A stretch of 42,937 nucleotides of DNA from a virus, in the IMG/VR virus record IMGVR_UViG_3300047667_000265, positions 1-42,937 of that record; one strand, written 5' to 3'. The notes below the pieces were generated by a model. It was not told where the DNA came from and made no database searches. It worked only from the letters and a program-made list of their open reading frames with translations. This document shows, piece by piece, positions 1 through 42,937 of the stretch; positions within the stretch are counted from its first letter, which is position 1, and every line of letters begins with the position of its first letter. The position numbers were made by a program, and so were the translations under genes.

Positions 1-1
1 T

Positions 2-142
2 AAGAAGGGCAACCACGCAGCGGCTAACGTTGCATTGAAGACGATTGGTCAACACACCGACGTAGACGCATTCGCTGCTGATAAGATCGAGATAGTCGAT
101 CCGGTGCAGGTGTACATCGATGGTGAGTTGTCTAAGGTATGA
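2..142 (+). CDS. terS: Terminase small subunit, C-terminal end (partial)
   Basis: The window opens inside this gene; 46 codons of its 3' end are visible, ending with TGA at 140-142. The visible peptide (…NHAAANVALKTIGQHTDVDAFAADKIE…) resembles the C-terminal part of phage small terminases, where the stretch ALKTIGQH is common. The small subunit recognises phage DNA and loads the large subunit for packaging. It overlaps the start of the large terminase gene by four bases (ATGA), which suggests translational coupling. The call rests on the short similarity plus position directly before TerL; the DNA-binding N-terminus is outside the window. Confidence 0.72.
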   Translation, partial: KKGNHAAANVALKTIGQHTDVDAFAADKIEIVDPVQVYIDGELSKV

Positions 143-2496
143 CAGCCGCGCCTAACTTCCTAGAACCCGCTATCCCAGCGAGCTTTCCGGTCACGGCACC
201 GCCACCTGACTTCTTCGCACCCACTACCGTCACTGACGAGGATGAGTTCAAGCTCACAGCGGCACAAGGCAAGGCGTTACAAACACTCACCAGCGATGCG
301 ATGTACTGCGCCCTCGGTGGTGGAGCACGTTGTCTTTCAGGTGACACGATGTTGGATGGACACACACAGACAGTTGCTGAACAGGCGCTTTACCCTGACA
401 AGCAGGTGCGTGTGCTCACAACCCACGGTTATCAATTGGTGGAGCCGCCATTTAAGAAAGGCACCACAGAGCTATTACACATAACGACGACAGAAGGTCG
501 CAGTGTCAAGGTGACACCTGACCATAGATTCTGGTCAGGCACCAACTGGGTGAGAGCCGACTCTTTGTGTCTTAACTCCCCTTTGGCCTCCCTGTTATCC
601 GAGCGAAACCATCATCGGTCCAGTTCGGAACCTTACCTTTCAAGGTTACGCGAAGGTGCTCAGCGTTGGACGCGAACACTCGTAAGTTGGATGGATCATT
701 GTTTTGGATATCACCGTCAATGTGATCCACGACTTCCCCCTTCTTCAACGGACGATCAAGACTTTCGTGCATCACTATCCGGTGAACAGGTGCGTAACCT
801 GTTGGGTCTGTCCCCTGCTTGCCACGCTTCGCTATTGCGCGAATCAGGTATCCAAACGGACCAGTCTTTGACACTCGACGAAGTATGTAACCTGATCGGT
901 CGTGAGTATGACCACCTTTCCAAGAAGGATGGTTCTCCATCTGTTGGTTGTGCTGTTTTATCCGAAGACCCCGTTTCCGCGCAAATTTACGCACGGTTTC
1001 GGAATTCACGTTCAGTTCGTCGGATATTTGAGGCGCTGTCATCTGAGACTCAATCATCGCACGAAGCATGTCGTAACGATCGATCCCAATCGGGCCAGTT
1101 CTTTTATCCCGCATATTCTGATACTCCTATAAACAATTATGTACTTGATAAGGTTTTGACTGTAACTCGAACCCCCAAGGAAGATTACTATACATTAAAC
1201 GTACCGTCAACCGAACAGTATTTCGCGAACGGATTGCTGCACCATAACTCTGGAAAAACTTTCTTGCTTGTCATGGCGGTATGTGCTAGGGCGCTGAAGG
1301 AGCCTAACTCAAGGCATGCTATATTTCGTTTCCGTCTTAATGCATTGATCTCATCTATTGTCCGTGACACGCTGCCCAAGGTGTTTAAGCTGAAATGGCC
1401 TGCCCTATGGGAGCTATGTAAGTACAATGGTCAGGACAACTTTCTGACTCTCCCGAACGGCTCCGAGATCTGGTTCGCAGGTCTCGATGATAAGGACCGG
1501 ACAGAGAAGATCCTTGGTATGGAGTTCGCGACACTATACTTCAACGAGTGCTCACAAATACCTTACGCGTCGGTCATTATTGCACTGACACGATTGGCAC
1601 AGAAGACGAAGACACTGACACTCAAGGCGTACTACGACTTTAACCCACCATCCAAAAACCACTGGACGTACCTACTCTTTGTCAAGAAGATCAACCCTGA
1701 TACCAAGCGTCCTCATCGTCACGAGTTCGACTACACATTCTATCTAATTAACCCTGGTGATAACCGTGAGAACCTAGATCCTAAGTACATCAACATGCTT
1801 GATGCACTCCCTGAGAAGGCGCGTAATCGATTCCTACTAGGTCGGTTCGCTGATGATGCCGATGGTGCATTGTGGACGGAGGAAGTCCTCGCCAACAACC
1901 GAGTGCTCAATGAGGAGCTACCAGAGTTCATTCGCATTGTCATCGCAGTTGACCCAAGTGGTTGCTCAGGACCAGAGGACTTCCGGTCTGATGAGGTGGG
2001 TCTGGTGGTGACAGCACTAGGCACCAACGGTGTTGCTTATCTACTTGAGGATCTGTCAGGACGGCATTCACCAGAGGAGTGGTCGAAGATAGCGAACGAT
2101 GCCTATCACCGTCACGCAGCAGATATTGTGGTGGGTGAGAAGAACTTCGGTGGTGACATGGTGCGAGCTGTGCTGCAGGCGAACAACCCTGACCTACCGT
2201 ACAAACATGTCACAGCATCCAGAGGCAAGGTGATACGAGCTGAGCCCGTTGCGATGCTGTACGAGAAGCAGAAGATCAGACACGTAGGTTACTTCACTGA
2301 GTTGGAGGATCAACTGTGTGGGTTCTCAGTATCAGGGTACAACGGGATGAAGAGTCCTGACAGAGCTGATGCGTTGGTGTGGGCAGTAACTGAGATGTTC
2401 CCACGTATTACAGAGAGCCAAGAGACACGTAATTGGACACCGCCTAAGAAAATACCCTATAATCAATCAGCAGCCAGATTTGACCGGAGAAATTAG
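139..2496 (+). CDS. terL: Terminase large subunit interrupted by an intein
   Basis: This is the ATP-driven packaging motor and nuclease. The precursor is 785 residues; removing the intein (residues 65-370) leaves a 479-residue terminase of normal size. The Walker A loop GGARSGKT exists only after splicing, because the intein lies between R64 and S371. A Walker B-like LYFNECS follows with E470. Nuclease acidic residues are visible at AVDPSG (D605) and SPDRADA (D741, D744). Start ATG139 overlaps the small-subunit stop. Since the P-loop is split, unspliced protein should have no ATPase activity, so packaging depends on splicing. Residues 145-325 of the precursor have no terminase or intein similarity, because they are the complement of an endonuclease gene. 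Confidence 0.95.
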   Translation: MTAAPNFLEPAIPASFPVTAPPPDFFAPTTVTDEDEFKLTAAQGKALQTLTSDAMYCALGGGARCLSGDTMLDGHTQTVAEQALYPDKQVRVLTTHGYQLVEPPFKKGTTELLHITTTEGRSVKVTPDHRFWSGTNWVRADSLCLNSPLASLLSERNHHRSSSEPYLSRLREGAQRWTRTLVSWMDHCFGYHRQCDPRLPPSSTDDQDFRASLSGEQVRNLLGLSPACHASLLRESGIQTDQSLTLDEVCNLIGREYDHLSKKDGSPSVGCAVLSEDPVSAQIYARFRNSRSVRRIFEALSSETQSSHEACRNDRSQSGQFFYPAYSDTPINNYVLDKVLTVTRTPKEDYYTLNVPSTEQYFANGLLHHNSGKTFLLVMAVCARALKEPNSRHAIFRFRLNALISSIVRDTLPKVFKLKWPALWELCKYNGQDNFLTLPNGSEIWFAGLDDKDRTEKILGMEFATLYFNECSQIPYASVIIALTRLAQKTKTLTLKAYYDFNPPSKNHWTYLLFVKKINPDTKRPHRHEFDYTFYLINPGDNRENLDPKYINMLDALPEKARNRFLLGRFADDADGALWTEEVLANNRVLNEELPEFIRIVIAVDPSGCSGPEDFRSDEVGLVVTALGTNGVAYLLEDLSGRHSPEEWSKIANDAYHRHAADIVVGEKNFGGDMVRAVLQANNPDLPYKHVTASRGKVIRAEPVAMLYEKQKIRHVGYFTELEDQLCGFSVSGYNGMKSPDRADALVWAVTEMFPRITESQETRNWTPPKKIPYNQSAARFDRRN
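572..1114 (-). CDS. HNH homing endonuclease encoded antisense inside the TerL intein
   Basis: A 180-residue protein read on the opposite strand to terL. Residues 12-56 look like a helix-turn-helix (ISDELNVNSETVRKFARKRG), as in many phage HNH endonucleases. The HNH core spans about 105-153: VHRIVMHESL (H111), EVVDHIDGD (D130, H131), NNDPSNLRV (N139, N143) and H153, matching the HNH_3 type. The ATG at 1114 is preceded by AGGAG at nine bases. The gene starts just before intein block F and stops (572-574) just after block B, so it fills the usual endonuclease slot. Inferred role: cutting intein-free terL alleles at the P-loop to drive homing. It needs a minus-strand transcript; only a weak -10-like CATAAT (1136-1141) is visible upstream. 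The intact domain order argues against a chance shadow frame. Confidence 0.93.
   Translation of the reverse strand: MRDKRTGPIGIDRYDMLRAMIESQMTAPQISDELNVNSETVRKFARKRGLRIKQHNQQMENHPSWKGGHTHDRSGYILRRVSKTGPFGYLIRAIAKRGKQGTDPTGYAPVHRIVMHESLDRPLKKGEVVDHIDGDIQNNDPSNLRVFASNAEHLRVTLKGKVPNWTDDGFARITGRPKGS
1124..1128 (-). promoter_or_regulatory. Shine-Dalgarno of the antisense endonuclease gene
   Basis: On the minus strand AGGAG lies nine bases before the ATG at 1114, within the context ATAGGAGTAT. It decides the start of the nested gene and shows that the antisense frame carries its own initiation signal. The same bases encode part of the C-terminal splicing region on the plus strand. Confidence 0.75.
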
Positions 2497-2733
2497 ATGG
2501 GTAAGGAAATTGAAAGAGCAACTAAAGATGTAGCCAGCGTGGCAACACTTGGTAAATCGAATTACATTAAAAATAAACTCATGCCTGACACACCTGACCT
2601 ACCAGATGAGCCAGAGGGTGCGCCCGTAGCCGACGACGATGCAATTAAAACTGCGAATCGACGTAAGGCCGCTAAGCGTAGATCAGGTGGTAGAGCCGGT
2701 ACTATTTTAACGGAGGGATCGAAACTTGGCTAA
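2497..2733 (+). CDS. Small conserved protein between terminase and portal
   Basis: A 78-residue protein starting directly after the terL stop. The N-terminus is MGKEIERATKDVASVATLG; the middle is acidic and proline-rich (DTPDLPDEPEGAP); the C-terminus is basic, then RRSGGRAGTILTEG. Small proteins with a similar basic R-x-G-R-A-x-T-I-L-T ending are frequent at this position in podovirus genomes, as far as I recall. No enzymatic motif is visible and the function is not known. A virion assembly role is inferred from position only. It overlaps the portal start by eight bases. Confidence 0.8.
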   Translation: MGKEIERATKDVASVATLGKSNYIKNKLMPDTPDLPDEPEGAPVADDDAIKTANRRKAAKRRSGGRAGTILTEGSKLG

Positions 2734-4273
2734 ATCCTTCACAGAGCTTGCGGCGCTCAGCAACCAGCTCTTTAAGTTCCAATATCCGATGCTGACGTTG
2801 TATCAAACGTTGGCTGACCATTTCTATCCTGAACGAGCTGACTTCACAACAACACGTAACGTAGGCCAGGAGTTCGCTGATAACTTGGTGGACTCATACC
2901 CTGTCATTGTACGTCGTGACCTTGGTAACGCATTCAATGCCATGTTACGTGATGGTCATTGGTTCAAGATATCCACACAAGAAGCTAGTCATGATCGGGA
3001 AGGTACCGCATGGTTAGAGTGGGCAACCCAAGTACAACGTAAGTCAATGTATCAACGTAGTGCGGGGTTCAATCGTGCTGTTAAACAGGGTGATCATGAC
3101 TTCGCTACTTTCGGTCAATGTGTCATCTCAATCGAGATGAACCGTAAACGTAATGGCCTACTATATCGTAACTGGCACCTGCGCGATGTCGCATGGCGTG
3201 AGGACGAGACAGGTGAGGTGGGTGACATAACCCGCAGATGGAAGCCTACTAACATTGACCTCAAGACTATTTTTGGTAACAAGGTGCATCCGAAAGTTAT
3301 AGAGGCGTGTATCAAAGAACCCTACTCTGAAGTTGATGTAAGACACATTGTCTTATCATCAGAAGTGTACGGTGATGAATCAATGAAGCAGCACCCCTAC
3401 GTCAGCATTTACATTGACATGGTGAATGAGCACGTCATTGAGGTTCAACCTCTTACAAACAAATACTATGTTGTACCACGATTTCAAACCATCGCGGGTC
3501 AACCCTACGCGTACAGTCCAGCGACGGTAGCAGGTCTACCTGATGCGCGGTGTTTACAGGCGATGACTCACACACTACTTGAGGCGGGTGAGCGGTACGC
3601 ACGACCACCGATTATAGCCACATCTCAAGCAGTACGAGGTGACGTTGACTTGGCACCCAATGGTATTACATGGGTGGACAAGGATTATGACGAGAAGCTA
3701 GGTGCAGCACTAAGACCTATGTACCAGAGCCAAGGGGGATTCCCTATTGGGCTTGAGTTACGTAGTGAGATTAAGAACATCCTGTCCAGCGCATTCTATC
3801 TGAATAAGATTACGCTACCGCAGGGTGATCACGAGATGACTGCGACTGAGACCATCGAACGCATGAAGCAGTATCGACGCGAGGCGTTGCCACTATTTAT
3901 GCCAGTTGAGTCTGAGTACAACGGTCAAGTATGCGAGATCACATTCGATCTTATGATGAAGAATAACCTTTTCGGTTCACCTCACGACGTACCACAGTCT
4001 TTACGTGGTGCAGAGGTCGAGTACCAATTCGAATCACCATTGACATCCAGTGCTGAAGAGAAGAAGGTTAACCAGTTCCACCAGACAGCACAGTTACTTG
4101 CTGAGACCGTACAGTTTGATCCTACAGCCACAGCAAACGTGAACCTAGATGAAGCATTACGTACAGCAGTGAAGGGCACAGGGGCTCCTGAGTTCTGGCT
4201 GAACGATCCTAAACAAGTAGCACAGCAAAGAGCACAGCAGCAGGCGCAAGCAGCACAGGAGCAAGTGCAATGA
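2726..4273 (+). CDS. Portal / head-tail connector protein (T7 gp8 type)
   Basis: A 515-residue protein resembling the phage head-tail connecting protein family. That family forms the dodecameric portal at the capsid vertex, through which DNA is packaged and ejected. The N-terminal segment (LADHFYPERADFTT…) and the region around residues 370-390 (HEMTATETIERMKQYRREALPLF) are typical. The start is a TTG at 2726, supported by GGAGG at 2712-2716; the first ATG downstream would cut off the conserved N-terminus. The C-terminus is a glutamine/alanine-rich tail (QQRAQQQAQAAQEQ). It overlaps the next gene by four bases. Confidence 0.93.
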   Translation: MAKSFTELAALSNQLFKFQYPMLTLYQTLADHFYPERADFTTTRNVGQEFADNLVDSYPVIVRRDLGNAFNAMLRDGHWFKISTQEASHDREGTAWLEWATQVQRKSMYQRSAGFNRAVKQGDHDFATFGQCVISIEMNRKRNGLLYRNWHLRDVAWREDETGEVGDITRRWKPTNIDLKTIFGNKVHPKVIEACIKEPYSEVDVRHIVLSSEVYGDESMKQHPYVSIYIDMVNEHVIEVQPLTNKYYVVPRFQTIAGQPYAYSPATVAGLPDARCLQAMTHTLLEAGERYARPPIIATSQAVRGDVDLAPNGITWVDKDYDEKLGAALRPMYQSQGGFPIGLELRSEIKNILSSAFYLNKITLPQGDHEMTATETIERMKQYRREALPLFMPVESEYNGQVCEITFDLMMKNNLFGSPHDVPQSLRGAEVEYQFESPLTSSAEEKKVNQFHQTAQLLAETVQFDPTATANVNLDEALRTAVKGTGAPEFWLNDPKQVAQQRAQQQAQAAQEQVQ

Positions 4274-4536
4274 TAGAAGTCGTGATCAATGGTAAGGCAC
4301 ACTCAGTAGATGAGGCACGTAAAATATATGTACAGCTTCATGCTTTGTTCGGTGAGAAGAAATACGAGACATCATACAAACCACACACTTCGTTCTCTAA
4401 AGACCTGATCTGTGGTGGTGATATTTTGGTAAAACCATATTCTTCGATGGATGAACTTGCATTCAAAGTTGAAGAACAGTGGGGACCACCTGAGTCGTTA
4501 AACCAACGAGATACAGTATGTACAATGGATATGTAA
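4270..4536 (+). CDS. Hypothetical protein
   Basis: An 88-residue protein starting at an ATGA overlap with the portal stop. It begins MIEVVINGKAHSVDEARKIY, which looks like a small alpha/beta fold, and shows no catalytic or metal-binding motif and no membrane segment. It lies between the portal gene and a 155-base non-coding stretch. I do not recognise the family. Confidence 0.7.
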   Translation: MIEVVINGKAHSVDEARKIYVQLHALFGEKKYETSYKPHTSFSKDLICGGDILVKPYSSMDELAFKVEEQWGPPESLNQRDTVCTMDM

Positions 4537-4691
4537 AGACTCCCTAGGTCGGGGAGTACCCGACTTAGACGAAAGCTTTCTAATAGGAGGTGATTAGTCT
4601 CGTGCAGTGTACGTGAAAGCGTGTCAACCTGTAGGCTTAGCCATCCTCAAGGACCGCGAAGCCATTATAATTATAATCCGTGGAGGATAAT
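4537..4691 (+). promoter_or_regulatory. Structured intergenic leader before the Tad2-like gene
   Basis: A 155-base gap in a genome with almost no gaps. It holds two overlapping inverted repeats that cannot form together: ACTCCC…GGGAGT (from about 4540) and GTCGGG…CCCGAC (from about 4550). It also holds the palindrome GAAAGCTTTC and the stem CTAAT…ATTAG whose loop exposes AGGAGGTG (4585-4592). That loop is a near-perfect Shine-Dalgarno, but only a GTG at 4602 follows, with a four-codon reading frame ending in TGA. A second Shine-Dalgarno (GGAGG, 4682-4686) serves the next gene at 4692. This looks like an attenuator or regulatory leader; no known riboswitch was recognised. Confidence 0.4.
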
Positions 4692-5162
4692 ATGAGAGTG
4701 AAAGTAAGAGAACAGTACGATGCTATCGTGGGTAATTATAAAATTCGAATGGATGACACTGAGTCAGGGAACCATGTTTTCGATGAATATGAAGAAGGTG
4801 GTAAGCCACAGGCTCTTGCTCGAATGAGAGAGAAGCTAGAATCGATGGTTACACCTGAATTGGATACCGAGATTGAAAGTAGAGGTTTTGGTTGGGCTAT
4901 CGATAAGTTAAAGAATGGTGATAAGGTAGCTCGTCAGGGATGGAACGGTAAGGGAATGTGGTTAATATTAGTCCCTGGTTCAGAAAACATCAAACCCGTG
5001 GCTGGCACTCCGTACAGTAAAGCAGGTCTAGTCGAAGAAATACAGATACTTCCCCACATAGATATGTACACCACTGACAGCTCAGGCCGTCGTGCGATGT
5101 TGTGTGGGTGGTTGGCTTCACAAACTGATATGTTATCAGACGATTGGCAGACAGTTCCATGA
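4692..5162 (+). CDS. Tad2-like (DUF2829) anti-defence protein with an N-terminal extension
   Basis: A 156-residue protein. Residues about 68-155 match the DUF2829 family: FGWAIDKLKNGDKVARQGWN, GKGMWLILVPGS, LPHIDMYTTD and GWLASQTDMLSDDWQ. DUF2829 is the Tad2 family, whose characterised members bind the cyclic ADP-ribose-type signal of Thoeris defence and so block immunity. Whether this copy binds such a ligand is inference. The first 65 residues (MRVKVREQYDAIVGNY…) are not part of the usual short Tad2 and are unrecognised. ATG4692 is chosen over the in-frame GTG at 4680 because GGAGG sits five bases before it. Its place among virion genes is unusual for an anti-defence gene. Confidence 0.85.
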   Translation: MRVKVREQYDAIVGNYKIRMDDTESGNHVFDEYEEGGKPQALARMREKLESMVTPELDTEIESRGFGWAIDKLKNGDKVARQGWNGKGMWLILVPGSENIKPVAGTPYSKAGLVEEIQILPHIDMYTTDSSGRRAMLCGWLASQTDMLSDDWQTVP

Positions 5163-5437
5163 GCGATGTACCTCAGTCTCTCAAAGTAGATAAATTAACA
5201 AAGCAAGAGGTTGTTGCGTTGCAGGATCTCAATAAAGGGACCGCGACAGAGTATCAGCAGAAACTTGCACTGCATGTTATTGTGAATAAATTTGCACGAG
5301 CACAAGATTTATTATATATACCAGATTCATTTGACCAAACAGCGTTGCTCAATGGACGAGCGTTCGTAGGTCAGCAAATACTAAAATACTTAAATATACC
5401 CGTGGGGAAACTAGATGAAACACTTTCTAATGAATGA
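5159..5437 (+). CDS. Hypothetical protein, possibly Bbp19-like
   Basis: A 92-residue protein, largely helical. It contains FDQTALLNGRAFVGQQILKYL, a segment that recalls small proteins preceding the scaffold gene in other podoviruses (Bbp19-like). That comparison is from memory and weak. ATG5159 overlaps the previous stop as ATGA and is preferred to an upstream TTG at 5144. It overlaps the scaffold gene by 23 bases. Confidence 0.7.
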   Translation: MSDVPQSLKVDKLTKQEVVALQDLNKGTATEYQQKLALHVIVNKFARAQDLLYIPDSFDQTALLNGRAFVGQQILKYLNIPVGKLDETLSNE

Positions 5438-6359
5438 AGCAGGCGACGGTGATCTATCAGGTGGCGCAGCACCAGTAGACACCGTAATTAGCGCAGCAGC
5501 CGATCCAGCACCAGCAGCCGATCCAGCACCAGCAGCCGATCCAGCACCAGCAGCCGATCCAGCACCAGCAGCCGATCCAGCACCAGCAGCCGAAGTTGAT
5601 TGGCGTGATGCAATGGCGGGTGGCGACGAAAAGAAGATGAACCAACTCAAGCGGTTCACGGATGTCGGTAAACTGTCTGAAGCATATTTCAATGCACAAG
5701 AAAAGATTCGCGCGGGTGAGACTAGCAATGGTCTACCCGACAACCCTACTGATGAACAATTAACTGCATACCGCGAAGCAAACAATGTACCCGCTACTGC
5801 TGCTGACTACGCGTTGTCTCTCGATGAAGGTTTAGTCCTTGGTGAGATGGACGAAGGTATCATGAAGGGCGTGTACGATGTAGCCCACCAGAACAACGTG
5901 AGCAACGAAGCGGTTAGTCAGATGACCAATGCTATGTTGAAAGGGCGTGAGTTAGAGAGTCAAATGCTCACCAAGCAAGATGGTTTAGATGTACAAAACT
6001 CTAACGCAATGCTCCGTGATAACTGGGGTCAAGATTACGAAATGAATGTGGGTCTGGTGCAAGGTGTACTCGGTAGCCTGCCTGAATCAGTCCGTGATGA
6101 TTTCGCCAGCGCTCGATTAGCAGACGGCACTGCAGTATTCAACTCACCTGAGATGATGAACTTCTTTGCTGAAGCAGCTCGTGCAATCAACCCTGCAGCT
6201 ACGGTTGTACCTGCTGGTACCGGTAACCCAACACAAGCAGTCACAGGTCGTATCGCTGAGCTTGAAGGTAAGATGAGCGGTGACGGATGGCATAAGGACA
6301 GTGCATCACAAAAGGAGCTACTGAACCTCTACGATGCGAGAGAAAGGTTGTCTAAGTGA
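5415..6359 (+). CDS. Capsid scaffolding protein (putative)
   Basis: A 314-residue acidic, largely helical protein between the portal and the major capsid gene, the standard scaffold position. Residues about 29-58 are five copies of ADPAPA, a flexible linker. After that come WRDAMAGGDEKKMNQLKRF and the segment ADYALSLDEG, both typical of T7-group scaffold or capsid-assembly proteins. The C-terminal ~60 residues (ELEGKMSGDGWHKDSASQKELLNLY) are the likely capsid-binding helices. The start is preceded by GGGGA at six bases. Scaffold proteins direct procapsid assembly and leave before maturation; that role here is inferred. Confidence 0.8.
   Translation: MKHFLMNEAGDGDLSGGAAPVDTVISAAADPAPAADPAPAADPAPAADPAPAADPAPAAEVDWRDAMAGGDEKKMNQLKRFTDVGKLSEAYFNAQEKIRAGETSNGLPDNPTDEQLTAYREANNVPATAADYALSLDEGLVLGEMDEGIMKGVYDVAHQNNVSNEAVSQMTNAMLKGRELESQMLTKQDGLDVQNSNAMLRDNWGQDYEMNVGLVQGVLGSLPESVRDDFASARLADGTAVFNSPEMMNFFAEAARAINPAATVVPAGTGNPTQAVTGRIAELEGKMSGDGWHKDSASQKELLNLYDARERLSK
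5499..5588 (+). repeat. Five tandem 18-bp repeats in the scaffold gene
   Basis: The unit GCCGATCCAGCACCAGCA is repeated five times without mismatch and encodes (ADPAPA)5. The copies are identical at synonymous positions, so expansion is recent or the array is kept uniform by slippage. The copy number is likely to vary between isolates and in assemblies. Confidence 0.95.
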
Positions 6360-6727
6360 AGTATGATGACTTCGACGTAGAGACTTTCAACGACAAAGGT
6401 ACGGTACGTGTGACGCATAAAGCGTCCGGTACCACTCGGATGTCTAATGATGTCACACAAACCGGTATCACATATTTGATGCAAGATATCGGTGACGAGA
6501 TTAACGCGAAGAAGCGACCTCTATCGTTCGCCATAGCACTGGCAGCAGTGATCGAAGAGGGAAAGGGTATGCGTATTGAGGGTGATACCGCAGTGGTACG
6601 CGCTCAGTTTCCAGATGAATATTCGATGATGGATCTACCATATCTCTACATCGATCGTGAAGTCGGTAGGCACCCTTGGACGGTAGATTCATGCGCACCT
6701 TTCGCTACATGGTTGATAGTTGATTAA
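6356..6727 (+). CDS. Hypothetical protein before the capsid gene
   Basis: A 123-residue protein starting at GTG6356, which overlaps the scaffold stop (GTGA). It is a mixed alpha/beta protein (FDVETFNDKGTVRVTHKASG…, …RIEGDTAVVRAQFPDEY) without recognisable motifs. No signal peptide or membrane segment is visible. Coupling with the scaffold gene suggests a capsid-assembly role, but this is only context. Confidence 0.65.
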   Translation: MKYDDFDVETFNDKGTVRVTHKASGTTRMSNDVTQTGITYLMQDIGDEINAKKRPLSFAIALAAVIEEGKGMRIEGDTAVVRAQFPDEYSMMDLPYLYIDREVGRHPWTVDSCAPFATWLIVD

Positions 6728-6874
6728 TCATGTGGTAAGTTTAAAGCACTAACCATTGACCCTCGATGTTAACGAGCGGCCCCTACACGTAGGCTAACCC
6801 GCAGAAGTGACTGAAAGCTAACTCAAACTTAGTGAATCATTTATCTTTTTAACATAATCATTGAGGAGGACATT
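6728..6874 (+). promoter_or_regulatory. Structured leader of the major capsid gene
   Basis: A 147-base gap before the capsid gene. TAAGTTT (6736-6742) can pair with AAACTTA (6825-6831), closing a domain of about 95 bases that contains smaller hairpins such as CTCG…CGAG and CCTA…TAGG. A strong Shine-Dalgarno (GAGGAGG) follows at 6863-6869. No tRNA or known riboswitch is seen, and no convincing sigma70 promoter. An mRNA-stability or processing element for capsid expression is inferred. Confidence 0.35.
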
Positions 6875-7705
6875 ATGTCCCAATCAGCTTTTCAAACCAT
6901 GTATCGAGCCGAGCACATTAAAGGTTTCGAAAAACGTGAGTCGTTACTGCGTAAGTCAGTGACTACAGAAGCACAAATTTCAGGTAATGAAGCGGTATTT
7001 CTAGTTGCAGATTCAGGTGGTGCCACTGCGGTAACTCGTGGTCTTAACGGTGATATCCCAACTCGTGCTGATAACTTAAACCAGAACACATGTACTTTGA
7101 AAGAATGGCATGATGTTCCTGAGCGTACTAAGTTCAACATCTTCGCCTCTCAAGGTGATGGTCGTCGAATCATGCAAGAAACTTGTATGTCCGTTATCAA
7201 TCGTCAGATCGACACAGACATCCACGATGCACTTGCAGCAGCGACAGTTACTTGGGGTTCGGCAGCAGTAGCAACGTTGTTACTTGTTACGACAGCGAAG
7301 ACCAAGCTTGGTAATGCTTTTGCAGACCAAGATGACGAAGTATTCGCAGCTATCACACCCGCATTTTACGGGTATTTGATGGGTCTTAATCAGTTCACTT
7401 CAGCAGATTATATTAATACTAAACCCTTCGAAGGTGTGAGTAAGTCTCGTGCATTCAACTGGTACGGTGTTAATTGGATTGTTGACGCATCGTTAGCTGG
7501 TGTAGGTACTTCTTCTGCAACATGTTTCATGTATTCACGTAAGGCTATTGGTCATGCGATGAACAGTGAAGGCACTCAGACGCTTGTCGGTTACGATGAG
7601 AAGAATGATAAGTCATGGGCTCGTTGTACTGAGTTCATGGGTTCTAAACTTTTACAGAACAGTGGTGTAGTTAAAATGCTCCATGATGATTCTGCACTTT
7701 CTTAA
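6875..7705 (+). CDS. Major capsid protein
   Basis: A 276-residue protein preceded by the strong Shine-Dalgarno GAGGAGG. The sequence pattern (SVTTEAQISGNEAVFLVADSGG, PTRADNLNQNTCTLKEWHDV, and later VFAAITPAFYGYLMGLNQF) is that of a podovirus HK97-fold capsid protein family. Order after scaffold and before a small decoration-like protein supports this. It is shorter than T7 gp10 but fits this family. The strong translation signal agrees with a protein needed in hundreds of copies per virion. Confidence 0.85.
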   Translation: MSQSAFQTMYRAEHIKGFEKRESLLRKSVTTEAQISGNEAVFLVADSGGATAVTRGLNGDIPTRADNLNQNTCTLKEWHDVPERTKFNIFASQGDGRRIMQETCMSVINRQIDTDIHDALAAATVTWGSAAVATLLLVTTAKTKLGNAFADQDDEVFAAITPAFYGYLMGLNQFTSADYINTKPFEGVSKSRAFNWYGVNWIVDASLAGVGTSSATCFMYSRKAIGHAMNSEGTQTLVGYDEKNDKSWARCTEFMGSKLLQNSGVVKMLHDDSALS

Positions 7706-7718
7706 GGGAAAATGACTT

Positions 7719-8003
7719 ATGGCTTATGCAACGACTAACCCTCCTGCTCTTATCTCACAACTTGTGGGTAAAGCTGGTGGTAGCATGTGGATTTATGATA
7801 GCGCTGATGCCGCGACAGCAGTACGTGTCACGGGTTACATCACTAACGGCTCAGACTTAGGTATGTCTGTTGGTGATATCGTAGATCAAATCGATTCAGC
7901 CGGTGCAACAGTAGCCCATCGCTACGTTGTTGTATCTGTAGCAGCAGGTGGTGCAGCCGACTTATCTGACGGCACAGCATTAACTATAACTGATACCGAT
8001 TAA
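7719..8003 (+). CDS. Capsid decoration / head-associated protein (putative)
   Basis: A 94-residue beta-rich protein rich in Ala, Gly, Ser and Thr (GYITNGSDLGMSVGDIVDQID, HRYVVVSVAAGGAADLSDGT). It lies 13 bases after the capsid gene and before a double terminator, so capsid and this protein end one transcription unit. Small beta-rich proteins here are commonly head decoration proteins. Function is inferred from position and composition. Confidence 0.65.
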   Translation: MAYATTNPPALISQLVGKAGGSMWIYDSADAATAVRVTGYITNGSDLGMSVGDIVDQIDSAGATVAHRYVVVSVAAGGAADLSDGTALTITDTD

Positions 8004-8015
8004 TAGTATCCACGG

Positions 8016-8048
8016 AAAAGGTGCCTCTTAGCGGGGGTACCTTTTTTA
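8016..8048 (+). terminator. Rho-independent terminator 1 after the capsid genes
   Basis: AAAAGGTGCC pairs with GGGTACCTTTT (one G-U pair), followed directly by a T run ending at 8047. It closes the capsid transcription unit. Confidence 0.8.
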
Positions 8049-8053
8049 CCTTT

Positions 8054-8079
8054 AGTCGCAAGGACTTGCGGCTCTTTTT
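8054..8079 (+). terminator. Rho-independent terminator 2, tandem with the first
   Basis: AGTCGCAAG and CTTGCGGCT form a stem with one G-U pair and a three-base loop, followed by C and five T. Two terminators within 65 bases separate capsid from tail genes. The T run lies just before the GGAG Shine-Dalgarno of the next gene. Confidence 0.75.
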
Positions 8080-8091
8080 GGAGAATTACCA

Positions 8092-8517
8092 GTGGAAAAC
8101 CAACCATTAAAGCGCTCAGACGTTCAAGTGTTCGGTACTAATTATCTTGTTTACGGTGCTGTAGTACCTAAACAAATGAGTAAAGAAGAGTTAACAGATC
8201 CAGCTCTATGGGTCAATGTCGCTACAAAGTTTCAGATGGGTTGTGAGATTCGAGTTGTAGATGCTGATTGCAGCTTCATGGCACGATTATTCATAACCTA
8301 TGTGAACATGCATGATGTCAGACTACACGTACTTGAGCACCACATCTTTGAGTCATCAGAAGTAGTAGACAGCGGTGAGTATGAGATCAGACAGCGCGGT
8401 GTCCATAAATGGTGTATCATGCGTAAAGATCACCCAGATCCAGTTCAGTCTGGTATTGCTACAAAGCCTGAAGCGCAGAAGCAATTGGATGAGTACCTAC
8501 AAACTTTAGCGAGATAA
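8092..8517 (+). CDS. Conserved hypothetical protein before the tail genes
   Basis: A 141-residue protein beginning at GTG8092 with GGAG eight bases before it. A beta-rich middle (GCEIRVVDADCSFMARLFITYV) is followed by EYEIRQRGVHKWCIMRK and KPEAQKQLDEYLQT. The last part looks like the small domain (modified residue pattern, then K-x-E-A-x-x-L) that I recall seeing after capsid genes in other podoviruses. The function is not known. Confidence 0.7.
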   Translation: MENQPLKRSDVQVFGTNYLVYGAVVPKQMSKEELTDPALWVNVATKFQMGCEIRVVDADCSFMARLFITYVNMHDVRLHVLEHHIFESSEVVDSGEYEIRQRGVHKWCIMRKDHPDPVQSGIATKPEAQKQLDEYLQTLAR

Positions 8518-8520
8518 GTC

Positions 8521-9702
8521 ATGGCAACAACCCAACTATCACTTTACAATGAAGCGTTACTGTTAGTTGGGGAGCGTGAACTTACTACGCTCACTGATGA
8601 CGTAGAAGCCCGTTACCGTTTAGATACTGCATATGAAAATGGGGTCGATTACTGCCTTGAGCTGGTCAACCCTAATTTTGCACGTAAGACCAGTTTACTA
8701 AATGTATATTCGACAAGCTCGGTACATGCATTCGATAACGTATTCACATTGCCTACTGACTACATCAGTATGGTCATGCCTTATAGTGATGAGAAACTTG
8801 ATCAACCCATTGGTCGATTCATCATCGAAGATCGTGATTTAGCGTGTAACTACGCCACCATATACCTCCGGTACATTACCAACAGCTACGCATTAACCTC
8901 ATGGGATAAATCCTTTGAACGCGTGGTCGTGGCATACCTTGCCAATGAGATATGTCCTCGTATTGCGCCCGATGACATGGAGCGTGTCGAAGCTACATTC
9001 ACCGCACGACTCAAACAAGCTATTGAACTTGCTAATCAGAAAGAACCCAACCCCCGTTCGAGTGATGAAGGGTCAACCCTCACTGCGGCATGGTTGAAGA
9101 TATACAATCGTGCATTGCAGATTCTTGGGCAAGACCACCTCAACAGTGTTACCGATGATTCTATCCGTAAAGTCAAACTCGATGTAGCCTTATCGTCAGG
9201 ATTGGTGGAGTCATTACTTGAGGATACAGGATGGCACTGGGCCGTAACCTCTGCAAAAGTACAAGTCAACCCTTCACTTGAACCTGAGTGGGGTTTGAAG
9301 AATGTATTTGATAAACCAGATAACATGCAACGTATCGATGGTGTATTTGCTGACGAGTACATGAAAGTACCTCTGAAGGAGTACAAAGAGGAAGGTGCAT
9401 ACATCTACTCTGACTACAATGAGATGTATATTCAGTTTGTCAGTAGAGCATACCTAAGTGACCCTGCTTCTTGGCCGGTACATTTTACCAGACTAGTATC
9501 AGCAACAATGGCGCGTGATGTATCCAGGTTAAAAGTGTTTGGTAAGACAGCTCGTGAGATCGAAGAGATCCGTCTGATATTCAAAGAGGCAGAAGCTGAG
9601 TCTAAGAATATAGATGTAATGCAAGCACCACCGAGAATCATATCAGAAGGAAGCTGGGTGAGTTCGAGATTTCAAGGCAACCGATACAGAAGGAGTCCTT
9701 AA
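8521..9702 (+). CDS. Tail tubular protein A (T7 gp11-like), two tandem copies in one chain
   Basis: A 393-residue protein, twice the length of T7 gp11 (about 196). The N-terminal half starts LSLYNEALLLVGERELTTLTDD. A second, diverged copy begins near residue 190: LKIYNRALQILGQDHLNSVTDD. In both, a helical start is followed by a similar spaced V-x-x-x-L-E segment. Gp11 proteins form a dodecameric ring (gatekeeper) under the portal. A fused dimer suggests six chains or two stacked rings, which is inference. The gene lies just before tubular B, as in T7. Confidence 0.85.
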   Translation: MATTQLSLYNEALLLVGERELTTLTDDVEARYRLDTAYENGVDYCLELVNPNFARKTSLLNVYSTSSVHAFDNVFTLPTDYISMVMPYSDEKLDQPIGRFIIEDRDLACNYATIYLRYITNSYALTSWDKSFERVVVAYLANEICPRIAPDDMERVEATFTARLKQAIELANQKEPNPRSSDEGSTLTAAWLKIYNRALQILGQDHLNSVTDDSIRKVKLDVALSSGLVESLLEDTGWHWAVTSAKVQVNPSLEPEWGLKNVFDKPDNMQRIDGVFADEYMKVPLKEYKEEGAYIYSDYNEMYIQFVSRAYLSDPASWPVHFTRLVSATMARDVSRLKVFGKTAREIEEIRLIFKEAEAESKNIDVMQAPPRIISEGSWVSSRFQGNRYRRSP

Positions 9703-9705
9703 CCA

Positions 9706-12285
9706 ATGTCGATGCCAGCCGTCTACAACAAATTTAATCGGGGTGAGGTGAGTGACAACTCTATCGCACGTGATGACGTTAAGAAAGTAATAAACTCAGC
9801 CTCCTTGATGACCAACTTCTGGCCTGAACGACTAGGACCGATGTCCTACCGTAACGGTTTGGAGCACAAGGATATTTTAGCAGGTGAAACCTACTCGATA
9901 CCTTTTGTGAAGAAGGTGGATGACACCGCTATCTTGGCATTCAGTAATAATGAATTGCGAATAATTGTCGATGATACAATTGTATCCCGCACAACCGTTG
10001 CCTCCACTATCACCAATCCAGATTTCACCAGCGATATTACAGGGTGGACGAATGCTGATGGGGCAGGTTCCTCGTCGGTATGGTTGACGGGTGGGTATGC
10101 GAGCATGACGGGCGCAGGTACCACATCAGCGGTTTTGCATCAGACGATCACGACTACAGTAGTTGAGCATGGTCTGCGAATAGAGATTAAAGAGGCACCA
10201 GCGAGAATCAGAATAGGTACATCAGGGGTGTTAAGTTCAGACATACTGGATACCACATTAGATGTCGGTACACATTCCTTCGTATTTACACCAGCGTCTA
10301 ACCCCACTATCACCTTATCGAATTCAACTACGATCCGAACATTGGTGGATAGTGTGAGCTTCGAAACGACAGGTGAGATGGTACTGTTGACGGGAATACC
10401 GACAGCAGATATCAGTAAGATAAGATACCACCAGTCGGCTGATGTTGTATTTTTAGCAACGGAAGGTAATAAGCAGTATCAGGTTAAACGTAGAGGCACG
10501 AAGTCCTGGTCGTTCGTTGAGTATCGATCGAATGACGGACCCTATGACTCTATCAATATATCAGATGTGACGTTGACGGCAGCAGCACTCAGTGGTAACA
10601 CCACGTTAACTGCCTCGGAATCATATTTCAAGGCAACGGATGTCAGTACTATATTCAAGTTAGCATCGGCAGGACAAGAGGTCAGTGCGAGTGTTAGCGC
10701 ACAGGACAACGGCACAGGATCAGTCAAGGTCACAGGTATCACAGGTTCACGGATATTTAGTATCACAGTCAGTGGGACTTTTGTGGCTACGGTTACACTG
10801 CAGAGATCAGCAGATGATGAGTTGTGGGAAGATGTAGAAACCTACACCGTAGCAACCAGCAAGACATACGACGACGGTCTGGACAATGCGACAATGTACT
10901 ACCGTCTGTATGTTAAGACCGGCGACTATACATCAGGAACTGCTGTACTAGGTTTGGTGTATTCATCAGGGTCGATAGAGGGTGTGGCACGAATAACAGC
11001 TTACACTTCGGCTACCGTAGTTGATGTACAAGTCTTAACAAGTTTCGGTGCAACCATTGCCACGCGTGATTGGTACAGAGGGTCATGGGGATCAGGTAAC
11101 TATCCGTCAGCAGTAGCAAACTATGAAGGTAGAATCTGGTGGTCAGGGACTAATAATGTATGGGGGTCAGTATCAGATGCCTACTACTCTTTTGACCCAG
11201 ATGTGGAAGGTGCCAGCGCACCTATCACTCGGACCATCGGTATAGGTCCAGTAGATGTGATCAACTGGTTATGCCCAACCTCGCGGCTAATTCTTGGGAT
11301 GCCAACAGAAGATCTAAGTGTCCGGTCAAGCTCTTTTGGTGAAGTACTAACCAATCTGAATGCAAACATAAAAGATAATAGTGGTCAGGGCTCAGCACCT
11401 GTGGGTTATGCCAAGGCAGGACAGTCGATCTATTTTGTCCACCATGTTACATCGAAATTAATTCGTTTATTCTACGATAGTAACAATGACGCTCATGCTG
11501 CTGAAGACATGATGACTATGCACCCTGAGATCGCCACAGCAGGTATCAAACGTATTGCTATCGTCAGACAACCTGAGACCCGCATCTTTGTTGTATTGGA
11601 AGACGGTACGGCTCGTGTGTTCTTACATGACAAAGCAGAAGAGGTCGGTGGTTGGTCAAGGATGGAAAGCGCCGGCTTAATTGAAGATGTAATCACCTTA
11701 CCGGAAACGGGAGAAGATCGTGTATATTTCGTAGTCAATCACTCAGGCACTCGTGCATTAGAGAAGATGAGTATGTTCACAGAGACTAATCCTCACGATA
11801 ACCATGTGAGATATACGTCAACCACAACCACTATTACAGGACTGACTCACCTCGAAGGTATGACCGTCGGTGTGTGGGGAAGTGGCGCTGACCAAGGTGA
11901 TTTCGTTGTAAGTAGTGGGAGCATAACGACCCTCGCAGCATATTCAGATGTGACTGTAGGACTGAGATACACTGCGGATTATACATCGAATAAACTATCG
12001 AACTATTTACCATACAGCCCCATTACCAGAAGGTCACGAGTCACTGACATTGCGATACTAGCGAGCAATTTATATGGTGCAGGTTTGAGCGTAGGACCGG
12101 ACTCTGGTAATCTAAGACCAATAGAAGGAGCAACGGGTACTGAGTACGACCAAGACTCGTTCCCTTTCGATGGCTCTTATGGTACTAATTCAAGGGTCCA
12201 CTTGCGGGCAACAGCACCAGCGACTATCAAGGCTTTAGTATATGGAATCAAAGAATCCCAACATAAGAGCACTTCGGAAAAGTGA
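9706..12285 (+). CDS. Tail tubular protein B (T7 gp12-like nozzle)
   Basis: An 859-residue beta-rich protein. The opening YNKFNRGEVSDNSIARDDV and NFWPERLGPMSYRNGLEH is characteristic of phage tubular B/nozzle proteins, which build the tip of the short tail. The segment NYEGRIWWSGTNNVWGSVSDAYYSFDPD is also typical. Residues about 90-330 and 290-430 hold extra Ser/Thr-rich beta domains not needed for the core, probably virion-surface insertions. Its 3' end overlaps the next gene by 44 bases. Confidence 0.9.
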   Translation: MSMPAVYNKFNRGEVSDNSIARDDVKKVINSASLMTNFWPERLGPMSYRNGLEHKDILAGETYSIPFVKKVDDTAILAFSNNELRIIVDDTIVSRTTVASTITNPDFTSDITGWTNADGAGSSSVWLTGGYASMTGAGTTSAVLHQTITTTVVEHGLRIEIKEAPARIRIGTSGVLSSDILDTTLDVGTHSFVFTPASNPTITLSNSTTIRTLVDSVSFETTGEMVLLTGIPTADISKIRYHQSADVVFLATEGNKQYQVKRRGTKSWSFVEYRSNDGPYDSINISDVTLTAAALSGNTTLTASESYFKATDVSTIFKLASAGQEVSASVSAQDNGTGSVKVTGITGSRIFSITVSGTFVATVTLQRSADDELWEDVETYTVATSKTYDDGLDNATMYYRLYVKTGDYTSGTAVLGLVYSSGSIEGVARITAYTSATVVDVQVLTSFGATIATRDWYRGSWGSGNYPSAVANYEGRIWWSGTNNVWGSVSDAYYSFDPDVEGASAPITRTIGIGPVDVINWLCPTSRLILGMPTEDLSVRSSSFGEVLTNLNANIKDNSGQGSAPVGYAKAGQSIYFVHHVTSKLIRLFYDSNNDAHAAEDMMTMHPEIATAGIKRIAIVRQPETRIFVVLEDGTARVFLHDKAEEVGGWSRMESAGLIEDVITLPETGEDRVYFVVNHSGTRALEKMSMFTETNPHDNHVRYTSTTTTITGLTHLEGMTVGVWGSGADQGDFVVSSGSITTLAAYSDVTVGLRYTADYTSNKLSNYLPYSPITRRSRVTDIAILASNLYGAGLSVGPDSGNLRPIEGATGTEYDQDSFPFDGSYGTNSRVHLRATAPATIKALVYGIKESQHKSTSEK

Positions 12286-12601
12286 TATAATTGAGTTCTA
12301 TGATGAACCATTCCCTGAGTCAGTTAGAGGGTTGGCCGTAGAACTCGATGGTGTACCGGTGGGTGTAGCAGGTGTTATACATACCAATCCACTACAAGCA
12401 TTCAGTACCATGAGAGATGATTTGCGAAAGTATCCGAAGACGATAGTTAGGACAGCTAGACAAATAAAGATTATATTGGATAGTTATAATAGTCCGATAT
12501 ACGCATACGCAGATGAGGATGAAAAGAATTCCGTGAATTTTTTAAAGCATGTAGGCTTCGATCAGTTAGATGATGGGGTATTCAAATGGCAGATGTCGTA
12601 A
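12242..12601 (+). CDS. GNAT-fold internal virion protein A (T7 gp13-like)
   Basis: A 119-residue protein. The segments RGLAVELDGVPVGVAGVIH and SVNFLKHVGFDQLDDGVFKW follow the GNAT acetyltransferase fold: strands around the acetyl-CoA loop, then the final helix and strand. In podoviruses this gene follows tubular B and encodes a small head or assembly protein, which often lacks obvious catalysis. The start lies inside the previous gene with AAGG upstream; the end overlaps the next gene by 16 bases. Confidence 0.8.
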   Translation: MESKNPNIRALRKSDIIEFYDEPFPESVRGLAVELDGVPVGVAGVIHTNPLQAFSTMRDDLRKYPKTIVRTARQIKIILDSYNSPIYAYADEDEKNSVNFLKHVGFDQLDDGVFKWQMS

Positions 12602-13089
12602 GTAAAGGTTTCGGGTATGTCGAAGGTAGACAAATCAAGAAAGCCAAAGATGTAGAAGCCCAGCAACTCAGACGAGCAGCTATCGCACGAGAGGCAGCAG
12701 GGACTAATCAAGCATACGAACAACGTAAGCAGGGTGAGAAGGTACAATCCAATGCTATCGCAGTTATGGCTGCAAGTGGTGGAGTTGTCGACTCGGATAT
12801 TGTCGCGGATCTCAAATCCACTACAGACTACAACGTACTATCTGAACTGTTCGCGGGTAAGACCGAATCATCCTCACTGAAACTACAAGCGAAGATGAAA
12901 GAGTTTGAAGGTAAACAAGCCAAAAGACTGGGTACTGCTAAACTCATCACATCATTAGTGGTAGAGGGAGGTAAGGCGATGGCGGGTGGAGCAGGTACAC
13001 CAACACCAGCAGAGGGCGTAGGCGGTGGAGCCGTAACCAACACATCAGGATCGAACCTGAACTTTAATCGATTTGCAGGTGTATCTTAA
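12586..13089 (+). CDS. Internal virion protein B (T7 gp14-like)
   Basis: A 167-residue protein: a helical, basic and Gln-rich N-terminal half (RQIKKAKDVEAQQLRRAAIAR) and a glycine-rich tail. The segment IAVMAASGGVVDSDIV, followed by a long helix, is typical of podovirus gp14-like ejection proteins. Those leave the capsid first and form a channel in the outer membrane. Position between the GNAT protein and two large ejection proteins supports the call. Confidence 0.78.
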   Translation: MADVVSKGFGYVEGRQIKKAKDVEAQQLRRAAIAREAAGTNQAYEQRKQGEKVQSNAIAVMAASGGVVDSDIVADLKSTTDYNVLSELFAGKTESSSLKLQAKMKEFEGKQAKRLGTAKLITSLVVEGGKAMAGGAGTPTPAEGVGGGAVTNTSGSNLNFNRFAGVS

Positions 13090-13090
13090 A

Positions 13091-14887
13091 ATGCCAACAA
13101 TACCTAGTCTAGAACGACGTACAGTTAATACACGTACCAGTATCGCAACGGTAGACGCTCGTGGTGCAGCATCTCTTGGTCGAGAAGTCGCCGCTGGGAT
13201 CACCGAAGTCAAGGATACTCGTGACCGGTACCAGTTGGCCGATGCCGCCAGTAAATTTTCCATCCTGAAGCACCAGCAAGATAATGCTTTCGATGAAGAT
13301 GACAAAGACTATGCCACTTTCGATGAGCGATACTCCACCAGCATGGATGAGGGCATGGCTGAGATAGCAGAGGGCATCAGTGACACAAGCCTCCGTACTG
13401 CTTTCATGTTGGACAGCCGACCACGTATCGTTGCAGGACAGGAGCGAATCAAAGATAAAGCATTCGCAGTTGAGACAGACGTACAACGTGCCAATGTAAA
13501 CTCAAGGTTCAATGGTTTACGTGAAGTTATCCTTGGTGATGACGAAACGGAAAGTATACGTGCTATTCAGGACGCAAAAGATTTACTCGCAAGCTCAAGA
13601 GACAGTGGATATTACAGTGCTGAGGAAATGGGTAATATGGAGAGAGCTTTCACAGCAGACGCTGCTATCGGGTATGTCAATAAGCAAGATATAGAAGACC
13701 AGAAAGCTGCCTTGGAAAGTGATCTGGTGCAGAAGAATGTCCCTAGTGATATTATCGCGAAGAAGCTACGTTCGCTTGAGAATCAGACGCAACTTGCAGA
13801 AGCACAGAAAATTGCCGATAGTTTTGACGGTCTCTCAATCAGCGAACAGAATTCTAAGTTTAGAGACTACGAAGGTAAACAGCGACAGTTAGTCCAACAG
13901 TTAGTCGGACAGAACAACGCTCTACAGAAGCAAGTTAAAATCGTTGACGATGAAGCTTTACATCAAGATTGGTACATGAAAGTTATCACGGGAGATGAGG
14001 GGTTTACTCTACCAGACCTACTTGACAAGGGTAATACAGAGTTTCTTAACCTAGATGATAAGTATCAGAAAGATTTAATGCGAGCGGCATCAGCAGCCTC
14101 GACACCAAGGTCTGCTTCTAACCGGAAAGTCATAGACCACCTGTATAAGTTGAACGCGGAAGGTTCGAAAGACAAATCTAAATACATTGAATTAAGAGAA
14201 TACTATACGGCGAACGTCGATAAGTTATCCGCCAAAGACATGGATCGATGGTCTAAGTTATCGAACGAGGGGATAATACCTGAAGAGTATGCGTCCGAGT
14301 TCACCCTCATCCAACGTGTGGATAATATCTTAGCAACTGCGGGTGTGAAAGACAGCGTAGTAAGTCTGTTGGTTAGAGATAAAGTCGACAAATGGAATGA
14401 GAGCTATTTCGAAACATACAACAAAGCACCAGATCAAACGGCGATGGATGATGAGATCACTAGGCAGGTGACTGAGGTATCCCGTAGCCGGTGGGGAGAC
14501 AGTCCTTTAAGCGACACCTACACAGCAGAGGATAATTGGATCAAGATGACAGTGCCTCGACAAAACGTTGTCATAGCAGACACCATTGAAAACCCAGCGG
14601 GTGCAACACTTGGTAACGTACATGTTGTCCTTGGTGAAGTATTGGGGTTCTCACGAGACCCTGAGATGATCATACAAGGTATTAACTTAGGCATTGATCG
14701 TTATGAAGAATTGAATGATGATGATAAAGGTTTAGTTTTCAACTCGATCCGTGATAATGATACTGAGAAGTACGATAGGATAGGTACGAAATACCTCGAA
14801 GTAAATAACAGGACGCCTACACAACAGGACATGATCGATGGATATAGAAAAATCAGAGACTTCAAAAGAAAGCAACAGCAACAGTAA
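13091..14887 (+). CDS. Internal virion protein C (T7 gp15-like)
   Basis: A 598-residue, highly charged, mostly helical protein with long predicted coiled segments (KFSILKHQQDNAFDEDDKDY; KKLRSLENQTQLAEAQKIAD). The N-terminus MPTIPSLERRTVNTR resembles that of other podovirus gp15-like ejection proteins. ATG13091 lies two bases after the previous stop and is preferred to an upstream in-frame TTG at 13073. The role, forming the periplasmic part of the ejection channel, is inferred from position and length. Confidence 0.75.
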   Translation: MPTIPSLERRTVNTRTSIATVDARGAASLGREVAAGITEVKDTRDRYQLADAASKFSILKHQQDNAFDEDDKDYATFDERYSTSMDEGMAEIAEGISDTSLRTAFMLDSRPRIVAGQERIKDKAFAVETDVQRANVNSRFNGLREVILGDDETESIRAIQDAKDLLASSRDSGYYSAEEMGNMERAFTADAAIGYVNKQDIEDQKAALESDLVQKNVPSDIIAKKLRSLENQTQLAEAQKIADSFDGLSISEQNSKFRDYEGKQRQLVQQLVGQNNALQKQVKIVDDEALHQDWYMKVITGDEGFTLPDLLDKGNTEFLNLDDKYQKDLMRAASAASTPRSASNRKVIDHLYKLNAEGSKDKSKYIELREYYTANVDKLSAKDMDRWSKLSNEGIIPEEYASEFTLIQRVDNILATAGVKDSVVSLLVRDKVDKWNESYFETYNKAPDQTAMDDEITRQVTEVSRSRWGDSPLSDTYTAEDNWIKMTVPRQNVVIADTIENPAGATLGNVHVVLGEVLGFSRDPEMIIQGINLGIDRYEELNDDDKGLVFNSIRDNDTEKYDRIGTKYLEVNNRTPTQQDMIDGYRKIRDFKRKQQQQ

Positions 14888-16808
14888 TTTAGATGATGCT
14901 TTCGCCGCGTACGAAGCTAAGCTTCGTGCTGATAGTGTCTTCGAGGAACCCGTTGCGACGACACCAATATCATCTAGCAATGATGACGATGCGTTTGCTG
15001 CCTATGAAGCTGATCTTCGGTCACAGGAACCGCAGGTAGCACAAGAGCCTGAAGTAGATCCTGTCCGGTTCTTAGATGAGGGCACTAGGCATACGCTGTC
15101 AGAGTCTATGGATAAGAACCCTGACATAATGTCTCAAATATACGGTGACTCAGAAGAGACAGGGGTGCCTGTAGATTTTGCTGAGAAGGATATTGAGAAT
15201 CGCAAAAAGCAGAAACAGCTCAGTAGTATCAATCCATCAAAGAACCCAGCACTCGCAAACTTCTTAGCATCAAGGCAGAACTCAGACGTAGCACATGATG
15301 ATATTGAAGTACTAACTCAGATTGAAGATCATGTCAAGGCTTTCGGTGGAGGGTTGATCTCCTTTCCACAGATGATCGTGGGTGGTACCGCAGCGGGTAT
15401 TGAAGCGGGTACGCGATTACTGGATAAAGCACTCCCAGATGAGTGGGCCGATGCGATCAACTCAGTTGACTTAGGATTCGTAGAGGACTTCACACCTTCG
15501 AAACTTCTACGCATGGAGGAGACTGAGTTAAAAGGAATAGCAGATAGTATTAAACCAACAGGAAACGGAACCAGTGTACAAGTAGCTGGTGCGCTTGGTC
15601 AGGTTACGGCACAGATAGGTGCGATGTTACTGGCACCACAAGCAGCGTTCCCCTCGTTGTTTGCGCAGAACGTATCGCAGCAAGAACAACGTCAGATTAA
15701 GTCAGGGGCAGAGCGCACCGTGGTATCAGATGTTGCCTTGATCTCGTCTGGTGGTCTTGCCATCATCGAAAGATTTGGTTTAGAGAAACTTCTGAATCGA
15801 GTACCTACACAATTCAAAAACAGAATCGCACAGAAGCTGACTGATGTCGCAATCGGTGGTGGGTATGAAGCGGTTACTGAGGTACTTGAGAATCTTGGTC
15901 ATAGTATGATCGAGTACATGTCCACGAACCCTGATGCAGACTTCACCAAAGGCATCGTACAGGAAGCTAAAGTCGGTGGTATCACAGGTGCTATTGTCAG
16001 GGCACTCATCCCCAGTTACAAAGGTCGAGGGGTCAATGACGCACAGGCTGAACAGGCTCGTGTGGAGAACAAGACTCAGGCCGAGCAGGAACATATCGAT
16101 GGTTTGGTAACTTTACTGCAGAAGGGTAAGTTACCTAAACGTGACCAGAAGGCACTCAAGCGATTTGTCGATGAACTACCAAGTAGTGCAGAATTCAAGA
16201 TATCACCTGAAGCTTTCCAAGACTTCGAGGGAGAGATCCCTGCGTTCGTACAAGAGCAGTTGGATGTGGTGGGCAGTGATGTCGTCATGACAGTCGATCA
16301 GCTTGGTAGCGAGGTCGTGAGTAACCCTGAGTTGCTTGCTGCTGTTAGACCTCACATGCGTATGTCTGATGACACACAGACCCAAGCAGAAGTTGCCTCG
16401 GGCGGTATGACCACGGTAGATAATCTGATGCGTGATGCAGCAGAGAATGCTGAGATGAAGACAGAAGCGGATCAGATGACCGATGAGGTTGTGGGTCAGT
16501 TAGTCGCTACGGGTCGTTTGAATAAGAACAATGCCAAACATGCAGCCGCAGTCATCGAATCCTACGTGGTGACCAAAGCCAAAGAATTGGGGATGGGTGT
16601 TAAAGAGGTATCCGACAAGTTGAACCTTACCATAAATAAGCTAGATCCTGCGAAACATGACTTCGGTGATGCTGTTACAGAACGAAGTGTCACGGTGAAA
16701 GAGACAGGTCAGAAAGGAAAAGTTCGAGAAAAAACTCAAATACTGTATGATCGTAAATTAAAGCAGAAAGATATGGTTACTAAACTGAGAGACTGTGTAA
16801 ATGGGTGA
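14838..16808 (+). CDS. Large ejection/internal virion protein
   Basis: A 656-residue protein overlapping the previous gene by 50 bases. Near the N-terminus the segment DDAFAAYEAKLR (residues about 19-30) is repeated as DDAFAAYEADLR (about 50-61), possibly a docking motif. The middle has hydrophobic and glycine-rich stretches (AFGGGLISFPQMIVGGTAAGIEAG; VQVAGALGQVTAQIGAMLLAP) that could insert in membranes. No transglycosylase motif is visible. An ejection role is inferred from its place in the internal-protein cluster. Confidence 0.72.
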   Translation: MDIEKSETSKESNSNSNLDDAFAAYEAKLRADSVFEEPVATTPISSSNDDDAFAAYEADLRSQEPQVAQEPEVDPVRFLDEGTRHTLSESMDKNPDIMSQIYGDSEETGVPVDFAEKDIENRKKQKQLSSINPSKNPALANFLASRQNSDVAHDDIEVLTQIEDHVKAFGGGLISFPQMIVGGTAAGIEAGTRLLDKALPDEWADAINSVDLGFVEDFTPSKLLRMEETELKGIADSIKPTGNGTSVQVAGALGQVTAQIGAMLLAPQAAFPSLFAQNVSQQEQRQIKSGAERTVVSDVALISSGGLAIIERFGLEKLLNRVPTQFKNRIAQKLTDVAIGGGYEAVTEVLENLGHSMIEYMSTNPDADFTKGIVQEAKVGGITGAIVRALIPSYKGRGVNDAQAEQARVENKTQAEQEHIDGLVTLLQKGKLPKRDQKALKRFVDELPSSAEFKISPEAFQDFEGEIPAFVQEQLDVVGSDVVMTVDQLGSEVVSNPELLAAVRPHMRMSDDTQTQAEVASGGMTTVDNLMRDAAENAEMKTEADQMTDEVVGQLVATGRLNKNNAKHAAAVIESYVVTKAKELGMGVKEVSDKLNLTINKLDPAKHDFGDAVTERSVTVKETGQKGKVREKTQILYDRKLKQKDMVTKLRDCVNG

Positions 16809-17175
16809 TACGATATCGCAAGCAGAGTTACAAGAATTACAGGCATCTGGTGCAACTCTTGAGATCGAACCTCAGACCCTTGTGATTGCAGGGCTCGTTG
16901 AGCAGCTTTCACAGATGATACCTGCGCCGGTAGATAACTCAGAAGTACTGGGTGCCATTCAACAGCTCATCACGAAAATCAACACAGAGGTATCGGTCAA
17001 AGTACAACCTCTTGTAGAATCGGTACATCACAGTCATAATAACAACCAGATCAAGGTCGATACCTCACCAATATTGGAAGCAGTTGAGAGATTGACTTCA
17101 CGTAACGACTACCATTTCAGCATCACACGTGATGATCGTGGTAGGATAGAATCAATGGATGCGAGGATAGTATGA
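16801..17175 (+). CDS. Virion-associated hypothetical protein
   Basis: A 124-residue helical protein with regularly spaced hydrophobic residues (LVEQLSQMI…VLGAIQQLITKI…). The C-terminal segment DYHFSITRDDRGRIESMDAR is a short conserved ending I recall in phage tail-region proteins. It overlaps its neighbours by eight and four bases. The function is not known. Confidence 0.65.
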   Translation: MGDTISQAELQELQASGATLEIEPQTLVIAGLVEQLSQMIPAPVDNSEVLGAIQQLITKINTEVSVKVQPLVESVHHSHNNNQIKVDTSPILEAVERLTSRNDYHFSITRDDRGRIESMDARIV

Positions 17176-17513
17176 TTAAGTTTGTGTTTTTAATGATGCT
17201 GAGTGTTGCTGTATCAGCTGCCGATCAACTTACGTGGAACGAAGCGGAGTTAAGAGAAGATGGTTCAGCGATTGAGACAATTGAAAAGTATAATATATAT
17301 CATTGGTATGAAAATATTTTACAGCCTGTTATCGAAGTGCCTGGGGATAGTACTTCGCATGGTGATCCCGACGGACGAGTAGGTATTCATGTTTATGAAA
17401 TATCAACAGTAGAAGACGGGCAGGAAGGAAAAAGAAGTTATCCTGTCGCTTATTATATTAAGCCTGATTCAGCTCCGATAAAACTACTCTTAACATTGGA
17501 GCAGGTAGACTAA
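17172..17513 (+). CDS. Small exported protein with fibronectin type III-like fold
   Basis: A 113-residue protein with a clear signal peptide, MIKFVFLMMLSVAVSA, and likely cleavage after VSA. The mature part starts DQLTWNEAELREDGSAI and EKYNIYHW, the W…DG…I…Y-x-I-Y pattern of the first strands of fibronectin type III domains. A signal sequence is unexpected among virion genes. It may act in the periplasm or at the cell surface during infection, for example in superinfection exclusion; this is speculation. It is coupled on both sides (ATGA, TAATG). Confidence 0.7.
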   Translation: MIKFVFLMMLSVAVSAADQLTWNEAELREDGSAIETIEKYNIYHWYENILQPVIEVPGDSTSHGDPDGRVGIHVYEISTVEDGQEGKRSYPVAYYIKPDSAPIKLLLTLEQVD

Positions 17514-20500
17514 TGGCAGTACCAAGTGTAACTGGCGGAATAACAGTATTAACAACGTGCGATACTGGTCTTGGTGGTGTTACGCCGTCCATTGTTCTAC
17601 CAAGTTCAACGCCAATATCAGCAACAACACGTGGGAATGGGTATACAACGGGTGTAAACGGTACAGGTAGTGGTACATACGATCCTTCGGGCTCAATATC
17701 TGCATCGGCTTTGATGGGGGGAGTATACGCGGTAACTGCTACAGACTTCACTGTTGCAAATAGACTAGCGTTTTTTCACTACTACCATACAGACAGGGTA
17801 AGCTCTATAACAAAAGACACTGGGTTGATGTTCTATTGTAACTCTGGCTCACTAGGCACTGAAGAAGCCGCATATTCTGTTAACGGTGGGAATAACCCTA
17901 TCAGCGCGTATGATTGCGCAGTAGTAAACTTGAACAGGTCTACCGGTTCACATTTATACAGTGGCACTTTTGACCCGTCAGATGTAACGCATGTTGGTTC
18001 AGCGGCTAATTTCGATACGGGTTACTCTCTAGTCCAGATAGACGCATTTGGTTATGTTGATCCTTTTGTAGTTATTAACGGTACAGGTAGTGATAAAGGC
18101 GACTTTACTGATGTAACAGCGAATATAGATACAAACGACACCCTACTAAACAACTCTCCAACAGATAATATACACTTGTGCTTTTTTGCTTGGGGGGTTG
18201 GTGACGGCTCAACAGAAACACATTTCTCAGAAACTCTAAAAGTTTGGGAATTCACAAAGCAAACCGATTTTGCAACTGATTATGGTCGCGCACATATAAA
18301 TGATAATGACATAGGATTTGAGGGTAATGCTTCTGCTTCTGATGTAGTGACTTATGAGCTTTGTAGTTGGATAACCGAAAGCCCGACATACTGGCGATCA
18401 ATCGGCTCTACTTCAGCTTCAATTGGTTATGTTTCTTGTGTAACTAAAAACTCAGGTGGCGAAACAATTATAGTCGATGGTCATACGTACAATGGACATC
18501 TGTTCGATTCCTGCGGTTCAATACAAGCAAATTCTCCAACATTAGCAAACTGCACAATTAAAAACGCAACAGCACATGCGATTGATTTAGATAGTGGTGG
18601 TGATGCGAATATTACAAATCTTTTGCTTGGCGGAAATCAAACGGCTATAAGAATAAATGTTGCTGGCGCGGCGGTGCTAGACGTAACACAATTCACGTTT
18701 GAAACCACTAATACGTATTATATTGAATATACAGGAACAGGGACACTAACCGTAACAGCAAATGGGTCAATAGCATCGGGAAAACTAAATGCTAGTGGTG
18801 GAGGAACTATTACAGTAGTCGCACCTACTGTGCAGCTAGAAGTGACATCTAATATAGCATCTAGCGACATTAAGATATTTGATACAGGAACACAGACCGT
18901 AGAGGCTTCAGGTACAAGCCAGAGCGAAACAACATCTACTGCTGGGACTTACGATATAACTGTCATGAAGGCAGGCTATCTACAGCAAAGACAAACAGGT
19001 GTTGTGTTAGGGGCTTCTAGCGTAACGGTCGCTATAACTCTGGTGGTAGATCCAGTTTATAACTCAGGGCATGGATTGACTTGGGCGGCAACGACATCAC
19101 CATCAGCGGGACAGGTACATTGGGCAAGGGCTGCTCGTCTAGGTTACTTAGCAGACAATCAGCAAGGTGTTAATGTATATAGCGCTTTGATCGACGCATG
19201 GATAGCTGAGAGTGCTTTAGATAATACTGAGTTCCCAATCGTTGCAGTGGGACCAGATAGGTTTGACTTTACGTCCGATGGTACTACAGCCTCACAGTTA
19301 GATAGTGGCAGCGTCACCTTCTGGAAAGGCGCGGGTATGACATGGGAACATGCTACCACCGGTAACGACACTCATAGATTCTATAGTGTTAAATCTGTAG
19401 GCGCGATTAGCGGGACTACTAAGGTCCGGTATGTACAGTCAGAAGGCGGAACAGTTAATGACGTAACGCTCGTAAATGGTGTAGTTGATCAAGTAATTCA
19501 GTATTTTTCTGACACCAATGGTGATGCTACACTTGATTATAATTACGAAGGACACTTGGTATTTAGAACGTTTACTATTGACTATTATCAAGCTCGAAAC
19601 AATGTATTGTCAAGTTTTGGTATCAGCGCATTAGAGCCGTATGAATACACCATCGTACTGACGAACACGGCTACAGGTACAGCAAGTGGAACACAGTCGT
19701 TTACACCAGTTGTTACAAATCAGCAGGGCGCTCCGGTCGAAGAACAAACAGGTTATACATTCTCATTCAAAGTAACAGAGACAAGCAACTCAAAAAGCCC
19801 AGAAGAGTTTTTGGCACAATGGTTGTTTGATACCCACGCAGATCCAACCGCAGCAGACCTATACGGAAGCTCACTGAGAGCTTTTGACTTACCCTGTCCT
19901 GTTACGGAGAGTGGGGGTTCATACTCGTCTAACTTTCAATTTGTAGAGAATACGGAAGACAGCACAGAGAAACATGGTTTCTACTTCGAAGAAAGTAGTG
20001 ATTATCATCCCGATTTCCTACAGCAGCAAGAAGACGAGGATTTTGGTTCTGGTTTCTACACAACACCAATCACTGCTCAAATTAGTATCACTAACCTACC
20101 AGATGATGTAGGGGGTGACACTGAGTTACAGATATATAACGTAACTACATCCACCCTTATATACTCTGGTGATCCAGCAGGGGCGAGCTATACTAACACC
20201 TATACTGACGGAGATGCTGCCTATGCCTCTGACGGGGATAATGTAAGAATAAGATTTGCTCATACTAACGCAGGAACTACCTTTGAACTAGGGCAGACAA
20301 TCGTGGCTGCAACTACATCAGGTATTGTGGCAGATGGTGATAACTTTATATCAGTAGATCCAGTGTATGCTACTAATGGTATAGATGGTTCAGCAGTTTC
20401 TAAGTTCAGTTACACAGCAGCCAGTAGTCAATTTAACTTAATATTAAATTCTAACTATACAGCACCGGAAATGTTTGCTTTCTATTGTTATACATTAACG

Positions 20501-20998
20501 ACGACGGCAGGTATAGAAGCTGCGTTTGGTGCTTTTGAGGCTCCTGATGCTGGCAATTATAAGAATATAACAGCCATAGCCGATATATTCTTGGATAACG
20601 AAACGACATCCTCCAAGAGACAAACAGATACGGCACGAATATACAAGGATGACGGTGTGTATCCTGTCCTAGAACCTACTACATCTGGTTTTGGTATTGA
20701 CGTTAATTGGCAGAACGTAGTGTACGTGGTAACAGCAGGTAGCGGATTGACCGCACCACAAGCAGCAGAGTTAACCGCAGCAGCAGGTGCTTCTACCTTT
20801 AACCCAGCGACTGATGTTGTTGAAGGTAGTGAAACATGGACTGAAGCTATGCGATTAGTCAGAGCAGAAGCCGCAGGTAAACTGTTAGTAGATGGAACTA
20901 CAGTCACCATAAGAGATGCCTCAGACAGTAAAGATCGTATAACAGCTACAGTAGACGACGACGGTCAACGTACAGTAGTGACCACGGATGCCAGCTAA
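17513..20998 (+). CDS. Large tail fibre / receptor-binding structural protein
   Basis: An 1161-residue protein rich in Thr, Ser, Gly and Asn. Residues about 330-440 (SIQANSPTLANCTIKNATAHAI… and NITNLLLGGNQTAI) have the short-strand rhythm of a parallel beta-helix. A carboxypeptidase-regulatory-like segment follows (TSTAGTYDITVMKAGYLQQRQ). The C-terminal part (GSGLTAPQAAELTAAA…) recalls phage structural proteins whose end carries KDRITATVDDDGQRT. It probably projects from the virion and contacts the host. Codon use is richer in A/T-ending and AGA codons than in the packaging genes, consistent with exchange. Confidence 0.7.
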   Translation: MAVPSVTGGITVLTTCDTGLGGVTPSIVLPSSTPISATTRGNGYTTGVNGTGSGTYDPSGSISASALMGGVYAVTATDFTVANRLAFFHYYHTDRVSSITKDTGLMFYCNSGSLGTEEAAYSVNGGNNPISAYDCAVVNLNRSTGSHLYSGTFDPSDVTHVGSAANFDTGYSLVQIDAFGYVDPFVVINGTGSDKGDFTDVTANIDTNDTLLNNSPTDNIHLCFFAWGVGDGSTETHFSETLKVWEFTKQTDFATDYGRAHINDNDIGFEGNASASDVVTYELCSWITESPTYWRSIGSTSASIGYVSCVTKNSGGETIIVDGHTYNGHLFDSCGSIQANSPTLANCTIKNATAHAIDLDSGGDANITNLLLGGNQTAIRINVAGAAVLDVTQFTFETTNTYYIEYTGTGTLTVTANGSIASGKLNASGGGTITVVAPTVQLEVTSNIASSDIKIFDTGTQTVEASGTSQSETTSTAGTYDITVMKAGYLQQRQTGVVLGASSVTVAITLVVDPVYNSGHGLTWAATTSPSAGQVHWARAARLGYLADNQQGVNVYSALIDAWIAESALDNTEFPIVAVGPDRFDFTSDGTTASQLDSGSVTFWKGAGMTWEHATTGNDTHRFYSVKSVGAISGTTKVRYVQSEGGTVNDVTLVNGVVDQVIQYFSDTNGDATLDYNYEGHLVFRTFTIDYYQARNNVLSSFGISALEPYEYTIVLTNTATGTASGTQSFTPVVTNQQGAPVEEQTGYTFSFKVTETSNSKSPEEFLAQWLFDTHADPTAADLYGSSLRAFDLPCPVTESGGSYSSNFQFVENTEDSTEKHGFYFEESSDYHPDFLQQQEDEDFGSGFYTTPITAQISITNLPDDVGGDTELQIYNVTTSTLIYSGDPAGASYTNTYTDGDAAYASDGDNVRIRFAHTNAGTTFELGQTIVAATTSGIVADGDNFISVDPVYATNGIDGSAVSKFSYTAASSQFNLILNSNYTAPEMFAFYCYTLTTTAGIEAAFGAFEAPDAGNYKNITAIADIFLDNETTSSKRQTDTARIYKDDGVYPVLEPTTSGFGIDVNWQNVVYVVTAGSGLTAPQAAELTAAAGASTFNPATDVVEGSETWTEAMRLVRAEAAGKLLVDGTTVTIRDASDSKDRITATVDDDGQRTVVTTDAS

Positions 20999-21182
20999 CA
21001 ACTACTTTAAGAGTAAGTACTTCGGTAGCAACTATCGGAAGTCGAAATACTACCGTCCCACAGGGACACCGGTAGAAGACATCTATGATCCCGAAGGTGG
21101 CCCACGTGATGATGGCTTCTTGCAAGATGACGATGAAGTGATTATGCTTGTAGCACGAGCATTCCTAACCCTGGTGAATTAA
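20988..21182 (+). CDS. Small tyrosine-rich phage protein
   Basis: A 64-residue protein starting MPANNYFKSKYFGSNYRKSKYY, with repeated Y-[FW]-K-S-[KR]-Y-F/Y units, followed by an acidic tail. Similar short repeats are found near structural genes of other podoviruses, where function is unknown. It overlaps the fibre gene by 11 bases and its stop overlaps the next ATG (TAATG). Confidence 0.65.
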   Translation: MPANNYFKSKYFGSNYRKSKYYRPTGTPVEDIYDPEGGPRDDGFLQDDDEVIMLVARAFLTLVN

Positions 21183-24100
21183 TGTCGCTTAGTAATTGTA
21201 TACGTAAAGCAGGTAAAGCCCTTAGCACCAGTGATGCAGATTCCATCAGCACATTAGCTGACGAGATCGAGTCAACCGGTGTCGAGCGTTCCCTCGCGGA
21301 AAACCAAGCAGTCGAGCAACACTTGACTAAAGTGCAGGGTGACATTGACGCGATGTTGCCTAAGACATTAGAACAGTCAGCTTATCATGGTACACCACAT
21401 AAATTTGACGAGTTCAGTCTCGATGCGATGGGCACTGGTGAAGGTGCTCAGGCGTTTGGTTGGGGTCTATACTTCGCAGGTAACAAGGGTATCGCTGAAT
21501 GGTATCGTGACGCAGTAACCCAACGTAGAGGTGGCGACAAGATTGTCATCGACGGTAAACCCTACGAAGATATATGGGATGCGACGGAAGCTGGTGCCAT
21601 GACTCAAGCTGAACTTGAATTGGCAGATAACTTTGAATTCAATGACGTTACACACAGTCTGGGTGTCACTGAAGGTCTTGACCTTTTCCTGAAAGAAGTC
21701 AACAAGTATGGTTCGGATTCTGACAAAGCACTTGCTCAAAATCTTGTCGAAAGAATAAGTGAAGAAAAACTTGAAGGTCAGCTTTATGAAGTAGACATCC
21801 CTGAAGACTCAACATTACTCGATCATGATAAAACTCTTGATCAACAACCTCCCGACATCCAAAAAGCTCTCGGTAAACTTAAAAATCGACTCGAACGAAA
21901 GCGTGTACTTGATGGATATTTAGAAGGCATCAACTCGGAATGGGGTGAGCTTACAGGTGCTGAACTATATAAGCTAGTTACAAAAGCAGCCGAAGAAGCA
22001 GTACTCCCTGTGCAACCCATTGAGATGAAGCAGGCAATACAACCTGACCAACTTGCATCTATGTACCTCGACTCTATCGGCATCAAAGGTCTCAGGTTCC
22101 TAGATGACACCAGTAGGCAGAAAGGCAACAATGTTACCTACAAAGGTAAGAAGATTAATGTCGGCAAAGAGACAGACCCTGAGAAACTAGCAGCAGCGTA
22201 CATCGGTAGTTATGGTAGAGACAATGCTGTGAGTATGTTGAAGATGGATGACCACGCTGACTCAGTTCAATGGGTTGATAAGATAGACGACGCAGATGTA
22301 GGCGATGGTACGACACACAACTACGTTATATGGGATGACTCAACTGTAACAGTAGAAGCAGTCAATGAAGAGAAACGTCAAGTACAAGTACTGAAGCAAG
22401 AAGGCACAGACGACATACCAAGAGGACTCTTCACCGCACTCAATGGTGAACACACAATAGAGTTATCAGAAGCTTCTGACGTTTCAACGTTCCTACATGA
22501 GTCAATGCACCTGTTCACTGTGATGGAAGGTATCTTCGCTAAAGAGAACGGGATCACCTCTAACCAGCAGGCGATGTTGGATTCTGTTGGTGCGAAGTCA
22601 TTTGAAGAACTTACCGTCGATCAACATGAAACATTAGCTGAATCATTCGAGGTCTACCTACGCGAAGGTAAAGCACCATCCTTGAAACTGGCAGATGCGT
22701 TTGGTGTATTCCGATCCTGGTTAACGAACCTGTACCAAAATCTTGTAAACCTCCCCAACCAAAAACTTGATGCGGATATGCGTCAGGTGTTTGATAGACT
22801 ATTGGCGACTGAAGCTGAGATCAACGAAGTTGCTGCACATCCAGAGTACCAAGAGCTTTTCAGATCCATAGAACAATCGGGGATGACAGATGCGGAATGG
22901 GCGAAGTATCAGCAAGCAGTCGAGAAACGGAAGAGTCGTGCAACAACGACGGTTGTGGATAAAATCGTCAAGCAACTCCGAACCCGAAAAACCAGAGAGT
23001 GGAAGAAAGAAAAAGCGCCCCTGATCGAGCAAGAGAAAGAGCGCCTGTCTAAGCTGCCTGTCTATCAGATCCTAAGTAACACCTTAGTCGAACCTATGAA
23101 TCATGCGATGGTGAAAGCGATTGCCGGTGGTGACAAGAAGATCATGGGTAAACTCATTGGTCGAGCCAAGAAAGATGGCATACCACCCTACCAATACTCA
23201 GAAGTGTATGGGTATGATAGTGATCTTGAGATGCTTACTGACATTGCTAACACTGAGTCTCTTGGCAAGGCTGCTGACCGCGCTGCTGAGCAGATCATGG
23301 TGGGTCGTCATGGTGACATCCTGAACGATGGGTCCATCGAGACTGAGATACATGAGGCACTGCACACCAGCGCTAATGCCGACATTGTGTTGGCAGAGAT
23401 CAAAGCATTGAACAAGCGTAAGGGTGACATCAACAGGAGCCTGTTGAAGCTGGGTGCTAAGAAGCTCATCGGCTCAATGAAGCATCCTGATATTCAACCA
23501 GACAAGTACAGAAGGCTTGAGCGTAAAGCAGCATTGAAAGCTGAGCGAGCTACCGATCCGAAAGAGAAGATAGCAGCCAAGACACAGCAGCTCGCTAACC
23601 AATACCTGTTCAACGAAGCTACTCGGGTCAAAGCTGAGATTGGTAAGTGGTCGAAGCACATTGATTATGTACGTAAGCATGACTACAACACCAAGGTTGT
23701 GGACGGACATTTCACCAATGCAATGAAGACTATTGCTAACCTATACCGTCCTAAACGTAAAGGTAAGGATGCAGCAGAGAGAACTGAGAAAGAACTTCGT
23801 GATGTGACTGACTTTTATAATGGTCAGAAAGAGATCCTGAATGACAGGGTTGCACAGGAAGACCCACAGTTGGTGGAAGTATCTGATCTAATTAATCGTG
23901 GTAAAATGAGTGAGTTTGAATTCACTTACTATGAAGACATGACTGCTGACCAACTCGAAGGTGTGTATCGGAACCTGAAGAACCTGCGCTTCGCGGGTGG
24001 CAAAGCAATCACAGACCCTGACAACAACAGAGCAGCGATCACCAATGCAACCGCTGGTGCAGAAGCTAACCCGAAAGCTAATCGTGCGAGGAAGCGTGGT

Positions 24101-26050
24101 TATGCTGGCGACAAGGCAGTGGACCGAGTTAAAGGATTCTTTGCTGGGTTCGCTAATCTGCGCAATAAGATTCGTAAGATTGATGGCTTCAGAGAAGATG
24201 ACCAAGGCGCAAGTTATGAAGAAGTGTACCTCACAGTAGAGGATGCACATAACACTGAGCTAGATAACAAACGTAAGTTGTTCGAGATCTACCAAGCAGA
24301 ATTGACAGACGTAAATAATGTCGCCATCAACAACCATTGGTTTAGTGGCGGAGAGATCACACAGACCAATGGTGATGTGTTCAAGTTCAGCACAGAAGAT
24401 CGATTCATGATTGCGCTTTACTGGGGTACTGATTCTAGTCGTAAAGCAGTGATGGAAGGTCATGGAGTAAACAACACTGACGTAATGAACATCATGTCCA
24501 CAATGTCGGATGCTGAACTGAAACTTGTCAACTCAATGTGGAAGCTCAATGAGAACATGTGGTCAGGTATTGCGAACACAGCAATCGAACATCGTGGTGT
24601 AGCACCGAAGAAACTAGCACCCACACCTTTCGTGGTGAATGGTATTGAGATGACAGGTGGACATCAGACAATATTCTACGAAGGAAGTGCTGAAGGTTTA
24701 AACGTGGTTGGTGAGGATGTAGCAGGTATGTTCAACCAGATTCAAGCGGGTGAGGCAACGGCTGCGAAAGAGCGTGTTGGTAGTGGGGGTCGAAAGGTTC
24801 TACTATCCAAAGACAATATCACTCGTGCCATTGATGAGAACCTTCACTATGAATCTTTCTACAAACCGAGTGTGAAGATTGCCGCGATTGTAAATGACAA
24901 AGCATATAAAGCTGCAGTTACCAAGAAGCACGGTGATGTGTTCTACGAATCTTATGTTAAGAACCTACAGAACATCGTATCAGCTCGACCAGATCGTGAA
25001 GGCAATAAGGACATCGCTGCCTTCCTGAAACACATTCGTCGTGCGAGAACATACAGTGTTCTACATTACAGTATACGAAACACAGTTCAGCAGTCCACAT
25101 CGATACCCATAGCCATTAGTGAGGTGGGTGCTCAGAACTTTGCGAAAGCTGCTGCAAGTTTGGTGGGTACTGAAGGTAAACATAACCGAGAGTTTATAAA
25201 GAGTAAATCCAAATTTATGGCGAACAGGGCACAACTGGTTAACCGAGAGGCCAATGAGTTCCTTCGTCAGATAGCTATCGGTGGTAAGGTTGAGAATGCA
25301 TTTAAGGTTTTCTCTGACCATGGGTTCACCATGCAGACGGCGGTGGACAGTGTCATTGCAAACCCTACTTGGTTAGCTAAGTACAATGATGGTATGCTAA
25401 AGCATGGTAACGAGAAGGTGGCTATCAGTCAGGCTGATACGGCGGTCAGTGAGTCAGTAGGTTCAGGGGCAGATTTGCACCTTGGTACGATGTTTCAGTC
25501 TACCAATGTACAGTCAGTAAAAGCGATCACTCAGTTTGGTTCGTGGTTCAACAACTACTACCAGCGAACATACAAAGCGACACAAGGGTACGGTAGTTTT
25601 GAACATAAGCGACAGATATTCAGTGCTATGGTTTACCTACCGATATTGGTGAGTGTGATGAACGCAGCTTTGACAATGGACTTACCAAAAGAAGATGAAG
25701 AGATTGAACTGTGGATCGGTAAGAAGTACATAGAGCATCTGGCAGGTATGGTACCCATCGTCGGTGACTTCGTATCTTCGATGTTCGGATGGAGGCAGAC
25801 TGGCTTGATTGCAGACGCAATGTCCACTGGTGGTGCCGTAGTATCATTAGCAACGAAGGAAGATCAGTCAGGATTAGATACTGCAATAGATGTACTCAAG
25901 ATCCTTAACACCGTCATCCCGATATCAGGGTCAGGTCAGCTAACACGACCTCTTGAATTTATATCATCTGATAATGAAGGTAATGAGAACCAAGATAACC
26001 CAGCACTCTCTGTTGCTCAGGCAATCGTTAAAGGTAAAACTAGGAATTAA
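21182..26050 (+). CDS. Giant polyvalent internal protein: ADP-ribosyltransferase plus zinc metalloprotease
   Basis: A 1622-residue protein, the largest here. Residues about 66-390 look like an ART-PolyVal ADP-ribosyltransferase: AYHGTPHKFDEF (Y68, H69, G70), GWGLYFAGNKGIAEWYR, GIKGLRFLDD and NYVIWDDSTV. Residues 439-443 are HESMH (HExxH), with DQHETLAESFEVYLREG as the downstream acidic helix, so a zinc metalloprotease. The long middle is helical and basic. The C-terminus (VLHYSIRNTVQQSTSIP, LVSVMNAALTMDL) is typical of large internal proteins carried in the head. Polyvalent proteins are injected with the DNA and modify or cleave host targets; targets here are unknown. It may also take the place of T7 gp16. 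Confidence 0.85.
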   Translation: MSLSNCIRKAGKALSTSDADSISTLADEIESTGVERSLAENQAVEQHLTKVQGDIDAMLPKTLEQSAYHGTPHKFDEFSLDAMGTGEGAQAFGWGLYFAGNKGIAEWYRDAVTQRRGGDKIVIDGKPYEDIWDATEAGAMTQAELELADNFEFNDVTHSLGVTEGLDLFLKEVNKYGSDSDKALAQNLVERISEEKLEGQLYEVDIPEDSTLLDHDKTLDQQPPDIQKALGKLKNRLERKRVLDGYLEGINSEWGELTGAELYKLVTKAAEEAVLPVQPIEMKQAIQPDQLASMYLDSIGIKGLRFLDDTSRQKGNNVTYKGKKINVGKETDPEKLAAAYIGSYGRDNAVSMLKMDDHADSVQWVDKIDDADVGDGTTHNYVIWDDSTVTVEAVNEEKRQVQVLKQEGTDDIPRGLFTALNGEHTIELSEASDVSTFLHESMHLFTVMEGIFAKENGITSNQQAMLDSVGAKSFEELTVDQHETLAESFEVYLREGKAPSLKLADAFGVFRSWLTNLYQNLVNLPNQKLDADMRQVFDRLLATEAEINEVAAHPEYQELFRSIEQSGMTDAEWAKYQQAVEKRKSRATTTVVDKIVKQLRTRKTREWKKEKAPLIEQEKERLSKLPVYQILSNTLVEPMNHAMVKAIAGGDKKIMGKLIGRAKKDGIPPYQYSEVYGYDSDLEMLTDIANTESLGKAADRAAEQIMVGRHGDILNDGSIETEIHEALHTSANADIVLAEIKALNKRKGDINRSLLKLGAKKLIGSMKHPDIQPDKYRRLERKAALKAERATDPKEKIAAKTQQLANQYLFNEATRVKAEIGKWSKHIDYVRKHDYNTKVVDGHFTNAMKTIANLYRPKRKGKDAAERTEKELRDVTDFYNGQKEILNDRVAQEDPQLVEVSDLINRGKMSEFEFTYYEDMTADQLEGVYRNLKNLRFAGGKAITDPDNNRAAITNATAGAEANPKANRARKRGYAGDKAVDRVKGFFAGFANLRNKIRKIDGFREDDQGASYEEVYLTVEDAHNTELDNKRKLFEIYQAELTDVNNVAINNHWFSGGEITQTNGDVFKFSTEDRFMIALYWGTDSSRKAVMEGHGVNNTDVMNIMSTMSDAELKLVNSMWKLNENMWSGIANTAIEHRGVAPKKLAPTPFVVNGIEMTGGHQTIFYEGSAEGLNVVGEDVAGMFNQIQAGEATAAKERVGSGGRKVLLSKDNITRAIDENLHYESFYKPSVKIAAIVNDKAYKAAVTKKHGDVFYESYVKNLQNIVSARPDREGNKDIAAFLKHIRRARTYSVLHYSIRNTVQQSTSIPIAISEVGAQNFAKAAASLVGTEGKHNREFIKSKSKFMANRAQLVNREANEFLRQIAIGGKVENAFKVFSDHGFTMQTAVDSVIANPTWLAKYNDGMLKHGNEKVAISQADTAVSESVGSGADLHLGTMFQSTNVQSVKAITQFGSWFNNYYQRTYKATQGYGSFEHKRQIFSAMVYLPILVSVMNAALTMDLPKEDEEIELWIGKKYIEHLAGMVPIVGDFVSSMFGWRQTGLIADAMSTGGAVVSLATKEDQSGLDTAIDVLKILNTVIPISGSGQLTRPLEFISSDNEGNENQDNPALSVAQAIVKGKTRN

Positions 26051-26053
26051 ATT

Positions 26054-26803
26054 ATGGCAAGTTCAATACAATCAAGATTAGGTACGGCACCAGAAGAAGG
26101 GTGTAAAGCTCCGGTCAAGGTGGTGGCGAACACACCTATCACACTATCGGGTGAGCAGACGATCAACTCAGTCGCAGTTGTGGCAGGTGATAGGGTGCTG
26201 GTGAATGGTCAGGTGGATCTGGCTGAGAACGGTATCTATAACGTCAGCGCCACAGCGTGGAGTTACGCGAAGGACTGGAACAAAGCGAACGATGTTATCG
26301 CAGGTATGTTAGTTCCCTCATCTGAGACAATGGAGTTGTACCAGCTAAAACCATTCACAGGAAATTATACTGCTGCTGTCACCGAGGTATCATTCCAGAC
26401 AGGTGCAGTTGCTGCACCACAGAGACAAAATCTACTGGGTTCTGTTGCCGCTGCTAAAGTATTTACACTCACCACGATGGATTACCGTATAGGTGCCAAC
26501 GACCTAGAGGTGGAGCGCAATGGTCAAGTGCTTATTCTAGGTAAACATTACACTGAGACAAGTACTACCACAGTCACCATTATCACCGCTGTACTCTCAT
26601 CTGATGATTTTGTTTTTAAATCTAACACAGGTGTTTCTCCTTCTACATCGATCATCCCTACATATATCGTAGCGTCATTACCTACTGCTAGTGCGAACAA
26701 AGACGCATTGATTACAGTGAGCGATGAGGCGGGTGGGTACGCTTTAGCATTCTCCGATGGTACTAACTGGCGCAGGTCTACTGATCGAGTGGTAGTCTCA
26801 TGA
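26054..26803 (+). CDS. Tail fibre/spike adaptor-like protein
   Basis: A 249-residue protein. Residues 20-95 (KVVANTPITLSGEQTINSVAV, GDRVLVNGQVDLAENGIYNV, AWSYAKDW) form a widespread phage stem domain that joins fibres or spikes to the tail. Residues about 135-190 (FTLTTMDYRIGANDLEVERNGQ) look like a second beta domain. It probably fixes a receptor-binding protein, possibly the spike two genes downstream. Confidence 0.78.
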   Translation: MASSIQSRLGTAPEEGCKAPVKVVANTPITLSGEQTINSVAVVAGDRVLVNGQVDLAENGIYNVSATAWSYAKDWNKANDVIAGMLVPSSETMELYQLKPFTGNYTAAVTEVSFQTGAVAAPQRQNLLGSVAAAKVFTLTTMDYRIGANDLEVERNGQVLILGKHYTETSTTTVTIITAVLSSDDFVFKSNTGVSPSTSIIPTYIVASLPTASANKDALITVSDEAGGYALAFSDGTNWRRSTDRVVVS

Positions 26804-27201
26804 TTAAACTAATCACACCACCACGCACCGTTGACCGTCATGGATCTGGTGCTTGGCAAGCAGCTAGGGGTTATGGTAAGCATCACGGTATCGACTATGC
26901 TGCATTACCTGACTCTACTGTACTGAGCACCACAGTAGGTACGGTGACTAAGTTAGGTTACATGTACAACGATGACCTCAGTTATCGGTATGTGCGCGTG
27001 GTAACACCATTAGGGTTCACCATTAGATACTGCTACGTTAATCCTACAGTTAAGGTTGGTGACGAAGTATCCGTTGATCAACCCATCGGTGTAGTGCAAG
27101 ATATAGCTACGCGATACGAAGGTATCACTCCTCACATACACGTAGATATTATGCAGGATGGTAAGTACATCAACCCTGAAACATACTTCGGAGAAAGATA
27201 A
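26800..27201 (+). CDS. M23 (LytM-type) peptidoglycan endopeptidase
   Basis: A 133-residue protein that is essentially one M23 domain. Zinc ligands and the active site are visible as HHGID (H28 and D32) and PHIHVD (H112, H114). The TVGTVTKLGY and VKVGDEVSVDQPIGVV segments are the usual strands. M23 enzymes cut peptide crosslinks in peptidoglycan. There is no signal peptide, so it acts either as a lysis enzyme released by the holin downstream or as a virion-borne enzyme, since it lies between two tail genes. Confidence 0.85.
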   Translation: MIKLITPPRTVDRHGSGAWQAARGYGKHHGIDYAALPDSTVLSTTVGTVTKLGYMYNDDLSYRYVRVVTPLGFTIRYCYVNPTVKVGDEVSVDQPIGVVQDIATRYEGITPHIHVDIMQDGKYINPETYFGER

Positions 27202-28928
27202 TGGGTACAGAATTAGCACCAGATCAAGTTGAAGGTTTAACCGTTGAACGTTTTGGCGCAGTGGGTGATGGGGTCACAAACAGTGGGACTGCGTTGTACG
27301 ATGCTTGTGTCTACGGACAGACCGTTGTTATACCTGCATCCGGTACGTTCATATTCGAACTAATAGAAGCTCAGATCGATACAATACTAGATCATCTCAA
27401 GTTTATTAGAGCAGAGCAGCCTATAATTTTACAATTGCCTACAGTAGATCACACAAGAACTACAACTATACACCCTGGCAGCCCATACGGTAAAAACGTT
27501 ACAGTTAGAGGGGCAGCTACTTCTTTCTTGGCTGCAACGGGTGTAACTACTGATTCAGTAGCTGCTCAAAATCACAGAGTAACAATCACAGGTATTAGCT
27601 CCACTTCTAACTTTACAGTAGGTGGTTTTGCTTTCGTAAAGAGTACAGCGCCTACGACAGATGGGAACAAAGTTTTAGAAGGTGTATGGGAAGTAACAGC
27701 ATTAACAGCTACAACAGCACAATTAAAAAACACAGCGTTTAAGTCAACGCTACCTACGTTTACATTGACAAGCTGTTCAATTGCCCCAGCACTTACAATA
27801 TTAAGAGTTCATGGCGCAGTTGGTATAGATATGTTTAGTGAAGGTCATGGTGGTTTATGGCAATCAATGGTGTTGGCTGGTAATAATACTGGTGGGTCAG
27901 AGGCTCACGCTATTAGAAACTACGACAGCACTATAGAGCTTGCCAGCTCAACAGCTCAGCCTTTTGGATGTAATGGCTTTGAAGGCCATCAGATATATAC
28001 TCTAGCTGGTGGTGTTACGGTTGCTTTCGATTCATATTCTTCTAATGCAGGCCGTCACGGTTATTACGAGCTAGACGGTTCATCTTTAGTAGGTACTAGA
28101 ATTATAGGGACAGGCAACGGTTTAGCGGGTCACGCTTGTAGCACAAACTCAAACGCAGGTACATCGCAAGCTAACTGTTCAGGCAACTTGCAGCGGGGGC
28201 AGACTTGCGCAGGAACATCTATCATAACAAGTGCATCAAGCTTTATGTATGAGAATGGTGATTCAGGTGTAAGGTGTCAAGATAATGGATTCTTTAACCT
28301 AACAGGATCGGTAATAGCTGGAAGTGTATCTTATGGACTTCGAGCGAACGGAGGTACAATATTCGGATCATACACAACAGATTATGGGAATGCCGCACCA
28401 CTGTTAATAGAAAATAATGGTGTAATAGATAGCGAATCAAAACGATACTACCGAGTAGGAGCAGGAAGTGGTGCTACAGCAATAAGTACGGCTTCTGGTT
28501 ATGTAACAGATAGTGATACAGCTAACGGTGTTTCTATACTAACACCAGAAGCGTCATATGGTTACTTGTGGTTTGGTAATGAGGTTGACAATACTGAAGC
28601 TGGTTTTAGATATAGAGGCACAAGTAATTCGCTAGACATGATCTCTAACGGTGCAACTAGGTTCTCTATTAACTCATCTAACCACTTCACTCCTTTTGTT
28701 GATGACACATATGACATCGGAACATCTGCTAAAAGAAATAGAGCGGTTTACGGGAAAGAGATAAGGCATGGGGATGGTTCAACTATTATCACCAATGGCG
28801 CAGGTACACCGGAAGGTGTCGTGACTGCCGCAGTGGGTTCGATGTTCACTAGAACTGATGGTGGTGCAGGTACCACATTGTATGTAAAAGAGTCAGGTGC
28901 AGGTAACACAGGATGGGTAGCTAAATGA
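27201..28928 (+). CDS. Tail spike with pectate-lyase-like beta-helix (putative depolymerase)
   Basis: A 575-residue protein. The opening VERFGAVGDGVTNSGTALYDA is the hallmark of phage tail spikes with pectate-lyase folds. The middle has beta-helix spacing (GVRCQDNGFFNLTGSVIAGS). The C-terminus (DIGTSAKRNRAVYGKEIRHG, GSMFTRTDGGAGTTLYVKES) is a common trimerisation/tip cap. It probably binds and may cut a surface polysaccharide. Arginine is mostly AGA here while portal and capsid use CGT/CGA, suggesting acquisition from elsewhere. It overlaps the holin start by four bases. Confidence 0.85.
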   Translation: MGTELAPDQVEGLTVERFGAVGDGVTNSGTALYDACVYGQTVVIPASGTFIFELIEAQIDTILDHLKFIRAEQPIILQLPTVDHTRTTTIHPGSPYGKNVTVRGAATSFLAATGVTTDSVAAQNHRVTITGISSTSNFTVGGFAFVKSTAPTTDGNKVLEGVWEVTALTATTAQLKNTAFKSTLPTFTLTSCSIAPALTILRVHGAVGIDMFSEGHGGLWQSMVLAGNNTGGSEAHAIRNYDSTIELASSTAQPFGCNGFEGHQIYTLAGGVTVAFDSYSSNAGRHGYYELDGSSLVGTRIIGTGNGLAGHACSTNSNAGTSQANCSGNLQRGQTCAGTSIITSASSFMYENGDSGVRCQDNGFFNLTGSVIAGSVSYGLRANGGTIFGSYTTDYGNAAPLLIENNGVIDSESKRYYRVGAGSGATAISTASGYVTDSDTANGVSILTPEASYGYLWFGNEVDNTEAGFRYRGTSNSLDMISNGATRFSINSSNHFTPFVDDTYDIGTSAKRNRAVYGKEIRHGDGSTIITNGAGTPEGVVTAAVGSMFTRTDGGAGTTLYVKESGAGNTGWVAK

Positions 28929-29128
28929 ATAAATTCTTTCTGAAAAGTAAAACTATCATTGGTGCTTTAGTTACAATGGCACCTACCATTGCCACACTAT
29001 TCGGTTTCACATTTACCGAAAATGATTCTGTGATGATTTCACAGGTCGCAGATGGTATCATTCAGATTCTCGGTGCAGCATTAGTTGTATACGGTAGACT
29101 CAACGCGAAGGAGAAGTTGTATGTTTAG
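28925..29128 (+). CDS. Holin (putative, two membrane segments)
   Basis: A 67-residue protein with a short basic N-terminus and two hydrophobic stretches, IIGALVTMAPTIATLFGFTF and VADGIIQILGAALVVYG. Size, topology and position next to a peptidase and a lipoprotein fit a class II holin, which forms the inner-membrane lesion at lysis. The call is by topology and context. Confidence 0.75.
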   Translation: MNKFFLKSKTIIGALVTMAPTIATLFGFTFTENDSVMISQVADGIIQILGAALVVYGRLNAKEKLYV

Positions 29129-29390
29129 ATTCATCAATGTGTTTCTCATGGTGTTCTTCATCACAGGGTGCACTACCCCCGTTGTACCAAAGACAGTCAA
29201 GCAGATTCAACTTGCCAGCTATGCTGAACTCGCACAGATCACCGTAGATGTACGTGATGCCTGCTCAGAGCGGTTGATCACAAAAGATACATGCATTGAC
29301 CTATCCGATAAGTTGAAGACAGCAGCGAGGTTGATAGACATCAACCAGCCTGCATCCGACATCATTGAATTAATAAGGAGTACCCTATGA
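29121..29390 (+). CDS. Small lipoprotein, possible outer-membrane spanin
   Basis: An 89-residue protein. The N-terminus MFRFINVFLMVFFITGC is a lipoprotein signal with the lipobox ITGC, so the mature protein starts at a lipidated Cys and PVVP. A helical remainder contains DVRDACSERLITKDTC. ATG29121 has AAGGAG at 29108-29113 and is preferred to an upstream in-frame TTG at 29085. Position after the holin suggests the outer-membrane spanin, but it is less proline-rich than Rz1 and no clear inner-membrane partner is seen. Confidence 0.65.
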   Translation: MFRFINVFLMVFFITGCTTPVVPKTVKQIQLASYAELAQITVDVRDACSERLITKDTCIDLSDKLKTAARLIDINQPASDIIELIRSTL

Positions 29391-29599
29391 ACGTTGCACA
29401 ACTTGATCTAGCATTATCAGTAATACGTTTGGTGAGTGACAGTGTTCAGTCCCGAATGAAGCAGCATGACGAACTGATGGACCTATTCAATACTGCATTG
29501 GAAGAAGGGCGCGACTTCACTGATGCAGAAGTAGCATTGTGGAAAACGAAAGCCGAAGAAGCTATATCAAGTCTTGACGATGTGATCGCCAACCTATAA
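29387..29599 (+). CDS. Small helical protein of the lysis cluster
   Basis: A 70-residue acidic helical protein (SVQSRMKQHDELMDLFNTAL, KTKAEEAISSLDDVIANL). It has no membrane segment or signal and starts at an ATGA overlap with the lipoprotein stop. It could form a coiled coil. The function is unknown; position suggests a lysis accessory or a late virion protein. Confidence 0.6.
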   Translation: MNVAQLDLALSVIRLVSDSVQSRMKQHDELMDLFNTALEEGRDFTDAEVALWKTKAEEAISSLDDVIANL

Positions 29600-29609
29600 A
29601 GGTCTTACC

Positions 29610-29951
29610 ATGCCAAATACAGAAGCGATAGCACTACTACAAGGTCAACTTGCCAAACAGAAATCTGACCTGACATTACACATCGTGGAGTTTAATGAAC
29701 ATGTATCCGACGAGCACAAACGGTGGGACCACTTTATACAAGTTCAAGAAGAGAACACCAGGGTCAACCATGAGCTTGCTGTAACTATGTCAGCACAGGT
29801 ATGTGCCACTAAGGATATGATCGAAGCATGGAACGCTACCACTGGTGCTATTAAAGTGGGTCGCGTCCTTGGTAAGTTTGTTAAATGGGCATCAGGTTTA
29901 GCTTTCATCGGTGTTGGTGTGCTATGGGTCGTTGATAAGTTTGGCAGCTAA
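29610..29951 (+). CDS. Coiled-coil protein with C-terminal membrane anchor
   Basis: A 113-residue protein with a helical N-terminal part (LLQGQLAKQKSDLTLHIVEF) and one hydrophobic segment near the C-terminus, FVKWASGLAFIGVGVLWVV. The topology is reversed compared with a classical inner-membrane spanin, so that role is unlikely. It ends the rightward late operon; its stop overlaps the stop of the convergent helicase gene. Confidence 0.6.
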   Translation: MPNTEAIALLQGQLAKQKSDLTLHIVEFNEHVSDEHKRWDHFIQVQEENTRVNHELAVTMSAQVCATKDMIEAWNATTGAIKVGRVLGKFVKWASGLAFIGVGVLWVVDKFGS

Positions 29952-32323
29952 AAGAAGTTAACCTCGAGTGCATTCGTGGTGATACCTTTCCGGTAACGTT
30001 GCAGTGCATCTTTCAAACCAGTTTGATTATCTGTCTTCCTCTCGATTGCATCTGCTACTGCTAGATCCACCGTGTCGTTTGCCAAAATTCTGATAATAGA
30101 CACAGGGTGAGTCTGCCCTTGTCGATCAATTCGAGCGTTCATCTGCTCATATAATTCCAGTGACCAGTTCATTCCGAACCACACCATGATGTGACCCGTA
30201 TCTTGCAGGCCATCTATACCATGTCCCATAGAGTTATGTGAAATGAACACTTCACCTTCATCGTTACGTACTAAGAACCGGTGACGAGGACCGCAGTCAA
30301 CTAGGTCGTATACTTTTTCTTTCCGTAAGTTGAATTCCTCGCAGAATCTACTGCTTGATCCCCGTTCATTCCTCTGTTCAGTCTCATCAGTAACATCATC
30401 TTGCTGCATCCTGACCTCCGACACAGTTCCGCGAGGTGCATTATCTCCCCCTGATAGGTTTCGAATCGGTTGTTGCGTTTGTTGGATTGCTGCTTGAACA
30501 TCGTCACCCACGTACAGTTCGCCTTTGAATATCCTTTGTTCACATCCACTCTCTCGATGGTTAAATTGTCCTGATAGGTTTCGTGCATATCCTCGTAGAA
30601 TACTTTGAAGTCTCCCCACTCTTTGCACATTCCTATCCCACGACCCGCGTAGTCCTTGTTGCCTAGATCCTTCGAGCGATTCTTCAATCCTTGCCAAATG
30701 CACCAGATCCGCGTGTGCGTTTTGTAATGGTATCGCTCCACCGTGCAATGCCGGCAGTGTTTCCTCTCCAACCGATTGTGTTTCATCACATTCTGATGAA
30801 GTATCTTTGACACAGTTCCGCAGTGTAAACATTTCGCTAAGGTATTTGTCATTGCCTTCGTATTGGTATAGTGCTTTTCTTTTAGTATCTCCACAATCTC
30901 TAACATTCTGCGCCTGCTCCCATCTACCTTGAATCAGTAATCTATGATCAGGTGTCATCGTTATACCGAAACGGTTAACAACTTCTTTGTAACCTGAATA
31001 AGAGCAACCTGAGTGCGATACGAACTCCACACCGTCATGTACTAGGTCAGTGCTCTTTACGTCAATCAAGTTAACCCATCCTCTATGTTGAGTCAACACT
31101 TGAGTCCTTGGATGTAAGCAGGCTGGGTGACCCACAAGCAACTTTATCTTACCCTCGCGCCAACGTTTGAGAATACCCGCAGTTGCGCTTGCCTTCTCTG
31201 CTGTCAGGTTGACGGGCTTATACTTTTTAAACTTGGTCATGATACGCTGGGCATCTGCTTTGAAGCTGTAGCTGCACAACACTGGCGAACCACCCGCCTC
31301 CTCAAGTACTTCCTCTAATGCGTCAAGCTTGGCATCATGTACCTTGGTCCATTCATCGGATTCGGCTGACAGGTACGCAGCACCATTAGCAATCTGACAG
31401 CACTTATTAGAGACTGCTGCTTTGCTGAACACTTCGAGATCATCACCGTTGTCCAGTGCTGCGAACATCTGAGCTTCCATCTCATTATATGCTTTACGTG
31501 CTTTCGCTGGTAGATCAACCATCATGTTGGTGACCTTGACTGCCGGTAGATCCAAGTAGTCCTTGGCATCCATCTTGAGCGTTATGTCGCTGATCTTCTG
31601 CTCAATGAACTGTTTACCGATGGTGGTGACTTCACACCCCCACCCCATATAATCTGACTTGAAGTAGCTGTCTTTGAAGTGAGTCACAAATTCACCTAGA
31701 CGATCACCACCGTCGATAGCCAGGAACTGACCGAACAGATCTAGGTACCCATTAGCTGCTGGTGTGCCAGTCAGACCCATGCGGTACTTGAAGTGAGGTA
31801 TCATCTTCCTCCAACCATGCAACTTGATTCTGATTTCTTTGCCATCGGTTCCGGTGCGATCTGTATAACCCCCTGCCATTCTTTTACTGGTGGAGTTCTT
31901 GAACTTACTGATCTCATCATAAACAACCATGTCATAAGGCAAGGGCTTACCCTGGTCGATGTAGTAATGTAACAGTTGCTCACAGAACCAGTTGGCATTT
32001 TCATAGTTCACCATGTGGACATCTGCATCAGCGAACATGGCACGACTTCTACGCATGGGTGTGCCATGAATGGTGCTGAATCGTAGGTGCTTGGTGTGCT
32101 CCCACTTCTGAGCCTCTTGTGCCCATACAGAGTTGATCACCCTGACTGGCCCAAAGATAAGCACCTTCTTCACCTGACCCGCGTTCATACGATCAACGAT
32201 ACTGCTGAGTGTGATGATCGTCTTACCAAGACCCATGCCGAGCCACAACATAGACTGGTAATTTGCATTGGCATGGTTAACTGCTTCACCTTGATAAAGG
32301 TGCATCATGTCTCTAGTTAACAT
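29948..32323 (-). CDS. SNF2-family DNA helicase interrupted by an intein
   Basis: A 791-residue precursor; 495 residues remain after removal of intein residues 402-697. Helicase motifs are visible in order: LGMGLGKT (Walker A, K34), VVYDEISK (DExx, D136 E137), LTGTPAANG (motif III), motif V GHPA/SMGHGIDGLQ split by the intein, and QMNARIDRQGQ (motif VI). Phage SNF2 proteins of this kind sit with VRR-NUC, polymerase, DUF2815 and DUF2800 genes, as here, and probably act in replication or recombination. Because motif V is interrupted, activity should require splicing. The gene is the last of the leftward operon and its stop overlaps that of the convergent gene. Confidence 0.94.
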   Translation of the reverse strand: MLTRDMMHLYQGEAVNHANANYQSMLWLGMGLGKTIITLSSIVDRMNAGQVKKVLIFGPVRVINSVWAQEAQKWEHTKHLRFSTIHGTPMRRSRAMFADADVHMVNYENANWFCEQLLHYYIDQGKPLPYDMVVYDEISKFKNSTSKRMAGGYTDRTGTDGKEIRIKLHGWRKMIPHFKYRMGLTGTPAANGYLDLFGQFLAIDGGDRLGEFVTHFKDSYFKSDYMGWGCEVTTIGKQFIEQKISDITLKMDAKDYLDLPAVKVTNMMVDLPAKARKAYNEMEAQMFAALDNGDDLEVFSKAAVSNKCCQIANGAAYLSAESDEWTKVHDAKLDALEEVLEEAGGSPVLCSYSFKADAQRIMTKFKKYKPVNLTAEKASATAGILKRWREGKIKLLVGHPACLHPRTQVLTQHRGWVNLIDVKSTDLVHDGVEFVSHSGCSYSGYKEVVNRFGITMTPDHRLLIQGRWEQAQNVRDCGDTKRKALYQYEGNDKYLSEMFTLRNCVKDTSSECDETQSVGEETLPALHGGAIPLQNAHADLVHLARIEESLEGSRQQGLRGSWDRNVQRVGRLQSILRGYARNLSGQFNHRESGCEQRIFKGELYVGDDVQAAIQQTQQPIRNLSGGDNAPRGTVSEVRMQQDDVTDETEQRNERGSSSRFCEEFNLRKEKVYDLVDCGPRHRFLVRNDEGEVFISHNSMGHGIDGLQDTGHIMVWFGMNWSLELYEQMNARIDRQGQTHPVSIIRILANDTVDLAVADAIERKTDNQTGLKDALQRYRKGITTNALEVNFF
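30233..31120 (-). mobile_element. Intein 2 (in SNF2 helicase) with nested +1-frame endonuclease gene
   Basis: A 296-residue element in the helicase frame. It begins with Cys1 (CLHPRTQVLTQHRGW, block A), and block B is TMTPDHRLL (T-x-x-H). Blocks F and G are VYDLVDCGPRHRFLVRNDEG and VFISHN, with Ser as +1 residue. Removal joins GHPA to SMGHGIDG and restores helicase motif V. The splicing parts are about 71 residues before and 23-28 after the nested endonuclease gene, so a mini-intein. The region between, in this frame, is Arg/Gln/Glu-rich (e.g. QQGLRGSWDRNVQRV) with no endonuclease motif. The +1 frame encodes a full endonuclease instead. Confidence 0.94.
30301..30906 (-). CDS. HNH-like homing endonuclease in the +1 frame inside the helicase intein
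   Basis: A 201-residue protein on the same strand as the helicase but one frame over. It has a zinc ribbon (C26-x2-C29 and C51-x2-C54). The catalytic region matches a phage HNH-like family: RIWCIWQGLKNRS, YAGRGIGMCKEW (86-97) and IERVDVNKGYSKANCTW (117-133). A C-terminal helix-turn-helix follows (IMHLAELCRRSGCSKMMLLM). The gene starts right after block B, and its TAG at 30301-30303 lies within the codons for VYDLV of block F, so it fills exactly the endonuclease slot. GGGAG and AGG lie 5' of the ATG (AGG at six bases). It could be translated by internal initiation on the helicase mRNA. A chance frame would not keep three ordered domains. Confidence 0.92.
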   Translation of the reverse strand: MLEIVEILKEKHYTNTKAMTNTLAKCLHCGTVSKILHQNVMKHNRLERKHCRHCTVERYHYKTHTRIWCIWQGLKNRSKDLGNKDYAGRGIGMCKEWGDFKVFYEDMHETYQDNLTIERVDVNKGYSKANCTWVTMFKQQSNKRNNRFETYQGEIMHLAELCRRSGCSKMMLLMRLNRGMNGDQAVDSARNSTYGKKKYTT

Positions 32324-32595
32324 TTAAACTGCTCCATAAATTCATCAACACCTTCTTTACCGTACAGCGTGAACACCTTGGCACCCACATCACGAAGCCT
32401 GATGTGCTCACGCTTCTGTGCCTCGGATAACTTACCGTCCACTGTTTTAATTTCACAGTACCACGTACATCCACTGATGATTACAATCCTGTCTGGTACG
32501 CCAGCGATGGTGCTCACCCATTTACGAGTCAACCCACCTATCGACTTGACGCATCGATCAAGATACGTTTCTACTTTGTTCTCACGGATTCCCAT
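32317..32595 (-). CDS. VRR-NUC nuclease
   Basis: A 92-residue protein that is essentially one VRR-NUC domain. The active-site pattern is GVPDRIVI…WYCEIKTVDGKLSEAQ, i.e. PD…E-x-K followed by G-x-L-S-x-x-Q, and the end GAKVFTLYGKEGVDEF is usual. Such nucleases cut structured DNA and often pair with phage SNF2 helicases. ATG32595 is preceded by GAGGAG at eight bases; a longer in-frame version starting at 32640 lacks support. It overlaps the helicase start and the upstream gene. Confidence 0.9.
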   Translation of the reverse strand: MGIRENKVETYLDRCVKSIGGLTRKWVSTIAGVPDRIVIISGCTWYCEIKTVDGKLSEAQKREHIRLRDVGAKVFTLYGKEGVDEFMEQFKC

Positions 32596-32971
32596 GCTGT
32601 AGCTCCTCACGAATATCAACAACACATTGACTGATTGCATGTCGAATTCTCATATCACTCACACCATCGTTCTGGATCTCAAGTGACTTCAGTATATCCA
32701 TTACCTTATTTTTCGTTTCAGGCGGCGTCCAACCCAGCTTGATCAAGGCTACCCGTACACCTTGCTCCTGTAGGTTCATGACCTGCACTGCTACATTATC
32801 GATCATATCAATAGGCGAGTGACAGTCTTCAAATATGATCTGTTGCTCGATCCTATCCTTATTGAATTTAGTTTCTACGTGTACGGTGCTCCTCGGTATG
32901 TGCTTCCCATTTAACGAGGTACCTGTGCCATACAGCAACATGTCTGCATTTACTTTATCTTGTTCACTCAT
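32582..32971 (-). CDS. Hypothetical protein of the replication operon
   Basis: A 129-residue protein. It has a beta-rich part (IPRSTVHVETKFNKDRIEQQ) and a helical C-terminal part (VMDILKSLEIQND…RHAISQCVVDIREELQ). No known motif is recognised. It is overlapped by four bases on the polymerase side and 14 on the VRR-NUC side, so it is tightly coupled to replication genes. Confidence 0.65.
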   Translation of the reverse strand: MSEQDKVNADMLLYGTGTSLNGKHIPRSTVHVETKFNKDRIEQQIIFEDCHSPIDMIDNVAVQVMNLQEQGVRVALIKLGWTPPETKNKVMDILKSLEIQNDGVSDMRIRHAISQCVVDIREELQHGNP

Positions 32972-34941
32972 AATAAAGGCTCCACTAGTTTCTTAGTTTC
33001 GTTGATGTAATATTCGTAGTTGATATCAGTCACACTGTGCTCAGCCATATTGTTACACAGCATCACGGTGTAACCATTATGGTAACTGGTACGTCGGATC
33101 TCATACTTCGATTTGTTCTTGGTGTGAATGCGTTCGTCCCATGCGTCACCAACTTCCTCTTTGATTTGATCGAAGTATTCATCTGTCAGTTTATTGGCAC
33201 GTTTGTATGCACCATCTGGTCCCTTCGGTGGCATGACCTTCTCAAGAATGTCACCATCGAGACTGACATAATATCGCACTATGTTTTGTACCTTGGTGAA
33301 TCCCCACTCTAGCGCCATGCTGCGTGGTACTTTGGTACGAAGCATAAAGTCCATCTCATTATCATGGTTCATTATGAACTCACGGATGTCGGTACCATGT
33401 ACCAATGCAGCTTCAGCAGCCTTAGCTACCACAATCTGACTGTGGTTCTGGTGCCAAGCTAACTTATATTCATAAGCACCCTTACGTTTCAGACTACCAT
33501 CGGTGTACTCAGCTATGTAATTATTCACATCCCTCACCATGAAACGAGAGTACTCAGCAACCTCAAGCTCCAACTTGGTCAGTTTCTCCCACCATGTACA
33601 GACACTATGCACCCAGTCCTTCATGACTCTTGGGTACTTAATAGTCAAACCATCAGTGTTGATCTGTATCATCTGCATGTCGTCATGTTGAAGTAATGCT
33701 TCAGCTAACATGCATAATGACAACTGACCATTGATGGTGATCGCCATAGTGAACTTAGGATCATAGAAGGGTGAATACTCATTGTTACTATCACCATACG
33801 TACCATTGAGTGCCAGCTTCAGCATCGCGTTCTCAGCAGTACCTTTCGCGTAACCCTTACGTTGCTGGTACATCTCCTGGTAGATGTCGCAGAAGTTATC
33901 CCCTAAGTGTTCAGGATGAAGCCTGTTAACAATAGCGAGGTTGGGATAATAAGAAGCCACATCCCAATCCTCAATAATATAATTATCATCCGAGGTGACA
34001 ACCTGGGAATCAACAGATCCATGAATCCCCCCAGTACCAAAGTCATACCTAAAGTTATCAATAGTACAATTAACATCTTTGATTGATCCTTTTGTTTCTG
34101 TGATCACACGTTTTTGGAACCAAGTAAGGATTCGTTGAAACTCTGGATCAGTGAATTGAATGTAAGGTAGGATGACATCACCCAAAGCAATACTTTCCCT
34201 CGGTGTCTGCATGATCTTACGTCTACCATCTACCTTACGATAGCAGCAACCACGCTCAGCTTCTTCAAGCTTCATGATGAAATAATCTTTACCGATCTTA
34301 GTGTCATTATGATTCAGGAAGTTCTTATCATACTGAAGAGTTAGTTGCTCACGGAATGCAATCTGATCCTTAGTCTCATGGTAGAAGTCTAAGGTCGCTT
34401 TGATATCGTGCCACATGTAAGCACCAAGGATATCCATCTGAGTGTTTGTGAGATAGGTGCCTACATCAAATGGTAAGTCTTCAATACTATCCATGATCAT
34501 ATTGAACTCAAGCACCTTGAGACTGGTGGATCGTGCCATGTTATCGAAGTGGTGAATCTTGAACAGATCAATCTGCGGCACGATCCAATCAGACTCATAC
34601 ACTACATGAGAGAATCGTGCGTGGTGTGGGGCATTGATAATTGACATAGCTTTGTTATAGATCTCATCAACCTTGACATAACCACCTGACATATAGATAG
34701 CGTGGATGACTGGGTAATCGAAACCTATGTTATTGAAACCTACCATACGACACTCCTGTTCTCGGAGTACATTAAGGAAGTGAATGAAGAGATTAGCATC
34801 ATTGCGACGATCACTAATCTCAAAGTACCAAGTCCTACCTGTGACCACATGTTTCAACCCAATGGTGAAACAGTTAGGGTAGGTTTCAATATCATAGATG
34901 ATGTCACCTTTTGTGACACAGAATAGGAAGTCAGGGATCAT
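32968..34941 (-). CDS. Family B-type DNA polymerase with 3'-5' exonuclease
   Basis: A 657-residue protein. Exonuclease motifs: YDIETYPN (D17, E19), GFNNIGFDYP (D75) and YMWHDIKAT (D179). Polymerase motif A is DVASYYPNLAI (D327). Motif B is KLALNGTYGD (K375, N379, Y382, G383), and motif C is INTDGLTI (D430). Motif C has TDG in place of the usual DTDS; this variant occurs in some phage polymerases. The size is compact, and the segment FGTGGIHGS before motif A is typical of this subgroup. No terminal-protein gene is seen nearby, so there is no direct evidence for protein priming. It presumably replicates the phage genome. Confidence 0.9.
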   Translation of the reverse strand: MIPDFLFCVTKGDIIYDIETYPNCFTIGLKHVVTGRTWYFEISDRRNDANLFIHFLNVLREQECRMVGFNNIGFDYPVIHAIYMSGGYVKVDEIYNKAMSIINAPHHARFSHVVYESDWIVPQIDLFKIHHFDNMARSTSLKVLEFNMIMDSIEDLPFDVGTYLTNTQMDILGAYMWHDIKATLDFYHETKDQIAFREQLTLQYDKNFLNHNDTKIGKDYFIMKLEEAERGCCYRKVDGRRKIMQTPRESIALGDVILPYIQFTDPEFQRILTWFQKRVITETKGSIKDVNCTIDNFRYDFGTGGIHGSVDSQVVTSDDNYIIEDWDVASYYPNLAIVNRLHPEHLGDNFCDIYQEMYQQRKGYAKGTAENAMLKLALNGTYGDSNNEYSPFYDPKFTMAITINGQLSLCMLAEALLQHDDMQMIQINTDGLTIKYPRVMKDWVHSVCTWWEKLTKLELEVAEYSRFMVRDVNNYIAEYTDGSLKRKGAYEYKLAWHQNHSQIVVAKAAEAALVHGTDIREFIMNHDNEMDFMLRTKVPRSMALEWGFTKVQNIVRYYVSLDGDILEKVMPPKGPDGAYKRANKLTDEYFDQIKEEVGDAWDERIHTKNKSKYEIRRTSYHNGYTVMLCNNMAEHSVTDINYEYYINETKKLVEPLL

Positions 34942-35216
34942 AACCTACCCCTGAACTGCGACACATAATCAGTGAAGGATGTATGCTTTTCCATCGACCT
35001 AGTGAGCTGCAGCTTTGTTGCAGCATTCATAGTGAATGTATTGTTAATTTTATCCTGAATCACTTGACAATCTGCCAGTAGTTCAGTGTACCCGAAGAAA
35101 CCAGCGAGCCAGATATCTGTACTCTCCCTAAACTCGTCAGTACAGATTACATGTGCTCCTAACTTCTGCTTCGGGTATCTACCTGATTCTATTATTCTAA
35201 ACCCGTTGTAGATCAT
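34938..35216 (-). CDS. Hypothetical protein upstream of the polymerase
   Basis: A 92-residue protein (MIYNGFRIIESGRYP…) with a helical C-terminal half (KLQLTRSMEKHTSFTDYVSQ). It overlaps the polymerase start and the MazG-like stop by four bases each. No motif is recognised. Confidence 0.65.
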   Translation of the reverse strand: MIYNGFRIIESGRYPKQKLGAHVICTDEFRESTDIWLAGFFGYTELLADCQVIQDKINNTFTMNAATKLQLTRSMEKHTSFTDYVSQFRGRL

Positions 35217-35563
35217 GATTTATCTGCCCTCAACTTAGCTGCATCATCTGAGTAGTTGAACCCTGCGTAACGCTTACCAAGCTTATCGATATTGCCTTGG
35301 ATAGTTTCTTCCCTGGTGATACCCAGACCCTGACGCAACCCTTCCAGGTAGAACTCAACATCACCTAACTCTTCGATCATGTGAGCGCGGTCTAAAGGCT
35401 TACGGTAGAATATGGACTTCTTCACTGCATCAATTGCCTCCCCCATCTCACCAGCGAGACCCATGCACATATGTAGGTTATGACAATCAGAAGGTTTCAA
35501 CTCTTGCTGTATCTCACCTCCATCCTTCGCTAACGCTTTTACCATTTCATCATGTTTAATCAT
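35213..35563 (-). CDS. MazG-like nucleotide pyrophosphohydrolase
   Basis: A 116-residue protein with the all-helical NTP-pyrophosphatase pattern. It has GLAGEMGEAIDAV (E39, E42), then MIEELGDVEFYLEGL (E64/E65, D68), and the tail NIDKLGKRYAGF common in this group. Such enzymes hydrolyse nucleoside triphosphates. In phages they may clean the nucleotide pool or lower host (p)ppGpp-like alarm signals; the substrate here is unknown. The start is preceded by the CTAACAACGGGA leader element described in the findings. Confidence 0.88.
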   Translation of the reverse strand: MIKHDEMVKALAKDGGEIQQELKPSDCHNLHMCMGLAGEMGEAIDAVKKSIFYRKPLDRAHMIEELGDVEFYLEGLRQGLGITREETIQGNIDKLGKRYAGFNYSDDAAKLRADKS

Positions 35564-35579
35564 TGTTACTGTTCCCGTT

Positions 35580-35605
35580 GTTAGTTCGACATTTAAGCGT
35601 CTTGT
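35580..35605 (-). repeat. Direct repeat copy A flanking the 39-residue gene
   Basis: This 26-base element contains GTTAGTTCGACA and TTAAGC on the plus strand and shares 24 of 26 bases with copy B at 35750-35775. It covers the stop codon of the small gene and runs into the leader of the MazG-like gene. Confidence 0.8.
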
Positions 35606-35712
35606 TTTTCCAATCGGTCTAAACGATCAGCGATAATTTGACGAAACACACTTTTAGTAACTGGATTTTGTGCGCGTTCGTATTTGATAAATAACTCACC
35701 TAATGTGGTCAT
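35593..35712 (-). CDS. Small 39-residue protein
   Basis: A 39-residue helical, charged protein: MTTLGELFIKYERAQNPVTK, then SVFRQIIADRLDRLEKQDA. AAAGGAG lies about ten bases before the ATG. The gene is bounded on both sides by a 26-base direct repeat (35580-35605, 35750-35775). No family is recognised; the helical, amphipathic end suggests protein-protein contact. Confidence 0.6.
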   Translation of the reverse strand: MTTLGELFIKYERAQNPVTKSVFRQIIADRLDRLEKQDA

Positions 35713-35749
35713 AATTAACTTGCTCCTTTCCGACATTATTTAAATTTGT

Positions 35750-35775
35750 GTTAGTTCGACAGTTAAGCATCTTGT
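35750..35775 (-). repeat. Direct repeat copy B, downstream of the ssDNA-binding gene
   Basis: Second copy of the 26-base element, 170 bases from copy A. It lies between the ssDNA-binding gene and the Shine-Dalgarno of the 39-residue gene. A hairpin GTGCC…GGCAC (from about 35774) stands between it and the upstream stop; that hairpin lacks a T run, so it is not a clear terminator. Confidence 0.8.
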
Positions 35776-35800
35776 GCCCCGTTACCGAGGCACAGTGTTA

Positions 35801-36559
<759 letters not shown>

Positions 36560-36569
36560 AGTGTTTTCC

Positions 36570-37880
36570 TTAAAAGAATGATGGTGGGGTAATGGATGGT
36601 ACATCAGCGAACAACTCTTCTGATGTGGCTTTTTCTTTACGAGCGACTTTCTGTAGAGACAGCTTACCTATCTTCTCAGTTACGAAGTCTTTCTCGATAC
36701 GTTTTTTCTGGCTCGGTGTCAGCATATCGGCACTGAGCTTTTTCATTTGTGAAACCGTAATCAGTTTCGGTGGGTAGATAGTTTCAAGTTTGAGGCGACG
36801 ACCTTTCAGTGCCTTCTCAATTTCTTTCACGCTACTGTTCCACACAAAACTGCTGCGCCCAGGTAACATGTCGTACCCTGACACCGGTGTACCTGACTCA
36901 AGCCGAGATTGGATCTCTTCATCTACCCGATCAAACGCAGCCATTAATGCTGACTTGGCATCGGCCATTTGACCAAGTTGATCACTTGTTAAACCTTTCA
37001 CATCAGCAACCATAGTGCCAATGTTCTCAAATAAACTTCCTTCAATTGCTACATCTGTACTCATACTTTTCACCACTGCGAGACTCTGCTCTGCTGCCGC
37101 AGTACAGTGTCCTCCACGTTTTGGGTTAGCTGGGCACCACTGGCAATGATCGCCTGCAAATAGTGGTGCATCAGGTTTATCGGTTGCGAACGCTGCAATT
37201 GCCATAGCATCTACTGCGACCATGACTTCTTCTGCAGTTTTATCCTCATACCGGATTGGTCGAGAGGTCTTCGGTTGTACAATTGACATCCGTACACCCC
37301 CAATATTCTCGGTTCGGAAGGGTCTAACTAACTCAGGACCACTACCAATGTACGGACGCATCTGACCTGCCGCATAAGATTGAAGCTGTGAGTTACCTTT
37401 CTCAGATACCCAACCGCGACCATCTTTGTAATCACATATCTCAAGGAACAATAGTCCTGCTGTATTCGAGTTGAATACTGAGATGGTGATATCAACAGTG
37501 CCCCACCAGTCAGTTCGACCATACAGACCACCCACATTAGTCTTTTGCTCTGCATGAACTTTGACATGTGCATCGGGAAACTGGACAGTCAGCTCAGCTA
37601 CGCGTCGAGCAATATAGTCAAGGCACATCTGCACACGATCAATTCGATCCTGCTCAACAACCCAACCTTCAGGTTTGTCTGCATTACCTTCACCGATAGT
37701 CTCACCGATGTAAGACTGCGCTGGTGCGTGGGCATTGATACATATCTCTAACAGCTCATGAGATCCTGTACCGTCGATTGCTGCGTCACCCGCCACATCT
37801 TCATAGCGAGCTGACTCACGTATCGATCCTGGACAATGAGGCCACCTGTGATTACTTGGTCCTAGCCTTGCATGGCTCAT
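36570..37880 (-). CDS. DUF2800 nuclease, PD-(D/E)XK (RecB/Cas4-like)
   Basis: A 436-residue protein. The nuclease core is GTVDITISV (D130), EICDYKDGRG (D150, K152) and QLQSYAAG (Q165, Y169). The cysteines HCQWCPANPKRGGHC (C246, C249, C259) plus C16 in PHCPGS fit the four-cysteine iron-sulfur arrangement of Cas4/AddB nucleases. DUF2800 genes stand next to DUF2815 ssDNA-binding genes in many phages, as here, which suggests a recombination pair. Residues after 300 are a separate helical region. Confidence 0.88.
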   Translation of the reverse strand: MSHARLGPSNHRWPHCPGSIRESARYEDVAGDAAIDGTGSHELLEICINAHAPAQSYIGETIGEGNADKPEGWVVEQDRIDRVQMCLDYIARRVAELTVQFPDAHVKVHAEQKTNVGGLYGRTDWWGTVDITISVFNSNTAGLLFLEICDYKDGRGWVSEKGNSQLQSYAAGQMRPYIGSGPELVRPFRTENIGGVRMSIVQPKTSRPIRYEDKTAEEVMVAVDAMAIAAFATDKPDAPLFAGDHCQWCPANPKRGGHCTAAAEQSLAVVKSMSTDVAIEGSLFENIGTMVADVKGLTSDQLGQMADAKSALMAAFDRVDEEIQSRLESGTPVSGYDMLPGRSSFVWNSSVKEIEKALKGRRLKLETIYPPKLITVSQMKKLSADMLTPSQKKRIEKDFVTEKIGKLSLQKVARKEKATSEELFADVPSITPPSFF

Positions 37881-38269
37881 ATTACTACCGCTCGTACCTT
37901 TTCCATCAACACAGAATACTGCTCAGGTTGTAGGTCCGTGATAGATGCAACACCCATCTCCGCCATCACTTTATCAATCGGCTCACGACCACCTAACCTC
38001 CCAAACTCAACACCTAAAGCTGCGTTAAGTTCTTCAGGAGTCATGACCACTGCTGTTGGAGCAGGAGGTGTGGGTGTCGCTACTGGCGGTGTGGGTGTAA
38101 CAACTACGGCACTCTCCGGTGTCGGTACCACAGAAGCGGTGGTCTTTGCCGCAGGTGGGACAGGCTGCTTTTTTGCTTTCACTTTCGGTGCTGGATTTGA
38201 TGGCACATTCATCTTGGCTGATATAGCTTCAAGTGCATCAGCGATTCGTTGTAGGTTATCTTCAATCAT
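37877..38269 (-). CDS. Proline-rich hypothetical protein of the recombination operon
   Basis: A 130-residue protein in three parts. A helix (NLQRIADALEAISAKM) is followed by a Pro/Val/Thr-rich linker (about residues 28-72). A small helical domain ends it (TPEELNAALGVEFGRLGGRE; ITDLQPEQYSVLMEKV). Its C-terminal domain resembles small domains found beside ssDNA-binding genes in phages. The linker matches the style of the Ala-Pro linker two genes downstream. It overlaps both neighbours (ATGA downstream, eight bases upstream). Confidence 0.7.
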   Translation of the reverse strand: MIEDNLQRIADALEAISAKMNVPSNPAPKVKAKKQPVPPAAKTTASVVPTPESAVVVTPTPPVATPTPPAPTAVVMTPEELNAALGVEFGRLGGREPIDKVMAEMGVASITDLQPEQYSVLMEKVRAVVI

Positions 38270-38441
38270 GTTTGTACAATCCTTTCTGGTGTTCGTTGGG
38301 TTTAATTGATAAGCGATCTTCGACTACTGCTTCCATCATCTCGCGGATAAAATCCACATGAGGCTTCTTCATCAATTCACACTTGGCTTTGAAGTCAGTT
38401 AACAACTGCTCCGGTAATCTTAGATGGAGTTGACCATCCAT
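38262..38441 (-). CDS. Ribbon-helix-helix DNA-binding protein
   Basis: A 59-residue protein, MDGQLHLRLPEQLLTDFKAK, then CELMKKPHVDFIREMMEAVV. This is the Arc/MetJ layout: a strand with alternating residues (QLHLRLP), a helix, a turn and a second helix. GAGGA lies eight bases before the ATG at 38441. It is the first gene of the leftward operon, directly behind the divergent promoter region, so autorepression or control of both early operons is likely by inference. No other regulator is seen in the window. Confidence 0.75.
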   Translation of the reverse strand: MDGQLHLRLPEQLLTDFKAKCELMKKPHVDFIREMMEAVVEDRLSIKPNEHQKGLYKHD

Positions 38442-38473
38442 AATGCTGTCCTCGGTTTCGTTTAAGTGGAGCC

Positions 38474-38502
38474 ATAGTATCGATGCTTGTATTCGATGTC
38501 AA
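38474..38502 (-). promoter_or_regulatory. Sigma70 promoter of the leftward operon
   Basis: On the minus strand TTGACA (38502-38497) and TACTAT (38479-38474) are separated by 17 bases. Transcription should start near 38467, about 25 bases before the ribbon-helix-helix ATG. It is the best consensus promoter in the window. Confidence 0.8.
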
Positions 38503-38517
38503 CACTTAATTACACCG

Positions 38518-38546
38518 TTGTGTTATTTAATTAACTGTGATAGTGT
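38518..38546 (+). promoter_or_regulatory. Possible rightward early promoter
   Basis: TTGTGT (38518-38523) and TAGTGT (38541-38546) are 17 bases apart, about 30 bases before the first rightward gene. The match is weak, but a rightward start is expected here. The inverted repeat AACAC…GTGTT (38501-38524) lies between and over the two -35 boxes, and TTAATTA occurs at 38506 and again at 38527, so an operator is plausible. Confidence 0.4.
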
Positions 38547-38576
38547 GGCTGTCCTAACAACGAGGAGAAGCAGATA

Positions 38577-38852
38577 ATGAGTTCTAGTAGATATAGAAGA
38601 GAAGGCAGGAATGCGTTCTGTCCTAGTAGCGACCCCGAAGCGGATTGCCCTTATATTCATATAAGTAAAACCCACGCTAGAAGCTGTTGGATAGAAGGCT
38701 TCTATGAAGAAGAGTCTTACCAAGAACGATTAGTGAAAGAATCTAAGAAGTACTGCTACCAGTGTGATAAGGAGACAGAATGGCTCGCACCGGATAGTCG
38801 ATGTGGTGATTGCACTCGGTTCACTCCTGATGAAATACGAGGTGGCGAATGA
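38577..38852 (+). CDS. Small early cysteine-rich protein
   Basis: A 91-residue protein with a zinc-ribbon-like C-terminal part: YCYQCDKETEWL then RCGDCTRF (two CxxC pairs). Other cysteines lie at AFCPSS and DCPYIH. GAGGAG precedes the ATG by about 11 bases. It is the first gene rightward of the control region; first early genes of phages often encode small host-takeover proteins, but no function can be assigned. Confidence 0.75.
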   Translation: MSSSRYRREGRNAFCPSSDPEADCPYIHISKTHARSCWIEGFYEEESYQERLVKESKKYCYQCDKETEWLAPDSRCGDCTRFTPDEIRGGE

Positions 38853-38956
38853 CATGCGTAAATGATTGGGAACTTATATTTGCAGTAGCATGGGCAGTTA
38901 TCGGCTCATGTATCGTAGTGGGATTGGTAGCATACAGTGAGGGTAAGAGACGATGA
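38849..38956 (+). CDS. Single-span 35-residue membrane protein
   Basis: MTCVNDWELIFAVAWAVIGS followed by CIVVGLVAYSEGKRR: one hydrophobic helix with a positive C-terminal end. It is joined to both neighbours by ATGA overlaps, which supports that it is translated. The function is unknown. Confidence 0.65.
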   Translation: MTCVNDWELIFAVAWAVIGSCIVVGLVAYSEGKRR

Positions 38957-39096
38957 ACCAACGTGAAAAAGAAATACTGAAGCAGATAATGAAAGATAAC
39001 CTGACCATTGAGGAGGGCGTGGACGGTGAGATCACCCTGTACTTCGCTGGTGAGAAGGTGTGTAGAACCAAGAAAGATAAGAAGGTGAAGGTATGA
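38953..39096 (+). CDS. Small 47-residue hypothetical protein
   Basis: A charged protein (MNQREKEILKQIMKDNLTIE, then EGVDGEITLYFAGEKV) ending in KDKKVKV. Its 3' end is one copy of a 23-base direct repeat shared with the next gene. It starts and ends with ATGA overlaps. No motif is recognised. Confidence 0.65.
   Translation: MNQREKEILKQIMKDNLTIEEGVDGEITLYFAGEKVCRTKKDKKVKV
39074..39096 (+). repeat. 23-bp direct repeat, copy 1
   Basis: An identical 23-base copy lies at 39367-39389. It carries AAGAAGGTGAAGGTATGA, so it supplies the last codons (KKVKV), the stop, the Shine-Dalgarno and the start of the next gene in one piece. Confidence 0.9.
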
Positions 39097-39389
39097 ATAA
39101 ACCACAGTTTACATCTAAAGGTCAATGTCATGGTGTTAACCTAGTTCATCGAAGTAACAGTGACGATGAGGCAATGGTACAGATTTTCACGGAGGATGAT
39201 GGTACTTGGAACCAGAGTATGTCGTTTGACAATTTCTGGTTAGATGATTTGATTCTAGTACTGCAATCAGCACAAAAACGTTTGAAACAACGAGGTGTTA
39301 AGGGTAAGCATCAATCTATCAGATTGAGATCTAGGGATGTTGTAGACGATGTTCACCAGATATTTGAAGATAAGAAGGTGAAGGTATGA
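39093..39389 (+). CDS. Hypothetical early protein
   Basis: A 98-residue protein (FTSKGQCHGVNLVHRSNSDD, QSMSFDNFWLDDLILVLQSA) with a beta-rich first half and a basic helical second half. It ends EDKKVKV, nearly the same as the preceding protein, because both share a 23-base repeat. No family is recognised. Confidence 0.65.
   Translation: MNKPQFTSKGQCHGVNLVHRSNSDDEAMVQIFTEDDGTWNQSMSFDNFWLDDLILVLQSAQKRLKQRGVKGKHQSIRLRSRDVVDDVHQIFEDKKVKV
39367..39389 (+). repeat. 23-bp direct repeat, copy 2
   Basis: Perfect second copy of the element at 39074-39096, again at a gene end and joined to the next start codon. A shorter related end (GATAAGGTATGA) occurs at 39542-39553. Confidence 0.9.
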
Positions 39390-39553
39390 GATTCGAACCA
39401 GATTACGATGCAAAATGTGATGTGTGCGATCAGTCACCGACTGTCACCATTGTTGAAGATGGACAGACTGAGTACTTGGGCATGTGTGGTCCCTGTACGT
39501 GGGGTGAAGCAGAAACTCTTGATCCAGATACTTGGAATGGTGATAAGGTATGA
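39386..39553 (+). CDS. Small zinc-finger-like protein
   Basis: A 55-residue protein with KCDVCDQSP and MCGPCTWGEA, two CxxC pairs spaced by about 23 residues. This is a zinc-ribbon pattern found in short phage early proteins. It is joined by ATGA overlaps on both sides. The function is unknown. Confidence 0.7.
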   Translation: MRFEPDYDAKCDVCDQSPTVTIVEDGQTEYLGMCGPCTWGEAETLDPDTWNGDKV

Positions 39554-39966
39554 AAGTTATTAAATTCAGACAGTGGACGGGTTTGCGATACCGGTACTGG
39601 GGTTATGATGTCAACGGTTGTTCATTCTCCTCACCAATAGACGACGTTCCTTCTGACCAGTTCATAGGATTACAGGATCGAAAGGGTGTTGATATCTATG
39701 AACGTGACCTTTTACTATGCACATCAGGTGCCCACCACGATGTAATCTATGAATCGTATTTTGCCTCTTTTAACACTAGACATCTAGCGAGCGGTGAAGT
39801 CTCTGATATCACCAAGGACGGAATGGCTGAGTGCTTTGAGGTACTATCTCACAGCATTCAGGTGCACGTTGACCTTGCAGCAGTTGGTGAGGATATTTGT
39901 GTGAAAGTGACACTCAAGGATGGCGTGTATGATTGTCAACCACTAACTAGAGGTGATTGTTCATAA
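39550..39966 (+). CDS. YopX-like phage protein
   Basis: A 138-residue protein. The segment DQFIGLQDRKGVDIYERDLL is the hallmark of the YopX family (…F-T-G-L-x-D-K-x-G-x-x-I-Y-E-G-D…). The start MKVIKFRQWTGLRYRYWG also fits. The family is common in phages and prophages and its function is not known. Confidence 0.85.
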   Translation: MKVIKFRQWTGLRYRYWGYDVNGCSFSSPIDDVPSDQFIGLQDRKGVDIYERDLLLCTSGAHHDVIYESYFASFNTRHLASGEVSDITKDGMAECFEVLSHSIQVHVDLAAVGEDICVKVTLKDGVYDCQPLTRGDCS

Positions 39967-40331
39967 TGAATACTAAGTTAATCCTACTACAAGCGGCTAA
40001 AGAACTGGCTACTTACATAGAGATGCACAATGCGCTTCTTGCTTCACAGATAAACCCTACCGATCTTTCACCACCAGAATACCATGACATGCAAACCTGT
40101 CAGGAGTTGATGGAGATTGCTAACAACCTACCCCAGTGGATCAGTGTTGATGACAGACTACCAGATGAAGATGGCGCGTATTTAATACTGAAAGATACCG
40201 ATGACATTAGAGTTTGGTTTTTCATGCGGCGTGATGGTGATATTTATTGGGACTCTAAACACATAACAAAAAATTGGTTATTAAGTAGTGACCCTGTAAC
40301 ACATTGGATGCCACTACCGGAGCTACCATGA
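39966..40331 (+). CDS. DUF551-containing early protein
   Basis: A 121-residue protein. Residues about 56-121 match DUF551: QWISVDDRLPDEDGAYLIL … VTHWMPLPELP. The N-terminal part is a helix. ATG39966 overlaps the YopX stop (TAATG). DUF551 has no known activity but is widespread in phage accessory regions. Confidence 0.85.
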   Translation: MNTKLILLQAAKELATYIEMHNALLASQINPTDLSPPEYHDMQTCQELMEIANNLPQWISVDDRLPDEDGAYLILKDTDDIRVWFFMRRDGDIYWDSKHITKNWLLSSDPVTHWMPLPELP

Positions 40332-40534
40332 ACAGAAACAAACTGGCAGATGATCTAACTGATGCATTTATTCAGTATCAGTATCGACTAGACAGACCTT
40401 TCCCTTCCCCTGATGATACTCAAGAGAATATTAACAGGAAATACAGGGTCGATAATATGTTTAGGTATAAGGTTCAAGATTTGGTGGGTGGTGTTATGAG
40501 AATAATTGATAAAAACTTGGAAGGTGATAAATGA
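40328..40534 (+). CDS. Hypothetical early protein
   Basis: A 68-residue charged helical protein (MNRNKLADDLTDAFIQYQYR). It starts at an ATGA overlap; an upstream in-frame TTG at 40304 is less likely. No motif is recognised. Confidence 0.65.
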   Translation: MNRNKLADDLTDAFIQYQYRLDRPFPSPDDTQENINRKYRVDNMFRYKVQDLVGGVMRIIDKNLEGDK

Positions 40535-40836
40535 ACCAACAACAATTCTTAGATGATGTGGAGAACGATATCTCTTACGTAATGGATGGTTATTACACAT
40601 CAGAGTTAGCACCGATCATAGCCAAGATCAAAACATACCTAGATGCACAGAAACACTGGAACTCAGCAGCGCATTTACCCACACCAAATATGCCCTTGAT
40701 ACTTCAGCTATCTGATGGTACAGAGGTGCGTGGTAAACGTCCAAAGTACGTTGCGGATCGTGAGGCAGGTGATCTGGGATACTGTGATGCTGATGGAAAA
40801 ACTATTCTAAATGTGGTCAAATGGCAAATCGTCTAG
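40531..40836 (+). CDS. Hypothetical early protein
   Basis: A 101-residue protein with a helical first half and a beta-rich second half (PLILQLSDGTEVRGKRPKYV … LGYCDADGKTILNVVKW). The second half recalls a DUF551-like segment but the similarity is loose. It is the last gene before a hairpin. Confidence 0.65.
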   Translation: MNQQQFLDDVENDISYVMDGYYTSELAPIIAKIKTYLDAQKHWNSAAHLPTPNMPLILQLSDGTEVRGKRPKYVADREAGDLGYCDADGKTILNVVKWQIV

Positions 40837-40838
40837 AC

Positions 40839-40867
40839 AAAAAAACCACGCTTTTTAGGGCGTGGTT
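40839..40867 (-). terminator. Terminator oriented leftward (hairpin in a rightward operon)
   Basis: AACCACGC (40844-40851) and GCGTGGTT (40860-40867) form a perfect eight-base stem. The A run at 40839-40845 becomes a T run on the minus strand, so the structure is a canonical terminator for leftward transcripts. Read rightward it lacks a T run downstream. Confidence 0.6.
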
Positions 40868-40893
40868 AATTCAACTAACAACAAGGCAAGGCA

Positions 40894-42937
40894 ATGAGTG
40901 TACCCGACTATTTAGACATTAGCAATCATGAGTTCTTAGAGTGCATCTTCGGTGAAAGCCACCCATACGTGCACGTTACCAGCTTTAACTATGATCCGAA
41001 TGCCATACCACAGGACAAGCGTGGGTACGCATGGGCGGGTGGTTACTACAAAGACACACCATTAGATGTGGGCAACCAATTTTATACGGTGAGTCTGTTC
41101 ACGCCAGATGAGAAGGGTCAATCACGTAGACGTAAGGCGACCTTCAGTGGTCTCTATGTCGTGGCACTTGATGATGTTAAGGAAAAATTAGACATCAATC
41201 AGGTGAAGCGATTACCTGAACCCACCATTGTATTGAAGTCATCGCTGCATTCTGAACAGTGGTTATATGTTCTCGATAAACCCTGTGTTGATATGAACAT
41301 GGTTGATAATCTACACGATGGTTTGATCACACGAGGGCTCGCTCCTAACAGTAAAGACCCTGGTCAGAAAGGGGTCACTCGGTATATGAGATTGCCCGAA
41401 GGTGTCAACACTAAAGCCAAGCGAGTCACTGAGAACAATGGAGTTGCACCACGATGTCAAGTGGTAGTGTTTGAACCTTCTCGACGTTACACAATGGAGC
41501 AACTGGCTGCACCGTTTGATGTTGACCTACATGAGACTCGACGCGTAACGGCGGTTGACGGTGCGAGTAACATACCAGATCACCCCCTAATCAATACTGA
41601 TTTGATCACTATCAAGAGTGTGTTAGGTAACGGTAGATTTGATGTCACCTGTCCGTGGGTACATGACCACACCGATGCTGATGACAGTGGTACCGCTATC
41701 TTTACAAATGAAGACGGTTCGATGGGGTTCAAATGCCACCACGGTAGCTGTGAAGGTAAGACTGGTAAGAACCTAATGCAGTGGTTAGATACTAAGCATG
41801 TAGGTTTCAGCAGAACCTATGCAGACTGGTTAGTGATGCGATCATTCAAGACCATCGCGCCAGCACCAAACGCGCCTGTGGGTTCAGTGGTCACACCAAT
41901 AGTACCAACACCTCCACAGGCTCCTTTACGTGAGGAGCAGATTGTTAACTTCTTGGATGCACCAGTGAAGTCGATTGATGGCTCAATCTCACAACTACGA
42001 TCTATGATCTACACCTCACCAGAAGCTAAAGATGCGGCAGGGGTGGTACTGCGTTTGATAGACACCATGAACCCTATGGATCGTTTACAGCACCACAAAG
42101 AAGTATCCGATATTATGCGATGGTCTAAGAACGAGTTGAAGGAGATCATGACCTCGTTGCGCACATCATGGTACCAGAGTGATACCGTTGATAAGAAAGA
42201 ATTTTATAAGGGTGTTATGTTCGTCAGGGATATGAACCAGTTTTATGAGTGGAACAAGGCCATCTACTACACTGCTGAAGCATTCCAACATGCATTCGCT
42301 GACCAAGATGAGGATGCACGTAAAGGTGCGTTACAGATGGGCATGGTGATCAAGGTTGACAAGCTTGATTACTTACCAAACGGCCCCCGTACATGGGAGG
42401 AGGACGGGGTGGTGTACGGTAATATCTATGTTCCTTCCGGTAGCACAGGTGTCAGTGGAGATGTGAGTCGTTGGCTCGGACACTTTGATGCTATTGGTTG
42501 GGGTGCGCATAAAGATCACATGCTTGATTGGATGGCTTACACCATACAGTTTCCTGAGAATAAGATTAACCACATCCTAATGCTTGGCGGCGGTGAAGGT
42601 ACCGGTAAGGATTACCTGATATATCCATTAATCAAAGCAATGGGGCGTAATACTAGAACCATATCAGGTGATCAATTGACCAGCAGTTTCAACGATCATT
42701 TAGTGGGTACCAAATTACTCGTGATCAACGAGACCGAGTTAGGTGACCACAAAGAAGCACTCGCTATTAGTAACAAACTCAAACCCATCGCCACTGCCCC
42801 ACCAATGACCCTCTCGATCAATCCTAAAGGTGTTAAAGGCTTTTACATCCGTAACATAGTCAATGGTCTCATGACAACCAACAGTCTCACACCGTGGAAA
42901 TCTGACGGGGTTAGTCGCCGGTATTATGGTGTCTGGA
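40894..42937 (+). CDS. Primase-helicase (RepB-type primase plus DUF5906-like helicase), partial
   Basis: The frame is open for 681 codons from ATG40894 to the window end, and the 3' part is missing. The N-terminal part resembles archaeo-eukaryotic/RepB-type primases: VVALDDV (D93, D94), then TIVLKSSLHSEQWLYVLDKP. A zinc site follows: TCPWVHDH (C253) with KCHHGSCEG (C281, C286). A helicase domain starts at about 500 with Walker A GGGEGTGKD (565-573) and LLVINETELGD as Walker B-like. Such proteins start and unwind DNA for replication. AAGG elements lie before the ATG. It follows a hairpin and is separate from the small early genes. Confidence 0.88.
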   Translation, partial: MSVPDYLDISNHEFLECIFGESHPYVHVTSFNYDPNAIPQDKRGYAWAGGYYKDTPLDVGNQFYTVSLFTPDEKGQSRRRKATFSGLYVVALDDVKEKLDINQVKRLPEPTIVLKSSLHSEQWLYVLDKPCVDMNMVDNLHDGLITRGLAPNSKDPGQKGVTRYMRLPEGVNTKAKRVTENNGVAPRCQVVVFEPSRRYTMEQLAAPFDVDLHETRRVTAVDGASNIPDHPLINTDLITIKSVLGNGRFDVTCPWVHDHTDADDSGTAIFTNEDGSMGFKCHHGSCEGKTGKNLMQWLDTKHVGFSRTYADWLVMRSFKTIAPAPNAPVGSVVTPIVPTPPQAPLREEQIVNFLDAPVKSIDGSISQLRSMIYTSPEAKDAAGVVLRLIDTMNPMDRLQHHKEVSDIMRWSKNELKEIMTSLRTSWYQSDTVDKKEFYKGVMFVRDMNQFYEWNKAIYYTAEAFQHAFADQDEDARKGALQMGMVIKVDKLDYLPNGPRTWEEDGVVYGNIYVPSGSTGVSGDVSRWLGHFDAIGWGAHKDHMLDWMAYTIQFPENKINHILMLGGGEGTGKDYLIYPLIKAMGRNTRTISGDQLTSSFNDHLVGTKLLVINETELGDHKEALAISNKLKPIATAPPMTLSINPKGVKGFYIRNIVNGLMTTNSLTPWKSDGVSRRYYGVW

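Follow-up and report, generated by a model that had tools for sequence, protein, structure and literature searches.

Complete Endonuclease Genes Probably Nested Out of Frame in Two Inteins of One Phage

The two inteins encoded by virus record IMGVR_UViG_3300047667_000265 (42,937 nt, referred to here as the window), one in the terminase large subunit (TerL) and one in an SNF2-type helicase, are very likely homing inteins, each of which holds a complete overlapping endonuclease gene between blocks B and F in another reading frame. A preliminary description of the same DNA had reported that the splicing blocks of both inteins are complete in the frame of the host gene, and that separate endonuclease genes lie in other frames (an antisense HNH_3 gene, HEG1, and a +1-frame HNH-like gene, HEG2), and its coordinates and frames proved right. 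Profile matches also bear out its assignment of the two endonucleases to unrelated HNH families, HEG1 being matched by PF13392 and phrog_10730 and HEG2 by phrog_3377. We further consider it likely that many phage inteins share an alternative architecture with overlapping, independently expressed HEGs, which is widespread and has at least three origins (counted as antisense TerL; sense +1/+2 helicase/DNA polymerase; and sense +2 TerL second site), and that phage “mini-inteins” with long unstructured linkers often hide such a gene.

TerL Intein and the Antisense Gene HEG1

The host ORF of the first intein, terL (139..2496, + strand), encodes a 785-aa terminase large subunit precursor in which Terminase_6N and Terminase_6C flank the intein (phrog_979, 3e-63). 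The intein itself (331..1248, +; 306 aa, residues 65–370) matches PF14890 Intein_splicing at 2.8e-10, above the cut-off, and is inserted in Walker A, exactly between GGGAR and SGKT, with C1 at its start and HHN|S at its end. The block B region (TPDH; 490..549, +) was placed from alignment columns T126–H129, and blocks F/G (YYTLNV...FANGLLHHN; 1180..1248, +) from the alignment of homologues. Across 83 homologues, the splicing residues are conserved at C65 (97%), H129 (83%), H369 (98%), and N370 (100%).

HEG1 (572..1114, − strand, antisense to terL) encodes a predicted HNH_3 endonuclease of 180 aa with an N-terminal helix-turn-helix-like region, matching PF13392 HNH_3 at 5e-9 and phrog_10730 at 3e-14. 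The family profile of HEG1 also matches I-HmuI (1u3e) at 1e-3, and the HNH residues D130, H131, N139, and N143 are invariant in the 58 sequences of the family. The gene occupies the interval between the splicing blocks: its stop lies a few bases past the block B region, and its start about 22 codons ahead of block F. A Shine-Dalgarno sequence, AGGAG (1124..1128, −; dG −6.8), is located upstream of the HEG1 ATG.

Helicase Intein and the +1-Frame Gene HEG2

The SNF2-type helicase precursor (29948..32323, −; 791 aa; phrog_62, 7e-122) is the host ORF of the second intein (30233..31120, −; 296 aa, residues 402–697), which was identified by family profile and fold and is inserted in motif V (GHPA|SMGHG). 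Its block B region (MTPDHRLL; 30914..30973, −) and blocks F/G (VYDLVDCGPRHRFLVRN...FISHN; 30233..30313, −) are both present, and C1, T56, H59, and N296 are invariant in 64/64 sequences of the family. The intein itself has no Pfam intein match; the family profile matches solved inteins (Neq pol at 1e-6, and Mtu RecA), and the top PDB matches of the AF2 model are all intein, Hint, BIL, or hedgehog structures (best E 5.5e-3, probability 1.0). In this model, built from 64 sequences, the Hint halves (residues 1–100 and 264–296) have pLDDT mostly >94, whereas residues 107–260 are mostly <50 and are predicted to be mostly disordered. A profile search of the host frame across residues 107–260 gave no nuclease match, and an in-frame endonuclease domain is absent there.

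HEG2 (30301..30906, −, +1 frame) encodes a 201-aa HNH-like protein with an N-terminal Cys4 zinc ribbon and a C-terminal helix-turn-helix-like region, and matches the “HNH endonuclease” family phrog_3377 at 1e-38. It starts a few codons past block B and ends within the beginning of block F; a Shine-Dalgarno-like GGGAG (30917..30921, −; dG −6.5) lies upstream of its ATG. There was no Pfam match to HEG2, and its AF2 model, although well ordered (mean pLDDT 87), gave no significant match in a fold search of the PDB. The family carries the motif ERxDxNxxYSxxNC rather than DHxDG...N, and the canonical HNH triad is absent; given this and the fold search result, the catalytic assignment of HEG2 rests on the PHROG family annotation.

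Distribution of the Antisense Family

For the antisense survey, viral contigs were searched with an HNH alignment (the window plus Pectobacterium phage homologues) that made no use of intein information, and the best 80 relatives were retained. In 77 of these 80 best relatives, the HNH gene lies antisense within one long ORF. The exceptions are L241 and L260, which end at or near a contig edge, and L216, in which the host frame is interrupted; the HEG of L216 is intact, and we attribute the broken intein host frame to a frameshift or sequencing error. When the survey loci were aligned with the TerLs of Pectobacterium/Dickeya phages and Pseudoalteromonas phage PHS3, all 83 host ORFs had TerL motifs, Walker A, and complete intein residues, and the antisense phase was identical in 83/83 nested genes. 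The GenBank record of PHS3 (L093, KX912252.1) splits TerL into pieces because of the intein, including a “terminase small subunit,” with the antisense HNH annotated as a gene between the TerL pieces. The same antisense TerL arrangement is present in a Gammaproteobacteria MAG (L344).

Distribution of the Sense Family and a Third Pairing

Helicases and DNA polymerases from phages of Shewanella, Caulobacter, Salmonella, Pseudomonas, and Streptococcus contain relatives of the helicase intein, and every one of these inteins has an HNH ORF, left unannotated, in a different frame. A viral search with helicase-type inteins returned 79 loci, of which ~76 encode an intact +1 HNH (~190–255 aa) between blocks B and F; full-length inteins were the query, so this sense survey is biased toward the same architecture. 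The nested gene is in +1 in 81/83 members of the sense family, and in +2 in the Jerseyvirus and MR14 lineages. The Jerseyviruses PVP-SE2 (L098) and Ent3 (L348) encode an unannotated 247-aa +2 HNH inside the DNA polymerase intein, which in the Ent3 record is marked as splicing domains only, with the HNH left out; ~150 isolates (Jerseyvirus and related) match the Jerseyvirus nested +2 ORF at ≥90% identity.

The TerL gene of L034 (also L350 and L351) contains two inteins. Intein 1 (1387–2175) has a LAGLIDADG-like motif in frame, and intein 2 (2920–3780) has an HNH_3 ORF in +2 (PF13392, 2e-12). Intein 2 is a third, independent alternative-frame pairing, and this gene shows that a conventional intein and an alternative-frame endonuclease can occur side by side within a single gene. 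The preliminary description had generalized from its two cases to a recurrent mode, which this third pairing upholds; altogether, >150 other virus records have an endonuclease gene nested out of frame in an intein, mostly unannotated. It had also held that such genes invade in any frame that leaves the host frame open. That part is not supported: phase is fixed within each lineage (81/83 in +1 and 83/83 in one antisense phase), which points to a small number of ancient associations, maintained through descent and homing, and a single change of frame, to +2 in Jerseyvirus/MR14. Free recurrent invasion in any frame was accordingly rejected.

The same description envisaged an endonuclease gene invading a mini-intein. 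This is plausible insofar as 69 of 80 viral relatives of the HEG2 HNH family, examined as a control, are free-standing and unspanned, with 10 nested in +1 in inteins. A possible donor-like arrangement is found in Salmonella phage SAP012 (L347:2974–3582), where a free-standing sense-family HNH overlaps the 3′ end of the DNA polymerase by 85 nt; this polymerase is intein-free, and an intein-free helicase is nearby. However, the shortened helicase mini-inteins with HEG remnants in +1 (L129:3001–3486, with the HNH core lost, and L131:3001–3435, with the HEG reduced to ~25 aa of its start) are decay products, an expected loss stage, rather than as precursors. The one remaining relative of the 80, L299, has an antisense ORF that spans its free-standing HNH gene; intein blocks are absent, and it was set aside as a chance overlap.

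Selection on the Nested Frames

To gauge chance overlap, host-frame synonymous codons were permuted for each intein (5000 trials each). For the helicase intein, 7/5000 trials gave an alternative ORF of at least 201 aa; for the TerL intein, 359/5000 gave one of at least 180 aa. Since 359 synonymous shuffles do as well as the TerL sequence itself, an open frame is weak evidence there, and we rejected frame openness as the sole evidence for that case; the case for the TerL nested gene instead rests on homology, on catalytic residues that do not vary, and on selection.

The strength of selection was estimated from relatives of the window's inteins, in disjoint pairs of close relatives, with substitutions counted by their effect on both frames. 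Nested-frame omega was 0.173 (0.152–0.195) in the sense family and 0.181 (0.154–0.205) in the antisense family. Host-frame omega was 0.64 (sense) and 0.58 (antisense) across the overlap bases, against 0.19 and 0.24, respectively, outside the overlap. With near-duplicate pairs removed, the true frame was the lowest of five alternative frames (0.176 and 0.181); frames sharing its wobble gave omega ~0.36, and the remaining frames 1.5–2.9. These values place the nested frames under strong purifying selection (omega ~0.18), with the endonuclease as the constrained product and the host frame in the overlap mainly kept open, although host-frame omega <1 in the overlap points to some host-frame constraint.

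Mobility, Expression, and Alternative Explanations

Both insertion sites are empty in other phages. TerLs 64–84% identical to that of the window are intein-free, and the empty site GGG[AS]R|SGKT was read directly in L005–L010; a scan of 79 TerL relatives (L005–L083) for TerL-intein blocks gave no match, with profiles that were used without a positive control, and the intein-free state is therefore taken from the directly read sites of L005–L010. The empty helicase site HPA|SAGHG was found in L084, L085, L086, and L090. The closest carriers of the TerL intein are 44–56% identical to the window in their exteins and 58–69% identical in their HEG. A HEG more alike than the exteins around it, together with intein-free near relatives, is what horizontal homing predicts.

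Three other explanations were considered for the nested genes. They might be fossils, that is, once-active endonuclease genes in decay, while the host frame stayed open by chance or through selection for splicing alone. Decayed versions do exist in the L129 and L131 mini-inteins; such copies are a minority, and the nested genes are intact in nearly all full-length copies. A state of decay is also at odds with the low nested-frame omega in close pairs, the invariance of H131, N139, and N143 in the HEG1 family, and the ≥90% identity of the nested ORF among the Jerseyvirus and related isolates, and we regard this explanation as highly improbable. Alternatively, programmed ribosomal frameshifting in the sense family could fuse the endonuclease to the N-terminal Hint half and so generate a conventional intein-endonuclease. 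The +1 phase of nearly all members is what a fixed +1 shift would need. However, in 83/83 members the first start codon of the nested gene is preceded by an in-frame stop at a distance of ≤60 nt (median 18), which leaves little room for a frameshift and argues against a fusion. Moreover, the nested starts have Shine-Dalgarno sequences stronger than those at other ATGs of the same strand (median dG −5.9 versus −2.7, and −5.6 versus −1.7), two lineages are in +2, and the antisense family is incompatible with frameshifting, all of which make a frameshifted fusion very unlikely.

The nested HNH proteins might also have been recruited for a phage function other than homing, such as packaging-associated nicking or the exclusion of related phages. 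Some phages have HNH proteins that act in the service of the terminase, HEGs of T4 are able to exclude competitors, and strong purifying selection would be in keeping with such a role. Against this, presence is sporadic, closer relatives have empty sites, the HEG is more conserved than the exteins, and several host genes and sites are occupied, a pattern of selfish mobility under which recruitment is extremely unlikely.

Under the preferred reading, that of homing inteins with an overlapping endonuclease gene, the host frame would be translated into a precursor with both halves of the Hint fold and, between them, a long unstructured linker that results from reading through the endonuclease gene; the two halves would then fold and splice out. 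Translation of the overlapping gene would be a separate event, at a start codon and Shine-Dalgarno site of its own. The resulting endonuclease would be expected to cut intein-free alleles of terL (at the P-loop) or of the helicase (at motif V) in co-infecting phages, and repair would then copy the intein and endonuclease gene together. The sequences themselves show intact blocks, conserved nested frames under purifying selection, a relaxed but open host frame, and initiation signals, as well as the empty sites, HEGs more similar than exteins, and mini-inteins with HEG stubs; splicing, translation of the nested ORF, cleavage, site specificity, and homing are inferred. The earlier suggestion that endonuclease production is uncoupled from that of the host protein is supported with respect to initiation, by the Shine-Dalgarno sequences; for separate transcription, the region upstream of HEG1 was scanned for a sigma70-like promoter and none was recognised.

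Relationship to Known Systems

The nearest published precedent found is the ShiLan domain / Pacc40 gp60 insertion, which lies in a phage methylase and carries its HNH gene out of frame, but has no splicing domains, is neither intein nor intron, and has no detectable Shine-Dalgarno sequence (Arsenault, Gosselin, Gogarten 2025, PMC11855218). Like ShiLan, the elements described here are phage insertions that leave the host frame open, with an alternative-frame HNH, a disjunct homing-like distribution, and a poorly structured host-frame product. Unlike ShiLan, they are splicing-competent inteins as judged by blocks and fold, they include an antisense family, and they have Shine-Dalgarno sequences.

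With canonical bifunctional inteins (PI-SceI, PI-MtuI type) they share the Hint fold, an endonuclease placed between blocks B and F, and a location within active-site motifs that are conserved in phage enzymes; the endonuclease of canonical inteins belongs to the same polypeptide, as a domain in frame, whereas in the present elements a separate gene overlaps the intein. The “fractured genes” reportedly described by Dassa et al. in 2009, split inteins whose break holds an endonuclease gene, likewise have the endonuclease encoded apart from the splicing halves, but there the host gene is two ORFs, and here one continuous host ORF runs through the endonuclease gene. Group I introns with internal or antisense HEGs, such as that of I-HmuI, also have an HNH as its own gene in a splicing element; in those introns, however, the HEG is removed at the RNA level with no host coding constraint, while here the host frame stays open. 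Our literature search found no report of alternative-frame or antisense endonuclease genes in bona fide inteins, although a preprint on non-canonical inteins of actinobacteriophages may overlap with the present findings.

The arrangement affects the annotation of phage inteins, as an intein without an in-frame endonuclease may carry a complete hidden one, and the nested HEGs are unannotated in nearly all records inspected. These elements also provide natural pairs of overlapping genes, both sense and fully antisense, where one of the two frames is essential chiefly at its ends, and which would be useful for the study of overlapping-gene evolution. They raise the testable question of why it would be favoured to separate the endonuclease from the host protein, through initiation of its own or placement on the opposite strand, for example with regard to the timing of homing versus late terminase expression.

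Observations on the Window

A megablast of window positions 1–25000 against phages gave no match. IMG/VR contig 3300047666_000629 is 100% identical to the window over positions 1–3739 and reaches past position 1; the window is therefore probably an incomplete genome. Elsewhere in the window, two ORFs of 145 aa (37872–38309, +) and 130 aa (37877–38269, −) overlap in antisense over nearly their full length.

Follow-up and report, generated by a model that had tools for sequence, protein, structure and literature searches.

Can a terminase gene interrupted by an intein also carry, on the opposite strand of that intein, a nuclease gene of its own, and which of the two readings does selection preserve? 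The question is raised by the window, a virus record of 42,937 bases taken here over its whole length, in which terL lies on the plus strand and an HNH nuclease open reading frame on the minus strand. This frame lies where the initial annotation had placed it (572-1114, minus strand, 180 aa, ATG start), and the plus strand opposite is an open 785-aa TerL frame with an intein. The AGGAG described for the minus frame is present at 1128-1124, 9 nt from the ATG. The proposed antisense overlap holds for the whole nuclease gene but not for the entire intein, whose ends (about 331-570 and 1138-1248) are splicing domains coded on one strand. The features are as follows.

139-2496, plus strand: terL, terminase large subunit, 785 aa, with an intein in the Walker A/P-loop (Terminase_6N, Terminase_6C, Intein_splicing, phrog_979)
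331-1248, plus strand: intein, 306 aa, TerL residues 65-370, from C1 to HHN with +1 Ser (comparison with the empty site of L102; ends conserved in 45 inteins)
331-597, plus strand: N-terminal splicing domain (intein residues 1-89), with C1 and the block-B TPDH (AlphaFold2 pLDDT 95-98, HINT fold)
598-1137, plus strand: sense linker of the intein, open, unconserved and predicted disordered, with the HNH gene opposite nearly its whole length (pLDDT, alignment)
1138-1248, plus strand: C-terminal splicing domain of the intein, ending YYTLNVPSTEQYFANGLLHHN (pLDDT 94-98; H305 and N306 invariant)
572-1114, minus strand: HNH homing-type endonuclease gene, 180 aa, ATG start, lying entirely within the intein, with the first codon positions of the two frames facing each other
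656-784, minus strand: HNH catalytic region, H111, D130-H131, N139, N143 and H153 (conservation in 63 nucleases)
980-1084, minus strand: N-terminal helix-turn-helix region of the nuclease, residues ~11-45 (three predicted helices; weak HTH_23/HTH_11 matches)
1124-1128, minus strand: Shine-Dalgarno AGGAG, 9 nt 5' of the nuclease ATG (sequence)

The host gene is unbroken: TerL is one continuous frame, and its product matches Terminase_6N (2e-14), Terminase_6C (4e-13), Intein_splicing (2.8e-10) and phrog_979 (3e-63). The insertion junction lies in the P-loop, GGGAR/SGKT; the nearest TerL found, that of L102 (84% amino acid identity, an identical contig being set aside), has an empty site and reads ALGGGAR/SGKTF without insert at the same codon junction. 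A nucleophile at position 1, a block-B TxxH, a C-terminal His-Asn and a +1 Cys/Ser/Thr are all present in the window intein, as C65, TPDH, H369-N370 and S371 of TerL. Alignment of 45 inteins finds C1, T62, H65, H305 and N306 invariant or at least 90% conserved, and not one conserved column in the sense linker. AlphaFold2 with family alignments models intein residues 1-89 at pLDDT ~95-98 and residues 271-306 at 94-98; over most of residues 90-265 the value is 42-52, and the linker is predicted to be disordered. Foldseek matches the modelled intein to the Ssp and Npu DnaB mini-inteins, with a HINT fold (E 2e-6 to 1e-5).

On the minus strand, the full HNH motif of the initial annotation is borne out by matches to HNH_3 (E 5e-9) and to the PHROG HNH family 10730 (3e-14), and the frame also matches many HNH families. 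The catalytic residues it had named hold across 63 nucleases, all of which match phrog_10730: D130, H131, N139, N143 and H153 are invariant, and H111 is at least 90% conserved. The helix-turn-helix yields only sub-threshold Pfam matches, and AlphaFold models it as three helices at residues 11-47 with pLDDT ~95-97. The model of the whole nuclease, likewise built with family alignments, has a mean pLDDT of 89; its best PDB match in Foldseek is I-HmuI (1u3e), with a probability of 0.98 but a weak E of 0.05 and a TM of 0.34.

Which frame selection acts on can be read from the codon positions. As had been claimed, minus codon position 3 faces sense position 2; therefore, fastest change at sense position 2 is the signature of the nuclease gene, whose wobble falls there. 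Between the window and L014, differences in the overlap amount to 22/58/17% at sense positions 1/2/3, against 36/28/61% in the TerL extein. Sense position 2 is the fastest in the overlap in all 11 comparisons within the window clade, and position 3 is the fastest in the extein. In the HNH frame, nine of ten pairs have an omega of 0.14-0.42 and the tenth one of 0.66 (per-pair values); in the sense frame it is scattered over 0.36-1.7, with the window pairs at 1.4-1.7. Values below 1 in the sense frame (0.36-0.42) occur in two close pairs with long HNHs and are attributed to overlap with the N splicing domain. Purifying selection thus acts on the HNH frame, whereas the sense linker is held open and shows little beyond stop avoidance. 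This is the outcome the initial annotation had foreseen for a per-frame substitution test, namely purifying selection on the minus frame and only stop avoidance on the plus frame.

Where nuclease tails run over the intein N domain, the pattern reverts to the sense frame. The C-terminal tail of the nuclease in L051/L083 shows 3, 13 and 1 differences at nuclease positions 1, 2 and 3 over the N domain; since the position pattern flips in these tails, selection switches strand at the domain border. Longer nucleases extending antisense into the N-terminal splicing domain, with sense-dominated selection there, are also seen in L001 (2983-3693), L002 (2950-3648) and L094 (3767-4681).

The open sense frame is not a matter of chance, because synonymous recodings of the window HNH never leave it open (0 of 300 trials, with about 8 sense stops each). 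Among 69 representatives, the sense frame is open through the HNH span in 68; one sense stop is observed there where synonymous recoding predicts ~490-500, and 701 and 552 stops fall in the remaining two antisense frames. The phase used imposes a strict rule, namely that a sense stop is obligate wherever Phe precedes Ile, Met, Thr, Asn or Lys. Because sense stops are avoided, these F[IMTNK] dipeptides are absent from the nucleases (0 against 80 +- 7.7 in shuffles; 10 against 10.3 in six controls), and this absence shows that the amino acid sequence of the nuclease itself is shaped by the overlap. Unlike either other antisense phase, the phase used permits no substitution that is silent in both frames, so any point mutation in the overlap alters at least one protein. 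The codon-on-codon phase has no forbidden dipeptide and leaves room for doubly silent changes. It is an easier phase than the one used, and common descent is therefore preferred over optimisation. A separate idea, that silent nuclease codons steer the linker towards hydrophilicity, was rejected: linker hydropathy equals that of synonymous recodings (mean z -0.15, p 0.35).

The arrangement recurs far beyond the window. In a tblastn search of phage records the same nuclease turned up in nine phages, namely Pseudoalteromonas phage PHS3 and eight that infect Pectobacterium/Dickeya; in each of them it is antisense in an intein-bearing frame, beside portal or terminase genes. A profile scan for the nuclease gave 80 viral and 8 bacterial-genome loci. 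Counted over all loci examined, and leaving out the identical contig L004, phages and prophages provide 94 loci, or 69 clusters at 97%, where a homologous HNH lies antisense within a sense frame, in a single phase throughout; the sample is biased, since every locus was found with this HNH family as bait. Six control HNHs are without this arrangement, and L003 and L013 are free-standing HNH relatives. Megablast of window positions 1-15000 against phage records gave no match, nor did a search of plasmids with the Enterobacter nuclease. Elsewhere in the window, two large frames (17513-20998 and 27201-28928; 1161 and 575 aa) have no PHROG match at 1e-5, and a 1622-aa frame (21182-26050) matches phrog_9880, of unknown function, at 2.5e-143.

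Intein_splicing matches 55 of 63 sense frames and Terminase_3 matches 48 of 63; C1, the block-B His, HN and the +1 Ser/Thr/Cys are retained in nearly all inteins of the family. Most exteins are terminases. Two SNF2 helicases and one TraD/TraG-like ATPase also occur, and here too the antisense-HNH intein sits at Walker A (L050 2619-4862, L087 2466-4964, L080 2556-4877). The element has therefore crossed between unrelated host genes. L046 (3968-4766) is the sole representative with a linker stop: its sense frame spans just 83% of the nuclease and TerL resumes after the stop, which may be a sequencing error, a decaying element or a real exception. In the TerL of L038 (1605-4883, minus strand), another Hint match lies beyond the P-loop intein on the downstream side, and the protein possibly holds two inteins.

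On the TerL tree, which has some very long branches, the window and the empty-site L102 are sisters (98), and presence of the element requires a minimum of three to five changes. Some nucleases and splicing domains are ~60-69% identical while their TerLs are only 20-23% identical. Prophages of E. coli MEI003 and Enterobacter cloacae DSM 26481 are 96% identical in the N domain, 91% in the linker and 90% in the C domain, against 75% and 72% in the flanks; E. coli ET729 has an empty site, and its TerL is nearer to that of Enterobacter (91% and 83% of flanking bases). Differences between MEI003 and Enterobacter at sense positions 1/2/3 number 10/40/5 in the linker; the N domain has 4/0/7 and the extein 64/41/214. 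A Mantel test relates nuclease distances to those of the intein (0.77) and of the extein (0.72), a slight gap that is not decisive; stronger evidence comes from the contrasts in identity and from the E. coli/Enterobacter pair. Judged from these sequence comparisons, the element has been transferred horizontally as a unit. The E. coli/Enterobacter identity pattern is what homing would leave, cleavage itself being presumed.

Shine-Dalgarno signals are clearly enriched before the nuclease genes. One of at least 4 nt stands before the first start in 32 of 69 representatives and before the best start in 46 of 69 (a figure inflated by the choice of best start), against 6.3% of out-of-frame ATGs. The promoter-like score 5' of the nuclease exceeds that of extein windows, mostly through base composition, and barely exceeds that of shuffled sequence (p = 0.05); no consensus promoter was found upstream of the nuclease in the window. 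The nuclease would be expressed from the minus strand and, as the initial annotation suggested, possibly at another time than terL.

Dual coding, the selection pattern, one conserved phase, the predicted folds and the empty sites are features of the family as it stands, and the reading considered very probable is a mobile intein with two functions on opposite DNA strands, a cis-splicing intein on the plus strand and a homing endonuclease on the minus strand. Protein splicing, target cleavage and a homing step would each take part. Read forwards, the TerL P-loop would hold one contiguous intein that splices in cis, made of two folded half-domains and a stop-free linker, and the seemingly meaningless linker would be excised together with the intein. 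Read backwards, the linker DNA encodes an HTH-HNH homing-type endonuclease, whose gene has a ribosome-binding site of its own. This nuclease would cut P-loop alleles that lack the intein, and repair from the invaded copy would spread the whole element. Selection is divided, acting on the splicing ends in the sense frame and on the middle in the antisense frame, where the sense reading mainly has to avoid stops.

The reverse account takes the minus frame for a mirror artefact, an antisense frame kept open by conserved sense coding and no gene at all. Chance long antisense frames are known in some codon-biased genes, but here the minus frame is homologous to free-standing HNH families, its catalytic residues are conserved, the sense linker lacks any conserved column, and the HNH is predicted to fold confidently where the linker is not; the substitution pattern fits the minus frame, and the codon-position test already refutes an artefact, which has next to no probability left. 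A split or dead intein, in which the linker would be only a nested gene between two halves, has the linker stop of L046 in its favour; given that the sense frame runs open across the HNH span in all but one of 69 representatives and that C1, the block-B His, HN and the +1 residue are kept in nearly all, it is very improbable. Myxomycete rDNA offers a further model, a group I intron that carries its homing gene antisense, in the identical arrangement (PMC9548176); the present insert, however, is open in frame, carries intein motifs and has a predicted HINT fold, and window positions 100-1500 give no Rfam match at E up to 1, so that this origin has a negligible chance of being right.

Of a different kind is the proposal that treats the nuclease as a selfish gene, which at one time entered an existing mini-intein backwards and now mobilises the element; its antisense placement would have no role of its own, and its fixed phase would reflect one founding event. 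It refines the mobile-intein explanation rather than opposing it, and it is somewhat favoured. The free-standing relatives L003 and L013 agree with it, and a single origin explains the use of a phase that is not the easiest better than optimisation does. Against it, the arrangement persists in a single orientation throughout 69 clusters and in several exteins, albeit in a sample biased by the HNH bait. A more speculative view, rather unlikely on present evidence, makes this a distinct class of mobile inteins whose cutting and splicing functions have to be carried by opposite transcripts; the nuclease message would then be an antisense RNA over terL that could both launch homing and restrain the late terL transcript. 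The mobile intein with its two functions on opposite strands remains the preferred explanation.

The arrangement is widespread, with dozens of unrelated phages and also bacterial prophages among its carriers, and common yet masked by annotation. The record of E. coli MEI003 (NZ_CP071263.1; L182 2601-4888) has its intact intein-bearing terL flagged incomplete/pseudo because PGAP annotates the antisense HNH; the PHS3 record truncates terL, and the Pectobacterium phage records give terL as hypothetical and miss the nuclease. For the study of overlapping genes the family is a natural test bed, where selection changes frame at domain borders and the code forbids five nuclease dipeptides, and its sense linkers form a large natural set of predicted disordered sequences under mainly one rule, the absence of stops. 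Culturable hosts make the system testable.

An antisense nuclease gene nested in an intein was not found in the part of the literature covered by the search; the antisense-nuclease intein is apparently undescribed, though priority is not proven. The nucleases belong to the existing phrog_10730, so the novelty is one of architecture and not of enzyme. I-HmuI is encoded in a group I intron. Nucleases of its type (PDB 1u3e; HNH_3; phrog_10730) share the HNH_3 motif and give the best, though weak, structural match; the gene studied here lies antisense within an intein and has an HTH in front of the HNH. The ShiLan domain is an out-of-frame HNH hidden on the same strand in an insertion of an actinophage methylase (PMC11855218). 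Like the present family, it hides an HNH gene in an alternative frame of a mobile insertion that is stop-free and in frame with its phage gene; it differs in strand and has neither intein splicing domains nor a detectable ribosome-binding site (PMC11855218), whereas the gene here is antisense, lies in an intein and often has a Shine-Dalgarno. Nuclear group I introns of Didymium carry homing genes antisense to the splicing element, but that element splices as RNA and the gene occupies a peripheral segment that codes for no protein (PMC9548176). Here both strands are readable as protein.

Canonical homing-endonuclease inteins of the DnaB, RecA and VMA types have in common with this family the splicing ends, the HINT fold, the P-loop insertion and nuclease-linked mobility. 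Their nuclease, however, is a domain of the intein polypeptide; here it is on the minus strand, and the sense linker is unconserved and predicted disordered. Split inteins ("fractured genes") carry a stand-alone nuclease gene between the intein halves. The stand-alone gene is shared, but here host gene and intein form one continuous reading frame. Apparently a homing gene can inhabit an intein in this third manner, besides in-frame fusion and a place beside a split intein.
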